The translations under genes and the position numbers were made by a program. Below are positions 1-64,000 of a DNA stretch of 64,000 nucleotides, in pieces. The stretch is taken from NCBI GenBank assembly GCA_036971615.1, contig JAYKKR010000002.1, positions 992,001 to 1,056,000 on the forward strand, written 5' to 3'. This DNA is from Amyloporia xantha. Lineage: Eukaryota > Basidiomycota > Agaricomycetes > Polyporales > Adustoporiaceae. Below the pieces are notes generated by a model. The model had not been told where the DNA came from and made no database searches. It saw nothing but the letters and a program-made list of their open reading frames with translations. Positions within the stretch are counted from its first letter, which is position 1. Each line of letters begins with the position of its first letter.

Positions 1-2
1 TT

Positions 3-398
3 AAACAGAGCCACAGCTGCTTACTCTGCTCAGCGTCAACATGCACATGCTATCATGACTCTATGTCGTCGCGGTCTAGCATCCCATCATCTGTAGAGGC
101 GTCCGTAACCCCACAAGACGTTCTGGATGCCAACGGCTTTGCACATACAGCCAGCACTACCGGAAGTCTTTCGATACAGAACATCTCTTCCCCCCGTCGA
201 CCTGCATCCACGGATCCGACTTCAGCATCTTCTTCCATGCCGTCCGACTTCACATACTACTCCGACTGGGATTATGACATGTACAGTATGAGCAACGACG
301 TTTTGTGGAACACGCCTATTCCCCATGAGCATCAGTACCTTTCTGCGGTTGATTCTAATAACCCTGACTTCTCTCACACAATTTTCCCTCAGATGTAG
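3..398 (+). CDS. C-terminal end of an unidentified gene (partial)
   Basis: The frame is open from the left window edge to a stop at 396-398, so this could be the last exon of a gene that starts outside the window. The first in-frame methionine is at 63 and gives 111 residues. The visible protein is rich in Ser/Thr/Pro, followed by a cluster of aromatic and acidic residues (SDFTYYSDWDYDMYS). That composition occurs in transcription-factor tails but is not diagnostic. I recognise no domain. The downstream 580 bases contain only short unsupported frames. Confidence 0.3.
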   Translation, partial: KQSHSCLLCSASTCTCYHDSMSSRSSIPSSVEASVTPQDVLDANGFAHTASTTGSLSIQNISSPRRPASTDPTSASSSMPSDFTYYSDWDYDMYSMSNDVLWNTPIPHEHQYLSAVDSNNPDFSHTIFPQM

Positions 399-981
399 AG
401 ATCGGACGTGCGTATTGCTATATTCCACATGACAGTCTTTGCCACGCAACACACAGACTCTATGCCTTCTACTTATATTCGTAATCTGTACTGCAATAGC
501 ATGACTAGTAGCCTATGGTAGCCTGGGACGGTCCGATCAACGAATTCGTGATTGTTTGCAACGATGATCAATTCCTCTTCAAGTATTTTGTCGCTTCAAT
601 AAAGGTTGTCTACTGCACGTATTCGGTTATGAAGCTGTATATTACTGCGTGGCTGTTGACCGCATGCCAGGTGTGTGTAGGCTTTGACACCTGCTGCCTC
701 TCCCTGTGTCTCCTTTATAACGTGCAATGGTCCCTGTTCTCACTGCCTGGCGTCTTTAATAAGTTTGGTCATAATATTCATCCCGTCTCATCTCTCGCCA
801 CGATAACTGGCAACCGCTTGATGTCAAGCTATATATTAAATATGAACGCGCAGCCTGTATGAGAAGAATTCTGGTAGCGTTCGCAGTATTATAGTACATA
901 GGTGAGATCAACCATAACAGGGCAGCAACAGCTCCGAAGGTTCATAAAACTGCAGATACGTCCACATTGGGAGAAATATTA

Positions 982-1798
982 TCATGTGGCAATCACACGT
1001 TTTCTGGATTTGCGTGTCCTGCGATGCTCGTCGCGCGGGATGGCCCTTTCGTAGCATTCTTGAAGACTGATAGAGGAAGGCATTGCACGCGCTGCGGACC
1101 TCCTTCCGCGATGATGTGTCTTCGGGGCGTTCCCTAGATGGACAGGTGGAGATACGACATGTGATTTATGCTGCGCCTCGACCTCTTGTGACACCTGGAT
1201 CGCGGCCTGCACGAGCGACGGCGCGGAACAGGCCCCCTGAGACCTCCTACATTGGGCATGGTCGACTCTGTGTGGGGGAACATCGTCCGGTGACATTTCA
1301 CGAGACATGCTAGTGCTCGGCTCTTGAAGGCTGCCGGATCTATCGACGGGGATATCTGGTTCTGGCTCGACGCCTGTCAACAACGGAACAATCTCCTTGC
1401 CTCGTATGGCAAAGAAATTGCGCTCTTCTTGTGCGAAGTAGCGGCTAGTAGAGTGGGGGTCGCAATGAACGGGGGACACCGGAGGAAATAGTTTCATGAG
1501 ATCGTGTCCCGTGAGAGGAACAGGATATTGTCTGGCAGAATGGTTACGGTCGACAACTAAGTCGACGGCTTAGAAAACAACAATTCCAAAATTGTATGAA
1601 GACAAAGAGAGGCGTAGGCGCACCTGTCAGAGCGCGTGACGATTGAAAAGGTTCGCTTGGACTAGTCATGTAGCTCCGTGGACAGATTGTACCTGTCGAT
1701 GTCTGCGAATGATGGAGAGGACGGAGTTGACTGCCTGTGGAGGTAGTTGTCTGAGACAGTCTACCGGACACAGGATAAATGGGCGATTTTGAGCACAT
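982..1798 (-). CDS. Two-exon hypothetical protein, 253 aa
   Basis: On the minus strand an ATG at 1798 opens exon 1 (1798-1624). A GT-AG intron of 55 nt (1623-1569, donor gtgcgc, acceptor ctaag) joins it in frame to exon 2 (1568-982), 762 nt in total. The protein has a Ser/Thr-rich start, then a well-formed segment reading VVDRNHSARQYPVPLTGHDL followed by MKLFPP. The C-terminus is basic (DEHRRTRKSRKRVIAT). I do not recognise the family and see no signal peptide or membrane segment. The exact frame match and typical intron length are the reasons to believe it, since alternative acceptors run into stops. It is one of the few apparently unbroken genes in the first 15 kb. Confidence 0.5.
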
Positions 1799-2662
1799 AC
1801 CAAAACGTCAGCAATCGTTCATCATGTTATAAAGGTAGGCACGCGCAAAATATTCACAGGGATGCACGCTCTTCCCGCATTGTTCGCTTCTAGATAACGT
1901 TACGGCACGGCGATACAGGCATCGGATTACGGGAGCTAGTCCCTCTCCACCCACTGATCTATGCATCATGACAGAACATTGCTAGATTGTTCCAGAGCGC
2001 TTCTGACGTTGAAAGTGCAACCTTTTATATTCCCATTCCATCCATTCATCTACACTGGCAGACGATGTTCCTACGAGGAGAAGCGCCAATCAGATTTGCC
2101 GCAGGGAGCTTAGGAGCCCAGCGTACATGCGGCCGTTCGCGCGTCTCTCTTCGTTCTGTCTGGCTGTGGCAGCGTGATGTCAGCCACATTTACCAAGGCA
2201 ATGGAGGAACGACTTGTAATGTCATATAGTAGGTGAAATGGGACGTACACGCAATCATGACCATGGTCATGTCACAGCAAATGTATGGATCGCACACAAG
2301 AGCTGTCCGAAGACGATGAAATGTGCAAAAAAAGGAGCTGGCATGCAAAAGAGTAGCAATATTGGAGGGTTTCATGCCCCATCATCGGAGGTCGTAAGCA
2401 ATTGTATGATAACGCGCAAGGCGCTCGATGGATCAGGCCGTCATCATGCCATGACTATCGTGCCAGTGAGCATCTTCAGGAAACAGCGGGTGTGATTCCA
2501 GCCTACTTCAGCAAAAGACGAGCCTTCACACGCCCGCCAAACTACTCGTTGTACGTGTTTCTCTCCCGAAAGTCTGGGCGTGGCCTGTATTCTGCTGCTG
2601 AAAGGGTGTTTTAGCATTACTCTAGCGATGACTTATCAGATATCGCTTTTCTGTTCAGGCGT

Positions 2663-3420
2663 GTGCTCGTGGTTACGACGAGAGACTCGATACAGACGTA
2701 TTCCTTCGGTGACAAGCCACAGACGGCTTCTCATCAGCCCCGCATGCCCGAATGCATAGCCATACTGCAACTTCCATTCCTCCACCACGGGACGACCTTA
2801 CGTGAGTTCAACGGATTGAACAAAAATGACGATTCATTCACATGCAAGCTGATGTACAGAGTATGTTACACATTACGACACGCGGGTACTCCACCTGTGT
2901 GTACATAACCGCTTCCTCTTGTCCTTCGTTCCACAACAGCCTGGCGCTGTCGGCGATGAACGGGTGGTGCCGGGCATTCGTGGGGACCAGACAGTACTCG
3001 TATGTTTGACGGTGATCTTGACTTTCCACAGAGGTAAGTGAGGGAAAAGACCGCGAGTTTTTGTATACATCATGGACACTTATCGGCAGGTACATGCACG
3101 TGTTTCTGCGGAGAGCCCCTCCGAGAAAGGTTTGGACCTATGTTAGGTTCTGATGTTAGACTGTAACGTACATCCGCAACGTCAAGACGACCCTGTTTCC
3201 CTGTCAGATATTCCAAGAGCAGAAGGCTCGTTCCAGGTGAAAGACGACCACTCGGTTGTGTGACACTGTCCGCAGGCAGTGTCTTCCAAGAGTACGTCGT
3301 GACCCGTCTGCCGTACTCCGTCACATCTCGACCGCAACATCTCGGCCGTAATCTTAACTTCGTGACGGATGGGGAGAGGATCGTTGGAAGGGTCGATGTG
3401 AGTACAGTTGCATGCATGTA
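2663..3420 (+). pseudogene. Basidiomycete F-box protein, C-terminal remnant
   Basis: Segments typical of the C-terminal part of large basidiomycete F-box proteins appear in order but in different frames. They are LVVTTRDSIQTYSF with a following LQLPFLHHGTTLREFN near 2663-2815, GDQTVLVCLTVILTFHR near 2960-3030, a stretch around QDDPVSLSDIPRAEGSFQ near 3175-3230, and VFQEYVVTRLPYSVTSR followed by FVTDGERIVG near 3280-3395. The last ends at a GTGAGT donor-like site. A frame change is needed between about 3240 and 3265, so the copy is probably dead. The F-box itself is not visible upstream. The same family recurs in the opposite orientation at 6642-8190, where the segments align one to one. The assignment rests on this internal pair and on remembered family features. 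Confidence 0.5.
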
Positions 3421-4140
3421 ATGTGGCAAGATGCTGAGCAGAGCCTTATTTATTTCTCGCCAAGTGGTGATTCAACAAGTATGGAGACCGTTGATGTTTA
3501 CTTACTTTGATATCAATATACGGCTCTCTGCTGTGGCGTAGCCGGTTCTGGCTGACGGGGATAATGCGGATACGATTGTAGCTGACTTTCCATACTTGGT
3601 TAGTAACATATATACCTCATTCGTCGTATGTTTCTTTGTCGTGACGCACAGTGCCGGTGGTTGATCATTCTCTATTTCACATTTCGTTGAAGGCCATGGT
3701 ACTTTATGAAGGCTTGCCCTCTGCTAAAATGGCACAATTGTTTTCAGCTCAGACCTTCACTTCGACCTCAGTCTTGTGACTAGGAGGACCACTGTTCTTC
3801 AGTTAGCAGCCTAAGTAACCGGTTATTGATGATGTCTCCTGTTCGAGGAAGTATTGGAACCTCAGTGTAATTTATTTTTCGCTCCCCTAACGTATTGATA
3901 CATACCAATCCGTACCGTGGCCGAGCGTTTCCAAATTCCCATTTGCGATCGATGGAAATCGAGATTCCCCCACAGCGCTTAACGAGGCGTTGCGCGCGAT
4001 CGAACGGTTGGCCCACCAACATGACCACCTCTAGCGAGTTTTGGGTTATTCTACATGAAGATAGGACGACTGGTTCAAACTGTTCAGTCAACATACCGCT
4101 CAGGCAGATCTTGAACTAGCACGTGTACGCAAAGGCGATA

Positions 4141-5692
4141 ATGGCGACCTTTCTAAAGGAGACGTTTGACGCAGCGCGGTACGCAGCTGGTGAGCTTCTC
4201 TACTGTCGTTTTTCTTGTGCAGTTTTCTCGACACTAAGCTCTCTCCTTCGCTGCCCTACAGCGCGCGCAACTTACCCACGGAAACTCTATGATTTTGTCC
4301 TCCACTTCCATGCACAATCGCTGCGCGCACGCTGGGATACTGCGCTCGACCTGGGCTGCGGGACCGGTTCATATCCATTCCACCATCTTCATCTCCTTAG
4401 CTAATACAGATTGTTCCTGTGTTTTCGACACCGCGTAGGCCAAGCGATCTTCGAACTCACCCTTTTCTGCCACATCGTCGGCGCCGACACCTCTCCGCGC
4501 ATGGCGCAAATGATGCTGTCCATTTCTGAGACAGCCTCTCTTCCTGCAGGGATATCTAAAGATCAATTGGCCACGATGCGGGGGTGCGTACAACTGGTGG
4601 AGAGCAACGTGGAGGAGCTGTGGTGGCGCGAGGACGGGAGCGTATATATGATCGTGGCGAGTGAGTTCTTTTATGTGCAGTATTTACATGCCGCGGGCCA
4701 GTATCTAAACCGTGTCCCATTGGACGGGACAACCAAAAGCTGCTGGGCTGTTCAAGCACGCCAACACAATTAGTGCGGGACGATGACTGACATGTCCCAC
4801 CGCTTATAGCACAAGCAGCACACTGGTTTAACTGGACGAAGCTCTGGCCCGAGGCTGCCCGTGTTTTTGGGCCGGGCGGTAGTCTCGCCGTTTGAGTACT
4901 CTTGCTGTTTCGCATTCCTGACCGTTATCCTTCCATGTTCCTCTCTGAGGCTCTCGTACCGTACCGCTCTTTGCGTTCTTACCTGTCACTGTACTATATT
5001 CCTTCACTCATCACCCAATCTCACAACGCACCCGCACCTCTTCGAGTCTGCGTTAATCACGTACCTCAATACACACCTCTTAAATGTCCGAAACGTTTCC
5101 CGGACCACACGGCTATTCTGAATTCCACCTGAGCCATCACCTCGCACTGACGCCGCTCATCCATACCTACAGCCAGGCCACCGACCCGCTCACCAGCATT
5201 GGCCCGTACTGGGAGCGTCTCGAGCGCACGATCCTGAATGACCACCTGTGCGCAATCCCCGAGGCGCGGGCGGTGGATCGATGCGAAACGCTCCGGGACG
5301 AAGAGGTCTGCCATTTGGTATATTTCACCGGTGCGTGCGCACGCTCCCCATCATCCCTTATCCACTCAACATCATCTGACCCTGATTGCACGCTGACGTT
5401 CCGGCCGACACACGCGCACCACCCCACGCTCCCAATCCTGCGGCACGCTGCGCAAAAAGACGACGTGGGGAGAGCTGTTCGCATACCTCCGCACCCTTCC
5501 GCGCTGCACACATTCCACGAGCAGTTGCCTGGGGACCTGCAGAACCCGGACGGGGACATCGCGGAGCGGTTTAGGTGGGAGCTGCGGAGAAGGGAGGAGA
5601 TGGGGTGGGGGAACGGGAAGAGGGGGATGGAGGAGGAGGTAGAGATCGAGTGGCCGATGGCGGTTGTTCCCTCGAGGGGAGCAGCGGTGTGA
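4141..5692 (+). pseudogene. SAM-dependent methyltransferase pseudogene (trans-aconitate methyltransferase-like)
   Basis: Exons 4141-4189, 4262-4366, 4439-4660 and 4810-4892 join in frame through normal GT-AG introns. They encode MATFLKETFDAARYAA, the SAM-binding motif LDLGCGTGQ (created across the 4366/4439 junction), VGADTSPRM and TQAAHWFNWTKLWPEAARVF, which are the class I methyltransferase motifs I, II and post-I. After GGSLAV the expected Trp codon reads TGA (4893-4895), and the next homologous block (GYSEFHLS, from 5111) has no AG acceptor in front of it. In the last block the frame shifts from HPTLPILR to RKKTTWGELFAYLRT and back to SALHTFHEQ, so compensating indels are present. The gene is therefore broken at several places. 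C-terminal EVEIEWPMAVV matches the usual end of this family. Confidence 0.75.
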
Positions 5693-6641
5693 ATATGTGC
5701 CGGTGGGGTAGGTGCCTGAGGCACTAAATCTCGACGACGATGCAACGATGCAAGTCTACGTTATGAAGATTTACTGCCGTCTACCCGACAAGGTACAATC
5801 ACCTCAGATGGTCACCGTTTTCTAAGTGGAGATGTGGCATAGGGAAAGGATGGTCGGTAAAGGATGGTCGGCTTGTCATAATTGTTCGCGTAATGTACTG
5901 ATGCTGTGGCCTGCTGCAAGAGACGAGCGACGGGAACACGACGAGCCTGGCAGAATTGCGGGGATGTTACCATCAAGGTGACTTGACCACACGAACGGAA
6001 GACGGAATACTTCAGCCCAGTGGCTGTCGAGATGTCGTCTAAGGTGGTCACTGGTGTGTGGCTACGGCCGACGGCTTTTCATACCGTTTATGTTCGCCCA
6101 GCCGTATCGCGCTGGGTGCACGTTCAAATCAAGCGCGCAGACAGAGCGGAGATTACTTCGAAATGGGAGGCTAAGATGTAGAACAGAGTGACTTCGCGAG
6201 TTATAGCACCGGGCCAGTGTAATACAGCAAACAACGATCAAGTTACCGGAGAAACTACTGCCTCACTTTTTTAGTACAGGTCGTGTATTGATTAGTCTCC
6301 AGCAGTCTCATTGGCGCATCAGCGTCTACATGTATGGGACAGCCAACAGTTGGAAGCGGGTGCGCGCCCCGTTTGAGATTGCAACGGGAACTACTGAGGC
6401 TAGTGCGCTCCGAGATAGAACCGCGGGTATAATGGCACCAGTCCGAGAGCTAGACGAAGGAACAGAAACATGAATAGATAGCAGGCATCATACAAAACGA
6501 TACACAATTGCAATTTTCGTTACACTAGCAGGTGCACATATCAAAACATAAACATGTCAATGTATTCTTTATCGCGAGAGGTCGGAGACTGATGCAGCCG
6601 TGTCTCAGTGCATCCCCGCGGTGAATGATGAAATCAGCCAT
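5693..6641. other. Intergenic, no recognisable gene
   Basis: Only short frames without family resemblance are present. I see no repeat array, RNA gene or transposon end here. Confidence 0.4.
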
Positions 6642-8190
6642 TCACTCGCTCGCCGCAACAATCCTGTCCTCGTTGACCATGAAACCCATTTGGTCATATT
6701 CCTCCGGCCGCGACGACACCGAGTAGGGCAGGTAGGTGATGATGTCTTTCCGGAAGAGATCGCGATCCGATACCGTTGACGGTTCCAATACCACCTTAAA
6801 CGTCCCTCACATGCCCAGAACATCGTCGTCTAATGGCGAGGGGTTATTTGTATATTTTAAATCCCACACAGAGAGGAAAAGAGAACAGTCAGGTTTATCG
6901 GTAGACAAGCATGGTGCCATCACTCGCGAACCGCCTGCGTATCTGCACAACCCATCGGCCACGCATAAGAGAACGAGTACAACGAATCTATTTCAGGTTC
7001 TGGGAAAGAATCCTTTGCAGGAAAAATTGCGTGTGGGCGGGTCCCCAAGACTCCCATGGCCAGAGAGCTCCTGTGCCGGTGCCGTCCAAACACGACGCTT
7101 GGGCGATAACGGATGACAGGAAGCCACGCTGCACACATATAAGCAACTGTGAATGAAATATATCACATTCAGGAGCCATAAGTTGCACATGTAACTCGGG
7201 CGCATCTTAGAATAGGTTTCTCGATATAGGAGCACGCACGACCGGGTTTGAGCGCGTCTGGAAGAGGCGGAGCCGCCGACCACCCCGAAGCAACGGGAGC
7301 TGAAGTGTCGCAGCATGCTTCGGCGCACAACATTGCTCATGTGCGAGTGGACTGCACTCGCTGAAGGAATACAGTTCAATCGTGCCCGGGCCCAAAGTCG
7401 TGGTCAGCATGAATGTATGGCTAGATAGCAATACAAAATGGCAACCATCCTGTGGTAGACTGCCTCTTTCGAGACACTGCACACGCAGCGCGTCAGTGGA
7501 CGAAAATGCAATCAGAGAAAGCGGGGTAAAGAAGGAGGTTAGTTGACGGACATACGAAGAGTATTTCAGAGGTGCGCCAGTTCCAAATGATTATCTGGCG
7601 CTTTGACACTCCAAAGAACACGCCAAGGACGTCGCCCGCGACCTGAATGGTGGGCATCGGGAACCAGGATGGGAACTGCGCTAGTAGTGAGGACTGCTTC
7701 GCCTTTGAATGCTCCGCGGTCATGCTGAGAGTCGGCAAGTGGATTGGTGATTTACTCCGAGGTCCGCTGCGGTTAAGGGTACGTTAATGTGAAGCAGTAA
7801 CGACCGGCACGTACATGTAAGAGTTAGAAACGACTCAGATGAAGACCACCAAGTCCCGTGAAGGACCCATGGAGAAGGCTTGCATTTCAGTACTCAATAC
7901 CTTTTCGTGGCTTTGTGTTAGGATATTTGCGCGAGACGGTAGCCGAACTGCAAGGAGATGACTCCCGCTGCTCGGGGGCCATAAAAGTAGCAGATGCTCC
8001 GTTGACGAGTTGAAATGTTCGATGTTGTCCAGGAACATGCACAAGTTGCTTAGATATCCAGTCGAGAGCGCGCTAGCTCCTGTTGCCGGTGATCAAGTAG
8101 TTGTGCAAGACGATCCGCTGTACTCAGATGAGGCTGGCACAGGCGAACCTGTACTACATCAGGAAATTGAGCGCCTATCCCACCGCCGTT
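6642..8190 (-). pseudogene. Second basidiomycete F-box protein, decayed
   Basis: Read on the minus strand, family segments appear in the normal order. They are LSTADRLAQLLDHRQ (about 8090-8050), a block ending FQLVNGASATFMAPEQRE (about 8010-7970), LAVRLPSRANIL and EMQAFSMGPSRDLVVFI (to 7836), VAGDVLGVFFGVSKRQIIIWNWRTSEILF (7650-7551), then after an intron (about 7550-7483) CLERGSLPQDG, LTTTLGPGTIELYSF and LQLPLLRGG, and finally FRKDIITYLPYSV with GFMVNEDRIVAASE ending at the stop 6644-6642. The frame shifts between the MAPEQRE and LAVRLPSR blocks. TGA follows VVFI, and the last two blocks are not joined by a clear exon. It is probably a pseudogene, paralogous to 2663-3420. F-box proteins recruit substrates to SCF ubiquitin ligases; this copy would not. 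Confidence 0.6.
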
Positions 8191-8199
8191 CAACTACCA

Positions 8200-9576
8200 A
8201 ATCCTCCTTATGCATTGAGCAACGGTAGACTATGAGACCCCACCTTTATCGCTCTTACGATAGTATCTAGCAGACCGAGTGGATCTCGCCGGTTAGTATT
8301 ACCTGACTATGGCCAATCTCTGCGGGCACCAACATCAAACATCCGTCGTGTCCGAATGGCATTGACGGTGGGCCATATATCGTCAGTGTGGGCCCCACAT
8401 GATGGAACAGGGAGTAAGCAGGATGCACAGGAGGCCTTAGATACGTAGAAGAAGAAGGACCCTATCCGAGGTGCGCTCAGAGCCAGCTTTCATATCCAGC
8501 ACTGCGACAAGCATGCTCACGCGCGCCATGCGCCGCCAGTTTTAGTACGGTCTAAGGCCGTCGGAAATGGGCCCATCATGAAGCAGAATGTATACAAGAC
8601 CGCCGCATCAAATCAATTCCAGGCAGCCATCTAATTCTTGCATAAACAGCTGGACTGGAACTCTGGGAGCCGCTAGTAAGCATCGCATCGCTCATATGTC
8701 TAGTGATTAGGTGGCTCAGCCTGGCTACTACTGACCTGGTGAGGTTCACATACATCAACCTCACCTTTTCCCGTGACTCCGATGACCCTGTTTCAAATCT
8801 GTTAAAGGTCTGTAACAAACGCCGGAACACAAACCTGTTAAGTCGTGCTTATTTGTTTCGCGCTGTATTTTGTTACAGGCAGATCATTACCAACTATATG
8901 CGACGATATCTGCTCTGTAATGTTGAAGATTGCAGCTAGTCATCGTTCAATCCGCAGTGCAACGTCAGCCTGGGGCTGATTGATACGTAGCCACGTCACT
9001 CGGCGTGTATAGATGACTTCCACTAGCAAAGATTTCAATATTCCACGGCTATCGTCTCTACCGCTATCAGGATACAAGTTCGCGGGAGATCTCGGTTGGG
9101 CATTCATTCTAATGCATCAGCGCAGCGCCAGTCGAACGCACCCTTGACGACGATCTGTCACCAATGACTGCATGCTGTCAGATCGCCGCTGAAAACTGCC
9201 GAAGACGTAGAGTTCCGGCTTCGCACTCCCTTCATCTCTACTCTGTCTTGTCTAGAAGATCATTACAGTCCGCGCCAGATCTAATTCTGCCTACCCGAAT
9301 CTCAGGACTGCATGTGTACTGAGCTCATAACATCACAAATCGGGTTTTGGATCCGTTGCAGCTAGATTTTACAGCTTCGGATGGAGTGAAGGCGCTTTCG
9401 AGGCCAGGCTTGGAGCCCATTTGACATAAATATATACATCAGGAAAGCTCCTGGAATCCTATGCCCACATCAAATTACAGCCCGTTCCCCCGTCTCTCGC
9501 CTCCACACCTGCGGTAAAACGCTATGTATTACACCCGTCAGTGTCCCATCTAGTCGTCCTGCGATCGACACGCAAG
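8200..9576. other. Intergenic or unrecognisable remnants
   Basis: The stretch may include the lost N-terminal part of the minus-strand F-box gene (up to about 8400). Beyond that I see only short frames on both strands, none with a recognisable motif, and no repeat structure. Confidence 0.35.
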
Positions 9577-9909
9577 CTACGCACGTAGATTTTCGTCGCG
9601 ACAGGTCCCGATCGCCTCGTAGCACTGCAGTTCCTCACCAAGGAACACCAGTGCGCGAATCATGATGAGCCCGAAATGTTTGTCCTGCTGCTTCCGAGCA
9701 ATCGAGACGTCCTCGAGGTTCCCCACGCTCGCCGGCGCCGTGCCCCGCTTAACACCCGGGAACGTAAACTCGCGCTCGATGTATACAGTGCTCGCTGCGG
9801 CGATGTGGCCTTTTGCCCGCTCGACGATGACGGGGGGGAAGTAGACGTTTCCCATGGCGCGCAGTGCGTTGAACTGCACGATTTAAGAGTACTCGCCCAG
9901 GTCGGGCGC
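9577..9909 (-). pseudogene. Last exon of an unidentified conserved gene, with an in-frame stop
   Basis: The minus-strand frame starts after a cag acceptor at 9910 with APDLGEYS, meets a TAA, then continues through MGNVYFPPVIVERAKGH, STVYIEREFTFPGVKRG and NLEDVSIARKQQDKHFGLIM to a stop at 9577. The composition is protein-like and a donor GTAAGT lies upstream at about 9948. The upstream frame also contains tandem stops (TGATGA near 9957-9962). I do not recognise the family. The in-frame TAA just inside the exon suggests a decayed copy. Confidence 0.4.
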
Positions 9910-10126
9910 CTGACGGTTATCGTTGACGCAAAAAGAAAACTTACTCCAATGGTCATCAGTACTCGGTATCCACTACCTCATAGAGAACAGGAAAGAACGA
10001 GGAGTACCATGCAGATGCAGGGTATGCGAACACATCACCCCTCCGTATATAAGTTCGGTTTCGAGGCAGGAATAACGACCAGGAATTCCTCACCCTCCTA
10101 GTCCCCTTCCTCGTATACACGCAGCC

Positions 10127-11840
10127 ATGTTCCTTTCCCTTCACATCTCTGCACTCCTCCTTTTAGCGTTGCCTTTACTCACATCCGTCGTAGACGCCAT
10201 ACCCATAGTGGCCGGCTCCGAATCACTCCCCTCACGTGCTCTATGGCCACTAGTTCAGAGGGCTCCCCTGGTACGCAGCGCTCCTGTACTCGACCGCTAT
10301 GGCGCGGAGATCCTCCATACGACACGGTGTATTACTTCGACCAGTTGATCGATCATGACGATCCGAGTCTGGGGACGTTCAAACAGCACTACTGGCATAC
10401 TTGGGAGTTCTACGAACTTGGTTAGTTCTTATATTTGCCCTATGTCTCATTACCATTGAATAAAATTGCAGGTGGGCCTATTGTCCTCACTCCCCCGGGA
10501 GAGACCAATGCCGATGGTTAGCCAATTGTTTTGCCAATCCCGACACTTGGGATTAATTTAATCCCAGGTTACGAAAGCTTCCCGACCAACGCAACCGCCC
10601 CGGGGCTCATCGCACAACAGCAGTCTGGTGCGGTGGTCCTCAAGCACCGCTACTACGGCTACTCGCACCCATATCCCGACCTCCGTCGCAAGCCTCCAAC
10701 ACCACACGATCCAGCAGGCGATCCACGATCTTGCGTACTTTGTGGGGAACGTGCAGCTCCCGATGCCCGGTGGGGACGCGGTCACGCCTACGCCGACCTG
10801 CAGGCCGTAATCGCGCACATCGACGAGGTCTTCACTTCCAATGACACTACCGCGATCGATTTCATAAGCCAGGACCTTCAATCTGGCCCTCTCGCACCTC
10901 GATGACTTTGCCCAGGCCTGTATGTATTAAACTCTTACAGGAGTACACTACCTGCATAGGGACTGCCGTACAACTAAGCTCACTGTCTTCAGTGACGTTC
11001 CCAGGGTCCAGCTGGCAGGGGCTGCAGCCGTCCAGCAAGCTGGCAGATTCTCCGTTCCTCGAGTTTTGCAATACGATGGAGGTATAAAATTGCGTCAGCG
11101 CGCCTGCAGAAGGGTGGGGCCTCGATTATGCGCTGCACGCATTCGGGGCATATTGGTCGAACACGTACTATCCTGATTCTCGTAAGCTTGCACTCCCGGA
11201 CCGTGCTCTTCCCATTGCTGATGCGAGGAATTCACGTTGAATCACAGTGTGCGGTAGCGAAATCGCTGAGTACGTATCAGTCTTCGGTGATGCATTCTTG
11301 AAGCTCAATGTCCCTTTTCATTGCCTACCTTATAGGGAATACTTGAGCAGTTATGACACGTCGTGTCCCACATATGCAGACACTTCGGTCAACAATGCTG
11401 GGCGTTCCTGGTACTGGACGGTGTACGTACCCCACCGTCTGCTCTAATTGACATGCCATATAGTTGCAAAGCAATGGGCTTCTTCCAGGGCAGTGGCGTC
11501 TCTAACTATCGTTTCGCGCCTTATCGAGCCCAGCTATTCCGAGGCGAGCTATTCGTCCTCGTATAAGGATCCCTGGAGAGATCTGATCGGTGATGCCACT
11601 AAGCGTATATGCTCCTACTACTCCCACGAAGCCTTCAGCAGTCCTAGCACCCCGCAGGTGAGCGCGACCAACAATGCCTACGACGGATGGTCAGTTCAAG
11701 CCGACCGACTCTTCTTCGCGAACAGTCAATGTAAGTGCCCGGCTTTACACATGTTGCGGACCGAACTCTGGGTATTGACATGTCAGTTGGAACGCTTGAT
11801 TCAGCGTGGCTATAAACCCAATCCAAAGGCAAGGTGAGCA
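10127..11840 (+). pseudogene. S28-family serine peptidase pseudogene lacking the nucleophile region
   Basis: The start encodes a clean signal peptide (LHISALLLLALPLLTSVVDA). Further segments of the prolyl carboxypeptidase-like S28 family follow. They are VYYFDQLIDHDDPSLGTFKQ, HYWHTWEFYELG, an intron, GGPIVLTPPGETNADG then TAG, LIAQQQSGAVVLKHRYYGYS, HTIQQAIHDLAYFVGNVQLP, AVIAHIDEVFTSNDTTAID, AEGWGLDYALHAFGAYW, SVNNAGRSWYWTV, TIVSRLIEPSY and GWSVQADRLFFANSQ. Frames change repeatedly. Between GGDAVTP (about 10785) and QAVIAHIDEV (about 10800), roughly 60-70 residues expected in the family are absent, including the GxSYxG serine motif. The product, were it made, could not be an active secreted peptidase. 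Confidence 0.8.
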
Positions 11841-11899
11841 TTCCACCTCCCATCTTCAACGCAGATTGCTCGGAGGTTCATGTAACTTGGTTAGATTAG

Positions 11900-12207
11900 G
11901 AGCCACAGCATGAGGCGCCTGCGCAAACCCCTGCTGACGCTGAAGCTACATTATCTGCGTCCACATCCAACTCTGTCTTCACGGAAGGTTTCCTTGGCCG
12001 CCTCCACAAGGTGAGTAAGAACCCACAACTCTACCCTCACCTCAGGGAGCAGCCCCTCGCCGCAACCGGCGGTCTCGTCCATACGCGATTCCCGCCCGAG
12101 CAAACAAGTACCTACACATCGGACACTCCAAGGCGATTAACATGAATTCTGGGTATGCGCAGTACCATGGGCAGGCAGGCTTAGTTCCGGTTCCAAGATA
12201 CCAATAA
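11900..12207 (+). pseudogene. Glutaminyl-tRNA synthetase N-terminal fragment
   Basis: After an attag acceptor the frame reads TEGFLGRLHKVSKNPQ, then REQPLAATGGLVHTRFPPE. A one-base shift then leads to NKYLHIGHSKAINMN and GYAQYHG, ending at TAA 12205-12207. The order FL..LHK, TGG.V.TRFPPE, YLHIGHSKAI is the start of the GlnRS class I catalytic core, including the HIGH ATP-binding motif. The rest of the enzyme (KMSKS loop, anticodon-binding domains) is absent. The fragment lies directly behind the S28 pseudogene. It is a broken partial copy; the working gene must be elsewhere. Confidence 0.75.
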
Positions 12208-15200
12208 ACCTAAGGCTCAGAGGCGTATTGTGATGTTGAGGGCATGTTGGAGACGGATCGATGGCTGAGGTAGGAGCCGTGGAAGAGTTGCTGTGACAAA
12301 TTAGACAGGCTTGCGATAGAGTTGATTTGGAGAGACAAGGCACACATTATACCTACTCTCCGTGCGGCCCTCGAGAATACATCGTACTCGTCCTGTGTCA
12401 GAGTCAATAGGAGACTTTGTGAAAATGGTACTGTGTTCACAAACTGGGTCCTTGAAATCCGCGGATGCAGGAATCCTATCGGGTCCTCAACCCACCTCAT
12501 CACCGAACATACGACAAGTGGAACATTTGCCCCATAACTGGTTTCACGAATTGGCCTATGCGATGGTTTCGCGTACTAGTATATCCATAGCGCGTACTAG
12601 TATATCCATTATATCTACAGCTGTTTCGACTTCTTCCTCATGACGGTTTACTGACAATTACTTCCCGTAGTCATTCATTTGGTTGTGTATAATTTATCGC
12701 AGCCAAAGAGCCCATGAATAGCTTTGCGCCGCCCCCCTTGGCTCTACAAACCCTGTCAGTCCGAGTAGGGACACCTGAACGTGACAGGCGCCATCGTGTC
12801 AAGACGGAAGATTCTCTAACTCGTCGAGAAGTATGTGCTCTATTGGGACGGCCCACGCCTCCACGCGGTCATTGCTCATCGACGAAGCGTCGTGCCACCA
12901 GTGCTTTTGTCATCTCCCTCGGTGTATTCACGTCTGCGACCAACATCCAGGCGGTGAGCTTCGAAGAGACGGTCGGGAAATAGCTCGATGGCTTCGCTCC
13001 CCATCGGTTTATGGTCTTCCCGCCACTCAAAGAGACGACCGAGAACTTACATGCAAACTCTATCTTAGATATGCCTAGGCCCACAAGATCTCAGAAGGAT
13101 TTGCGCATCCATTGGATCCCTCAGAAAAACGCATATCCAAAGATCCCACCGCTCTGGTATCGATCAATTCTAAGTTGGATGACATTCGTCTTGGAGCGGA
13201 GGTGATCTTGGGGGACGAAATGGACTGGAGCACTGTACAGGATCTGCATTCGAGCTTCGTCTGTTTGAGCACCACACTCCACACAGTGCTGGTGGCCTGA
13301 CACAAACACAAGAAATCAGCTCCTGGTAGATGAGCATTTCGTATGCACATACCCACTCATCAAACTCCTCGATCATCACAGCGCTGTACCCGCCTTTGAC
13401 GTAAGTAGCGTACAACCCTACGAATATCACCTAAACTCACATCGGATTGAAAACGGCCAAGATGACAACACAGACTCAGGAGAATGTTGAGATGCCTATA
13501 TCCTGCGACGCACTGCTTCACGGTCGTAGTTTTGACCATTGCCTGGCAGCGTTCCGGGCTCCCTACTAGTATAAGTATCAGAAACATCAAAAATATTCAC
13601 CAGTAGTATGATATTGATGTAAGACATACCGCATGGCCTCTAGAGAGCTGCGACAGCTAGTGTTGCAGAAATGTCTCCCTCATCATTGAGAAAAAAAGGC
13701 TCGCCGCGATGCAACCAAGGAATTGTCTGTGGTCCAATTCGCCCATGAGGGCGGCGAGAAAACATTCACCTTTTATACCATCGTTGTCTGGTAGCTCCAT
13801 ACGATTTACACTAGTAATCGCTCCGACTAACCCTGCCGGATGATGATCAGTGGGTTCATCCAGTGAGGACTTCCCATGGGTCTTGCAGGAGATCTTACGG
13901 TCGCCACCTCCATCATCTCGATACAGGACGTCGCGCAGGAGAACCAGCCACATACCGAGGAATGCTTCTCACAACGGAGGAACTGAATTGCGTCCCCCAG
14001 ACGGCGCCGAATGCAGAATTGGACCAGCCACACTTAGAAAGCGGCCAAGGCGTTTTGGACACCTTACCCATGGGATTAACTAACCTGTCACGAAATTCTG
14101 GTTCGACCACATCTTTAGCCCAACTACTGGCTCAAGACGGCGGAATGAACGTCCACTCGTAGATGACCATGTTGGCAAATACTGCGACCAGCTGAGAGGT
14201 GGATTCGCTTTGATCTTGTCGGCTTCACTATGGATGATAGTAACATTGGCAACGTCACGACCTCCTGTCTGTAACATGTCAGCTGGGTTAGTCTATAGTA
14301 GGATGTCGTCACTTGCATAGGATATAACACGACGGCGAAGGTGACGTCCATTGTCGATATCGCCTATCGTTGACGACCACAGCTCTCAGATAAATATTGC
14401 GATGGTCTTGATTCTGTTCTACATGCCTGACGTTGCAGAAGAAGAGGTGACCGGTGACGTTGCGTTTACTTGAGATTGTTTCTGTTTCGTACTTCAAGTT
14501 CGCGTGCTGTTATCATGATACTGACAGGTCTCCATCCGAATGCGAACTTGAATGAGATTTTTATTTTTGGATTGAAACGGCCCACGCTTCTGGTCACTAG
14601 AGTTCATTGTCACGGGCGGGCGGAGCAAAAATTATTACAAATACAAGTCATCTTCGTGCCAGTGACCGCCGCCCTCTGCGCATTTTGTGACATAAACGCC
14701 TGCATCGTCTGGACATCGTATTCGAGCTTCAGTTCTGGGTCTGTTTTTCTTTGAGTAGATCTGGAGACTCAATTCAAGACTGTTCCAAGATTTCTGTGTG
14801 CGCCCGGCATCATCGTCTCCAGTCTTCTGTCCATTCGATGTTAATCAATTCCTTCACCAGATCACAACGCCATCAGGTTTATATGACATACATCTCGCAG
14901 CATAATACTAGCCAGCAATTCAAATTGTATGTGGGATCTTTGATATTTTGCCATATTGAATAGTCATCAATTCTCTTGGCTTTATCGGAATCGCGGGCGA
15001 TCGACTGCTAGTAGGCTCATTAGCGGTCTACGTAGTGCTACGCAAATTCCAACCCAAGTAAGTACCCAACTTCTAGACCCAATGTTACGTAGACATCCAA
15101 GTCGACACTATGAACTTCCTACTCTTTTAGGCTCCTTCATTTCGATACATCGTTCTGTGAAACAACGCTATAGAGCCGGCAGAGTCGGGTCATTGCAGGT

Positions 15201-15264
15201 ACAGTAGATTATACTTGCGCTGTCTTAGCATGGTTAACGATGTTCAGGGCATTGTCAGTTATCA
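12208..15264. other. 3 kb without interpretable genes
   Basis: Several minus-strand frames between 12.67 and 14.35 kb have protein-like stretches (for example SVVSLSGGKTINRWG and VTIIHSEADKIKANPPLSWS), but they do not join into a gene that I can identify. A 20-bp direct duplication lies at about 12571-12611. The 5' part of the KDZ element beginning near 15265 may extend into the end of this stretch. Confidence 0.3.
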
Positions 15265-18200
15265 ATGTGTTTACAACCAGGAAGCAGCACCCCTTCGTCC
15301 CGAGTGTCAAGGCATGAAATCAACGTACCCGGGCCCTTTCAATATGACCCCCCTCGAACTCTTCTTGGTACCGAGGGGTACGAGATTGACTTTCCAGCTT
15401 ATGACAGTTTCAGCAAAGAGTCGGGTGTGGAAGAGCTGGAGGATCCGCTTGCTGCATGGGCCGCAGACAATCCGTCAGATGAAATCTTTGAGGCTGAGGA
15501 CTGTGAGGTGGAACATGATAAGCGGAGCCATTCTAATTTGAAGGATGTATGTTACTCATTCTATTTGTGATCCATGACATGGTGCCTATTAAACATTGCT
15601 AATTTTATTTCATTCTTCAGCATAAGCACAGCCCTTTCCAAGATCTTGTCGAGCTTGAAGAGCACATTTTAACATCTCTCTTTGCACGAGAGTTCGACCC
15701 GATGGTTTATGGTGCATGTATCCGTTGCAACCGTGATGGAGCTATCGCTTCTGTGCGTTGCCGTGACTGCTGGGAAGTGCCAGTGCACTGCAAATCTTGC
15801 ATTCTTGCCGAGCATGTGCATAATCCTTTCCATTTTGTTGAAGAGTGGATAGGTGACCATTTTGCAAGAACAACACTACAGTCACTGGGTCTGGTTGTAT
15901 ACCTTGGTCACAAAGGTGCCAAGTGCCCATTCTCAGATGACTTTCAGACCCACTCTGTTCGGGTTGTGGATGCCAACGGAATTCATTCATGCACTATGGG
16001 CTATTGTCACTGCCCTGGACGTACAAGCAAAGCAATCCAATTGCTTGATCATGGTCTTTTCCCTGCCTCTACAAAACAGCCTCATACAGCATTCACATTC
16101 AAAGTACTCAAAGACTTTCACATTGATACAACGTGTTCCAGAACTACCGTATACGATTACACACGAAAGCTTGAATGGCTTACAGATCCCATTACTTCCA
16201 ACCATATATCTGTATGTTTCAAATTATACTTTATGTCATCCGAACTAATACACGATTCTTGTTTGGTCTAACTGCAGAGTGTATATCGTGAATTCCTATC
16301 AGTGTCACGTCTGTGGAGACATTTGCAGGCAAAGAAGAGATCAGGACAAGTTCATGGCATCTCGTCATATTTACCCCATTGTCTTTCTGGGCAGACATCA
16401 GTTTTATGCCCAGCATGCCCACAGTCTGGCATCAATATAACAGCTGAAGAATTGGAAAAATCAGAGTGAGTGAGCAATTGCTTCCACATATTATGTCATT
16501 TGATCTCAGAATTGTATTAGTTATGGTGATGCATTATTTCTCTCCATTGATGGCAACTTTGGCCTTAAAAGGAAAAGAAAAATGGGTCAGGACAACACGG
16601 AATCTCTTTCCAATGGAACAGCATATTTTCCCAAGGAGAAAGAATTCAAGAAATATCTTGAGAACATTACAGAGGATTGTGATGTAACTACTGACTGATT
16701 CTTTTCATGGTTAAAACTCACCATTCTCATTTGCTTATATAAAGGTGTCTACTTGCAACACATCAAAGGTAGTTGAAGAAATGTATCGCAAGAGAGAAGG
16801 TTATGATGTGACAGGAATTGTTTCTGTTGTCTGTTCCAGACATGGGTTCTTCTTGCCAAGGGGAACCGTGGACTTACAAAAGGGAGAAAGGTTTAGTTTT
16901 TACTATTTTCTAAAAGCTTCAAAGCTGAATTAATTTGAGTAGATATGCAAATGTTGATTTCGCACTTGCAGGTGCTTTGAAAAGTGCCCAAGATGTTCAG
17001 AAGATTTTTCTTTCCTATGATGTTGCTTGTGGCTATCACAAACACATTAAGGAAAGATTCCAGCAGCATCCTGAATTCCAGGGTCTTCTTCCCATGCTAG
17101 ACAGGATCATATACCTCATTCCCAAGCTGCACATTGTTGGTCACAAGGAGCTTTGTCAAATTTTGCATTCCTTCAACTATACATTGGGTGTTGGAAGGAC
17201 TGATGGGGAGGCAATTGAAAGGCTATGGGCACAAGACAATGAGAACATTGTCAGTACAAGGGAGATGGGCAGTGGAAGTCGACATGACATCTTGAATGAT
17301 CAACATTCAGGACTAAATTTTGAGAAGACAATCAGTTTAGGTGAGTGTCATCTTTTCTGATATGGTATCTATATTGATACTATTACTGCCTTTAGTTCGC
17401 AACATAGGCAAGAAGCTAAGGAATGCAATTCAGCAAGCTGCACAGAGTTCACAGGAGCTTGAGGAGCTCTCTTGGGCTTATAAGGATGATGTGAAGAATT
17501 GGGAAAAGATGGATACAAAGCCAATTCTGGTAGGATCAACAGTGCACAGTGTGTACAAGGTTGAAAAGTCTGCTGGTAAATCTGGCTTGTCCTTTACAAT
17601 ATTGTAATCCTGATTATTTGTCATGAAATAGTGCCTTCACAAGCAGAAATTCTTCAAAAGATCATAGCTTCAACTGCTGTAGAGAAAATCACCAGTGATT
17701 CTCAAGCGGTACACCAGCTTGGAATGGCCACATTCATTAATCTAGGCCTCAATCTAGAGTCACTCAGGTATGAAATGCTATACCAGTGATCTATTCTTGC
17801 TACTAATATCCATATAGCTGGCAATTACGATATGCACATGTTGTTGATCCAACAGGTTTTCAAGAAAATTTCAAACAATACCAAGTGCAATTTGCAGCAT
17901 GGGAGAAGCTCCAACAGTTGTACATGCCATTTGCATGTAACCTCAATCCTTCTTTTACAATTTCCACTCACACCATACGCCTTCCAGTACTTCCATCAGC
18001 ACTCCAAAAAGCCACTTATAATCAAATTTCTGAAGAGCTAGTGAAAATTGAAGGAGATTTACGAGGAGGACAACTCAATGATATTCTCCAAAAGTTGCAG
18101 GTAACCTTACGCCAAAAGGCCCTCCTTCTTAATTTGAAGAAATCACCCCAACACAATACTGGAAACAAGGGCACCATAACTAGAGCACAAGCAAGAGTAA

Positions 18201-18825
18201 ACAGGCTATCTGGTCTGATTTTCAGCTACAGAAATATTTACAAACAGGCTCAAGATGCACTTGCATCTTTGGGCTTGAGTCACACCCTTCATGGCTATCC
18301 TGCAATTACTGACAAGGATCTCAAGATTGGTCCCTTTGCACATTACATCAGTACTGGCAGAGGCTATAGAAAATTAAGCTGGATCTGGAAGGTTGGAAGC
18401 CAGAAGAAACTGCAGGGAGACAAATTTGACAAGTGGAATAATGAAGGTATTTAGATTGAATCTTAGTCTTTCTGCAAGTGTTAACAAACCCCTATATTAT
18501 TCTTACTTTTAGTCAATCGTGTAGAATGGTTTGAATGCAAGGCAAATGCAGCAAGATGGTCAGAGCAAGTTCACATACTTCAAAGAGAGTTGAGACGGTG
18601 TTTTAGATCTTATGGCTTTTATGGAGACACATGGAACAAGCTGGGAGAACAAAGAGGTGAGAGTTTGTCAGAGAAGGGAATGCGTGCATATGCTTTCAAA
18701 AAGAAGGCAATGTTTTATAGAATGCAAAGTAATGTTAAAATTTCCAGTGCTAGGTATGATGGTATTTTTGTCATTCATATCATGGCTAACATAAAATCAT
18801 ATCTAGTGATTGGTTCATGTACTAA
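15265..18825 (+). CDS. KDZ transposase with CxC2 cysteine cluster, apparently intact, 990 aa
   Basis: Eleven exons join in frame without a stop: 15265-15546, 15621-16211, 16278-16465, 16521-16683, 16745-16890, 16943-17340, 17396-17575, 17632-17767, 17818-18446, 18513-18753 and 18807-18825 (2973 nt). The CxC2 cysteine cluster lies in exon 2 (CIRCNRDGAIASVRCRDCW, then VHCKSC). The catalytic RNase H-fold motifs are DGNFGLKRKRK in exon 4, CSRHGFF in exon 5, and YDVACGYHK and GRTDGEAIERLWA in exon 6. The remainder is the helical C-terminal region. KDZ (Kyakuja-Dileera-Zisupton) enzymes cut and paste DNA transposons. Introns are AT-rich and 50-75 nt. The 5' start is uncertain: an earlier exon could exist. 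The gene is much more AT-rich than the second KDZ copy at 51745, so the two belong to different lineages. No element termini could be fixed. Confidence 0.85.
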
Positions 18826-20724
18826 ATAAATTCCAAAATTATCTCATGTGATTGTGAAGTTGTACATCAGATTTGATATTAGTGAGAACAGCCACATCCA
18901 TGCCAGATAAGCCTGAAGATTTTACTAAGCTTCTGAAATATAGAATACTTCCTGCTTTAGCAACCCTCAATTTTTACCTATTGTTCATATGTAGAGCTGC
19001 TAATGTTCACCTGGGCCCACCTGTACCACTTGCATCTTTCATATCAACCATGGTACTTTAAGTCTGGGATAATCTGGGCTTACATCATGAAGTCATACTT
19101 GTTGGTGCAGAGTAGCATCAGGAAAACACAACTTTTCCTTAGTCTACTTATTTTCTTTTCCAATATGTGCTAGTTATTGGTTATGAGTTCCAAGTAACCC
19201 TTTATTTCGTTATCTGCAATAGCACCTTTTTCACTTATGTCAGGATAGGAGGCTGCATTAAATAGGGGATACAGTCTTATGTAAGCTTCTGTCTCAAAAG
19301 GGACTGTTGAGGGACTGCTCGTTTTTCAATTTCTATCTACCAACAACCCTGACCACCAGGCAGAAATTGTGCCATCATGGTTCTTGTCTTTCTCGTGCTT
19401 GCACCACTGCTCTGTGCTATCACCTACCTACTTGTGCAATCACTTGTAGTCCACTATCGCATGTGTTCCTGATGGGATTATCAGCTTGATTCCAGTCCTG
19501 CGCTATCGCGGACTCAGGGGGTTGCTCCCCGCTGCTCTGGCATTTACGTCATTGGGGACCTCACCCGCTTTGGTGTCATACACAATTGCTCTTCTGCAAT
19601 TGCGCGTCGTCTCTCCTGTGTCTACATCACAGACCCTTTGTTGTGTTGCTCTGAAAGTAGCTCACATGTTCCCAGGCTGTCAATTTCAAAATGGCTTTCG
19701 ACACTACCAAAGAGTTCAAACCGAAACAGCTAATGAAACTGATACCTCCTAGCTTGATTGCAACGAACGACTTGGTCCTGCTCGATGTTATGTGAAGTGC
19801 TGGATGTGTGATGACACAGGAAACACAGTCTGGAATGGGGGTTGGCATTGGTGGCATACAGAGTTCGAGCTGACCGTGATATCTATTATTTGTCGGGCCA
19901 AATATTATTGTCGATGATGCTATCGTCGATGAAACTGACAATAATGTTTCTATATAGCTGTTAGACAGTGGGCTTGCTAAATATACATGTCTGATGTCTC
20001 TGACCTTGACATAGCCACCATGTGTTTCCCATGTTTATACATGTGGTTATGTGGACTCAGCGGGCGGAGCTGCCATCTTACACAAATAATGTAAACCAGG
20101 GGGCACCCTTATGTAATAACTCTGCTGTACTGGTGTTTGCCAAGTGTCTTCGGCTGATGATGTTTGCTTCCGCTGTTGACTTTGAGGTCCCACCTCACAC
20201 CAACTCTTAAATGACGTCCCAGTATGTGTATTGGGGTATGTCTGCTACACTGAATGTAACTCAGATAGGGTTACAATGTGCATGATACGTGTGATTGGGA
20301 GTGAGCCATGACTGATTAACAGACCATCGGAGATCCATGTCATTGGGCAAGCCATCACCCATGAACTGCCTCTGCAATAATGAAGATGGTGGCGTGCAAA
20401 GTAATAAGAGCTCTCTGGTGTCTATGACTGATCACTCACTGCACTGGGAGGTTTGTGATGTGTGGGTATATACTGTGAATTGTGTTGGTAAAGACAGTCA
20501 TTGAGAACATCAGTTTGCACTGCTGGATGTTCATGGCAATCCCCTGCCTACACCTCTACATATTGGAACCTGGTGGGCAGAGCAGCACCAATTACACTAA
20601 GTGATTTTCTCGAGCAAAAACCTTCAGAGATAATTAAGGAAATTTAACAGACAGCTAAGAACATGAATCATTATTAGCTCTCTGAGATAAGAAGATAAGG
20701 ACTAATAAGGTTGATATGAAAAAT
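18826..20724. other. Transposon-derived DNA without coding support
   Basis: A CATCAGGAAAAC terminus (about 19115) followed by CTTAGTCTACT resembles the ends of the TIR elements listed below, but no partner end can be assigned securely. Short frames such as 18873-19061 look like extensions beyond the KDZ stop rather than genes. Confidence 0.3.
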
Positions 20725-20850
20725 GTTGAGTTTTCCTGATGGCCTAGTAGAGGAGAGAATGACAAACAGTCTTAATGACAGGATCTGAGGCCCTCCTTAT
20801 ATATATACACTTGCAGAAGATGCTCCTTAGTAAGTATTGCAACTCTAATT
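20725..20850 (-). repeat. Fragment of a copia-type LTR, inverted
   Basis: Starting at TGTTGAG, the stretch follows the reverse complement of the 28910-29213 LTR for about 120 bp, with shared blocks such as AGAGGAGAG, GGCCCT.CTTATATA and GCTCCTTAGTAA, then diverges. It is a degraded LTR end. Confidence 0.4.
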
Positions 20851-23015
20851 CAAGAAATAATATGACCAATAAAACCCTAGACTGGGTGCAAGCTAGTGGA
20901 CTAGAGAGATAATTTATGAAAATAAAAGAAATGCTCATTATCAACTTGTGACAATGTGTTCATATTAGCCATGACCTACCATATGCAATTGTATATACCA
21001 GGTTCAGGCTTGTTGACACTCTGAATCCTATCTGCGCTTACTAGCATAGATAGTATACTTATACATCAGGAAAACCCTTCCAGTCTAATGTCTCAAAATG
21101 TTCAATAATTGTGTGATCTTCTGCATAATTAATTTGTGTTATTGTATTTTCAGTGTTATACTCAATGCACACAATATAGCAGTCCTCTTTTGTATCCAAC
21201 TAATTCATAAGCAATATAAAATATTCTGACACATGCTGATATTTTCAAAAGCAATTATTTCACTCTCTCTTCATTCATTCTTTCATTCATTAGAGCATAG
21301 AATGTGATTTATTACATTGCTCAATTGCCATGGTAATTACATGGTCCACTATATAACTACCAAGGAAAAGGAACTGTAACTTACTTACTCTGTACAGGAA
21401 ATCACATTTAATACCACACAATTATAGAGGAATATAAGCAACAGGTACACAAGTAGATCTCATTACATACATAATATAGGTCTTGAAATCTCAATATACT
21501 CAGCACTTGAGCCAAGAATACAATATATTCAATGTCAGTTAGAGAAGAGACTATGGATCTAAATGCTCTGTAAAGTGCAGGCTAGTCGGTGATAGGTACT
21601 TGATGCTTCTACGCTCAGAAATGGCTCACTACACCAGCTCTACATCTTCAATTCGACACTTGACTCACTTGATCACCTTTGTGATCTCCGATCATGCTCC
21701 GATTGCTTTGATCTGCTTCAACAATCTTCAATTGTTTCAATTCTTCGACTTGACGCTCCGGTGCATCAACATTTTGAGACACTCCTTCAAAGAAGTCTAG
21801 CCATTTCGAGAGAACAATAGAGCAGCAGGAGAACACATGCATCGCTTTGTGCCACTCTGAGTCTTTTTGGCCTTTTGATCTTCGAGCTCTATATGGAAAT
21901 CAGTGATGTCATTAGACAATGCAAGCCACTCATACTAGTGTGCCACTCCCAATTAGTCATAGATTGTTCCGAGTAGTAGTATACAATCATGTCTTAGCTA
22001 TCTCTTTCCATACATATATTCCACCAAGTTTCCCCCTCAGTTCAGAGCTCTTAAGTTGAGTTCACCTCAGTTTCTCTCCAGAGCCTCAATTATGCTCGAG
22101 TGTTTGACTACGCTTCAATTCTACTACGGCAATGACTACGCTTCACTTTGATTCCCTATGACAATCCTTTGATTCTACCACAACACTCTTTGATTCTTCT
22201 ACGAAATTCTTCAATATTCACCTCAATTTCCTTCAATTCTTCGATATTTTGACTGTGCTGCGACACCACAATCCTTCAAGACCTTTTGATCTTCCTTCAA
22301 CATAATTTGAGTCCTTCGAGTATTCTTTGTATGCCTTCGAGACATTGCTTCACATCTGCTGAAACACAGGACACCTTGCTGCTAACTCCCTCACACCTAC
22401 ACCATTCCTATTACAATTGCTTTTCCCTTTTGTTTGCACCTTGTGCAGGGGTTAGGGTTTTGTAGGTCACATCATTGGGTCCTGTCTGGTAACTTGACCA
22501 GGTTTTTGATGTTATCAAATGAGTTGCCAGATGTGATATCCTGTCATCACACATATCACATGTGCAAAATTGTTCGACATCACTGACTTATTGCTGAGGG
22601 CTATCAGGGACTTTCAGTCATTAGGAACAATGGGTGACACCAGTTTTGCTGCTGTCAGTAGATCTGTCAGCACTGTTTCTGACAGTGAGCATGGCTTGTT
22701 TTACAACATAAGTTGAAGCTTATAAACTAAGTAGGGATTTATTATGCTTGTTTAATATAACAAATCTTCAGATACAGGTAGATAATATAAGTGAATAATT
22801 TGCTTATGCAATTGCCTGCCCTTGAGCTTGACATTGTGAATAACAAGCAGACCTCATCCATAAATGGAAATGGTATGATTTGATGATAATGTACAGTGTA
22901 TGCTATGGTCATGTGGAAGGTCATAATAGATAACAAATGTTACTTTCTGTGACCTCTGTCTATTATTCTCTCACACCTTTCATTTGGAAGAGAAACCTGA
23001 TAGCACTGATATATA
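20851..23015. other. AT-rich non-coding repeat-like DNA
   Basis: No frame has recognisable protein content. The stretch 21600-22370 is rich in CTTCAA/TTCGA-type motifs. Another CATCAGGAAAAC terminus sits at about 21066. Confidence 0.3.
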
Positions 23016-23460
23016 ACGGCATTACTGGACTGAGCCTAGATGAGAGGAGGCTAATTCATCTTGTATGCCAGTGGGCTTGCATCAGCAAAATTCCAATTTT
23101 ATTTGGAGTATGAATCAAAGAAGGCATTTTTGAGCCAACCTCTATTCTTAGTTGTGTGAAGGTCTTGATTGGGCCTGTAAGACAACTTAAGAGACTCTGA
23201 GTAGACTAAGTAAAGTTGGGATTTTCCTGATGCCATAAGGCCCTGCTTAAATATCTAATAATTGTGTGTAGGAATCTATGGGAATATCTGAGTAAGACAT
23301 GAAATCATAGTAAAGTCATAGTGGAGATTTATTAGTCAGAAATTGGAGCATATAAAGTAAGCTGAGAGCATAATATAGAGTACTGTAGAAAACATCATAG
23401 AAAGAAGTAAGTACTGAATGAAAGTGGCAACTACGATAGTTAGAAACTGATTGTTCAACA
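23016..23460 (-). repeat. Degenerate solo LTR in inverted orientation, split by a MITE
   Basis: Read as reverse complement from 23460 it begins TGTTGAACAATCAGTTTC and matches the copia LTR at 28910-29213 along its length. Shared blocks include AAATCTCCACTATGA, CTTACTCAGATATTC, GCAGGGCCTTA and GGATTAGCCTCCTCTC-like sequence. Removing the insertion at 23080-23232 leaves about 290 bp, close to the 304-bp intact LTR. Confidence 0.7.
23080..23232. mobile_element. 153-bp MITE with CATCAG termini
   Basis: The left end CATCAGCAAAATTCCAA and the reverse complement of the right end CATCAGGAAAATCCCAA form a terminal inverted repeat of about 17 bp (extending weakly to 25). The flanks are the two halves of one LTR, so this is a later insertion. 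It is non-coding. The termini match the larger TIR elements at 42184, 44731 and 46892. Confidence 0.7.
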
Positions 23461-25600
23461 ATAAGTGTATGAGCCTATAAGGACAGCCTGCCTTATGAGC
23501 CTAGGCTCATATGAGCATACTAGTATGAGTCTACAGTGGAATGCCAATTATATGAGCCTAGATTCATGAGTGTATAGCCATGAGTCGACAATAGAGAGCC
23601 CAATACATGAACCTAGAATAATATAAGTGTATAGACTACAAGCCTATAAGAAAAGCCTATTCTATGAGTGTAGGATCATATGAGCCTGTAATGGCAAGCC
23701 TACTGTATCGGCCTAGAGGTATATGAATATAAGTGTATAGCAGTGAGTCTACTGAGACTTCCTAAGCATATGGTGTACCCTGTCAGGGCTCATATTCAGT
23801 TTTATATATGAGACTCTAGCTGAGACCAATGATGTACTCAGTCTGGGCTTGTATCTGATTTCCAGCCACAGCTCACATTCAGTTTTATGTATGAGGCTAT
23901 AACTGAGACCCCCTAAGCTTATGATGTACTCAGTCTAGGCTCACATTTGGTTTTATGTATGAGACTCTATATGAGACTCCTGATGCACATGGCACATTCA
24001 GTCTAGGATTATATCTGTTTTCCAGCCAGTGCTCAGGCTCCAACTGAGACTTCCTATGCATATGGTGTACTCAGTCTGGGCTCACATTTGGTTTTATGTA
24101 TGAGACTCTATATGAGACTCCTGATGCATGTGGTGCACTCAGTCTGGCCTCATATCTGTTTTCCAGCCAGGGCTCACATTCAGTATATCAGGCTCTAACT
24201 GAGACTTCCTATGCATATAGTGCACTCAGTCTGGGCTTATATCTGATTTCCAGTCAGGGCTCACATTCAGTTTTATGTATGAGGCTATAACTGAGACCCC
24301 CTAAGCTTATGATGTACTCAGTCTAGGCTCACATTTGGTTTTATGTATGAGACTCTATATGAGACTCCTGATGCACATGGCACATTCAGTCTAGGATTAT
24401 ATCTGTTTTCCAGCCAGTGCTCAGGCTCCAACTGAGACTTCCTATGCATATGGTGTACTCAGTCTGGGCTCACATTTGGTTTTATGTATGAGACTCTATA
24501 TGAGACTCCTGATGCATGTGGTGCACTCAGTCTGGCCTCATATCTGTTTTCCAGCCAGGGCTCACATTCAGTATATCAGGCTCTAACTGAGACTTCCTAT
24601 GCATATAGTGCACTCAGTCTGGGCTTATATCTGATTTCCAGTCAGGGCTCACATTCAGTTTTATGTATGAGGCTATAACTGAGACCCCTTAAGCTTATGA
24701 TGTACTCAGTCTAGGCTCACATTTGGTTTTATGTATGAGACTCTATATGAGACTCCTGATGCACATGGCACATTCAGTCTAGGATTATATCTGTTTTCCA
24801 GCCAGTGCTCAGGCTCCAACTGAGACTTCCTATGCATATGGTGTACTCAGTCTGGGCTCACATTTGGTTTTATGTATGAGACTCTATATGAGACTCCTGA
24901 TGCATGTGGTGCACTCAGTCTGGCCTCATATCTGTTTTCCAGCCAGGGCTCACATTCAGTATATCAGGCTCTAACTGAGACTTCCTATGCATATGGTGTA
25001 CTCAGTCTGGGCTCATATCCGGTTTTATTTATGAGGCTCTAAATGAGACTTCCTAAGGCTATGATATACTCAGTCTAGGCTCACATTTGATTTTATCTAT
25101 GAGGCTCTAGCTGAGACTCCCTATGAGTATGGTGTACTCAGTCTCCGCTTATCACTGATTTTCAGGCAGGGCTCACATTCAGTTTCATCTATGAGGCTCT
25201 AACAATGGAAAGCCTAGTATATGCACCTATAATCATATAAGTATACGGACTAAAAGCCTATAAGTATATGCACCTGACATCATATAAGTATAGAGACTAC
25301 AAGCCTATAGAGAAAAGCCTATTGTATTAGTGTAGGATTATAGGAGTCTCCAAGTCTACAATGGAAATCTATAAGTTGCCAGCCATTGTATATGATATCA
25401 GTGTATATACAAATGAAAAAGGTCAAGCATTTACTCTATATGCAATTTTTACTCTATATGCAATTCTGCCTAGGCTCAAATCTAGCTTACCTCAGCCTAC
25501 GCTCAAATCTAGCGTACCTCAGTCCAGGCTCATAGTTCTATATGAGGCTCATAGTAAGACAGAAATCAGCTGACATGGTGCTAGGCTCATATAGTGCTAC
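23461..25600 (+). repeat. Tandem repeat array with a 388-bp higher-order unit
   Basis: The same sequence restarts at 23881, 24269 and 24657, exactly 388 bp apart, with near identity. Each 388-bp unit consists of about six related sub-repeats of 60-70 bp built around ACTCAGTCTGGGCTCA and TATGAGACTC motifs. Older, more divergent copies of the GAGCCT/AGGCTC motif extend the array to about 23461 and about 25600. Two identical 64-codon open frames inside it are by-products of the repeat and not genes. Confidence 0.85.
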
Positions 25601-25860
25601 CAGAATACCATGGCACCCATCATATACGTTCAGCATGAAAAGCCTATTATAATACTGATATAATGGATATAATCAACATAGTCTGGTCTCAGTCTGAAAG
25701 TCCAGAGGTAAATATCTCATATCTCCATATTTACAAGTGCACAAGCACAAGCACAGTCTGCACTGTTCAGTACTGAGAGTGCACTTACCAAATATCCCGG
25801 TGAATTTACTGTGTTGAATGGTATGATTGTCCTGTGCACTGTGCATAAGGGATTGTCAAT

Positions 25861-28800
25861 ATGGGTAGTGTGGTCACATTTGCATCTGCCTTTTGTATAC
25901 ATGGCAGATGTAGGAAATTTTGCTACAATGCTCAAGTCTACGTATACCAAACTTCTGTGAAAATCTCAAGTCTAACTGTGTGTACTTCTGAAACCAAAGT
26001 GTTTCATCCAAACACCCGGCCTCAGACTCTGCAATCTGTGGAAGCTGACTATGACTTGTGGCATCAACGGTTTGGTCATGCGGGACGTAACACAATTCGT
26101 CAATTGCCTAATCATGTTAATGGCGCACCAAATAGTCTTTCTTCAGCACCAAAGTCTGATCCTTGTGCTGGTTGTGCGCTTGGCAAGTCCCACAGACAAC
26201 CGTTCCCACTCTCTTCTACTCGCGCTTCTAAACCATTGGAACTTATACACTCAGACCTTGTCGAGATGCCATCTCTGTCTATTGATGGTTTCAAATATTG
26301 TGTCACATTTCTCGACGACTTCTCCTCATTTGGTGTCATGTATTACCTTAAGCGGAAATCTGATGCTCTCACCTGCTTTAAAAGTTATCGAGCATGGGGG
26401 AAACTCAGCTTTCTACGCGACTTAAGTGTTTCCGCTCTGACAGAGGAGGAGAATTTATGAGTGAAGAGTTCACACAATATTTACATGAAAATGGTATTGA
26501 GCGCGAGGCATCTATGCCACAAAGTCCACAACAGAATGGACGTGCAGAACGTTGGCAGCAAACTATTGTAGAAAAAGCAGAAGCTATGCGTCATCATGCT
26601 GGTTTATCCACAGGCTTCTGGAAACTTGCTGTTGAAACTGCTGTTCATATTTACAATCGTCAGCCATTCCGCAGAGCACACTGGCGTACTCCCATTGAAT
26701 TATGGAATGGTACTGTTCCAGATGTGTCGTACTTTAGAGTCTTTGGATGCCTAGCCTATGTACATGTTCAGAAGGAGCGACGCCAGGATAAGCTCACGGC
26801 TCGAGCTAAACCTATGGTGTTCGTCGGCTATGAACCTGGATCAAAGGGGTATCGATTCTGGGATAAAGATAGCCGCTCCATTGTCTTATCGCGTGATGCG
26901 GTATTCAATGAGAGATCCTTTCCGAACAAAAGTGCGAATCCTATTCCCGCTGCCCAACAACCGCATGAGCCGCCCGTTCCTGTAGCTCCAGCACCACAGC
27001 CGGCCCTGCCGCTTGGTGATGATGATGCTAATAGGCCTGAACCGGATGCTGACTTGCTTCCACATCCGGGACCACCACCAGAACCGCCTAGAAACCCATC
27101 TCCTCCACCTCGTCCACCTTCTCCAGATGAGCCTCCAGTACCACAACCTCCTCCATTTGTACCTAGACGCTCTACTCGGTCAACCGCTGGTAGACCTCCA
27201 CCACGGCCTGACAATGCGTATGGAGATCGTCACCCTGCAGCTATACAGCGTGACATTGACCAAGGAGGTGGTTTACCTGACGTCATGGAGAATCTCATCT
27301 CAGATCTTCCAGTAGAGTTTATTCTCAACGCCGATCCTCAGTACGGACCTTTTCCACAATCTTATCAGGAAGCGATCTCTCGCCCTGATCGGACCCAGTG
27401 GGAGGCCGCTATGCAGGAAGAGATAGACTCTCAAATGGAGAATGGTACATGGAAGTTAGTCGACTTACCTCCTGGACGTAAGGCAGTACCTTGTCGTTGG
27501 GTTTACACTATTAAACCTGGTGGTAGATACAAAGCTCGGCTTGTAGCCAAAGGCTTTAAACAGGTCAAAGGCATCGATTATGATGAAATATTCTCCCCTG
27601 TCGCTCGTTTTGAATCTATAAGATTCTTACTCGCCCATGCTGCTCTTAATGATTGGGAGGTAGAGGCTATGGATGTAAAGACAGCATTCTTATATGGCGA
27701 ATTAGACGAGGAGATATATATGGAGCAACCAGAAGGATTTAAAATCCCTGGTCAGGAACACAAAGTCTGTCGTCTTTTGAAGGCTATTTATGGTCTTAAA
27801 CAGGCTGGCAGACAGTGGAATAAAAAACTCCACAATGCGTTGTTGGAATTAGGGTTCACACGTACATATTCTGATGCGGGTATTTATGTGTATCGTCATC
27901 ATGGGGGGGATTTAATACTTGTCGTATATGTTGACGATCTATTGCCAATTGGGTCTGATCGGCGTCAGATTGCATGGCTTAAAGGTTGTCTTCAGAAGCG
28001 ATTTAATGTTCGTGATCTTGGGCCTGTAGAATCTTTTCTAGGCATGCGGATTACTCGAGATAGATCATCCAGAAACATTTGGCTTGATCAGTCTAAATAT
28101 ATTGAAGAGACACTCGAGCGATTCCAAATGCTAGATGCAGCACCCACACGAACTCCCCTTCCATTTGGCGTACACCTTGTCAAAGCAGATCCTTCATATG
28201 AAGTTGATGCCGCCCTTCGTTCAAAGTACCAGCAGCTCATTGGTTCACTTTTGTGGATCGCCTTAGGCACTCGTCCAGATATAGCCTATGCAGTTAATCG
28301 CCTTTCCCAATATTCTGCTAAGCCTACAATGCAACATTATAAAGCCGCACAATATATTCTTCGTTATTTGAACGGTTCACGTTCACTTCGGCTTTGCTAC
28401 AAAGGCAGCGGATTATCTGGACTCATAGGTTATTCTGATTCTGATTGGGCTGAGAACAAGGACGATAGGCATTCAACTAGTGGCTTTGTCTTCTTTATGG
28501 CAGATGCTGCTATTTCATGGGTCTCGCGGCGACAAAAGACTGTCGCTCTGTCTTCAACAGAAGCAGAGTACATGGCGTTGTCCGACTCTTGTCGACAATT
28601 AGCCTGGCTTCGGACTCTTCAGTCTGAGATTGGTTTTAAGCTGCAAAATGCCACACCTTTATGCATTGATAATAATGGTAGCATTTTTCTTGCGGTTAAT
28701 CCAGCTCATGACAGAAGAACCAAGCACATTGATATTCGGTACCACTTTTGCAGAGAGTTCATTGAAAACGGTCATGTCGATCTTTTCTTTGTACCTACTG

Positions 28801-28883
28801 CTGAGCAAAGGGCCGATATCCTTACTAAGAATTTGTCTTTCTCTATTCATGAGAAATTTGTACATAGTCTTGGACTAGAGTAG
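25861..28883 (+). mobile_element. Ty1/copia retrotransposon pol, 5'-truncated and frameshifted
   Basis: From about 25990 the frame encodes the GAG pre-integrase region (LWHQRFGHAGRNTIRQLP, CAGCALGKSHR) and the first part of the integrase core (IHSDLVEMPSLSIDG, FLDDFS). Near 26390 one base appears to be missing. The second frame (26394-28883) continues with RSDRGGEFMSEEF, QQNGRAERW, the reverse transcriptase (WVYTIKPGGRYKARLVAKGF, VVYVDDLLPIGSD) and RNase H (GYSDSDWAENKDDRHSTSGF, LSSTEAEYMAL, TKHIDIRYHF, ADILTKNL). The gag and protease regions are missing; sequence left of 25861 is eroded and then runs into the tandem array. A purine-rich tract (GAGTGGGAG) sits just before the LTR. The element is not autonomous in this state. 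Confidence 0.9.
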
Positions 28884-28909
28884 TTAGCGACTATCTAGTT
28901 GAGTGGGAG

Positions 28910-29213
28910 TGTTGAACGATCAGTTTCCAACTATAGTAGTCGCACTTCCATACTTGGTAGTCAGTACTTACTCATTTCTATGATGTTCTATGATGTTCCA
29001 TAGTATGCTCTTGTCTTACTTCATAGGCTCCACTTTCTTACTAAGAAATCTCCACTATGATTTCATTATGACTTCATATCTTACTCAGATATTCTATAGG
29101 TTTCTGGATACGATTACTAAGGAGCCTTTCATGCATGTATATAAGCAGGGCCTTACAGCCCACTAGAATACAAGACGGATTAGCCTCCTCTCCTCTATAG
29201 TCTGCGCTCAACA
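28910..29213 (+). repeat. Copia 3' LTR, 304 bp
   Basis: The repeat starts TGTTGAACGATCAG immediately after the polypurine tract and ends CTGCGCTCAACA, giving the expected TG...CA boundary with TGTTGA/TCAACA short inverted ends. A TATA-like box (TGTATATAAGCAGGG) lies near 29137-29151. Its partner 5' LTR in direct orientation is not in the window. Confidence 0.85.
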
Positions 29214-29730
29214 GATGCAACAGAAGCGCTTAGCGCTGAGTTCAAAGAATTTACTGAATGGTACGACGTGCTCAAGGCGTCGGAAGACATTCAGAAAGAG
29301 TGGAGGGGGATTCGAGAGCACATAATTGCACCGGATCCCCCTTCACCTGCACCTAGCGGTCAATCGTTAGATTATGAATAGCCTGCTTCTCTGTCCTGAA
29401 AACTGTAGGGGTGGAGGTGAGGGCACCTAGCGGCGAGATGCCTTACCGGGCGCCCATCCTTTACTAGCCTTAGGTGGAAGTGCCTTTGGTCGTGGGCGTG
29501 CGTGGGAGCCTCTAACCGGGGTTCCCCCTGAGTGCGCTCCGGGGACCGGCCTTACGGGGACGGTTATGGTATGGTGTTAAGGTAGGGCGGCTTCGCCGCC
29601 CCAGGTTGCAGACCGCTCTGGAAAGCGACCACAGTAGGGCGTGGAGTCCATAGTTCATTTATACCCGGCACTCTACATGTACTTAGTAGTATGGAGTATA
29701 AATTCGTAGAATTTAAAAAAAAAAAAAGAA
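29214..29730 (+). mobile_element. 3' end of a LINE (non-LTR retrotransposon) with poly(A)
   Basis: Directly after the LTR an open frame of about 55 codons (AEFKEFTEWYDVLKASEDIQ ... SGQSLDYE, stop at 29380) is followed by a GC-rich 3' untranslated region and an A-tract of 13 or more at about 29716-29730. Body plus terminal poly(A) is the usual signature of a LINE 3' end. The 5' part is missing because the copia LTR interrupts it. The encoded piece is too short to name the clade. Confidence 0.6.
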
Positions 29731-29773
29731 TGTTATATGATTTAGGGACACGCCGTTTGATTTCCCGCCACCC

Positions 29774-32641
29774 ATGGCTTTCAACAACGACAGCGTCGCC
29801 TCACGAGATGGAACACCCTGGACTTTGAGAACATTACCCGAAGTTCTTTCCTGTCTCTCGTCCTTACAGTCGAAGGAAGGAGAACTGTCGGCAGAACTCG
29901 CTCATAAACTGTCTGATCGAGCTTCCGTCGTCCATTCTGTTTCCTGTCTCCAGTCTCTCCTGCCTCGGCTTGATGACTTGAGTACAGAAGCGCACAATTT
30001 CTTCCTCACGGCATCAGCAACTGCCAAGACCGCTGAACATGTGGGTGGTCATGTACGGTCATTGGATGAAGAGATGCGTCGAGTGAGAGAGGCGGCTGAA
30101 AGGGTGGGACAGGTCATGGAGCTCAAGGTTGTCTCTCTCTTATTATTTTGGACAGCTGGTAGATGGTCGCTCATACGCTCTAGTCAGCCTTGGTTGCGCT
30201 ACAAGCCGCGATGGAGCAGAAAGACTGGGAGTCTGCGACCAGGCATTGTGCACGGGCAATGTCTCTACCTATTGGGGTCATAGCAGGCCCCTTTGCAGAG
30301 ACGGCAGTAGTATGTTGATTCACACAAACCGTGATATGTATTGCTCATGCTCTGACGGTAGCCAACTCAAGAAAGTCATTTACCACCCGCACAGACCTTA
30401 GAAGCCACGCGCCAGCAGCTTCTGGTGATCTTCCGTCAAGAGTTCGAGATTGCCTCCCAATCTCGAGATGCAGCCGCGACAAGTCGCTTTTTCAAGCTGT
30501 TTCCTGCTATCGGCTGGGAGACTGAAGGTTTACAGGCATATGCGACTTTCGTTGTGGACCTCGTGAGAGTACGAGCACCGGCCTCCGCCAAAAGTAACTC
30601 TTCGCATTAAAGTGTGTTCTCTGCGTAACACCTTCTATCTGCAGCGTCGTCGCCCCTTTATTATATCACGGCTTTAACGGCACTATTCGAAAACATTGCT
30701 GTAATTGTTGATCAGCATCAACCAATCGTGGAAAAATATTATGGTCCAGGCAAAATGACATTCGTACTCGATCGTCTTCTGCGCGAAGCTGACCGCGTCG
30801 TACACGACCTTGTCGAAGGCTGGGAAGAAGAACGCGCCATAAAGCGCAAGGTGTGTAAGATAAGTTTGCCGTATCGTAGGCATTGACAAATAAAGTATCT
30901 CAGGTTCATAACATCTCAATCCACCAAGAGAACAATGCGATAGCTTGGAAACAAGCTGGACAACCGTCGGATGATAACGGGGATCCTGTGGATCCACGCG
31001 ACATTGATAGAGTGTTGACAGAGATGGTTGGAATGAGTGGTAGATGGGGCCGATTTCGAAGATTCATGTATGACCGTTTTAAGGTCTGTCTATTTATGTG
31101 CACCAAACATATCGACGGTCTGAACGTTCACTACCGTCATCTGTGAACAGGACGGTCAACTTGAACACAGTGTCCATAGGAATGATGATCTTGCCGAGCC
31201 AGAGTCATCAATTCCTCACAATCCTATGACCCGACAAAGTGATCCTGCCACACTCCAGACTATCGAAAACTGCGCGTCTCATCAACATCTCCAAGAAATT
31301 TTGACAAACTACTACGTGCCTCTCGAAGTCTGGTATACGCGTGCTATTATTGATAAAGTGAATACTGTCAACCCATTGCAGAAGGTCACTCACGTCTGTT
31401 TGAGTACAGGCTCACAGAACATCTAATACCGATCCTTTCCAATTTCCACTGCTCACTACCACGCCCGATGATATTTTCTACATCCTGAAGGTGGTATTAT
31501 CTCGGGTGTTATGTTGTGGTTCCTCCTTGACTGTACAACGAACGTCCGAACAACTGCGCGATGTGGTTGATAGCGACTATACGGGAGTTATCAAAAAGAA
31601 ATTGGATGATGTGTATCGTACTGGACCCGTAGCCGGCACGAAGGGCGAGAAGGCAGAGCGAGATAATCGCAGAGCTTTCGTTGTAAGTGTTTATTTAGTT
31701 ACGTGGCGTACCCCTGAATTGAAGCCGGAGACATTTTAGACGTTGTTGAATGATCTTGATATATCATCGCTATATATGGAGCGTTTGGTTCAAGAAGTCG
31801 CTGCATCGCCCATGATAGAGCAGTACTTCTTGGACTCTGAATCCGAAGCTGTAAAAAATAATATCTTATCGTTCAACAACATAGTGGCCAGGTTCCGATC
31901 TACACTTAGGGTGAGCGCCTCTAATCACGCTGGGGGAACAAAACTCAACTGTGGATGCGTGTACGCTTTCCAGACCGGTATAGAACAGTTATTCAACCAA
32001 CTCATACGGCCGAAATTGCGAACTTTCATACAGGATATATACAAAGATATGACATACGTGTTGGACGAAGACGCTTACTCGACGGCTGACCACCATGGCA
32101 CTATGCGAAAACGATTTATCAAAGCTTGGGAGGCTTTGGTCGATGATTACAAGGTCAGTACCATTACCGTTTCTCACAGAGGTCTTCTGCGTACTCATGG
32201 ACTTTACAGGATATTTTTACAGAAAATAATTATCGCCTATTTTTTGGCCTGGCTCTCGATGTACTCGTTCGCCCATGGGAACGGCTGGTAGTTACCTTCA
32301 AGTATAATGAGGTAATAGACGTGCCCTCCTGTGCTACAGTGATTAACCTGTTATGCAGCTCGGCGCCATACGTTTCGACCAAGATCTTCGCTCGATTGTG
32401 TCGTATCTCTCGTCTCAGACCGCTTTTGGAGACGTCAGAGAGAAGTTCGTACGTCTCCAGCAAATATCCATCCTAGTCAATCTGGATACGGTAAGTTGGC
32501 ATTGATGATATTGACATCAGTGCTGATATCGCTGACGAACGATTTCAGGAAGAAGATGTTGATGAATTTTATAACGGCTCAGGTATCTCTTGGCAATTGG
32601 ACGATCAGGAAGCGCGCGCTATAGCTTCGCTTCGTATCTGA
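29774..32641 (+). CDS. COG4: Conserved oligomeric Golgi complex subunit 4
   Basis: Twelve exons join in frame (29774-30127, 30184-30309, 30362-30593, 30645-30850, 30904-31083, 31151-31357, 31410-31682, 31740-31910, 31974-32153, 32210-32311, 32359-32490, 32549-32641) to give 751 residues, the usual size of COG4. Recognisable stretches include MEQKDWESATRHCARAMSLP, IFRQEFEIASQSRDAAATSR, VEKYYGPGKMTFVLDRLLRE, VQRTSEQLRDVVDSDYTGVI and a C-terminal block FGDVREKFVRLQQISILVNL that resembles Cog4/RINT1-type tails. The protein is a cytosolic subunit of the COG tether, acting in retrograde traffic within the Golgi. The second exon uses the ctctag acceptor at 30183, because the nearer acag would hit a stop. 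A LINE poly(A) tract ends about 45 bp before the ATG, so the promoter probably lies within mobile DNA. Confidence 0.88.
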
Positions 32642-32928
32642 ATTTTCCTTCGAAATGGAGACCTCGTTGCCGCTGTTCTTAATTTTTGCCTACTTGTCGC
32701 ACCAGGAGGAATACGAGAATAGTGCAACATCGCACTGTGTGATTCTTCTTAGCTAGGATTTGAGAGCAGATGGAAATACATCAATGGGTACAATTGTTAT
32801 ATCTGAACGTAGACTACAATCTACGTGACGACCGTGACATTCAGTGCTTGCGACACTTGCCAGTGCGCGTGTGGCGAGCCACAGACACGCTCACTGAACG
32901 AGCAGACTGTCTGCATCTGTGTATCATC

Positions 32929-33900
32929 ATGGCTCTGCCTGCAATCGGTGCACAATGTTCGTTGCCTTCTTGTGACCTGAATGATTTCCTACCCATCCGC
33001 TGCAACTGCGATAAATTGTTCTGCAAGGATCACATAGCTCCAGACCTGCATGCTTGTCCCATATATCTTGCCCGTTCCAATGCCACTGTTGCAGGCCAAA
33101 CGTCGAAACGCGAGAGATGCGCTGCAGATGGATGTTCCAAACCTAGTCTCGAATCTGCCATAGCAGATAGGTCGGATATTGTCAATAGGACACCGGCTAC
33201 TTGTCCACAGTGCACCTTGTCCTTTTGCGCCTTGTAAGTCCCCTCTTGTGGATCACATCAAGTTGCCATATGTCATTATAACAGTCACAGAAATGCTACT
33301 GCGCACAAATGTGTGGCTGGCCAAACCTCTCTCGCCAAGAGGAACAAGAACACAGCGGCTCACAGCTTGTTGGCTAAACACTTTCCGCGCTCTCCAACGA
33401 ATTCAATTCTACCAGGAGAAAAGGGCTCCAAGACGAAGAAATTTACGCAGCCGACACAGGTTGAGCTCATGAAAATGCGCCATCAGGCTTGCCCAGGCGA
33501 TCCAAAGAGTGTACTAGTAGAGGTTCCCATTGATCAACGCATTCACATCAAAGCCTCGGTAGATGGTGACGGTCCCATTTCTTGGAACGTGTACTGGTTT
33601 CAGAAGGTGTTGTCCAGCCCCTTCTCGCATTACGATTGACACGTTGGACAGCTTTGAATAGAATGTGGGCACCGGGAAGGCTCTTGATCTTCTAGCATCG
33701 CAGTTCGGGCTGGCATCTGCAGGTCCTGTACGTGTCGTAATGAAGAATATAAGCATGACTATCTGATGTGCTTTTCGTAGTCGTTGCATCTTGTCAAAGT
33801 TGATCAAGATCAGCAGAACACGAAAGAGGTCATCCTGCGCCGAGACCTGCTACTCTCAGCACAAGTGATCGACGGGTCGTCCCTTCTCTTAAAACTCTAG
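32929..33900 (+). CDS. Two-AN1-zinc-finger protein, ZFAND1/Cuz1 type, 270 aa
   Basis: Four exons (32929-33233, 33285-33606, 33662-33727, 33781-33900) join in frame. The first AN1 finger reads CSLPSCDLNDFLPIRCNCDK then FCKDH and H..C. The second begins CAADGCSKPSL, continues CPQCTLSFCAFHRNATAHKC and is split by intron 1. A basic linker follows, then a C-terminal ubiquitin-like region (VEVPIDQRIHIKASVDGDG ... TGKALDLLASQFGL ... LLKL). In this family the protein works with Cdc48/p97 and the proteasome, for example in clearing stress granules after arsenite. I chose the ATG that starts just before the first finger; an upstream in-frame ATG at 32770 would add about 53 residues of non-finger sequence. 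It ends 142 bp from the convergent myosin gene. Confidence 0.82.
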
Positions 33901-34042
33901 GACTCTGTTTTCTGTCCGGTTATTGTTCTCATTTGGTATTCTCGCTCATTACGAGAGGCGATAGATATATAGAGATATTAATGAAGACGTGAAATCCCAG
34001 AAAAATACAAAAGCAAACGAAGAGCAAATGACACGACAACAA

Positions 34043-37000
34043 TTATGCTACCAATGCTGCTAATCTACGAAGATGTGGTACATTGAGATATGCAGGAACG
34101 TAGGTCTCCAGTCCTGAGACTTCTCGAGGCAGAGGCAGTTCGTATGGCCCGACTTCTTCGGTTTCAGGTGCCAACAACAGATGGTCATTGCGATCGTTAG
34201 CAACCACGCGTGAAGCAACGACCCGCAGGATTTCGGGTGAAATAGGATTCTGATTGAAAATCAGACGACCCGTTAGTGTGAAGGACATTGATGACAGATA
34301 GAATACTCACTTCATAATCCGCGACATAGTAGTTCGTGCACATCCGTTGTATCTGCGTCGGCGTGAGCATCCAGCAGACATCATAGATAATTTCTATATC
34401 TGCTGGAGTGGACTGCAAATTGCCCACAAGCTCAGTCATTTTTGTTGGTTGACGTAGAGGAGCGATATTACCTTTTTGAGCTGAAGCAACTTCGTAGCTT
34501 GCATCAGGTGTTCTAACTGAAGCGTCCCTTCGGGCATATCGTGTGATTTGCACCATTCTTCAATCCGGGTGATGTTATATTGTATCTGCATGGCTTGAGA
34601 AGGGCGCTTCATTAGAGCCATCCTTCAGAACACGGTATGGGTCATTACCTCGCTTCCACGACGAAAAATTGCGCCTCATTAGCAAGTCATTGAAACTTGT
34701 CACCCCAATCAGCTTGAGAAGCTCGGTAACGACTTGTTGCACCACAGAGTCTTCCATGTAGTAACTTTTTAAGCTCTTCCACACCTTATTGAGTAGATTC
34801 AGGATGTCGTCCATGCTGTACGCAGGCGAAGTATTGGAGTTAAGAAGCCGATTGAACAGTCTCCCCCCGCCGTCGGTTGTTGTAAATCCTGGCAACGATT
34901 GACTTTCGATCAAAGCAGGAATGACCATCTTGGACAAGCGTTTCTTCGTCTCGAGCATCCAGGTGTGATAGATGTTGTATTCTAAGCTGTCGAGATCGTG
35001 CTTCACAACTGACACCAGGCGCTCGTAATCAGCCCATTCGAATGGTCGAACAGCGTTCTCTTCGCCCGGCCCAATGCCTTGCAACATGTCACTTTCCGCG
35101 ACACAAATGAACGACAACATCTCGTGGACGTTGGAGAGCCAGAAGACGCCAGGTACGACAGCGTCCTCACCCGTGAAAGACTGCCGAATGTGTCAAGAGG
35201 TATCAGAACGACAGTAATGGCACTCACCATGACGTGTGACTGAATCGTCTGCATGACGTTTGCAAGGAACCTTTCACTTTCAGGTATGAGACCATACTTC
35301 CACATCTCATTCGTGATTAAGCTAATGAGATTTGCAGGAAAGAGAATTTCCTTGACTGCAGATGGGCTGGTCGTACTTGGCGCTGGGATTTTCAAGCCGC
35401 GGATGAGACCGTCAAGAACGTCTTCGTCGAGACGCTTGATATCTTGCATCAACCTTATCTTCTCTTCGGCAGGATCGTAGATATCTGTCAGGCCATTGGG
35501 AGGGCGGAACCGTGGTAAACTGTCTTCGCCGTTGTAAGCAACGGACACGGCTCGAGGATTCGATGTCTGACTACGCTTTGCCATGATCATGACCTCATCG
35601 GCAGAGGTCCGGTTTTCGACAGGGCTAATGGCATAGACACCAGCAGAACTATGTCTACGCTGATGTGCACGACTCGTTGAAGACGCCGCGGCACCTATGC
35701 CATTTGTGCTAGACGTCGCACCGGGGATTTCTCCGAGCCGAAGACCGGTTGCAAATGTTGGGGACGTGGGCTCCGCACGAGGACCTCTTGTCAACGAATT
35801 CAAGGCATTGGCGCGATTGAGCTGCTCCCTGAGATTACTGACTTCGCTCTTGAGTGTGAGGATGATGGAACTATCATCTGCATTCCTGATTGGTACGCTC
35901 TCGATGGCCTTCTGCCGCGCCTCTAGTTCGGCAGCTTGTTCGGCCAGGCTGGCTGTCAGCTGCTGGATCGAGTCATCCTTCTCAGCGACCCTCATCAAGG
36001 CGTCTTCCAGCCGTTTCTCCACATCCGCCTTGGCCGATAACAGCTCTTCCCGTCGAGTGAGCTCCTGTTGAACAGTCTGTAATTCTGACTGATACAGTTT
36101 CGCGCGTGTATCAGATTCCTCATGTTTGGAAGTGATTTGCTGCAACTGTAGCTCGAGCTGAGCCAATTTGACTTGCAGCTCCTTCTTTTCCTCGGTTCGT
36201 CTCTGCAGGTTCTGCGTGAGCTCTACAACTTTGTTTTCCAGCTTGTAGGAGATTTCCTTGAACTTCGAAACGGATCGAGCCTCCGTTTTGAGCCCCTTCA
36301 ACTCCTTCCGAGCCAAACGACGACGGATACAGGACTGGATATAGACGACATGTTTGACATCTGAGTAATACGACCTCCGTGTGAGTCTGATAGACAGAGT
36401 TCAGTATATTAGTTGATCGAAGCTAGCGCATAACTCACATCCCACGTGTCAGGCTTTGAAGAAGAATAACAGCATGCGTTCTTCGAGATTCGGCAAAAGC
36501 ACGTCTCCCCTGTACACCACGCACCCCTAGAGTAGATGTCAGTCTGGTCTGGTATGCGTATTATAGCGGTGCTTACCACTCTGGAAACAAATGACTCCAT
36601 GACGGATTGTCAAGAACCTAACCCTCTGGATATACCGTCTTACTCCGGCTTGCAGTCGTATTGCGGCCAATTTCTGACGAACCGCGTTCACCAATCGACG
36701 AGCAAGGATGCCACGCCACCATGTTTGTATTCGGATAGTTGCCTGTCGGAGAGTGCGATAACGCTTTACAGCCATGCGTCTCCGCATGTTCTTCTGAACG
36801 ATCGTGACAAGGGCGTTAAGCCGGTCAGACCGCAGTGCCTCGAGGGCCGCAAGCATACCCGCACGAAAGAAAATTTTAGTGAGACCAGGTTGGTACTTGT
36901 CTGAATCGTTGATGGTTCTCTCGAGAATGAGTGAACATAAGGGTTTGAGCTCCAGATTCTGAATCATAGGTCCCCATTCTGAGACGTGGACGAGCATGTA

Positions 37001-39716
37001 GTATCTGCATATAGTTTCACGTGAGTTGTTTGAGACGAACACGATATGTGTCACTTACCGTTCCGCGAATTCCTCGTACGTCCAGCGGGACGGATAGCCC
37101 GCGCAGCTAATTCTGATGGTCTCCAGAACACCACAAGCACGAAGCTGGCCTAGAACTTGCTGTGGCGTGAACTCCCATGCCTTCTTCTGTTCATTTGGCT
37201 TGATGCACCGAATATAGTGCACGTTTGTAACATTGAGAGTTTCCATAAGATTGACCAATGATGCCTTGAATATAGACGCCTGCGTCGGTTTCCGAGTAAC
37301 TCCTGCACCTCTTTTCGGACCAAGAGACGATGGGACAGCCGACGAAATGAGGGATTGACGACCAGGATCTGGGATTACAGACGAGCGACGTGAACCACCA
37401 CTTGCAGAATCCGAGATAGTGGGCGAGCCTGGTGGTGCAGAATCCGGAGGTTTCGTTGCAGCAAACGCAGCGTCAAGAACTTCCTTCAAGAACGCATTTT
37501 TGGTCGACATCAGCAGTGCCATGTGTTCGTCTGGCACAGTGTCCCTGTTCTTTTCCAAAAACCCTTCCACCTCATAGGTCACATCCAAGGCATAGTGAGC
37601 TATTGTGAAAGCAGAATTGCCGAAGCGCGGTTTCTTGAAAACTTTACTGTTTTCTGGCTTGCCCAATTGTGTGTGGAGTTTCTGCAAAAATGACGCGTCC
37701 GTGCCTGACGGGAGACGCGATTCCTCATCTAACAGAGCCATCACGCCCAACTTGCCTTCGATGACATCAATGCATGGTTGGTTGTCCGAGAACTCAATGA
37801 ACGTCCAGTTGATCTTTTCACGCACGTACTCTTCTTGTTCCAACTTGAAGACATGTGCATTGAACTATTTTGGGGGTGAGCGGATGTTCAGACTAAAAGC
37901 CGAAGTCGACGTACCTCTTGCTGCAACTTCTCATTGGCATAATTTATGCTGAATTGTTCGAACGAGTTCTGAGGTGATCGTGAGCGTACAGAATATAAAT
38001 GAGCAAATATAGCTACCTTCTTGAAATGCTCAAACCCGTATATATCTAATACGCCTATGAACATCTCAGCGCGGCTCGCTGCTTCACCACCTTCTCCTGC
38101 TAAACTCTCGTTGACGATAGCCACCAACCATTCGAACAAGCAAGCATATACAAACTTCGCGACGCTGTCCCTGACGACCGTAGCTTGCGAAGCATTGAGA
38201 GCGGTAACAATCTTCTCTGACCGGGTTGTGATTTGCTTCTTGACTGTCCACTTCTTGAAGTCAGCTAGAGTAACACCAAGGAATCGCGTGGACATCTGTA
38301 GAGCTGGATCTATGTCATCTATGACGGCATCCGAGCGCATTTGGGTAATTTTTATATTTCCCAGGTGTAATAGGGCCGACAGAAGCTTGAAGACTGCCCA
38401 CTGCTTCTCAACGCTGATGCCAATCGTGGATAGCGCAACCTGCGTTTGCCTGAATTCCTCGGCATCGTCGACCCCTGGAATCGGTGTAGACTGAGGTCCA
38501 CCCTGGCTGAGATACTGAAATTTCGATACGTCCGCGTCGAGGCCAAGGTCTTTGCGTTCTTTCAACGGGGCGCCGGCGCATAGTTGGTAGAAAATATGGT
38601 AGTTGCGCTCCGTGAGGGGTTGAAATACTACTCGCGAACGCTCCAATAGGTACGTCCTGATACGTGCGCCAACAATCTCTTGATTACCATCGAAAAGAAT
38701 CTGCAGCACCAGTTACAGTACTCTCACGTGAGATGGTCATAGTCTGCACACACCTGGATATATTTCCCGAACCTGGACGAGTTGTCGTTCCTAGTAGTCT
38801 TCGCGTTCCCGAACGCTTCGAGAGCGGGATTTGTTGCAAGAATCTGACGTTCGACTTCACTCGATTCGTCGAGGGATATCTTCGTTCTGCCTCTCCCCTT
38901 GGAGTTAGGATTCGGAGGGTTCACCGAAGCAAGATACCGCATTATGAACTTCGCCTACAGTAATTCGACGATCAGCGTCAGGCTACAAATAAACGGTTCA
39001 GTAGATTGAACATACAGATTCTGTCTTGCCTGCACCACTTTATTGATTTTAGTATCTATACCAAAATTCTAGTATTCGGCGCAAAACAAGCACATACCTC
39101 TCTCCGGAAACAATGATCGTCTGCCCAGTGCCATCTCTACTCATAGCGGTGTATGCGTCCTCGGCTATAGCAAACAGATGAGGCTCCAGCTCCCCTCTAC
39201 GACGGCCGTTATACGCTTGAATGATCTCGGGGCCATAGAGGGTGACGCGTTGAAACGGATTCATAGCAATCAAGACGATGCCACTGTACGTGTAGATACT
39301 ATGCTGCGCGTAGCGATTCCTTATGGTATGCAGAACTATTCAATATTTGATCAGAATAACATCATGGAAACATTGGTCCTGCAAACCTGAAGGTTCGTTA
39401 AGATGAGAGAGCGTGGCCAAGTCATCGGCGGTCTCCAGGAGAGGAGGATTTCGTAGTGGAGGTAAGCCTTCTTTGCCATCCTTGATGTCTTGCACAGTGG
39501 TATCAAGGGTAATTTCCTGGAGCAGGGTTCTTTGAGAACAGATGTCTAACGAAGCAGGACTAACAGACGACCAACTTTACCGCGTTCATCAACGAATACA
39601 AGTTTGACCGAGTCGTCGAGATTCTTGACGACAGAAATAACTTCTGCTGATACCCAGCCCTGTTCTTTGTCTGTGAACCATACCCGGGTTCCCTTGCTAT
39701 AGATATTCTCGGCCAT
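34043..39716 (-). CDS. Class V myosin heavy chain
   Basis: The minus-strand gene starts with exon 39716-39576 ([20 protein letters not shown], an SH3-like N-terminal region). The motor domain shows [17 protein letters not shown], the P-loop [10 protein letters not shown] (split over three exons; the 22-nt exon 39037-39016 carries its core), switch [11 protein letters not shown], switch [12 protein letters not shown], a Ser-rich loop 2, and the converter entry [11 protein letters not shown] neck follows with several IQ-like stretches ([47 protein letters not shown]). A long coiled coil runs from about 36300 to 35800 ([20 protein letters not shown]). The tail is a DIL/globular cargo-binding domain (about 35450-34043). 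Stop codon at 34045-34043. There are at least a dozen introns. No lesion was found. Class V myosins carry secretory vesicles and organelles along actin towards hyphal tips. Confidence 0.93.
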
Positions 39717-40404
39717 GGGCCAGAGTGACGATGCGACCTAGTCGAAATGCTAAAGTATACCTGTCGAGGACGTTCCTTCCCAAAATGGACTACCATATGG
39801 CTATCCGGCACGTGACACATTGTAGATTCCAATTTGAATTTCTCACGCACATGTACAATTGTCGCTGATTGCACCCAAGGCCAATGAAAGTCAACTTCCT
39901 GCTTCTGTGTTCACATATAAATACAAGTATCTGTTTTGTAGTACTTTTATTATATGTAGCGCCAGATTGAGACCAGAAAAATTGGACTTATTTAGCTCAA
40001 TTTCAGCTCATATGTTGGAAAAATGGGATTTGGCTTATCAGGCCTTAGGGAACCATATGGGCTTGTAAGACCTGATCAGGTCGCAGCAAACTCCAGGTAA
40101 GCCACATATCAGACCGAATCAAGACGTATCAGGTGTAAGTTGCACAGAATAAACTGCACCGGGAGTTAACTGGACAGTCTGGACCCAAACTGGACCACTT
40201 AGTAAGGTCATGGTGGTCCTCCACTGCACCAACATGATACATGCTTGGAGCATTGTCAGAGCCACAGACAAAAGGTGGGCTCGATCAATTGATGCTCAAG
40301 TATACAGACAGCTAGAGTCCGGGTTGAGCAACTGTATATTGAGCTAATATACCTAACCACTCACCTAGAGTCCGAGTTGAGCAACTGCATCAGGAAAAAA
40401 AACC
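39717..40404. other. Myosin upstream region running into transposon DNA
   Basis: The first few hundred bases are the presumed promoter of the minus-strand myosin gene. A lone CATCAGGAAAAAA terminus at 40388 stands 17 bp before a hAT terminus. No genes are visible. Confidence 0.4.
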
Positions 40405-40820
40405 TAGCGTCTCCTAAGTTCAGTTCGGTTCGGTTCAGCAGGTATTTTGGCCAAACCCCGAACCGAACCTGCATGCATATGGCTGAACCTGAACCTGAAC
40501 CTGAACTGAACCTACTGAACCGGTTCGGCAGGTTCGGTTCAGGTTCGGAACTGGTTCGAACCATCTGAACCTCTAATTTTCTAAATTAATAAATTTGGTT
40601 CAATTTGTACTAGTCTATTCTATGGACCATGGTTTCTTTGCCTTCTCAACAATATCTGTCTCTGAACTCATAAGACCTGTACGATATGCATCCTTCAAGA
40701 TCTGCAAGGCCTCAAAAGTTTGAGGTGATAACTGGTTACGCTCCTTTGTACCAGTTCTCCCTCCACCAGAGAAGGCTCTCTCAGATGAGACCGCTGAGCC
40801 TTGGATAGAGCCCATTCAGT
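40405..40820 (-). mobile_element. hAT transposon end with the C-terminus of the transposase
   Basis: The terminus TAGCGTCTCCTAAGTTCAG is followed by about 150 bp of GGTTCGG/CCGAACC-type inverted motifs. A minus-strand frame then encodes IQGSAVSSERAFSGGGRTGT, KERNQLSPQTFEALQILKDA and KKPWSIE (stop near 40615). This is the hAT C-terminal dimerisation segment (the SSxRxFS block). The upstream part of the transposase is gone beyond about 40820. The same terminus bounds the complete non-autonomous element at 47873-49202. Confidence 0.8.
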
Positions 40821-40879
40821 CATTATAGCCTAATGACTAGGGAGAGATATGGGTGATATTTTCCCTACAGTGTAAGGAG

Positions 40880-41225
40880 AGCGGACGTTGGCCGACACCA
40901 TAATATTGCCTTGGCTGCAGTGTGAGCCGATGGCGCAAATATTGCCTGAAAAGACTGGCGGCCCACTGCGCCCTATTTTACCGCTATATTTTTGCCTGCG
41001 CTGTAGCTTCAGCCAACACTATAATATACTCTGAGGTGATGTGTCGGCCCACTGCGCCCTATTTTACCGCTATATTGTTGCCTGTTCTGTAGCTTTGGCC
41101 AACGCTATAATGTACCCTGTGGAGATGTGTCGGCCCACTGCGCCGTATTCTACCGCTATATTTTTGCCTGCGCTGTAGCTTCGGCCAACACTATAATGTA
41201 CCCTGTGGAGATGTGTCGGCCTACC
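40880..41225 (+). repeat. 86-bp tandem repeat, about four copies
   Basis: The motif GTCGGCCCACTGCGCC recurs at spacings of exactly 86 bp (phase points about 40959, 41045, 41131 and 41217). Each unit also contains TTTACCGCTATAT and GCCAAC.CTATAAT.TA. Confidence 0.8.
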
Positions 41226-42183
41226 GTGCCATCATTTCATGCTTCATTGCACTACATCCTTGCCTTTCCTATGCATCATTTATCCTCCATTGCAATCTGC
41301 CATCAACTGTGCCATTTGTATGTATTTCAGAGAATATTTTTCTATTTGTCAAGTCATATATTACATTGCGCTGTTGGCAAATATCGACAAAATAGAATGT
41401 ACAGATGGCGCGCTTGCCATCAGCGTCGCTATGAGTGGCGCCCTTGTGAAACTCGTATTGGGTCACATATTTCATGTACGGAAAGCTAAGGGCATTTGAA
41501 CTGGATCTACCCGCCTACCAGCATCTAATACATATTCTCGCCCAAGACACGCGCAGAGACTGGGCCATCTTATATGTGTCCTTCAAAGGATCCAGCTGTC
41601 TGGACGCTTTGTGGCACACATATCCAATGGCCATCTCCAGCGGCAGCATGCGCTATGGAACCATGGCACCACCATGTCCAGACGCGCTATGCAACCATGC
41701 GCCATGTACCTTGCCTGCCACATTGTGAGGCGTATGGCACGCAGATGTTATGATGTGCTGGCGCTGTTGGACTGGGCCATTTCATCCTTGCTACCCTGGG
41801 TCACCCAGAGGAATCAAATCACCGTCCACGTTTTGAGAGTACCCCTGATGCCGATGGACAAATCAGCTGCATCTGGAGTACTCATTGCGCGGAGGGCAAC
41901 TCGATTCCACTGGTGAACGTAGAGAGCAAGGAGTTAATGGGTTTATCCAACAGCGCCTTGCATGAATCCCGCATCCATGCAGACCATAACTTTGAAACTC
42001 ATGTTAGAGAGTCAGACTCCAGACAGGAAGACTTGACTTATGTTCCTCCGAGCCGCATACCTGTGGCTCAGAAGGACATAAGTCAAATGGGCCTTGACCG
42101 GCGGCAACGGGTGCCATCCAATGGCAAAGTGCATGCACACTGATGCTCGCTGTTGGGAGATGGAGCTATGGCTCGCCAGACAG
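41226..42183. other. Left flank of the composite mobile element, non-coding
   Basis: The sequence changes around 41500 from AT-rich to the GGCG-rich composition found again at 43831-44728 and 51085-58136, suggesting that these pieces once were contiguous. It contains the hairpin at 42033-42086. I see no supported gene. Confidence 0.4.
42033..42086. repeat. Hairpin with conserved loop GCATACCTGT
   Basis: The arms TTGACTTATG...GAGCC and GGCTC...CATAAGTCAA pair over about 22 bp around the ten-base loop. The same stem-loop, with different outer arms but the same loop and inner AGCC/GGCT stem, recurs at 43838-43893. Confidence 0.75.
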
Positions 42184-43830
42184 CATCAGGAAAAACACTT
42201 TTGCTCTAGGTTCACCTGGGTCACTCTGGCAGACCTGAGATTTCTCAGGTTGTCTCAGGTCATCTCAGGTTACCCCAGGTCAACTTGGGTGGCTTTGAGG
42301 TTTTTTGACATCTCTCTTACTCAATGATTTTGTGTAATTTTGCACTCTGAACCATGTCATAATATTTGCAGACAGTTTGGTATATATATGTATCCAACCA
42401 TTTACACCAAATGTAGTTGTTTGTCAATTGAATGCTAAGCCATTCACTTTACCAGTAGTGAGAACTATTACTAACAAATATATCATAGAATATGAGCAGT
42501 ATGAAGACAGAACAATTTTTCTCCACCAGCAATCTGTGCTTAAGCCGTCTGGGAGTAGAATTGTTCTCACAATAGAGAATACAAGTGGACAAATAGTTAC
42601 TATGAAAAAGAGCAATGGTAAGGTGGTATTGACACAGTATAGCACTTAGAATATGTATTCTGTACATTCTAATTAATACAAAAGTCCAGAGCCAGCCTGA
42701 GGGATAGAATGAGCAATATTGAGGTAACAGAGGCTTTAAATGTAAGAAATGAGCGTGTTATGATGCACTGGTTAAAGGTCATGTGACCTTCCATATAAGG
42801 AAGCGTGCCCCGGCACGCTTCCTTATTCGGAAGGTCACATGACATTCACATGATCTGCCACGTCTTCATTCCACAGCAGTCACTGCGCTCATTTCTCTTC
42901 TAACTCCTTCACTCTCGCCTTTGCTGTCCTGCTGTCACTTCTACTTTGGCTCCCTCTGGTCTATTTATCTCTTCTCTAATCTTCTGGGTGCTCATCTGGT
43001 CTGTTGCCTTACTTATACTATCTAAGCTATCTCTGGGCTGGCATGAGGAGTAACACTTCACAGGACTGGTTGGATGCTGTTGACCTGAAAGGCGATATGT
43101 GTGTGTCTTCTTTCTTTATCTCCAACTATAGTCTTACTTATCAGTACTGACTATAGCCATACAGTGACAACACAAAGTAAGTCTACTCATCTTTTCAATG
43201 CTGATGCTGATGTATCACAGTGCATGACAGATATTACTTGTACTCAGTGTGCACGCTCTCTCTGTGAGAAGTTGTAGCAATTGGTGAGTGGACATGTCTA
43301 AGCTTATATTGATCTTCCATTCATACTTCAATCTCTCAGCTGTTCTTAAACTTCACAATTCTTTTCACCATCTGCCTATGCTCCAATTCTGTCTGAGATT
43401 GTAATGTGAGTAACTCTGTTTCTTTGCTTTTGAAGCTCTCATTACTGAAACTTATTATATCATATTGATAGTAATGAATGGTAAGTATCTTGCATATTTC
43501 TCCTTCTAGTATTTCACAAATATATGTTACATTTATTTGTGTCACATCTGTATTGTATTATATCTGAATATATTTATATGCTGTCTTTCATAAGTGTGAA
43601 ATGAAGTGATTCCAAGGATATTGAGACTGAAATATGGTATATCCTGAGTCAACCTAGGACTGACCTCAGGTCTGACTCAGGTCAACCTGGGTTCCAAAAC
43701 CTAAATAACTTTTCTCTGAGAGCAACCTGGGTTGCTCTGAGTGCTCTGAGTACTCTGGGTGCTCTGAGTGCCCTAGGGCAGCCTAGGTCACTCCTAGGTC
43801 AACCTAGGGCAAAAGGGGTTTTTCCTGATG
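42184..43830. mobile_element. TIR element, CATCAGGAAAAA family, 1647 bp
   Basis: Left end CATCAGGAAAAACACTTTTG and the reverse complement of the right end CATCAGGAAAAACCCCTTTT form a terminal inverted repeat that continues for about 35 bp with few mismatches. Both ends are followed by runs of CTCTGAG/CTCAGGT/CCTAGGTCA motifs. The element is flanked by the dinucleotide AG on both sides (42182-42183 and 43831-43832), a likely 2-bp target duplication. A 90-codon frame at 42377-42649 is unrecognised. A large palindrome lies at 42778-42843. Confidence 0.8.
42778..42843. repeat. 66-bp near-perfect palindrome
   Basis: The arms begin GTCATGTGACCTTCC and end GGAAGGTCACATGAC; about 31 of 33 positions pair, with only CATATAAGG/CCTTATTCG mismatched in the middle of the arm. 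It lies inside the TIR element, roughly a third of the way in. Confidence 0.85.
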
Positions 43831-43837
43831 AGGGCGC

Positions 43838-43893
43838 CTTCATCTATGGTCTTCAGAGCCGCATACCTGTGGCTCCGAAGGTCATAGATGAAG
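43838..43893. repeat. Second hairpin with loop GCATACCTGT
   Basis: The arms CTTCATCTATGG...AGAGCC and GGCTCC...CATAGATGAAG pair over about 22 bp around the same ten-base loop as 42033-42086. Only the TIR element separates the two hairpins in the presumed original arrangement. Confidence 0.75.
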
Positions 43894-43974
43894 CCGCCTC
43901 GTTCAGCGGCAATATGCGCCATCCGATGGCGCCGTGCATGGCGCACACAGGCGTGGCACATGGTGTGCAGCCGG

Positions 43975-44440
43975 CATGATGTGCTCGCATTCTCGACCTG
44001 CACGATTCTTCAATGCTACCCTGGATCAAAGCATCTGAATCGAATCGCCATCCAACCATTGTTGGATGGCCATCTGATTCAGCCGCTTGAATACCAAGGA
44101 CATTGAAGGATTGGCTGGCGCAAAAGGACGTCATGCCTTCATGCTCTCACTGTGCAGACGCAACGAATACATACACCACCTGGAAACACCCACCTTTGAC
44201 ATGGCACGACGTCCAAAAAGCATGATTTGCTGGTGTCCTCGAGCTGGGCCATTTGTCAATGCTACCCGGAAGTTAAGCGTCTGAATTGCATCGCCATCCA
44301 CATGATTGGATGGTAATGTGATTCAGCCACTTAAATACGAGGTCCATTGAACGAATGGCAGACACTGGGGACGTCATGCACTCGTGCTCATACAGGGAGT
44401 GACAAGAAATACATACACAACCAGACGAGACCCACCTGTG
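43975..44440 (+). repeat. 246-bp direct repeat, two copies, each with a palindrome
   Basis: The string CAATGCTACC recurs at 44011 and 44257 (246 bp apart), and the following 230 bp align with about 80 percent identity by eye. Each copy contains a palindrome built on CTGAAT..ATCGCCATCC and GGATGG...GATTCAG (44035-44082, arms about 22 bp, and 44281-44326, less perfect). A weaker related stretch occurs near 41780. Confidence 0.7.
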
Positions 44441-44730
44441 AGATGGTGCTAGGAGACAGTACCCCACTCCTCATCTGGCAAAAGCACCTCCCTGTATCCA
44501 TCCAGAATCCTGGAGATCTCGTCTGCGTCTTGATGGCGGTTCTCGACAAAGCGTGTGGCGAGCTTCTCGACCTCTTCCAAACGAGTGAGGACTGCGCTCA
44601 TGTTGCCGTAGTCAATCCGATAGGTGTCTCTGTGACGCTATCCAAATAGTAACACCAGGAATGTGTCAGCATGTCACATACAACTAGAAGAGCGGGCACT
44701 CACTCTGTCAACCAGTGGACACTTCCACCA

Positions 44731-46769
44731 CATCAGGAAAAACATATTTGGTACTAGGACACTCTAGGACTGTCCTAGAGTGTCCTAGAGCACTCAGAGC
44801 ACTCAGAGTGCTCAGAGTGCTCAGAGTGTCCCAGGTCGCCCTCAGACAAACTCCTTCTAGGTCAAATTCCTGAGAGCATCTCAGAGTTCCTCCAGAGTAT
44901 ATCTGAATTACTCTGAAAGCACACTCAAAGATATATGTATTGCTCTTAGATTGTCTCAGAATTACACAGAATCATTCAGATTATTTCATAATAATTGAGA
45001 TATATTTATAAATCAAAACAAATGTATATTATTCTAATACTACAGAAGGCAACTATCAATGGGGATAGTAAGTTGATGTCTGTCAAATAGTATACAAATA
45101 CTCACTGTAACCATATCATATATACAGTCTATAAAACTGAAGGAGATTAGAATAATTATGAATACTTCTGTCAGTTAATACATTATTTCCGCATCTGCAA
45201 AAACATACCATCAAAATTCCATGACTCCTAGTGCATATCTGGAATGAATAGCAGAAGCCTAGATACTGTCCAATTTATGAAAAGATGACAGTATGTCTGA
45301 TGTGGCATGAACTCACCTTAAATTCTCAGACAGTGCTGGAGGTCTAAATACAGTCTAGGATGACATGTCATTAGTATACCCAGCAAGACAATACACTCAC
45401 TTTGATAACAATGGTAGAACAGAATAGAGACTAGTTTTACAACTGTAGCAGTGGAGGTTATCTGAAAGAGAGAACAGAGAATTTGCAGGTGATCTAGTAC
45501 AGACTCACATAAACCATGTCCCACAAGCCTCCAGATAAACCATTGTCCACCAAGTATAAGCCAAGCCTGTTGGAGACGGTGAACTCACCAGCATTCAAAA
45601 GGAACAACAGAAGTCACATAGAGACACCAGAGAACAGACAGAAAGGCCAGCTGTAGTCTCAATAAGAGTATATCAGAATGTAGTAAGTATAGGCACAAGT
45701 TAGAGATGTACACAGAGGAGAGGCAGGAGCTGACTTCAACAATGGTGATGGTACAAGGAGAGAACGCACATGTTGCTTTGTGACGTGTCAAACATGGGCC
45801 AAATAAAAGCCAAACATTGGCCAAACATCCAAACAGTACAGGCTGTCGCGACAGCCTGTATACCATTTAAGGTAATAATGACCTTCTTCACTCAGATTGG
45901 CATTTTCACTCTAATATCTGTCTGCCTTCTACTTTAATGTCTCATTCCCAAGCATTTTTGCATAGCTATCATCACACTTACTATTAGTGGCCTACACTCT
46001 TCTTAGGTCATTTTTATTGCTGAATTAAAATATTCTCTTCAGAAATATAGGAATACCTTACCCTGATTGAGAGCTGGAATGACTGATATACTAATTGGCT
46101 CAGAGTGTTGTACAATAGCAACCCAAGCTATCTCTGAACTTCTCTGAGAAAACTTGAATAATTTTATAATGTCACTAGCATCTCAAAGCAAAGTTCTAAA
46201 TCAAGTTGGAGAATAAGTATTTGTCTATTCAATAATCTAATATTGACAACTCTATTTTAAAGCATACAAGAACACTGACACTCACCTACCTCTCTACCTC
46301 AATAAGGTCCAATCAAATCATGATGTGATCATTATTGAATTTCCCTCAATGTAGCCTATAAATCACAGTGCTAGTGCAAGAGCATACTGTAGAATATCAT
46401 AGAAAGAAGTGAACATAGATATCAAAAATGGAACTAATAGAGTCATTAATTGTTTTCTATCTAATCAATGTGACTCAATCAATACAGGAAGATAGAACTA
46501 AGAAATATCAGCAATTTATCAAGTATTATAAACTTAAACTGATTTATATACATGTCAGACTGTCCAATCACAACTTGAATATAATCTTCCAAATTCTAAA
46601 GCACCTCAAAGAGATAAAGGATAGCCTGTGATGCTCTGAAATTATCTGAATATCTCAGAGCAACTCAGAGCAATCAAAGATGACCTGGGATGCTCTGGGA
46701 CTACCTGAGACAACCTGACAAATCTCATATATCTCAGAGTGTCTCAGGGAAAAAGTGTTTTTCCTGATG
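44731..46769. mobile_element. TIR element, CATCAGGAAAAA family, 2039 bp, inside gene X
   Basis: The ends CATCAGGAAAAACATATTT and (reverse complement) CATCAGGAAAAACACTTTT face each other and are followed by CTCTGAG/CTCAGAG-rich subterminal runs. The flanking dinucleotide CA occurs on both sides (44729-44730 and 46770-46771). Removing the element and one CA leaves the gene X frame continuous. The internal AT-rich part has no recognisable coding. A perfect 22-bp palindrome lies at 45838-45859. Confidence 0.85.
45838..45859. repeat. Perfect 22-bp palindrome
   Basis: ACAGGCTGTCG followed by its exact reverse complement, with no loop, within the TIR element at 44731-46769. Confidence 0.85.
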
Positions 46770-46891
46770 CACGATGGAAGGTTGCTGGGAGGGACATCAG
46801 GCCAAGTCCACCATGCAGGGTCAGTGTCCGTATGGAGTTGCTGAAGCTGTGGCGATGGCGGCGCAGGAAGCGGTGTGTAAGGCAAGATATT

Positions 46892-49800
46892 CATCAGGAA
46901 AAACCATATTAGTCCCAGGCTGCTCTAAGAGCATCCAAGAGCATCCTAGAGACTTCAGAGTATTCAAAGTACTCAGAGTAGCCAGAGTGCTCTTAAACTT
47001 AGTTGACATGAGATTTTTTTCTCAGAGTAACCCAGAGTAACCTGAAAGAAGCCTGAGAGTGCTCTTAGATGACCCTATGTAGTCTTTTTTCATCTCTCAC
47101 ATCTCATTATAGTTTGTATCAGAGCACTCTCAAGGTTACAGTATTTATAATAGAACATAGCAGTATATTCACAAATAATATACACACAAAAGATAATCTA
47201 ATACTAGCAGCCATAATAATTACATACAATGAAATAGCTCAAGACAGAAATGTCCATATCACCAAACTAATGTTGTTACTCAGTATACAGTAATATAAAA
47301 TGCAAAGCTGAAAGACGTACACAAGATCTATAAAATATTCTGTAGTGTGGCCAATATATATGAGAATCTAACAGACGAATTCAGATAAAGTCCAATTAGC
47401 TGAAGAAGCAAGACAAAGTACTCACATAAATTGTCTTGTCACAGTAAACTGAAGCTGAATGGCATAGGTGATAATACTCTAAGAATTTACAAAGAGTCAA
47501 CAAAGGGATGGAGATAGAAGTGAATGACTTACACGATATGGACATAATCAAAATTACAGTTCATCTTGTGGCAAGCATCTATAGATACAATTCTTTAGTT
47601 TGGCTTAGAAATGGAGGAGGAAAATAATGACTTACATGTCAGAGATATTCTCATCAAAACCTCAGACAGCCACTCACCATTCATCACAACTCCTCAGAAG
47701 GGACGAGATGATTTATGCAACTAAGTGCACGCCATCTGTCATATATAATGGACACGTCAACTGGCAAGAATGTCAGAGATAGACTTACCTTACTTTTTGA
47801 TTGTATGATGACAGCCAAGAGCCAGCTTTCAATGTCGGAGATTTGGATTGTGATTAGAGATAGAAACAGTGTTAGTGTCTCCTAAGTTCAGTTCGGTTCG
47901 GTTCGGCAGGTATTTTGGCCGAACCCCGAACCGAACCTGCATGCATATGCCCGAACCTGAACCTGAACCTGAACTGAACCTGCTGAACTGGTTCGGCAGG
48001 TTCAGTTCAGGTTCGGAACTGGTTCGGCAGGTTCAGTTCAGGTTCGGAACTGGTTCGAACCTTCCGAACCTCTAATTGTTTAAATTAAAATGTTTTATTC
48101 ATTTCATGCTATGCTACTGTACAGTCCATGGCTTTTCTGGCCTTTTCTAGTCTACAGACACTGCCCCAAGTCAGACACCTCATGCATGCAGCCATCTGTG
48201 CATACTTGCACGGTCAGGGGTGTTAGGGTGATGAGAAGAAACCACGATGAGCACAGGTGCTTACCAGAAGAGAGTCCGGCGGCTGCCAAGGGCCGCATCG
48301 AACAGCTGTACCTCGCCTTCAGAGTGGTACCAGTCGGCTGCATCCTGACACTGTGCGTTTCGAGCCCGCACCTGGGGAGTTCGCGCTCAGCGTGGACCCT
48401 CCTATCAGATCGGCGCTTGTGGGCGGCGCGTCTGCGGCGCAAGGTCAGTCGTTGTCAGCAGGAGCGGCGGCGGCATGGCACACCTGTAGGGGCCCTGCTG
48501 CTACTACCGGCGCCCGAGCTTGATGCCGCCGAGCGCGGTGTCGTTTTCCTTGCCTAGCGTTGGCTGCACAAAGAACGCGCGGATACCGAATGTATCCGCG
48601 TCGCTCTGCGTTACCTTCCACGTAGGCTTCCAAACGCGCGTGCCGGCGACGCGCAGCGTGGGGGTTTTGTTCGCAAGTCATGCTGCTGGCAGAACAAGGC
48701 GTTAGGAGCATGTGAAAAAAAGCCATGGAGCGTGCGCACTTACCAGCACGGGGTTCCACGCCTGTCAAGTCTGCGGAAGTATCAGCTTCTTTGGAAGCTG
48801 ATACAGGCGCCGCGTGCAGCGGCTGGTCCTCGCCTTCAGATTCGAACCAATCGATGTCGGCGGCGTCCTTCAGTTGGCCATCCACGCCAAGGGCGCAGTT
48901 CTCGCTGGGGTCGAGTTCGGCCATAGTGTAGCTAGAGGGAGGGCGAGAGCGCAAACTTGCGCGAACGAAAATTGGTGCTGGCGGCGCGCCGATGGATCGC
49001 GATCTGATCGATCGATGTTCCCAATTAGGTTCGCGGTTCGGACGCGTTCGCGCCGCGTTCGGCTCGCGCCCTGCAACCTAGAACCGCGGACCGAACCTGG
49101 CACCTAGCGGCCGGACCGAACCTGGACCGGACCTGAACCGTAGGTCCGGTTCACCGGTTCGGGGTTCGGACCTAGGTTCAGGACCGAACTTAGGAGACGC
49201 TAAACAGTGTCAGTTATTCATAGATACAGATGAGAATAAAAAGAAGATATAGACTTACCTGTGGCCGCAATAAGCAGTGACTCATATGCCCTGCCAGCAC
49301 ATCGTCATACCTGAGGAAGAACCAGTGAGAGAGACAGCAACAGATTACTAGAAGTCACCAAATATAGGCCAGAGATGAGAAGAATACCATGAGTGAACAG
49401 AAACAAGCAGAAATGTGAAGTGGCATGAAAGAAGATGAAGCAAGGTGGGTGTTGAGGAAGAAGAGAAAGAACGACCATGAGTGCCTAATTTGGGTGTCAG
49501 TCTGTCGCGTCAAACTGACACCTGTTCTGGGAACCCTGGATTAGGGTCAGCAGGGACTTAGACGTATTTGCACTTCTCCTCAGCAATTCTTTCTTGCTGC
49601 TACCTTCCTATATCTATGCTCTTTGCTGTCTTGGATCTCACAAACTGTTGACTAGGGACTCTGACTCAGTATCTATGGCTTTTGGGCATCTCTTTTCCAC
49701 TGGAGCTTCAGTGAGCACAGATGGTTGCTCTGTGCCTGCTCTGCGCTATATAGGAATTTCTGTGAGTAATCCTTCTCTCTTTCTTATTTCCTATTCTTGG

Positions 49801-51084
49801 AGAATAGTCTCAGGACTGTCTAAGCATGCTGGGTGGAGTTTGGAAGGAGATTTGGAGGGGTTGGAGGGTTGGAGATGGAATGGGCGCTTTTTTGAGGTTT
49901 TGATCAGAGGATAACTGGGGATCCATTGTGAGTTATTATTTTGCTTTTATACCATTCTATTCGCATTGTCAAGCCCTTCCAGACGAGCCCTTGCTCATCC
50001 AAATCCGTCCACTACTTTGTCTTCTATTGCTGTTTTTCATCAAAAACTTCGTCTTGTCCATATCTCAGGAACCCATGGATGGTTTCCTTTGATTGTTGGA
50101 TAGAATGAAAGCCCTAATTGCAGGCTTTCAGACGATATATACATTTGTGGGTCTGCATCCAGTGGTGTTTGTTCTATGGTTGCATGTTGAACGACCTCCT
50201 CCTCATTCTCCTATTCCTCACATACACCTTTTCTATCCCTTCCTGTACTAACTCATTACATTTTTCAACTATCTGACACTCCTTTATTTCCCTATTCATT
50301 TAGCTGCAGCCTCTTTCCTTGGCCAGAGGCTGTATTTTCAATACTGTGAGACGTCTTATCCCATTTCACCTCAGACCTTTGATCTCTGACTTTTGACTGT
50401 CCACTGTCAGTGGAAGGAAGTATTGGTGGATGCTTGGAGTATAAATGAGAGGAGAGATGAATGTGTGCAGAAGCACAGAGGTGAGTACACATATTATGCC
50501 CCTACTTCTATTCACTTCTAATACAAGTACACTCTTTTCAAGTTTATACTACTCAGTACCTGTATCATCCTTCTTTCTCTCTCCATTATATTCCTGCTAT
50601 TCAATAGCCTTTTGTGCTTATTCTGTATAAATTTATATGTCCCATATTCAATATTTCCATTTTTATTAGTACAGCAGCTCACCTTCACATGTATTTAAGC
50701 TAAATAATCTTAATATAACACAGAAAGTGAAGAGAATGATAGTGAATATAGGATACTATAGTTATTTTATAGCCAGTGGAAAATGTAGCTCAAATAATGC
50801 ATATTAGAGATGCCAGCAATTTATTATACAAGCCAGTGAGAATACAGTCTATTTACATATTATACTGTTCAGAATAATGTATTGTAGCTTTAGAAATATA
50901 CTACAGTTTCCCAAAGAAACAAAAGCTAGCCTAGGATGCTCTGAGAAATTTAAAATATCTCAGAGCAACTCAGAGCAACTCAGGTCAACCTGAAATGCTC
51001 TGAGATAACCTGAGTTACTCTGAGAAAACTCATATATCTCAGAGCACCCTAGGTTACCCCAGAGAAAAAGTGTTTTTCCTGATG
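46892..51084. mobile_element. TIR element, CATCAGGAAAAA family, 4193 bp, inside gene X, with nested hAT
   Basis: The ends CATCAGGAAAAACCATATT and (reverse complement) CATCAGGAAAAACACTTTT delimit the element. TT flanks both sides (46890-46891 and 51085-51086). Subterminal CTCAGAG/CTCTGAG and CCTAGG runs are like those of its relatives. Without the nested hAT insertion it is about 2.86 kb. I found no transposase in it, so it is non-autonomous or decayed. Removing it with one TT restores ATG AAT ATC reading in gene X. Confidence 0.85.
47873..49202 (-). mobile_element. Non-autonomous hAT element, 1330 bp, with 8-bp target duplication
   Basis: The termini TAGTGTCTCCTAAGTTCAG (left) and TAGCGTCTCCTAAGTTCGG (right, reverse complement) are flanked by AACAGTGT on both sides (47865-47872 and 49203-49210), the exact 8-bp duplication expected for hAT. 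The left side keeps the subterminal GGTTCGG arms and a trace of the transposase C-terminus. The right side keeps a minus-strand start frame from 48921 (MAELDPSENCALGVDG, DAADIDWFESEGEDQPLHAA), with a duplicated variant of the WFESEGE block (WYHSEGEVQLFDAA) near 48310. The catalytic body is missing, so this is an internally deleted copy that lies within the TIR element at 46892-51084. Confidence 0.9.
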
Positions 51085-51567
51085 TTCATGACGTCGATCC
51101 TGGAGATGGCGCCGAATGTGGTAGCGTCGATGATCTTCTGGACCACATCCGGCAGCTCGACGTCGGTGACGCCAACGAGTGCGAGGCGGCCAAGACAGTT
51201 GCGGATGGTGTCCTGTTGATGGCGTCCTGTTAGCCGTCAGTGCAGATGTATTGGTGTGACGATTTCGAAATGGTACCATTTCCATACGAAGCCCGATCTC
51301 CCACCTCACCAACGTGAGGTCAATGGCGACATTGCTGGTTAGATTGGCGCAAGCTGTCCGCACCATGGTGATAGCCTGTTCGCAGCACCAGGAGTAGTAC
51401 ACAACAAGATGGCGATTGATAGCGATGAGGTTGGCGACGGATTCGGCGCGATTAGCAAAAGCGGGAGCCATTGTGATGTGGGTTGTGAATGGGTAAAATA
51501 GCGTGATCTGCGGGCTGCATTTGAGCAGTGGATGGGGGATCGGGTGATCGCCTTGAGGGAAGGTCAT

Positions 51568-51744
51568 GGTGAAGATCCGTCACAGATAAGCATCGGCAAA
51601 TTACCTGCAGATGATCACGTGTATAAGATCCATTATTGATAAGACATCATGAGGAAGGGGCGTGAGAGTTTCTCATTCAGTATGAAAAGGAAGCTGTCAT
51701 GGATCACAATAAGGCAATTGTCATCTATCCGCGGTGATTCAGTC
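51568..51744. promoter_or_regulatory. Shared intergenic region of gene X and the KDZ transposase
   Basis: Only 177 bp separate the two divergent start codons, so any promoter elements are likely shared. I see no clear TATA box. The assignment is positional only. Confidence 0.35.
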
Positions 51745-54700
51745 ATGGCGCGCACCAAGAAGCAAGACGTCAGTGGCGATGCAATGTTCGTGCGGCACAA
51801 AGAGCGGCGAACTGCAAGAGGTGCCGTAACTTACGTTCCAGAAGAAATACCGATTCCACACGCATCGCTGCAGGTCGCAGATGCCAGATCTCCATCAAAG
51901 TCCCCCTCTAAAGCCGCATCTCATGATCAATATTCGGAGCCGCTGCAGGAACATGTGGTGTTCGACAATGTGATGCCGATGAGGAGTCTGCACAAGGTGA
52001 GCTCTGTCGCCATATTTGGGCTGTTCAATGTGAAGGCTGAAAGCGAGCCAGTCGCAGAACGACTTTATGCGAGAATGGCTTCCTCTTTGAGAAGAGTACC
52101 TAAGTCATATCATTGAGCTAGAAGCGCCGCCTGGAGAGAGGCGATGCTGCAAATGCGCTGGTCCGCATGGCGATTGGCGCTGCTTGGAATGCTTTGGGCG
52201 CCCTGTGTACTGCGCGCAGATTGCCTCCAACTGACACATCGCCGCATGCCGCTGCATTGGGTGGAGAAGTGGGCTGACAGATTCTTCGAGCCGGCATGGC
52301 TTCGTGAGGTAGGGGTCGCAATGCATTTGGGCCACGATGGCAAACCATGTGTATACGCGGAGAGACCTATTATGGGGCACCACGCCGGGGTAGAAGATGA
52401 TGGCGAGGAAGATGATGTCAGCGATGCCAGGGATAATGATGGCAATGAAGGGTCGGCGCCACCTGACGTGCCATCGCCGCCTAGCTACTACAGCAACGAC
52501 ACGATGACCATAGTCAATGTAACCAGCATCCATAAACTTGATGTTGCGTGGTGTCAGTGCGAGAATCGGGCTACCCCTGATGTGCAGCTACTGGACATGG
52601 GGCTGTATCCTGGAAGTACCAAGCGACTGCGCACTGCGTTCACATTTCGGGTGTTGGATGACTTTTTGCTCACCAACAAGGAATGCAAAACCTCGGGGAT
52701 GAATTACTACAGCAAGCTTCGGCGTGTTACCAACTCTGCGTTCCCGCATTCAGTTCAGGTAGGTCGCCATTGTCATATCATTGTGCGTTTGCGTTCACAA
52801 GGGCATAGGATTGCTACAGGGAACTCCTGCGAGTGTTGCACCAGTGGCGAAACCTCAAATATCGCAAATGGCATGGATATGGCCATGGCACCACCAATGC
52901 CATACCCGCCGGTGGCCTCGCTTTGGGGTGCCCAGCATGTTCCAAGCCTGGCGTTAATCTTGCCTCAGGATGGCGTGATGACCCTGTACAGTAAGCCATG
53001 TAAGACTTTTGTTGAGCGCCATGTGTAACGCGACAGCAGATGGAAGTACATGAGGAGCATCGTAATGGACGGCAATTTTAGCGCGGAGCATCTCAAGATG
53101 CGTCGCCCAGAGGACGATGTCATTCTCAGTGATGGCGACGCTTTCATGGTGGGCGACGACACCTACAAGAAGCATCTCGCTGTTGCCATCGAGCATAAAG
53201 AGGTCTGCGATCGACTCCTAGTGGATGAACTGTTGGACACTCATAGCCTATGTAGAAATCCTTCTGTCACGATCATCGCGCCATCAACCAGGCAAATGCA
53301 GATCGCCATAACCTTGAAGCCACGGGGATTGGCGCCGCGGCCTGTGCACGCCATGGGTTTTTCATGCCGCATGCGGTGGTTGATTTCCAGAAAGGTGAGA
53401 GGTAAGTGGTTTGCTATTTCCTTTGGTCACTTACACCCACCATCAGACAGATGAACATGGATTACGTGCTGAGCGAGGTGCTCGCCACCATGGCAGGTAT
53501 CCAGGTGCTGCTGGTGATGTATGACATCATGTGTCAATACGGCATCAATCTCATGAAGCGGTTTGGGGAGAGTGAGTATTTGCACATGCCACTGAACGTG
53601 GAGATATGGCGCAGAATAGGCCTGTTTCATGTCCACAGCCATCAAGACACATGCTTTCCTCGCTACTCACCCAACTTCATTCCTGGTGCTGGTCAGATTG
53701 ATGGCAAAGTGATTGAAACCCTTTGGGCGCCGTTGAATCTCATTTCGGGTAGCACACGCGGCATGACCACGGCACATTGAAAGGAAGTCATCGACAATCA
53801 CATGAATGATTCCAACTGGAAGAAGCTCACAGGTATTGGTAGGTGGTCATCGCGATAGGTAAATGTGGAGACATTCATCGCCATCCGACAGCGGCCACAC
53901 ATGTTAGAAAGTGGCGCAAGGCCAAAACGGGGGCTACTGAGAGCGCACAAGTTTTGGAGTATATGGAGCGGTCCAGCACAGAAGAGCAGCTGCAAGAGTG
54001 GCGGGATGCAGAAGCCGAAGCGCTGGCCATTCGCACAGAGACCATCAGCGCCATGGACATTTTTGACGTCAAAATGAAGAAGGGTGAGAAATAACATTTG
54101 GCTCAACGTTGATGAGTACTCAATATAAACAGCGCCTAGCCGAATGGCCATCCAACTCCAGCTGACCCAAAAGGAGACTACACAAGGGCGCCATCAGGGG
54201 GTGGCTGCATGGATCGCTACTGGAATGAAGATCCAGGAGCTGCAGTAAGTCTACATGGCGTGCTATACTCACTTGAATCTCACAGAACATTGACAGATTG
54301 GGGATTAGCCAGCTCAAGCGCAAGATGGGCCGCCATCCACTGCTGGTTGACCGCCTTACGCTAGAGGAGTGGCGCCAACGACTTCACAAGAGAATAGCGG
54401 CATTTCAATTGAAAGCTACATCCTATCTACCAGTCCTCTTTGAGGATGACCGCGACGGTCCTGGAATCACTTATGATGGCGCCGAATGGGATGTGCTGGA
54501 AGAAGACGTCAATCCGTTGGAGGAAATGTTTCCCGGGGAAGTGGAATCAGGAATACAACCTGAGAACGCCATTATATCGTTGCCTTCACAGCTTGGCTAT
54601 GACGTCATCTTGGCCACTAACCTGGAGGACATAGCGGCTGAGGAGCTAAGCTTGCGAGTGGGTCAAGCCAACGACGCGCTTCATCAGATTCGCCTCGCCA

Positions 54701-55317
54701 TCGGCTACAAGTCAGTGCTGTTTCGGACAGCGGTGCGCCATGTGAAAAGCCAACGCCAAAAGCTCAGGTCTTGGGATGAAGTGATAGCAACACAACGAAC
54801 CGTGTTGGAAAATGTATGCATATACACTCAAAGCAGGCTCGCCATCCTGGCCCTCAATCCCGATGACCATATCCGGGCACGGTTCCAAGCCATCCAACAC
54901 GTGGATCTCAAAGCCATCACCGCCATGCTAGATAATTCAATTCGTGGGTCCCGGCAGGAGACGCTATCTTGGATATGGACCGTGGACATTGAAGGTGATA
55001 CTGCGCAATCAAATTGGTTGACAGAGTGTGAGTGACATGTCCACGTCTGATTGGCATGGTGTCCTGATTTACATGGACAAGTACATTGCGTGAACTGGTT
55101 GCGCGCCAAATCTCGGAAAGACAGATGGGCCGAGGACTTGGTTATGGTCCAGGCGGAGATGGAGTGGACAGTGGCCAGCTTTCACCACAAGGCGGACGAA
55201 TGGTGCTCGCGTCTGATCGGGCCTCCTGGCCATGTATGCTACGCGCGCCGTCAGGTGGCACTCTGGACTGGGATGGCGGATCATGCCGCTGCTCACTTCG
55301 CCAAGTGTGAGGCGTGA
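51745..55317 (+). pseudogene. KDZ transposase with CxC2 cluster, second lineage, decayed
   Basis: The start MARTKKQDVSGDAMFVRHKE leads through an intron to NDFMREWLPL, TGA (52088-52090), EEYLSHIIELEAPPGE and the CxC2 cluster RRCCKCAGPHGDWRCLECFG then VYCAQ. A frameshift near 52215 follows, then HRRMPLHWVEKWADRFF. Later blocks are KYRKWHGYGHGTTNAIPAGG, LGCPACSKPGVNLASGWRDD, the catalytic VMDGNFSAEHLKMRRPEDDV, ACARHGFFMPHAVVDFQKGE, MYDIMCQYGINLMKRFG and GAGQIDGKVIETLWAPLN, where Lys stands in place of the Glu seen in the other copy (TDGEAIERLW). A TGA (53778-53780) ends that frame, followed by the helical C-terminal region (54298-55035) and VNWLRAKSRKDRWAEDLVMV to the stop at 55317. At least two nonsense codons and one frameshift mean that it is not functional. 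It is the transposase of the composite element. Confidence 0.88.
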
Positions 55318-55358
55318 TCGGTGATATGTACTGAGATTGTATTTGTTGTTACATTGGC

Positions 55359-56673
55359 TTATAACTCTAACAAAAACCCCACTCCATCCAATGAGGTGCC
55401 TTTATGTTTCATCGATGCATGCACCGAATCCCTCATGAAGTAAGCATAGCATACGCACTCACCATTGCATGGCTGAATGCCATGCCGTAGAAGCTTGCCA
55501 CACAATGCCACAACACTGCCAGGCCTGTAGTCTATCATCACGTTGGGCCCATCGAGCTCCATCTCTAATGGGCCATAATTACCCACCGTAGTCAGCAGAT
55601 CAAACCACTCTTTTCTGGAGTTCTTGTCGCGATGTAGCGGAGTGGCGCGATTGCTTATGACTTGAACGCCGTTGAATATGGACGACCACTTGTTCACTAT
55701 ATCTTTGTGGTCCAGGCCACACGACAGCGTTCTAATGCATGTGCGACCTGCAGCGTAAAGGTCGGGATGCATGATAGACATCATAGCAGAGAGGATGGCC
55801 ACTGAATCACAGATGGCGCTCAACCACCGCCATCCACTCTCGCCATCCCGGCCGCACAAGCTGGTTGAAGGTTCCACAGGATCGCAAGGGCCCTACCGAT
55901 ATGCGCTGCGATCAGCGACGCAGTGCAGTCACAACCAATGCGACCTACGGTATGTCCAAGGGCATGCCATCCTGGAGACAGATTGACCGTCCCTGGGGGG
56001 ATGGCGCACTCTGATGGACGGCGGAAGTATTTGATGTCGTTTCTCCAATTTCCTCCGCATGCTTTGCGCATGAGCTGCGTGGATAGGTGGGTCGTCGCTG
56101 TGCGTATTTCCCTCTGCAGCCATTCCACAATGAGTATCTCGAAAGGAGGATGGGTGGACAGGCCCACCTGACGATCGGCGTGAAGCAATCCAGGAAGGAT
56201 CCACACTAGTATTCTTGAGTGCTGGTCCACCAACACACAGGGTTCATCGAGTACCACAGTCTTATCTTCAACTAGAGGCTTCCACCTCGCCTTCAGTTGT
56301 TTCTCCAGTCTCACATTCTGCCCTGTGTTGCCCACCCCTATGGAGTCGGAATAGCGATCAATATCCCATGCCAAGCGTACTAGCTTAACGGTCAGTGTGA
56401 TGCTTCAGGGCTCACTAGCACTCGCAATGACGCACCAGGTCTGATATAGGCTTGAGCGAGCTGGTGAGCGATATCACTGCATTCTATGACAAAGTCTGCC
56501 CGGACATGAGTAGGAGGCTGTGGTTGCCTCAGTGGGCCTGGACCATCCGGCAGCTTGTGCAGCCAATACTGAAACATATCTCGCATACAGGCTGCCAATG
56601 TGTCGCTCAAGTCGAGGCCGCTGGGTGATATCATGGCAAGGAATATGAGGGTATTTTGCCATGCACTCCCCAT
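55359..56673 (-). CDS. TET/JBP-family 2-oxoglutarate/Fe(II) dioxygenase, 408 aa
   Basis: Three minus-strand exons, 56673-56416, 56383-55949 and 55892-55359, join in frame (1227 nt). The introns are 32 and 56 nt. Exon 2 contains IPPGTVNLSPGWHALGH. Exon 3 contains SGWRWLSAICDSVAILSAMM and then the dioxygenase core: VISNRATPLHRDKNSRKEWF with the HxD iron-binding pair, GPNVMIDYRPGSVVALCGKL, the distal histidine in LLRHGIQPCNGE, and CVCYAYFMRDSVH with the Arg expected to bind 2-oxoglutarate. In this family 5-methylcytosine (or thymine in JBP) is oxidised. Fungal members are known to lie next to KDZ transposons, and here the stop is 41 bp from the convergent KDZ stop. All key residues are present, so it may be active. 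The 32-nt first intron is unusually short and could instead mark a deletion. Confidence 0.82.
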
Positions 56674-56981
56674 TGTATATTACTAGCAGGACCTAACGCC
56701 TGTCGACCATGCTGCAACAGCATTGTCTACTGCTGTTACGACTGCACGCATGTTTGTCGATCGCTTCCCTTCTTGATCGCAAGGGCCTGAAGGATCTCGT
56801 GCGGCCGATCGGCATTGTGTGATCCGGTGATCGGCTACCATTGTTGATCTGCGGACCGCCATCCCCGAGCATGCCGCCATCATGCCGCCTGAGCTGCCAC
56901 CGTGCTTCCCAAGCAAGCCATAGGCATGCCGCGGGTGAATTCCCCCGGGATTTCTGCTTTCAGTGAGCGTGATCAGGTTGA
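56674..56981. promoter_or_regulatory. Divergent intergenic region of the TET/JBP and HMG-like genes
   Basis: About 300 bp lie between the two divergent starts. GATC is strikingly frequent between about 56755 and 56855, with at least seven occurrences in roughly 100 bp. A role in regulation is inferred from position only. An alternative upstream start for the right-hand gene (ATG near 56929, MPRVNSPGISAFSE) cannot be excluded. Confidence 0.35.
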
Positions 56982-59900
56982 GTGACAGCCATCAGCGGAG
57001 TTGGAGCACGGAAGCAAAGTAGTGCAAGGAGACAGACATGGCTTTGGCAACCTCCTCTGAACAGTGCTGAGGTGTCCATCTTCCTCAACACATCTGGAAA
57101 TTCTGTGGGCTACGACATGGGATTATCCATCATTCAGGCATATCTAGACAAGATCCCTGATCAAATAGAGGAATGGCGACATGCACAAGGAACAGCAAGA
57201 GCACCCATCCTTGAGTCCGCTGTCATGATTCTCATGGAACATTTCTCGGAGCTGGAGGATAGGGCTGTACTGAAAAAGGTCAAATCTTGTGTTATCTCAA
57301 AGCATGGCCATCATGATTCACAGCTTCCCATAGGTACTGGGTACCTATTTCAGCAACCACTTCCAGACTTTCCTTGCCAAATCCACCCGCCCTCCCAAGA
57401 AGAAACAGTCGGCGAGGGAGATGTTTCAGGCGGAAAAGAGTGCAATGATAAGACAAGTGACAGATGAAAGGACAAATGGAGCAGGAGTGTCGAACAAAGA
57501 CATAGGGATATACACCTCTGTCGTCACTGAGCTCTTTGGCCAACTCAGCGATGAGGCCAAGGCAAAATATCAGGAGAAGGCAGATCTGTTCAATGGGAAT
57601 GCCAAGCAGTTGAAGGCGGGATCATCAAAGTGAGTGTTGGCAGTTTGCGCTCTTAGGAAATGACTGACAGTGACCAAGAAAAGCAGACAAGGAGCTGATT
57701 CCGTTTTTGAGGGATTTTGCGTATGATGTCTACCGGCACCATGGGGTGAGGATCTTCACACTGAGCAGCTACAAAAACGAAAAAGGAAGGGTGGTGATAC
57801 AGGAGTAGGAACTTGTCGCACGCATGTTGACATTTGCGCTAACAGCCTCTTATAGACACAACTTCAATGACGAGATGGAGGGAGGAAGCGCCTTTTGCAA
57901 GGTGGACGACTGGCACACCGACACCATGGTGAAATGGGCAAAGTACAGCACTCAAGCATTTGAGCTTGATGTCAACGGTAGTGTAGATGAGCCACAGGCA
58001 ACATCCGGTGACACATATCGGGAGCTGCCACTCGACGATGGCGGCTTACCGTTGATACCGCCATTGGATGGCGACAACCCGCCATCATTGGGCGCAATGA
58101 AGTCCATGATTTGGGAGCTTCTCACCATTTACTATAGTACGTGACTTGGTGGGAGCGGGCCAATAAATGGCAGGACGATTCCTGAGGATTTTGAAGTGCT
58201 GTCTTCCATTATTGCCCCACAAGGTTCAATAATATAAGATTTTCATTACAATTGGACCACTTGCCTCTGATTACTCTTCAGACACTGACTTTACAAACTT
58301 ATAGAGACAATCTGATGGCTGTGAAAACTAATCCCAATAAGTGTAGCAATCTACTATATTAACTTTGCAAGCACATGGCAACAGTCATAGAAACAGACTG
58401 CAAAGATATTACAAAAATTGAAACTGGATCTTGATACAGGTGTATGTCAGTGAATATTGAGAGTCTCAATACAAACATTACAACATTTCTAAGTGAGTTC
58501 TGTCTGATGGAGTGTAAAAGTGATTTTGACCTTAACTCATTAGAAACTCTTGTAGTGTCATTAGAACATTTACTTACAAAGTGAACATTCTCTATCAAAT
58601 GAGCCTACTATGTATTTTCACATTTTGTAATGGCATTACAAACTCACTCTAATGAGAGTACAAAGTCATCCTAATGATTACATCAGCTTGCTCTTGACCA
58701 TACAAACTTGCTTTTGAGATCATACATATTCACTCTAACTGCAATGCAAACCTGCTCAGGCTATAACAATGCTATTTATCAACCAAATCTTACAACAGCC
58801 ATATCTCAGTAAGTATTGAGAATTCCAATACAAACATTACAACTTTTCCTAATGAAGTAAGTAGGTTCTATCTGATGGAATATAAAAGTGATTTTCCACA
58901 CTAACCACATACAAACCTTTCTAATGACATTACAACATTTACTTATCAAGTCAATCTTGCCTTTCAAATGGGACCATTATGTATTTCACCTATTTTGTAA
59001 TGACATTACAAATTTGCTCTAATTGCCATTTGAAAGTCATATCAGACACCTTTGCATTCAAAGTCAGTGTAATGACCATACATATTTGCTCTAATGGCAC
59101 TACAAACTCACTGGAATCACCACACAAACTCATCATACTAAGCATACAAACTTATCCTAATTATCATTCAAATGTATTGTATTGACCCTACAAAGTCACC
59201 ATAAGTATCATACAAACCTACACTAATCACCATTCAAACTGACTCTAATGATTATATAAAGTTACTCTAGTATCACTACAAGCTCACCCTAATCACCATA
59301 GAATCATATTGTATTGACTATACAAGTCACTCTAATGATCATATAAACTCAATGTAATCACCATACAAACTTACTCTAATCACCATACAAACTTACTCTA
59401 ATACCCATACAAAGTGATCATAATGACCATACAAACTTACTCTAATAACCATACAAATCCATTCTAATCATCATACAAACTGACTCTAATTATCATAGAA
59501 AGTCATTCTAATCTCCATACAAACTTGCTCTAATCACTATACAAACTCACTCTAATCCACATACAAAGTTGCTCTAATGACCCTACAAACTATGTCTAAT
59601 TATCATACAAAGTCACTCCAATCACCATAGAAATGTATTGTACTGATACTACAAACTTGCTCTAATCACCATACAAATTCACTCTAACAATCATACAAAC
59701 TCACTACAATTACCATACAAACCTAGTTCAATCAGCATACAATGTCGCACCAATCACCATTCAAGTCATTCTAGGGGTCATACAAACCTGCTCTAAATAC
59801 AGCATAAAGCTCTCTAAGGTCCTTACAAACATGCTCTAATGATATCCATATAGCAGGCTTACAATGAAGTCTATAAAGAACAGATAAAGCCGTGGTTACA

Positions 59901-62149
59901 GGCTTGCGCTTGAAGCGCATTTTTGGGCGCCTAAAAAGTGGCTGACACTCGGAAAGGCAATGATCATTGAATAGCAGATTTGTTATGGCCTCAAATCCTT
60001 AGGAACTTGAATGGGAGATAGATACACTATAGTCCAAGGTCTGTACCAACTTTCAGCCAATTTAATTAAGAATTGAAGCCACAGGAAAGTGCGCTTTTTT
60101 CCATTTCCGGCAATTCCCGTGGGCGTCTACGGGCGCGTAGGGCGATCCACTGGAACGGATCGCCCTATGCGCACTTAGAATTTTCGCACTTTGGGGTCAT
60201 GTGACTGCTTTTTCTGCTCTTTGGAGGCTCATGCTGGGCTCATTCTGGGCTCATAAAAGGTGCAAAAGTCACCTAAAATAAGGGAATGTCTTTCTCCTTC
60301 ATTTGGAATCCCTATCTCGCATTTTTCACATCTCACATACAGCCATATTTCCGCATTTGGGCATGTTTGTATTGGCTCTACTGGCCAAGCAAAAATAGCA
60401 ATAAATCCAGGAAAATCAAGACCAATATGGATGTCACTGTGGCTACCTGCTGATGTAAGCATTTTCTCATGACTCACTATCTGACAGATCTGCTCTTTCC
60501 CTCTGACGACAACCATCTCAAGTGCAGGTGAGCTTTACACAGCAAAAGTGAGTGCAGCCCTCTTCTGTGTACCTCTAAGCTCATTACAAACAGGCTCTAA
60601 TGGTATCTATAGAGAATGAAATCTATAAAGAATCGATAAAAGGCCTGTATTGGAGAGCGCTCTTGGGCGCTTAAAGGGCGCCTAAAGCTCAAAAAGGCAA
60701 TGACCGTTGAATAGCATATTCGTTATGGCCTCAAATCCTTAGATCTTTGAATGGGAGATGGATATACAATAGTCCAAGGTGTGTACCAATTTTCAGCCAA
60801 TTTAATTAAGAATTGAAGCCACAGAAAAGTGCGCTTTTTTCCATTTCCGGCAATTCCGTGGGTGTCTACGGCGCATAGGGCGATCCACTGGAACGGATCG
60901 CCCTATGCGCACTTAGAATTTTCGCACTTTGGGGTCATGTGACTGCTTTTTCTGCTCTTGAGAGGCTCATGCTGGGCTCATTCTGGGCTCAAACAATGCG
61001 TGAAAATCACCTAAAATAAGGGAATGTCTTTCTGCTTCATTTGGAATCCCTATCTCACATTTTTCAAATCTCACATACAGCCATATTTCCGCATTTGGGC
61101 AAGTGTATATTGGGGCTATAGACTACAAACAAATACTAACAAATCTCAAAAAATAGGAGACAGCCTTTCGACAGCCATGGCTACCCCCTGATGTAAGCAT
61201 TTCCTTATATGGAAATATTGGAATGTGGTCAATCCAACAGTATACCCACTTCAAAGGCCAGTAGGCCGCTGATCTGTCACATGTCCAAGGATAAGCACAC
61301 GTGATTAGGCACATGATCTAATCATGTGACATACCATACAAGGACATAGATAAGATATGGGCTGGATCTTATCTCATCAATGTTGGGGGTTGTTTGTACA
61401 AGTCGCGTCGTGCTGGCAGGTTTGTATTGAACTTTGTAATGGGTAACAAACTTTTGTATTGAGGCTACAAGGGACCTTACAACAGCAGTAACAAAAGCCT
61501 GACCCTAACCCCAGGATCTTGGGTGCTTACAATACAAAATTTGTATTGAATTGGGTTCCCACGCTTAGGGCGCAAAAGTTGGTGTCGCGACTTTTGCTCA
61601 CCAGAGAAACGCTTCCTTCGTACCTCAGGAATCGTAATAATGCACATGGCGCTCATGGCGAGACTGATGGCGCACACATTAGAGCGGGCAGCGGGGAACA
61701 ACCAGGAGAAATGCCCATGGCGCGCGCTGAAGGTCCGTGGTTCACAGTTCATCGATTCAGGAATGGTGCCCGCCGACTTTGAGTTTGATGACCCATCGCA
61801 CATGGTCCGGAGGGACATAGTCGGCGTGCTTCAACATTGGAGAGCCACCCAAGAAGCCAACAAAGGCCAGTGCACCTTTCGCTTTAAGGCGTGCCTGAAA
61901 ACGCGTGGTGACGAGAACTCTCAACTTATTCCTGCACTCTATAATGAGCCAAAAGTGGGCAAGGGAAAGACGGTGGCGAGGAAGAAGCAGACAAATGCTC
62001 AAAAGAAGAAGGGAAAGGCCAAAGTTGCCAAACCCACCGCAACTGATGACAGTAGTAGTATGGATGAGGACAGCTCGTCGGAAGGGGAGGTGTTCAAATT
62101 TGGCAACACAACAACACACCAACTTATGTATACCTGGTGCACCAAATAG
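56982..62149 (+). CDS. Uncharacterised basidiomycete protein with HMG-like segment, 514 aa, across a giant intron
   Basis: Exons 56982-57278, 57334-57629, 57679-57804, 57856-58136 and 61605-62149 join in frame (1545 nt). The N-terminal half has a helix-rich segment ending VLGTYFSNHFQTF, a basic linker (KSTRPPKKKQ), then SAREMFQAEKSAMIRQ, GIYTSVVTELFGQLSDEAKA and KYQEKADLFNGNAKQL, which resembles an HMG-box-like fold (inference). Next come VYRHHGVRIFTLSSYKNEKG, HNFNDEMEGGSAFCKVDDWH and TMVKWAKYSTQAF. The last exon has MAHTLERAAGNNQEKCPWRA, FIDSGMVPADFEFDDPSHM, and a Lys-rich then Ser/Asp/Glu-rich tail. This layout is common in proteins of unknown function in transposon-rich Agaricomycetes. The 3.47-kb fourth intron holds another insertion; an alternative acceptor at 61628 also keeps the frame. 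The first exon and start are the least certain parts. Confidence 0.65.
58560..59860 (+). repeat. Array of 21-24-bp imperfect repeats, CTCTAAT..CCATACAAAC
   Basis: More than 40 imperfect copies of a unit with the consensus ACTCTAATNACCATACAAAC follow one another, most regularly at 59340-59720. Unit length varies between about 20 and 26 bp. Confidence 0.8.
59870..61195 (+). repeat. Duplicated 600-700-bp segment, copies 738 bp apart
   Basis: From the AAAGCCTATAAAG-like region onward two long copies align. Common landmarks such as GGCGATCCACTGGAACGG occur at 60141 and 60879, exactly 738 bp apart, and identity extends over at least 500 bp. Each carries a palindrome; in the second copy (60870-60909) the 16-bp arms GCGCATAGGGCGATCC pair perfectly around an eight-base loop. 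Confidence 0.85.
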
Positions 62150-62497
62150 CGGATAAGCCCCCAGACCCGTTATGCACCAGGCAGGCTATCTGCCTGCACC
62201 CTGGTGCATCATTTGCAGGGCCTTTGCCGGGCCCTCCGGGGCCTCCTAGCTCTCGCTGTAGGGCCACCCCGGCATCACGGCATCTTCCCTAATGTGGCAG
62301 GTATCTGTTCCGTAAGCCCTGGGCTATTTATCATATAACAGAATGGGTATTTCAGGGGTTTTAGGCTCACATAAATCATACAAAATTCAATAAAATGTAT
62401 TTTATTATTCCAGTACCTACAAACTACACAGGAATAGAAATCTATATAGATTGGGCATATGATCACCCTTCAATGTGGGCTGATCGGCAGCGCCAAG
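62150..62497. other. Right flank of the HMG-like gene with hairpins
   Basis: Immediately after the stop there are nested short inverted repeats around 62175-62210 (TGCACCAGG...CCTGGTGCA enclosing GCAGGCTATCTGCCTGC) and GC-rich inverted motifs near 62215-62250. They could be a terminator-like or terminal structure of the composite element. No TIR match to the left flank was found. Confidence 0.4.
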
Positions 62498-62975
62498 GTG
62501 CAGCGCAGGGGCATACAAGCACGGGCGCAAGCGCAGGGTGTACGAGCGTCGGGGCAGGGGCAGATGAACATCCGCGCAGGGTGGACAAGCACAGGCGCAG
62601 GGTGTATGAGCATCGGGGCAAGGGCGGACGAGCGTCGGGGCAGGGCGGATGAGCGTCCACGCAGGGTGTACGAGCACAGGCGCAGGGTGTACGAGCGTCC
62701 GCGCAGGCGGACGAGCGCCGGTGCAGGGACGGATGAGCGTCGGGGCAGGGGCGGATGAGCGTCGGGTCAGGGGCGGACGAGCGTCGGGGCAGGGCGGATG
62801 AGCGTCTGCGCAGGGTGCACGAGCACAGGCGCAGGGTGTACGAGCGTCCGCGCAGGGGCGGATGAGCGTCGGGGCAGGGGCGGATGAGTGTCCGCGCAGG
62901 GGCGGACGGGCGTTGGGGCAGGGCGGATGAGCATCCACGCAGGGGCAGATGAGCGTCTGCGCAGGGTGTACGAGT
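62498..62975 (+). repeat. GC-rich minisatellite, units of about 22-24 bp
   Basis: About twenty copies alternate between GGGCGGATGAGCGTCGGGGCAG-type and GCGCAGGGTGTACGAGC-type units. Long proline/alanine-rich frames on the minus strand are products of this composition and not genes. Confidence 0.85.
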
Positions 62976-63099
62976 CGGGGAGCGAGCGTCGAGGAACCGG
63001 GCGCCGTCGACAGCCTGCAAGGTCGAGCATCACAGGCTCGGGCATGCTGGCTCTGTTGTCAGTCAGGCACTGGGAAGTAACAAGTCAGTATGTAGAGCC

Positions 63100-64000
63100 T
63101 GAAGAACACAGGAAAGAACTCACTGTTTTGACGCTGCTCGCAGGCAGCAGCGGGACGACGACGACAACGTCATTGTCGTTGTCGTCGTTGTCGTTGTCGT
63201 CGAGCAGACAGCAAGGGTGACGCATCACCTTTGGCCGTCCGGGAAATGCCGGCGTGCCCAAATAGGAAGGCGTCTTAGTGTCTTACATTCGTCTTAAAGT
63301 AGCTGAGGCACTCAATAGTGCCTCAATCTCCATAATAATTCATATTTGAGAGCTTCAGTAGTACGAAAATAGACTCACCAAATATGAGGGATGCCCGATG
63401 AAAAGCGTGAGTTGAGGAAGAGTCCCGAGTCGGCCGAGGCCTGGCGCAGCCAATCAGGTGACACGCTCAGCCTGGCGCGACTCGATACTGGAAATGTTCG
63501 CCAGCCTGCCTACACGGCCGTTTCAAGCATCAGGGTTGCAACCGTTCCCCTATTCACGCAAAACCTGAATAAAATTCATCTTTATATACTCTATAGTACA
63601 GGGCATCTATTATTTAACTACTGTATAGCTTAGTGTCTATGGTATTCATCAAAATATTCCGATTTTTGGCCATTCTGGACCCCAAATGGGTATGTTTTCT
63701 TTATATATCTCTGGAGAAGTAAGGGAGGGTCTAGTTCATACATTATGAGTACTTTATAAAGCTTACATGCCAAATATATTTGCTCTGAACGGTCGTATAC
63801 GCTGAGCACTGCGAGCAGAGCTTCAGCCACCCACCCAAATTGGGTATCCGGCATTTCCCGCAGTGCGCGCCAACCGTGACGCGTCAGCGTTGATCGTCTC
63901 CTCGACGTCGTCCTTGACGCCAATGATGTCCCGCTGCTGCCTGTGAGCAGCGTGAAAAGGTAAGCATTTCTGTTTGGTTGTATTCCTGCATCGCTAACCT
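63100..64000. repeat. Long imperfect inverted repeat with AT-rich spacer
   Basis: The left arm (about 63100-63262) and right arm (about 63828-64000, cut by the window end) are inverted copies. Shared blocks include GCCGGCATTTCCCG/CCGGCATTTCCCG, GTGA.GCGTCA, and CCCGCTGCTGCCTG.GAGCAG. The left arm has an expanded GTC/GAC triplet tract (63150-63205) that the right arm lacks. Both arms end in a GT-type splice-donor-like context, hinting that the repeated unit is an exon end. The spacer of about 570 bp has no recognisable gene. Confidence 0.6.

Follow-up and report, generated by a model that had tools for sequence, protein, structure and literature searches.

A worn copy of a Kyakuja-like transposon with a TET/JBP gene in Amyloporia xantha, and family-specific CpG words as a possible address for a proposed anti-silencing module

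The window analysed here, 64,000 nucleotides of contig JAYKKR010000002.1 of Amyloporia xantha, holds a gene of unassigned domain content (gene X), a KDZ transposase gene, a CcTET-like TET/JBP dioxygenase gene and an HMG-box-like gene (Table 1), and the order and orientation given in an earlier note on this DNA, X (-), KDZ (+), TET (-), HMG-like (+), were borne out. The limits drawn there had to be moved outwards: the unit, placed at 41500-62150, starts at 40808 and its pieces reach at least position 71878 counted from the window start; gene X, taken to end at 51049, has further exon parts on the far side of two nested insertions, at 46770-46894 and 44449-44731; and the HMG gene, said to end near 62150, runs on beyond the window. 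Interrupted by nested insertions and extending past the window edge, the copy is represented in the window by five element pieces (40808-42183, 43831-44731, 46770-46894, 51081-58144 and 61633-62116). The termini of the insertion at 42184..43830 were compared with those given in the cited parts of Kojima 2025 (PMC12730594), and the insertion at 46895..51080 itself contains other DNA around 47885-49180. The copy is worn, its KDZ gene having an extra in-frame stop relative to copy C34 and C>T or G>A changes being found in 246 of 1,921 CpG cells.

Table 1. Features of the element copy, in positions of the window
Feature	Position	Strand	Remarks
Putative left half of 7-bp target duplication, TTGGATA	40801-40807		window copy, left side only
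Left terminus of element	40808..40830	+	identical terminus in four copies
Subterminal array, 86-bp repeat	40959..41221	.	3.1 copies
Nested insertion, not element DNA	42184..43830	.	ends CATCAGGAAAAAC...GTTTTTCCTGATG; PlavakaB-type termini; CpG o/e 0.17
Gene X	44449..51471	-	three exons; dN/dS 0.27, A vs B
Gene X exon 1	51471-51277	-	
Gene X exon 2	51212-51081 + 46894-46770 + 44731-44704	-	split by two insertions
Gene X exon 3	44637-44449	-	
Nested insertion	44732..46769	.	PlavakaB-type termini likewise; CpG o/e 0.10
Nested insertion	46895..51080	.	PlavakaB-type termini likewise (ends read with bases just outside)
Largest unbroken element piece	51081..58144	.	39 ATGGCG/CGCCAT words
KDZ transposase gene, CxC2 zinc cluster	51643..55317	+	frame open from 51643; stop set by eye; final exons outside model
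TET/JBP dioxygenase, CcTET-like	55359..56673	-	start by eye; Tet_JBP E 4e-15; dN/dS 0.07
HMG-box-like gene, first part	56926..62116	+	dN/dS 0.21; continues outside window
HMG-box-like gene exons	56926-57018, 57072-57278, 57334-57629 (HMG domain), 57679-57804, 57856-58136, 61683-62116	+	
Nested insertion within HMG gene	58145..61632	.	22/44-bp tandem repeats

Between family A, to which the window copy belongs, and the related family B, dN/dS ratios of 0.27 for X and 0.21 for the HMG-box-like gene, alongside 0.23 for KDZ and 0.07 for TET, indicate that X and the HMG-box-like gene are selected parts of the element. The product of X (218 aa in copy C34) has no Pfam domain, and homologues of X and of the HMG-box-like protein were absent among 5.8 billion proteins, a collection of uncertain fungal content from which rarity is not inferable. 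The KDZ protein possesses both the KDZ domain and the CxC cluster (profile matches, KDZ E 2e-22 and CxC2 E 4e-25). Alignment of the TET/JBP protein with 8jkk/7vpn revealed that HRD and a downstream H are kept, i.e. the HxD...H iron triad of CcTET, as is the equivalent of Asp337, and that the equivalent of Gly331 is Ser, either residue being permitted at 331 in AG-type TETs according to the cited parts of Kojima 2025 (PMC12730594). The HMG-like identity proposed earlier is marginal by sequence, Pfam HMG_box_2 (E 0.0093, 17.1 bits) falling below its cut-off of 22.4 and the best PDB sequence match being an H2B (E 1e-4). The AlphaFold2 model (pLDDT 71) returned HMG-box entries as its first 34 Foldseek matches and H2B from rank 35; probabilities for the HMG-box matches reached 1.00, with E no better than 0.06 and TM about 0.5. 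Zn(II)2Cys6 clusters follow the spacing C-x2-C-x6-C-x5-12-C-x2-C-x6-8-C, and the protein of gene 5 has six cysteines so spaced, kept in A and B, with Pfam Zn_clus below cut-off and a poor model of the Cys6 region (pLDDT 54).

The search for the same gene order in this genome that the earlier note had proposed revealed that the layout recurs: among the matches listed, 54 of 60 loci of the HMG gene have a TET match in divergent orientation no more than 7 kb away, 48 of 77 X loci (a count reduced by hand) have a divergent KDZ match within 4.5 kb, and 74 of 114 TET matches have a KDZ match within 4 kb, tail to tail in all 74. Three intact copies, 17,920-17,977 bp in length, are each flanked by perfect 7-bp target duplications (TAGTCTC, ATCTCGT and CGGCCAG), so that exact ends and duplications, also sought in that note, are at hand. 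X thus lies beside KDZ and HMG beside TET, and chance assembly, the possibility attached to X and HMG never being syntenic with KDZ/TET, is ruled out by the recurrent layout together with the copies that have exact ends and target duplications. The X, KDZ, TET and HMG-like genes are the left part of a transposon of about 18 kb, of which the intact copies carry at least two genes beyond the first four; the six genes read alternate in strand in the order X, KDZ, TET, HMG-box-like, Cys6/coiled-coil and Pro-rich. The element ends are GAGCCC...GGTGTG (GAG...GTG), with an imperfect terminal inverted repeat (TIR; 18 of 23 between the left terminus and the right terminus of intact copies, by eye) and 86-bp repeat arrays of about 0.6-0.8 kb at both ends in inverted orientation. 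Many copies with the same order, three of them with exact ends and 7-bp target duplications, give strong support to the four genes being a single mobile unit. The exceptions are 6 HMG loci without a TET match and 29 X loci for which no divergent KDZ match is listed, 14 of them outside and 15 within the C16, C24 and C39 arrays. X as a free-standing host gene was rejected on this share in arrays and on the one array unit read (L055+L056, in C16), an internal-deletion derivative of the element that retains gene X together with the side of gene 6 and the two termini.

TET-carrying Kyakuja DNA transposons of Agaricomycetes are already known (Kojima 2025, PMC12730594), and in the cited parts of that paper they resemble the element in combining a KDZ-class transposase with an AG-type TET/JBP, in their 7-bp target duplications, and in a TET with HxD, a conserved Asp337 position and Gly or Ser at 331. 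The Kyakuja-1/2_LB elements described there have CA..TG termini and no TIRs, whereas the element here ends in GAG...GTG, such that only TG fits, has a TIR, though an imperfect one, as well as long subterminal arrays in inverted orientation, and measures about 18 kb with six genes read. The main text of that paper makes no mention of HMG, 'dispersed' or 'subterminal', and its sequences are in supplements. By duplication length the element appears Kyakuja-like, its placement within KDZ being tentative. The Cryptococcus KDZ1-3 elements, of about 9-11 kb with 8-bp (or 4-8 bp) duplications and demonstrated mobility, are also large KDZ transposons with a CxC cluster and long TIRs, as here, but TET goes unmentioned in the cited parts of their description (PMC12810828), unlike in the element here.

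In each of four related TET+ families, a short word with a CpG recurs densely throughout the stretches read, in coding DNA as well. The word is ATGGCG for A and B, and CCGCGAC for C and D, for which pieces of about 10 kb were read (C equals E at 99.6% and D equals F at 99.7%, hence four families, not six). Each word is common to both members of its clade, and comparison across the two word clades gives identities of 76-78% for the KDZ core, 44-58% for other KDZ pieces, and 25-34% for X over the longer matches. ATGGCG occurs 129 times in A versus 15.0 expected, about 7.6 per kb over the whole element; in the window, ATGGCG/CGCCAT number 53 in the 9,950 bp of the five element pieces, and ATGGCG is sparse in the remainder (16 in 42,691 bp). 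The words of A lie within genes on both strands (39 sense, 50 antisense), at 8.1 per kb in coding pieces versus 6.9 in the rest, the coding pieces of X, KDZ, HMG and gene 5 holding 7-8.5 per kb, those of TET 4.8 and those of gene 6 14.0. Synonymous-codon shuffles on open reading-frame pieces (two TET pieces overlap by 70 bases and the exon limits of gene 5 are uncertain) gave 47 observed ATGGCG versus 14.0 in A (0/500) and 27 versus 10.9 in B (0/300), and for CCGCGAC 8 versus 1.3 in C and 9 versus 1.8 in D (0/300 each), an excess of 2.5- to 6-fold for a family's own word only, the other clade's word being near its null. From A to B, 48 of 78 ATGGCG are retained versus 315 of 1129 matched 6-mers (p 5e-9; first of 88 6-mers), and from C to D, 20 of 30 CCGCGA versus 58 of 198 (p 1e-4; first of 27), with p 0.055 for CGCGAC. 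The D word is weaker (top z 7.9, the maximum of the null being 5.9), and across the genome ACCGCGACC barely exceeds its reversed control (801 versus 652). A bin-dispersion score of words separated TET+ from TET-minus loci poorly, with a nested insertion at the top and a different top word for D, and was replaced by raw z. Because the TET-minus KDZ controls L001-L007 are distant from the KDZ of A (four of seven without a match, three at most about 41% identical), the words may be a mark of this Kyakuja lineage and not of elements that carry a TET.

Transitions in 11 A copies amount to 23.7 per 1000 cells at CpG outside words versus 1.2 at other G/C sites, and in 19 B copies to 5.5 versus 0.8; in the window copy, C>T/G>A affects 31 of 206 word-CpG cells, 215 of 1715 other CpG cells and 42 of 5323 other G/C cells. 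Since copies decay at CpG like methylated DNA and the iron-binding residues of CcTET are kept, it is plausible that the TET oxidises methylation around the element, as the earlier note had suggested. A comparison of deamination inside and outside words, which covered families A and B, revealed no significant protection of word CpGs in four long A copies (36/978 versus 265/7990 at other CpG, p 0.57), none that was significant in 11 A copies compared over 4 kb (6/478 versus 114/4809, or 12.6 versus 23.7 per 1000, p 0.15; polymorphic sites 5/44 versus 106/446, p 0.06) and the opposite direction in B copies (8.8 versus 5.5 per 1000, p 0.25). Weak protection may nonetheless exist in the 4-kb set, because transitions there are about half as frequent at word CpGs as at other CpGs. 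Mutation alone fails to explain the retention, as word CpGs in A copies decay like other CpGs, and selection rather than mutation seems to fit the conservation of the words. A high CpG o/e as a mark of TET+ elements was ruled out by TET-minus KDZ loci with 0.51-1.15; the TET-minus KDZ locus within the window has 0.23.

We tentatively favour, at slightly under an even chance, the reading that the window contains a worn copy of a Kyakuja-type transposon of about 18 kb with an anti-silencing module, in which the word is an address for a reader and TET. The KDZ transposase would move the element (with 7-bp duplications and the inverted 86-bp subterminal arrays), TET would oxidise 5-methylcytosine on the element's copies, and the X, HMG-box-like and Cys6/coiled-coil proteins would be DNA-binding or adaptor partners. 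The family-specific CpG word would be the address to which a putative element-encoded protein binds, and this reader would confine the action of TET, or some other anti-silencing step, to members of its own family instead of the genome at large. The claim about the words themselves, that they are a clade-specific self/non-self address under selection along the whole element, guiding an element-encoded reader and TET to own copies, is possible but short of probable. From the patterns above we infer methylation of the copies in the living fungus, binding of a protein to the words, the candidates for this reader, and a role of TET as the effector.

The words could instead be packaging or transposition sites at which the HMG or Cys6 protein or KDZ coats the element so that it is folded or shielded while it transposes, with TET acting separately and with no sequence preference, a reading that agrees with words along the entire element on both strands, with an element-encoded HMG-like protein and with the speculation that AG-type TETs work without target specificity (cited parts of Kojima 2025, PMC12730594). 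It is nevertheless unlikely, as the terminal arrays, expected to be transposase sites, are not richer in words (5 versus 7.6 per kb) and the words differ between clades despite the similarity of their KDZ cores. It is quite improbable that the words are a signal by which a host factor, such as a transcription or replication factor or a protein that excludes methylation, keeps the element's chromatin open, element proteins not being the readers: the words do contain CpG and the accessory proteins are without proven sequence specificity, but ATGGCG is sparse in the remaining window and a single host factor is a poor explanation for a word that changes from one clade to the other within the same genome. 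Least probable is an ordinary TET+ Kyakuja with functionless words left by an ancient tandem array, by codon usage or by mutation bias, since, although such elements are already known (Kojima 2025, PMC12730594, in the parts cited) and a non-coding, repeat-rich region at element positions 1001-2450 contributes some of the A words (10.3 per kb), artefacts of this kind are disfavoured by the codon shuffles, the retention between families, the spread over both strands at similar density in coding and other DNA, and a CpG decay that does not differ significantly inside and outside words.

The words resemble the motifs of the anti-silencing protein VANC in Arabidopsis, a motif-binding protein and not a TET. 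The VANDAL/VANC system provides transposon-borne, sequence-specific anti-silencing (Hosaka 2017, PMC5735166; Sasaki 2023, PMC10398659), and in the cited parts of these papers short family-specific motifs likewise accumulate in the element and differ between related families. Those motifs avoid coding DNA, lying in non-coding tandem repeats, and the ones quoted are without CpG, whereas the element's words include a CpG and are no sparser in coding sequence than elsewhere. The new part is the presence of family-specific words in TET+ families, the TET+ Kyakuja unit itself being of a known kind. Iyer et al. (PNAS, 2014) are said to have described several KDZ elements that encode additional proteins, including a divergent HMG domain; relative to those, exact ends, a six-gene alternating layout and words were measured in the element here. 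The proposed address would amount to a second, independently evolved sequence-specific anti-silencing system, built on active 5mC oxidation, and bears on why transposons carry TET, namely whether it acts on their own copies or everywhere. Selfish DNA would then have arrived at targeted demethylation on two or more occasions, and editing of DNA methylation would gain a compact targeting module in the reader; the selected-looking, element-wide words offer a direct handle that can be mutated, footprinted and used as bait.

A terminal stretch common to A and C was set aside, as its position in L052 is beyond the region common to both C-family copies and it may belong to a neighbouring element. In the same locus, other DNA before about position 2,000 inflates the ATGGCG count.

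The element ends and target duplications that the earlier note proposed to look for were recovered in a search of the genome (46.8 Mb, 60 contigs). Scoring of 40 of the 61 candidates placed TET DNA at 39 other sites, which fall into the window's own family A (10 sites, 97-98% identity) and a family B (29 sites, 71-72%). The three family A copies of these 10 that were fetched at full length (17,977, 17,924 and 17,920 bp) start and stop at identical element bases, all three between perfect 7-bp duplications (TAGTCTC, ATCTCGT and CGGCCAG), and 86-bp repeat arrays lie at both element ends, inverted relative to each other. TET-bearing Kyakuja with 7-bp duplications have already been described (Kojima 2025, PMC12730594), and the terminal type given there for PlavakaB, CATCAGGAAAAAC...GTTTTTCCTGATG, is also that of three of the younger insertions separating the pieces of the window copy.

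Features of the window and its flank (positions past 64000 counted on from the window start), with pieces of the window copy aligned to the intact copy on contig C34
Feature	Position	Remark
Window copy, piece	40808-42183	start of the copy
Window copy, piece	43831-44731	
Window copy, piece	46770-46894	
Window copy, piece	51081-58144	97.1% identity
Window copy, piece	61633-62116	
C34 match past window edge	about 65024-68226	
C34 match past window edge	about 70973-71878	limit of the stretch examined
PlavakaB-type insertion	42184-43830	CATCAGGAAAAAC/GTTTTTCCTGATG ends
PlavakaB-type insertion	44732-46769	CATCAGGAAAAAC/GTTTTTCCTGATG ends
PlavakaB-type insertion	46895-51080	CATCAGGAAAAAC/GTTTTTCCTGATG ends
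Block enclosed in insertion 46895-51080	~47885-49180	bounded by GAACCTGAACC-type repeats
Tandem repeat, 22/44 bp	59055-59764	
Tandem repeat, 21/149 bp	62531-62974	
Second KDZ element	16001-26000	KDZ match 16941-17315; no TET match nearby

Pfam matches put KDZ/CxC2 and Tet_JBP where the earlier note had claimed them, and its gene order of X, KDZ, TET and HMG-like gene stood; its two divergent pairs are three in intact copies, where the strand alternates along a row of six genes: X (-), KDZ (+), TET (-), HMG-like (+), gene 5 (-) and gene 6 (+). The models were built by hand with GT-AG introns on one copy, those of KDZ, TET, gene 5 and gene 6 being partial. In gene 5, six cysteines at Zn2Cys6 spacing are followed by what looks by eye like a coiled coil; gene 6 is rich in Pro, and HMG exon 2 differs among copies by a small indel close to its end. 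KDZ elements reportedly carry a divergent HMG domain, as attributed to Iyer in 2014. Between families A and B, dN/dS was below 1 for all six genes, with dS high for several of them (up to 2.2): X 0.27 (175 codons), KDZ 0.23 (824), TET 0.07 (246), HMG 0.21 (625), gene 5 0.47 (264) and gene 6 0.16 (60).

The gene order, for which a genome-wide search had been proposed, recurs. Of 114 TET matches, at least 74 lie no more than 4 kb from a listed KDZ match, a lower bound because 150 of 174 KDZ matches are listed, and all 74 pairs are tail to tail. A divergent TET match lies no more than 7 kb from 54 of the 60 HMG-gene loci, and a divergent KDZ match no more than 4.5 kb from 48 of the 77 X loci; these loci come from the listed part of the matches (190 for the HMG gene and 218 for X in all), with the X matches reduced to loci by hand. 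Fifteen of the 29 X loci without a listed divergent KDZ sit in arrays on contigs C16, C24 and C39, spaced by ~12.4 kb on C16 (for example 426167, 438629, 451106) and ~15.6 kb on C39 (for example 91379, 106986, 122592, 138203); one C16 unit (loci L055 and L056) has lost the middle of the element but kept X and both termini. Across the genome, away from any listed KDZ, there are 28 TET matches of low significance (E above 1e-7; for example C41:136784, C37:181255 and C60:143831); they mostly cover profile positions ~70-160, and perhaps represent a second class of TET-bearing element.

The body of the element is filled with a repeated word. A k-mer count gave 129 ATGGCG/CGCCAT, often extended to GATGGCGM, for the 16.3-kb interior of a family A copy versus 15.0 expected from dinucleotides, and the window has 53 in 9,950 bp of element pieces, 1 in 11,359 bp of nested insertions and 16 in the remaining 42,691 bp. 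Their density does not rise towards the ends: the terminal arrays have 5 per kb, the whole element 7.6. Family B has 104 ATGGCG versus 16.1 expected, with AAGGCG and ACGGCG raised too, as if position 2 were relaxed, and the related TET-bearing families C and D have a different word, (A)CCGCGAC(C). For pieces cut to an equal 3.75 kb, the highest 6-mer z was 14.7 (A), 12.0 (B), 15.2 (C) and 7.9 (D), compared with 4.4-6.5 in seven TET-minus KDZ loci, controls that include no close TET-minus Kyakuja, and with maxima of 5.7-7.2 in 40 Markov simulations per piece. Genome-wide, GGATGGCGCC is raised (317 versus 59 for the reversed control; 59 of the 100 places listed have a TET match no more than 15 kb away), whereas ACCGCGACC is hardly raised (801 versus 652), which counts against the words. 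VANC motifs are covered in Hosaka 2017 (PMC5735166) and Sasaki 2023 (PMC10398659). The literature searched, with most subscription journals and Kojima's supplement outside it, yielded no report of words of this kind in TET transposons; the accessible text of Kojima 2025 (PMC12730594) gave no hit for HMG, dispersed or subterminal, and that of the Laccaria/Coprinopsis oxi-mC paper (PMC8889193) no such words.

Synonymous-codon shuffles of reading-frame pieces (500 for A; 300 each for B, C and D) left only the own word of each clade in excess: ATGGCG 47 versus 14.0 in A (reached in 0/500) and 27 versus 10.9 in B (0/300), CCGCGAC 8 versus 1.3 in C and 9 versus 1.8 in D (0/300 each). The other clade's word stayed near expectation (CGCGAC 8 versus 5.7 in A, reached in 111/500, and 3 versus 4.4 in B; ATGGCG 2 versus 2.7 in C and 3 versus 4.7 in D). 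Words in A genes lie on both strands (39 sense, 50 antisense), at 4.8-14 per kb across genes versus 6.9 elsewhere, suggesting that it is the DNA that matters and not the RNA or protein. They are also retained: ATGGCG from A to B at 48/78 versus 315/1129 matched 6-mers (main aligned block: coding 25/48 versus 213/761, non-coding 20/27 versus 96/318), and from C to D, CCGCGA at 20/30 versus 58/198 and CGCGAC at 21/45 versus 57/183 (p 0.055). Ranked without a preselected word among 6-mers with at least 12 sites, ATGGCG came first of 88 (A-B) and CCGCGA first of 27 (C-D), and identity drops at the word edges, clearly in A-B and less cleanly in C-D.

Protection of word CpGs against decay was also looked for. 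Outside words, CpG transitions ran at 23.7 per 1000 cells versus 1.2 at other G/C in 11 A copies (4-kb stretches) and 5.5 versus 0.8 in 19 B copies, and the window copy has C>T/G>A at 246 of 1,921 CpG cells versus 42 of 5,323 other G/C cells, the pattern that CpG methylation followed by deamination would leave on dead copies. Word CpGs had about half the transitions in the 11 A copies (6/478 versus 114/4809, p 0.15), more in B copies (8/906 versus 56/10130, p 0.25), and in four long A copies had decayed much as other CpGs had (36/978 versus 265/7990, p 0.57). These comparisons therefore establish no protection, and selection on active lineages is the best reading of the retention seen between families. 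CpG o/e is 0.93-1.12 in element pieces of A, B, C and D and 0.10-0.69 in the nested insertions. It spans 0.51-1.15 across TET-minus KDZ loci and is 0.23, a strong depletion, in the second KDZ element of the window, which has its own repeated words (GGCTCA, CTCATA, GTCTCA); CpG o/e alone is therefore no proof of TET action.

The KDZ core is 76-78% identical between the clades despite their different words (other KDZ pieces 44-58%), X is 25-34% identical in longer matches and HMG-gene pieces in C are 28-43% identical. Together with the spread of clade-specific words over the body, these values make a fast-evolving accessory protein the likely reader of the word. The simplest joined-up reading would be an address plus an eraser, in which the candidate reader protein would sit on the word and a CcTET-like enzyme would act on the surrounding CpGs; which protein reads the word, and that TET follows the reader, is what we infer. 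Two X-like stretches, not one, were seen at the D locus L051 (~469-991 and 2000-2266) and at the C locus L053 (~472-921 and 2052-2264). Past gene X, in non-coding DNA, A element positions ~1002-1957 are 97-99% identical to a B copy (L049/L050), versus 75% in the main aligned block, for which we offer recent exchange or capture between families as a reading.
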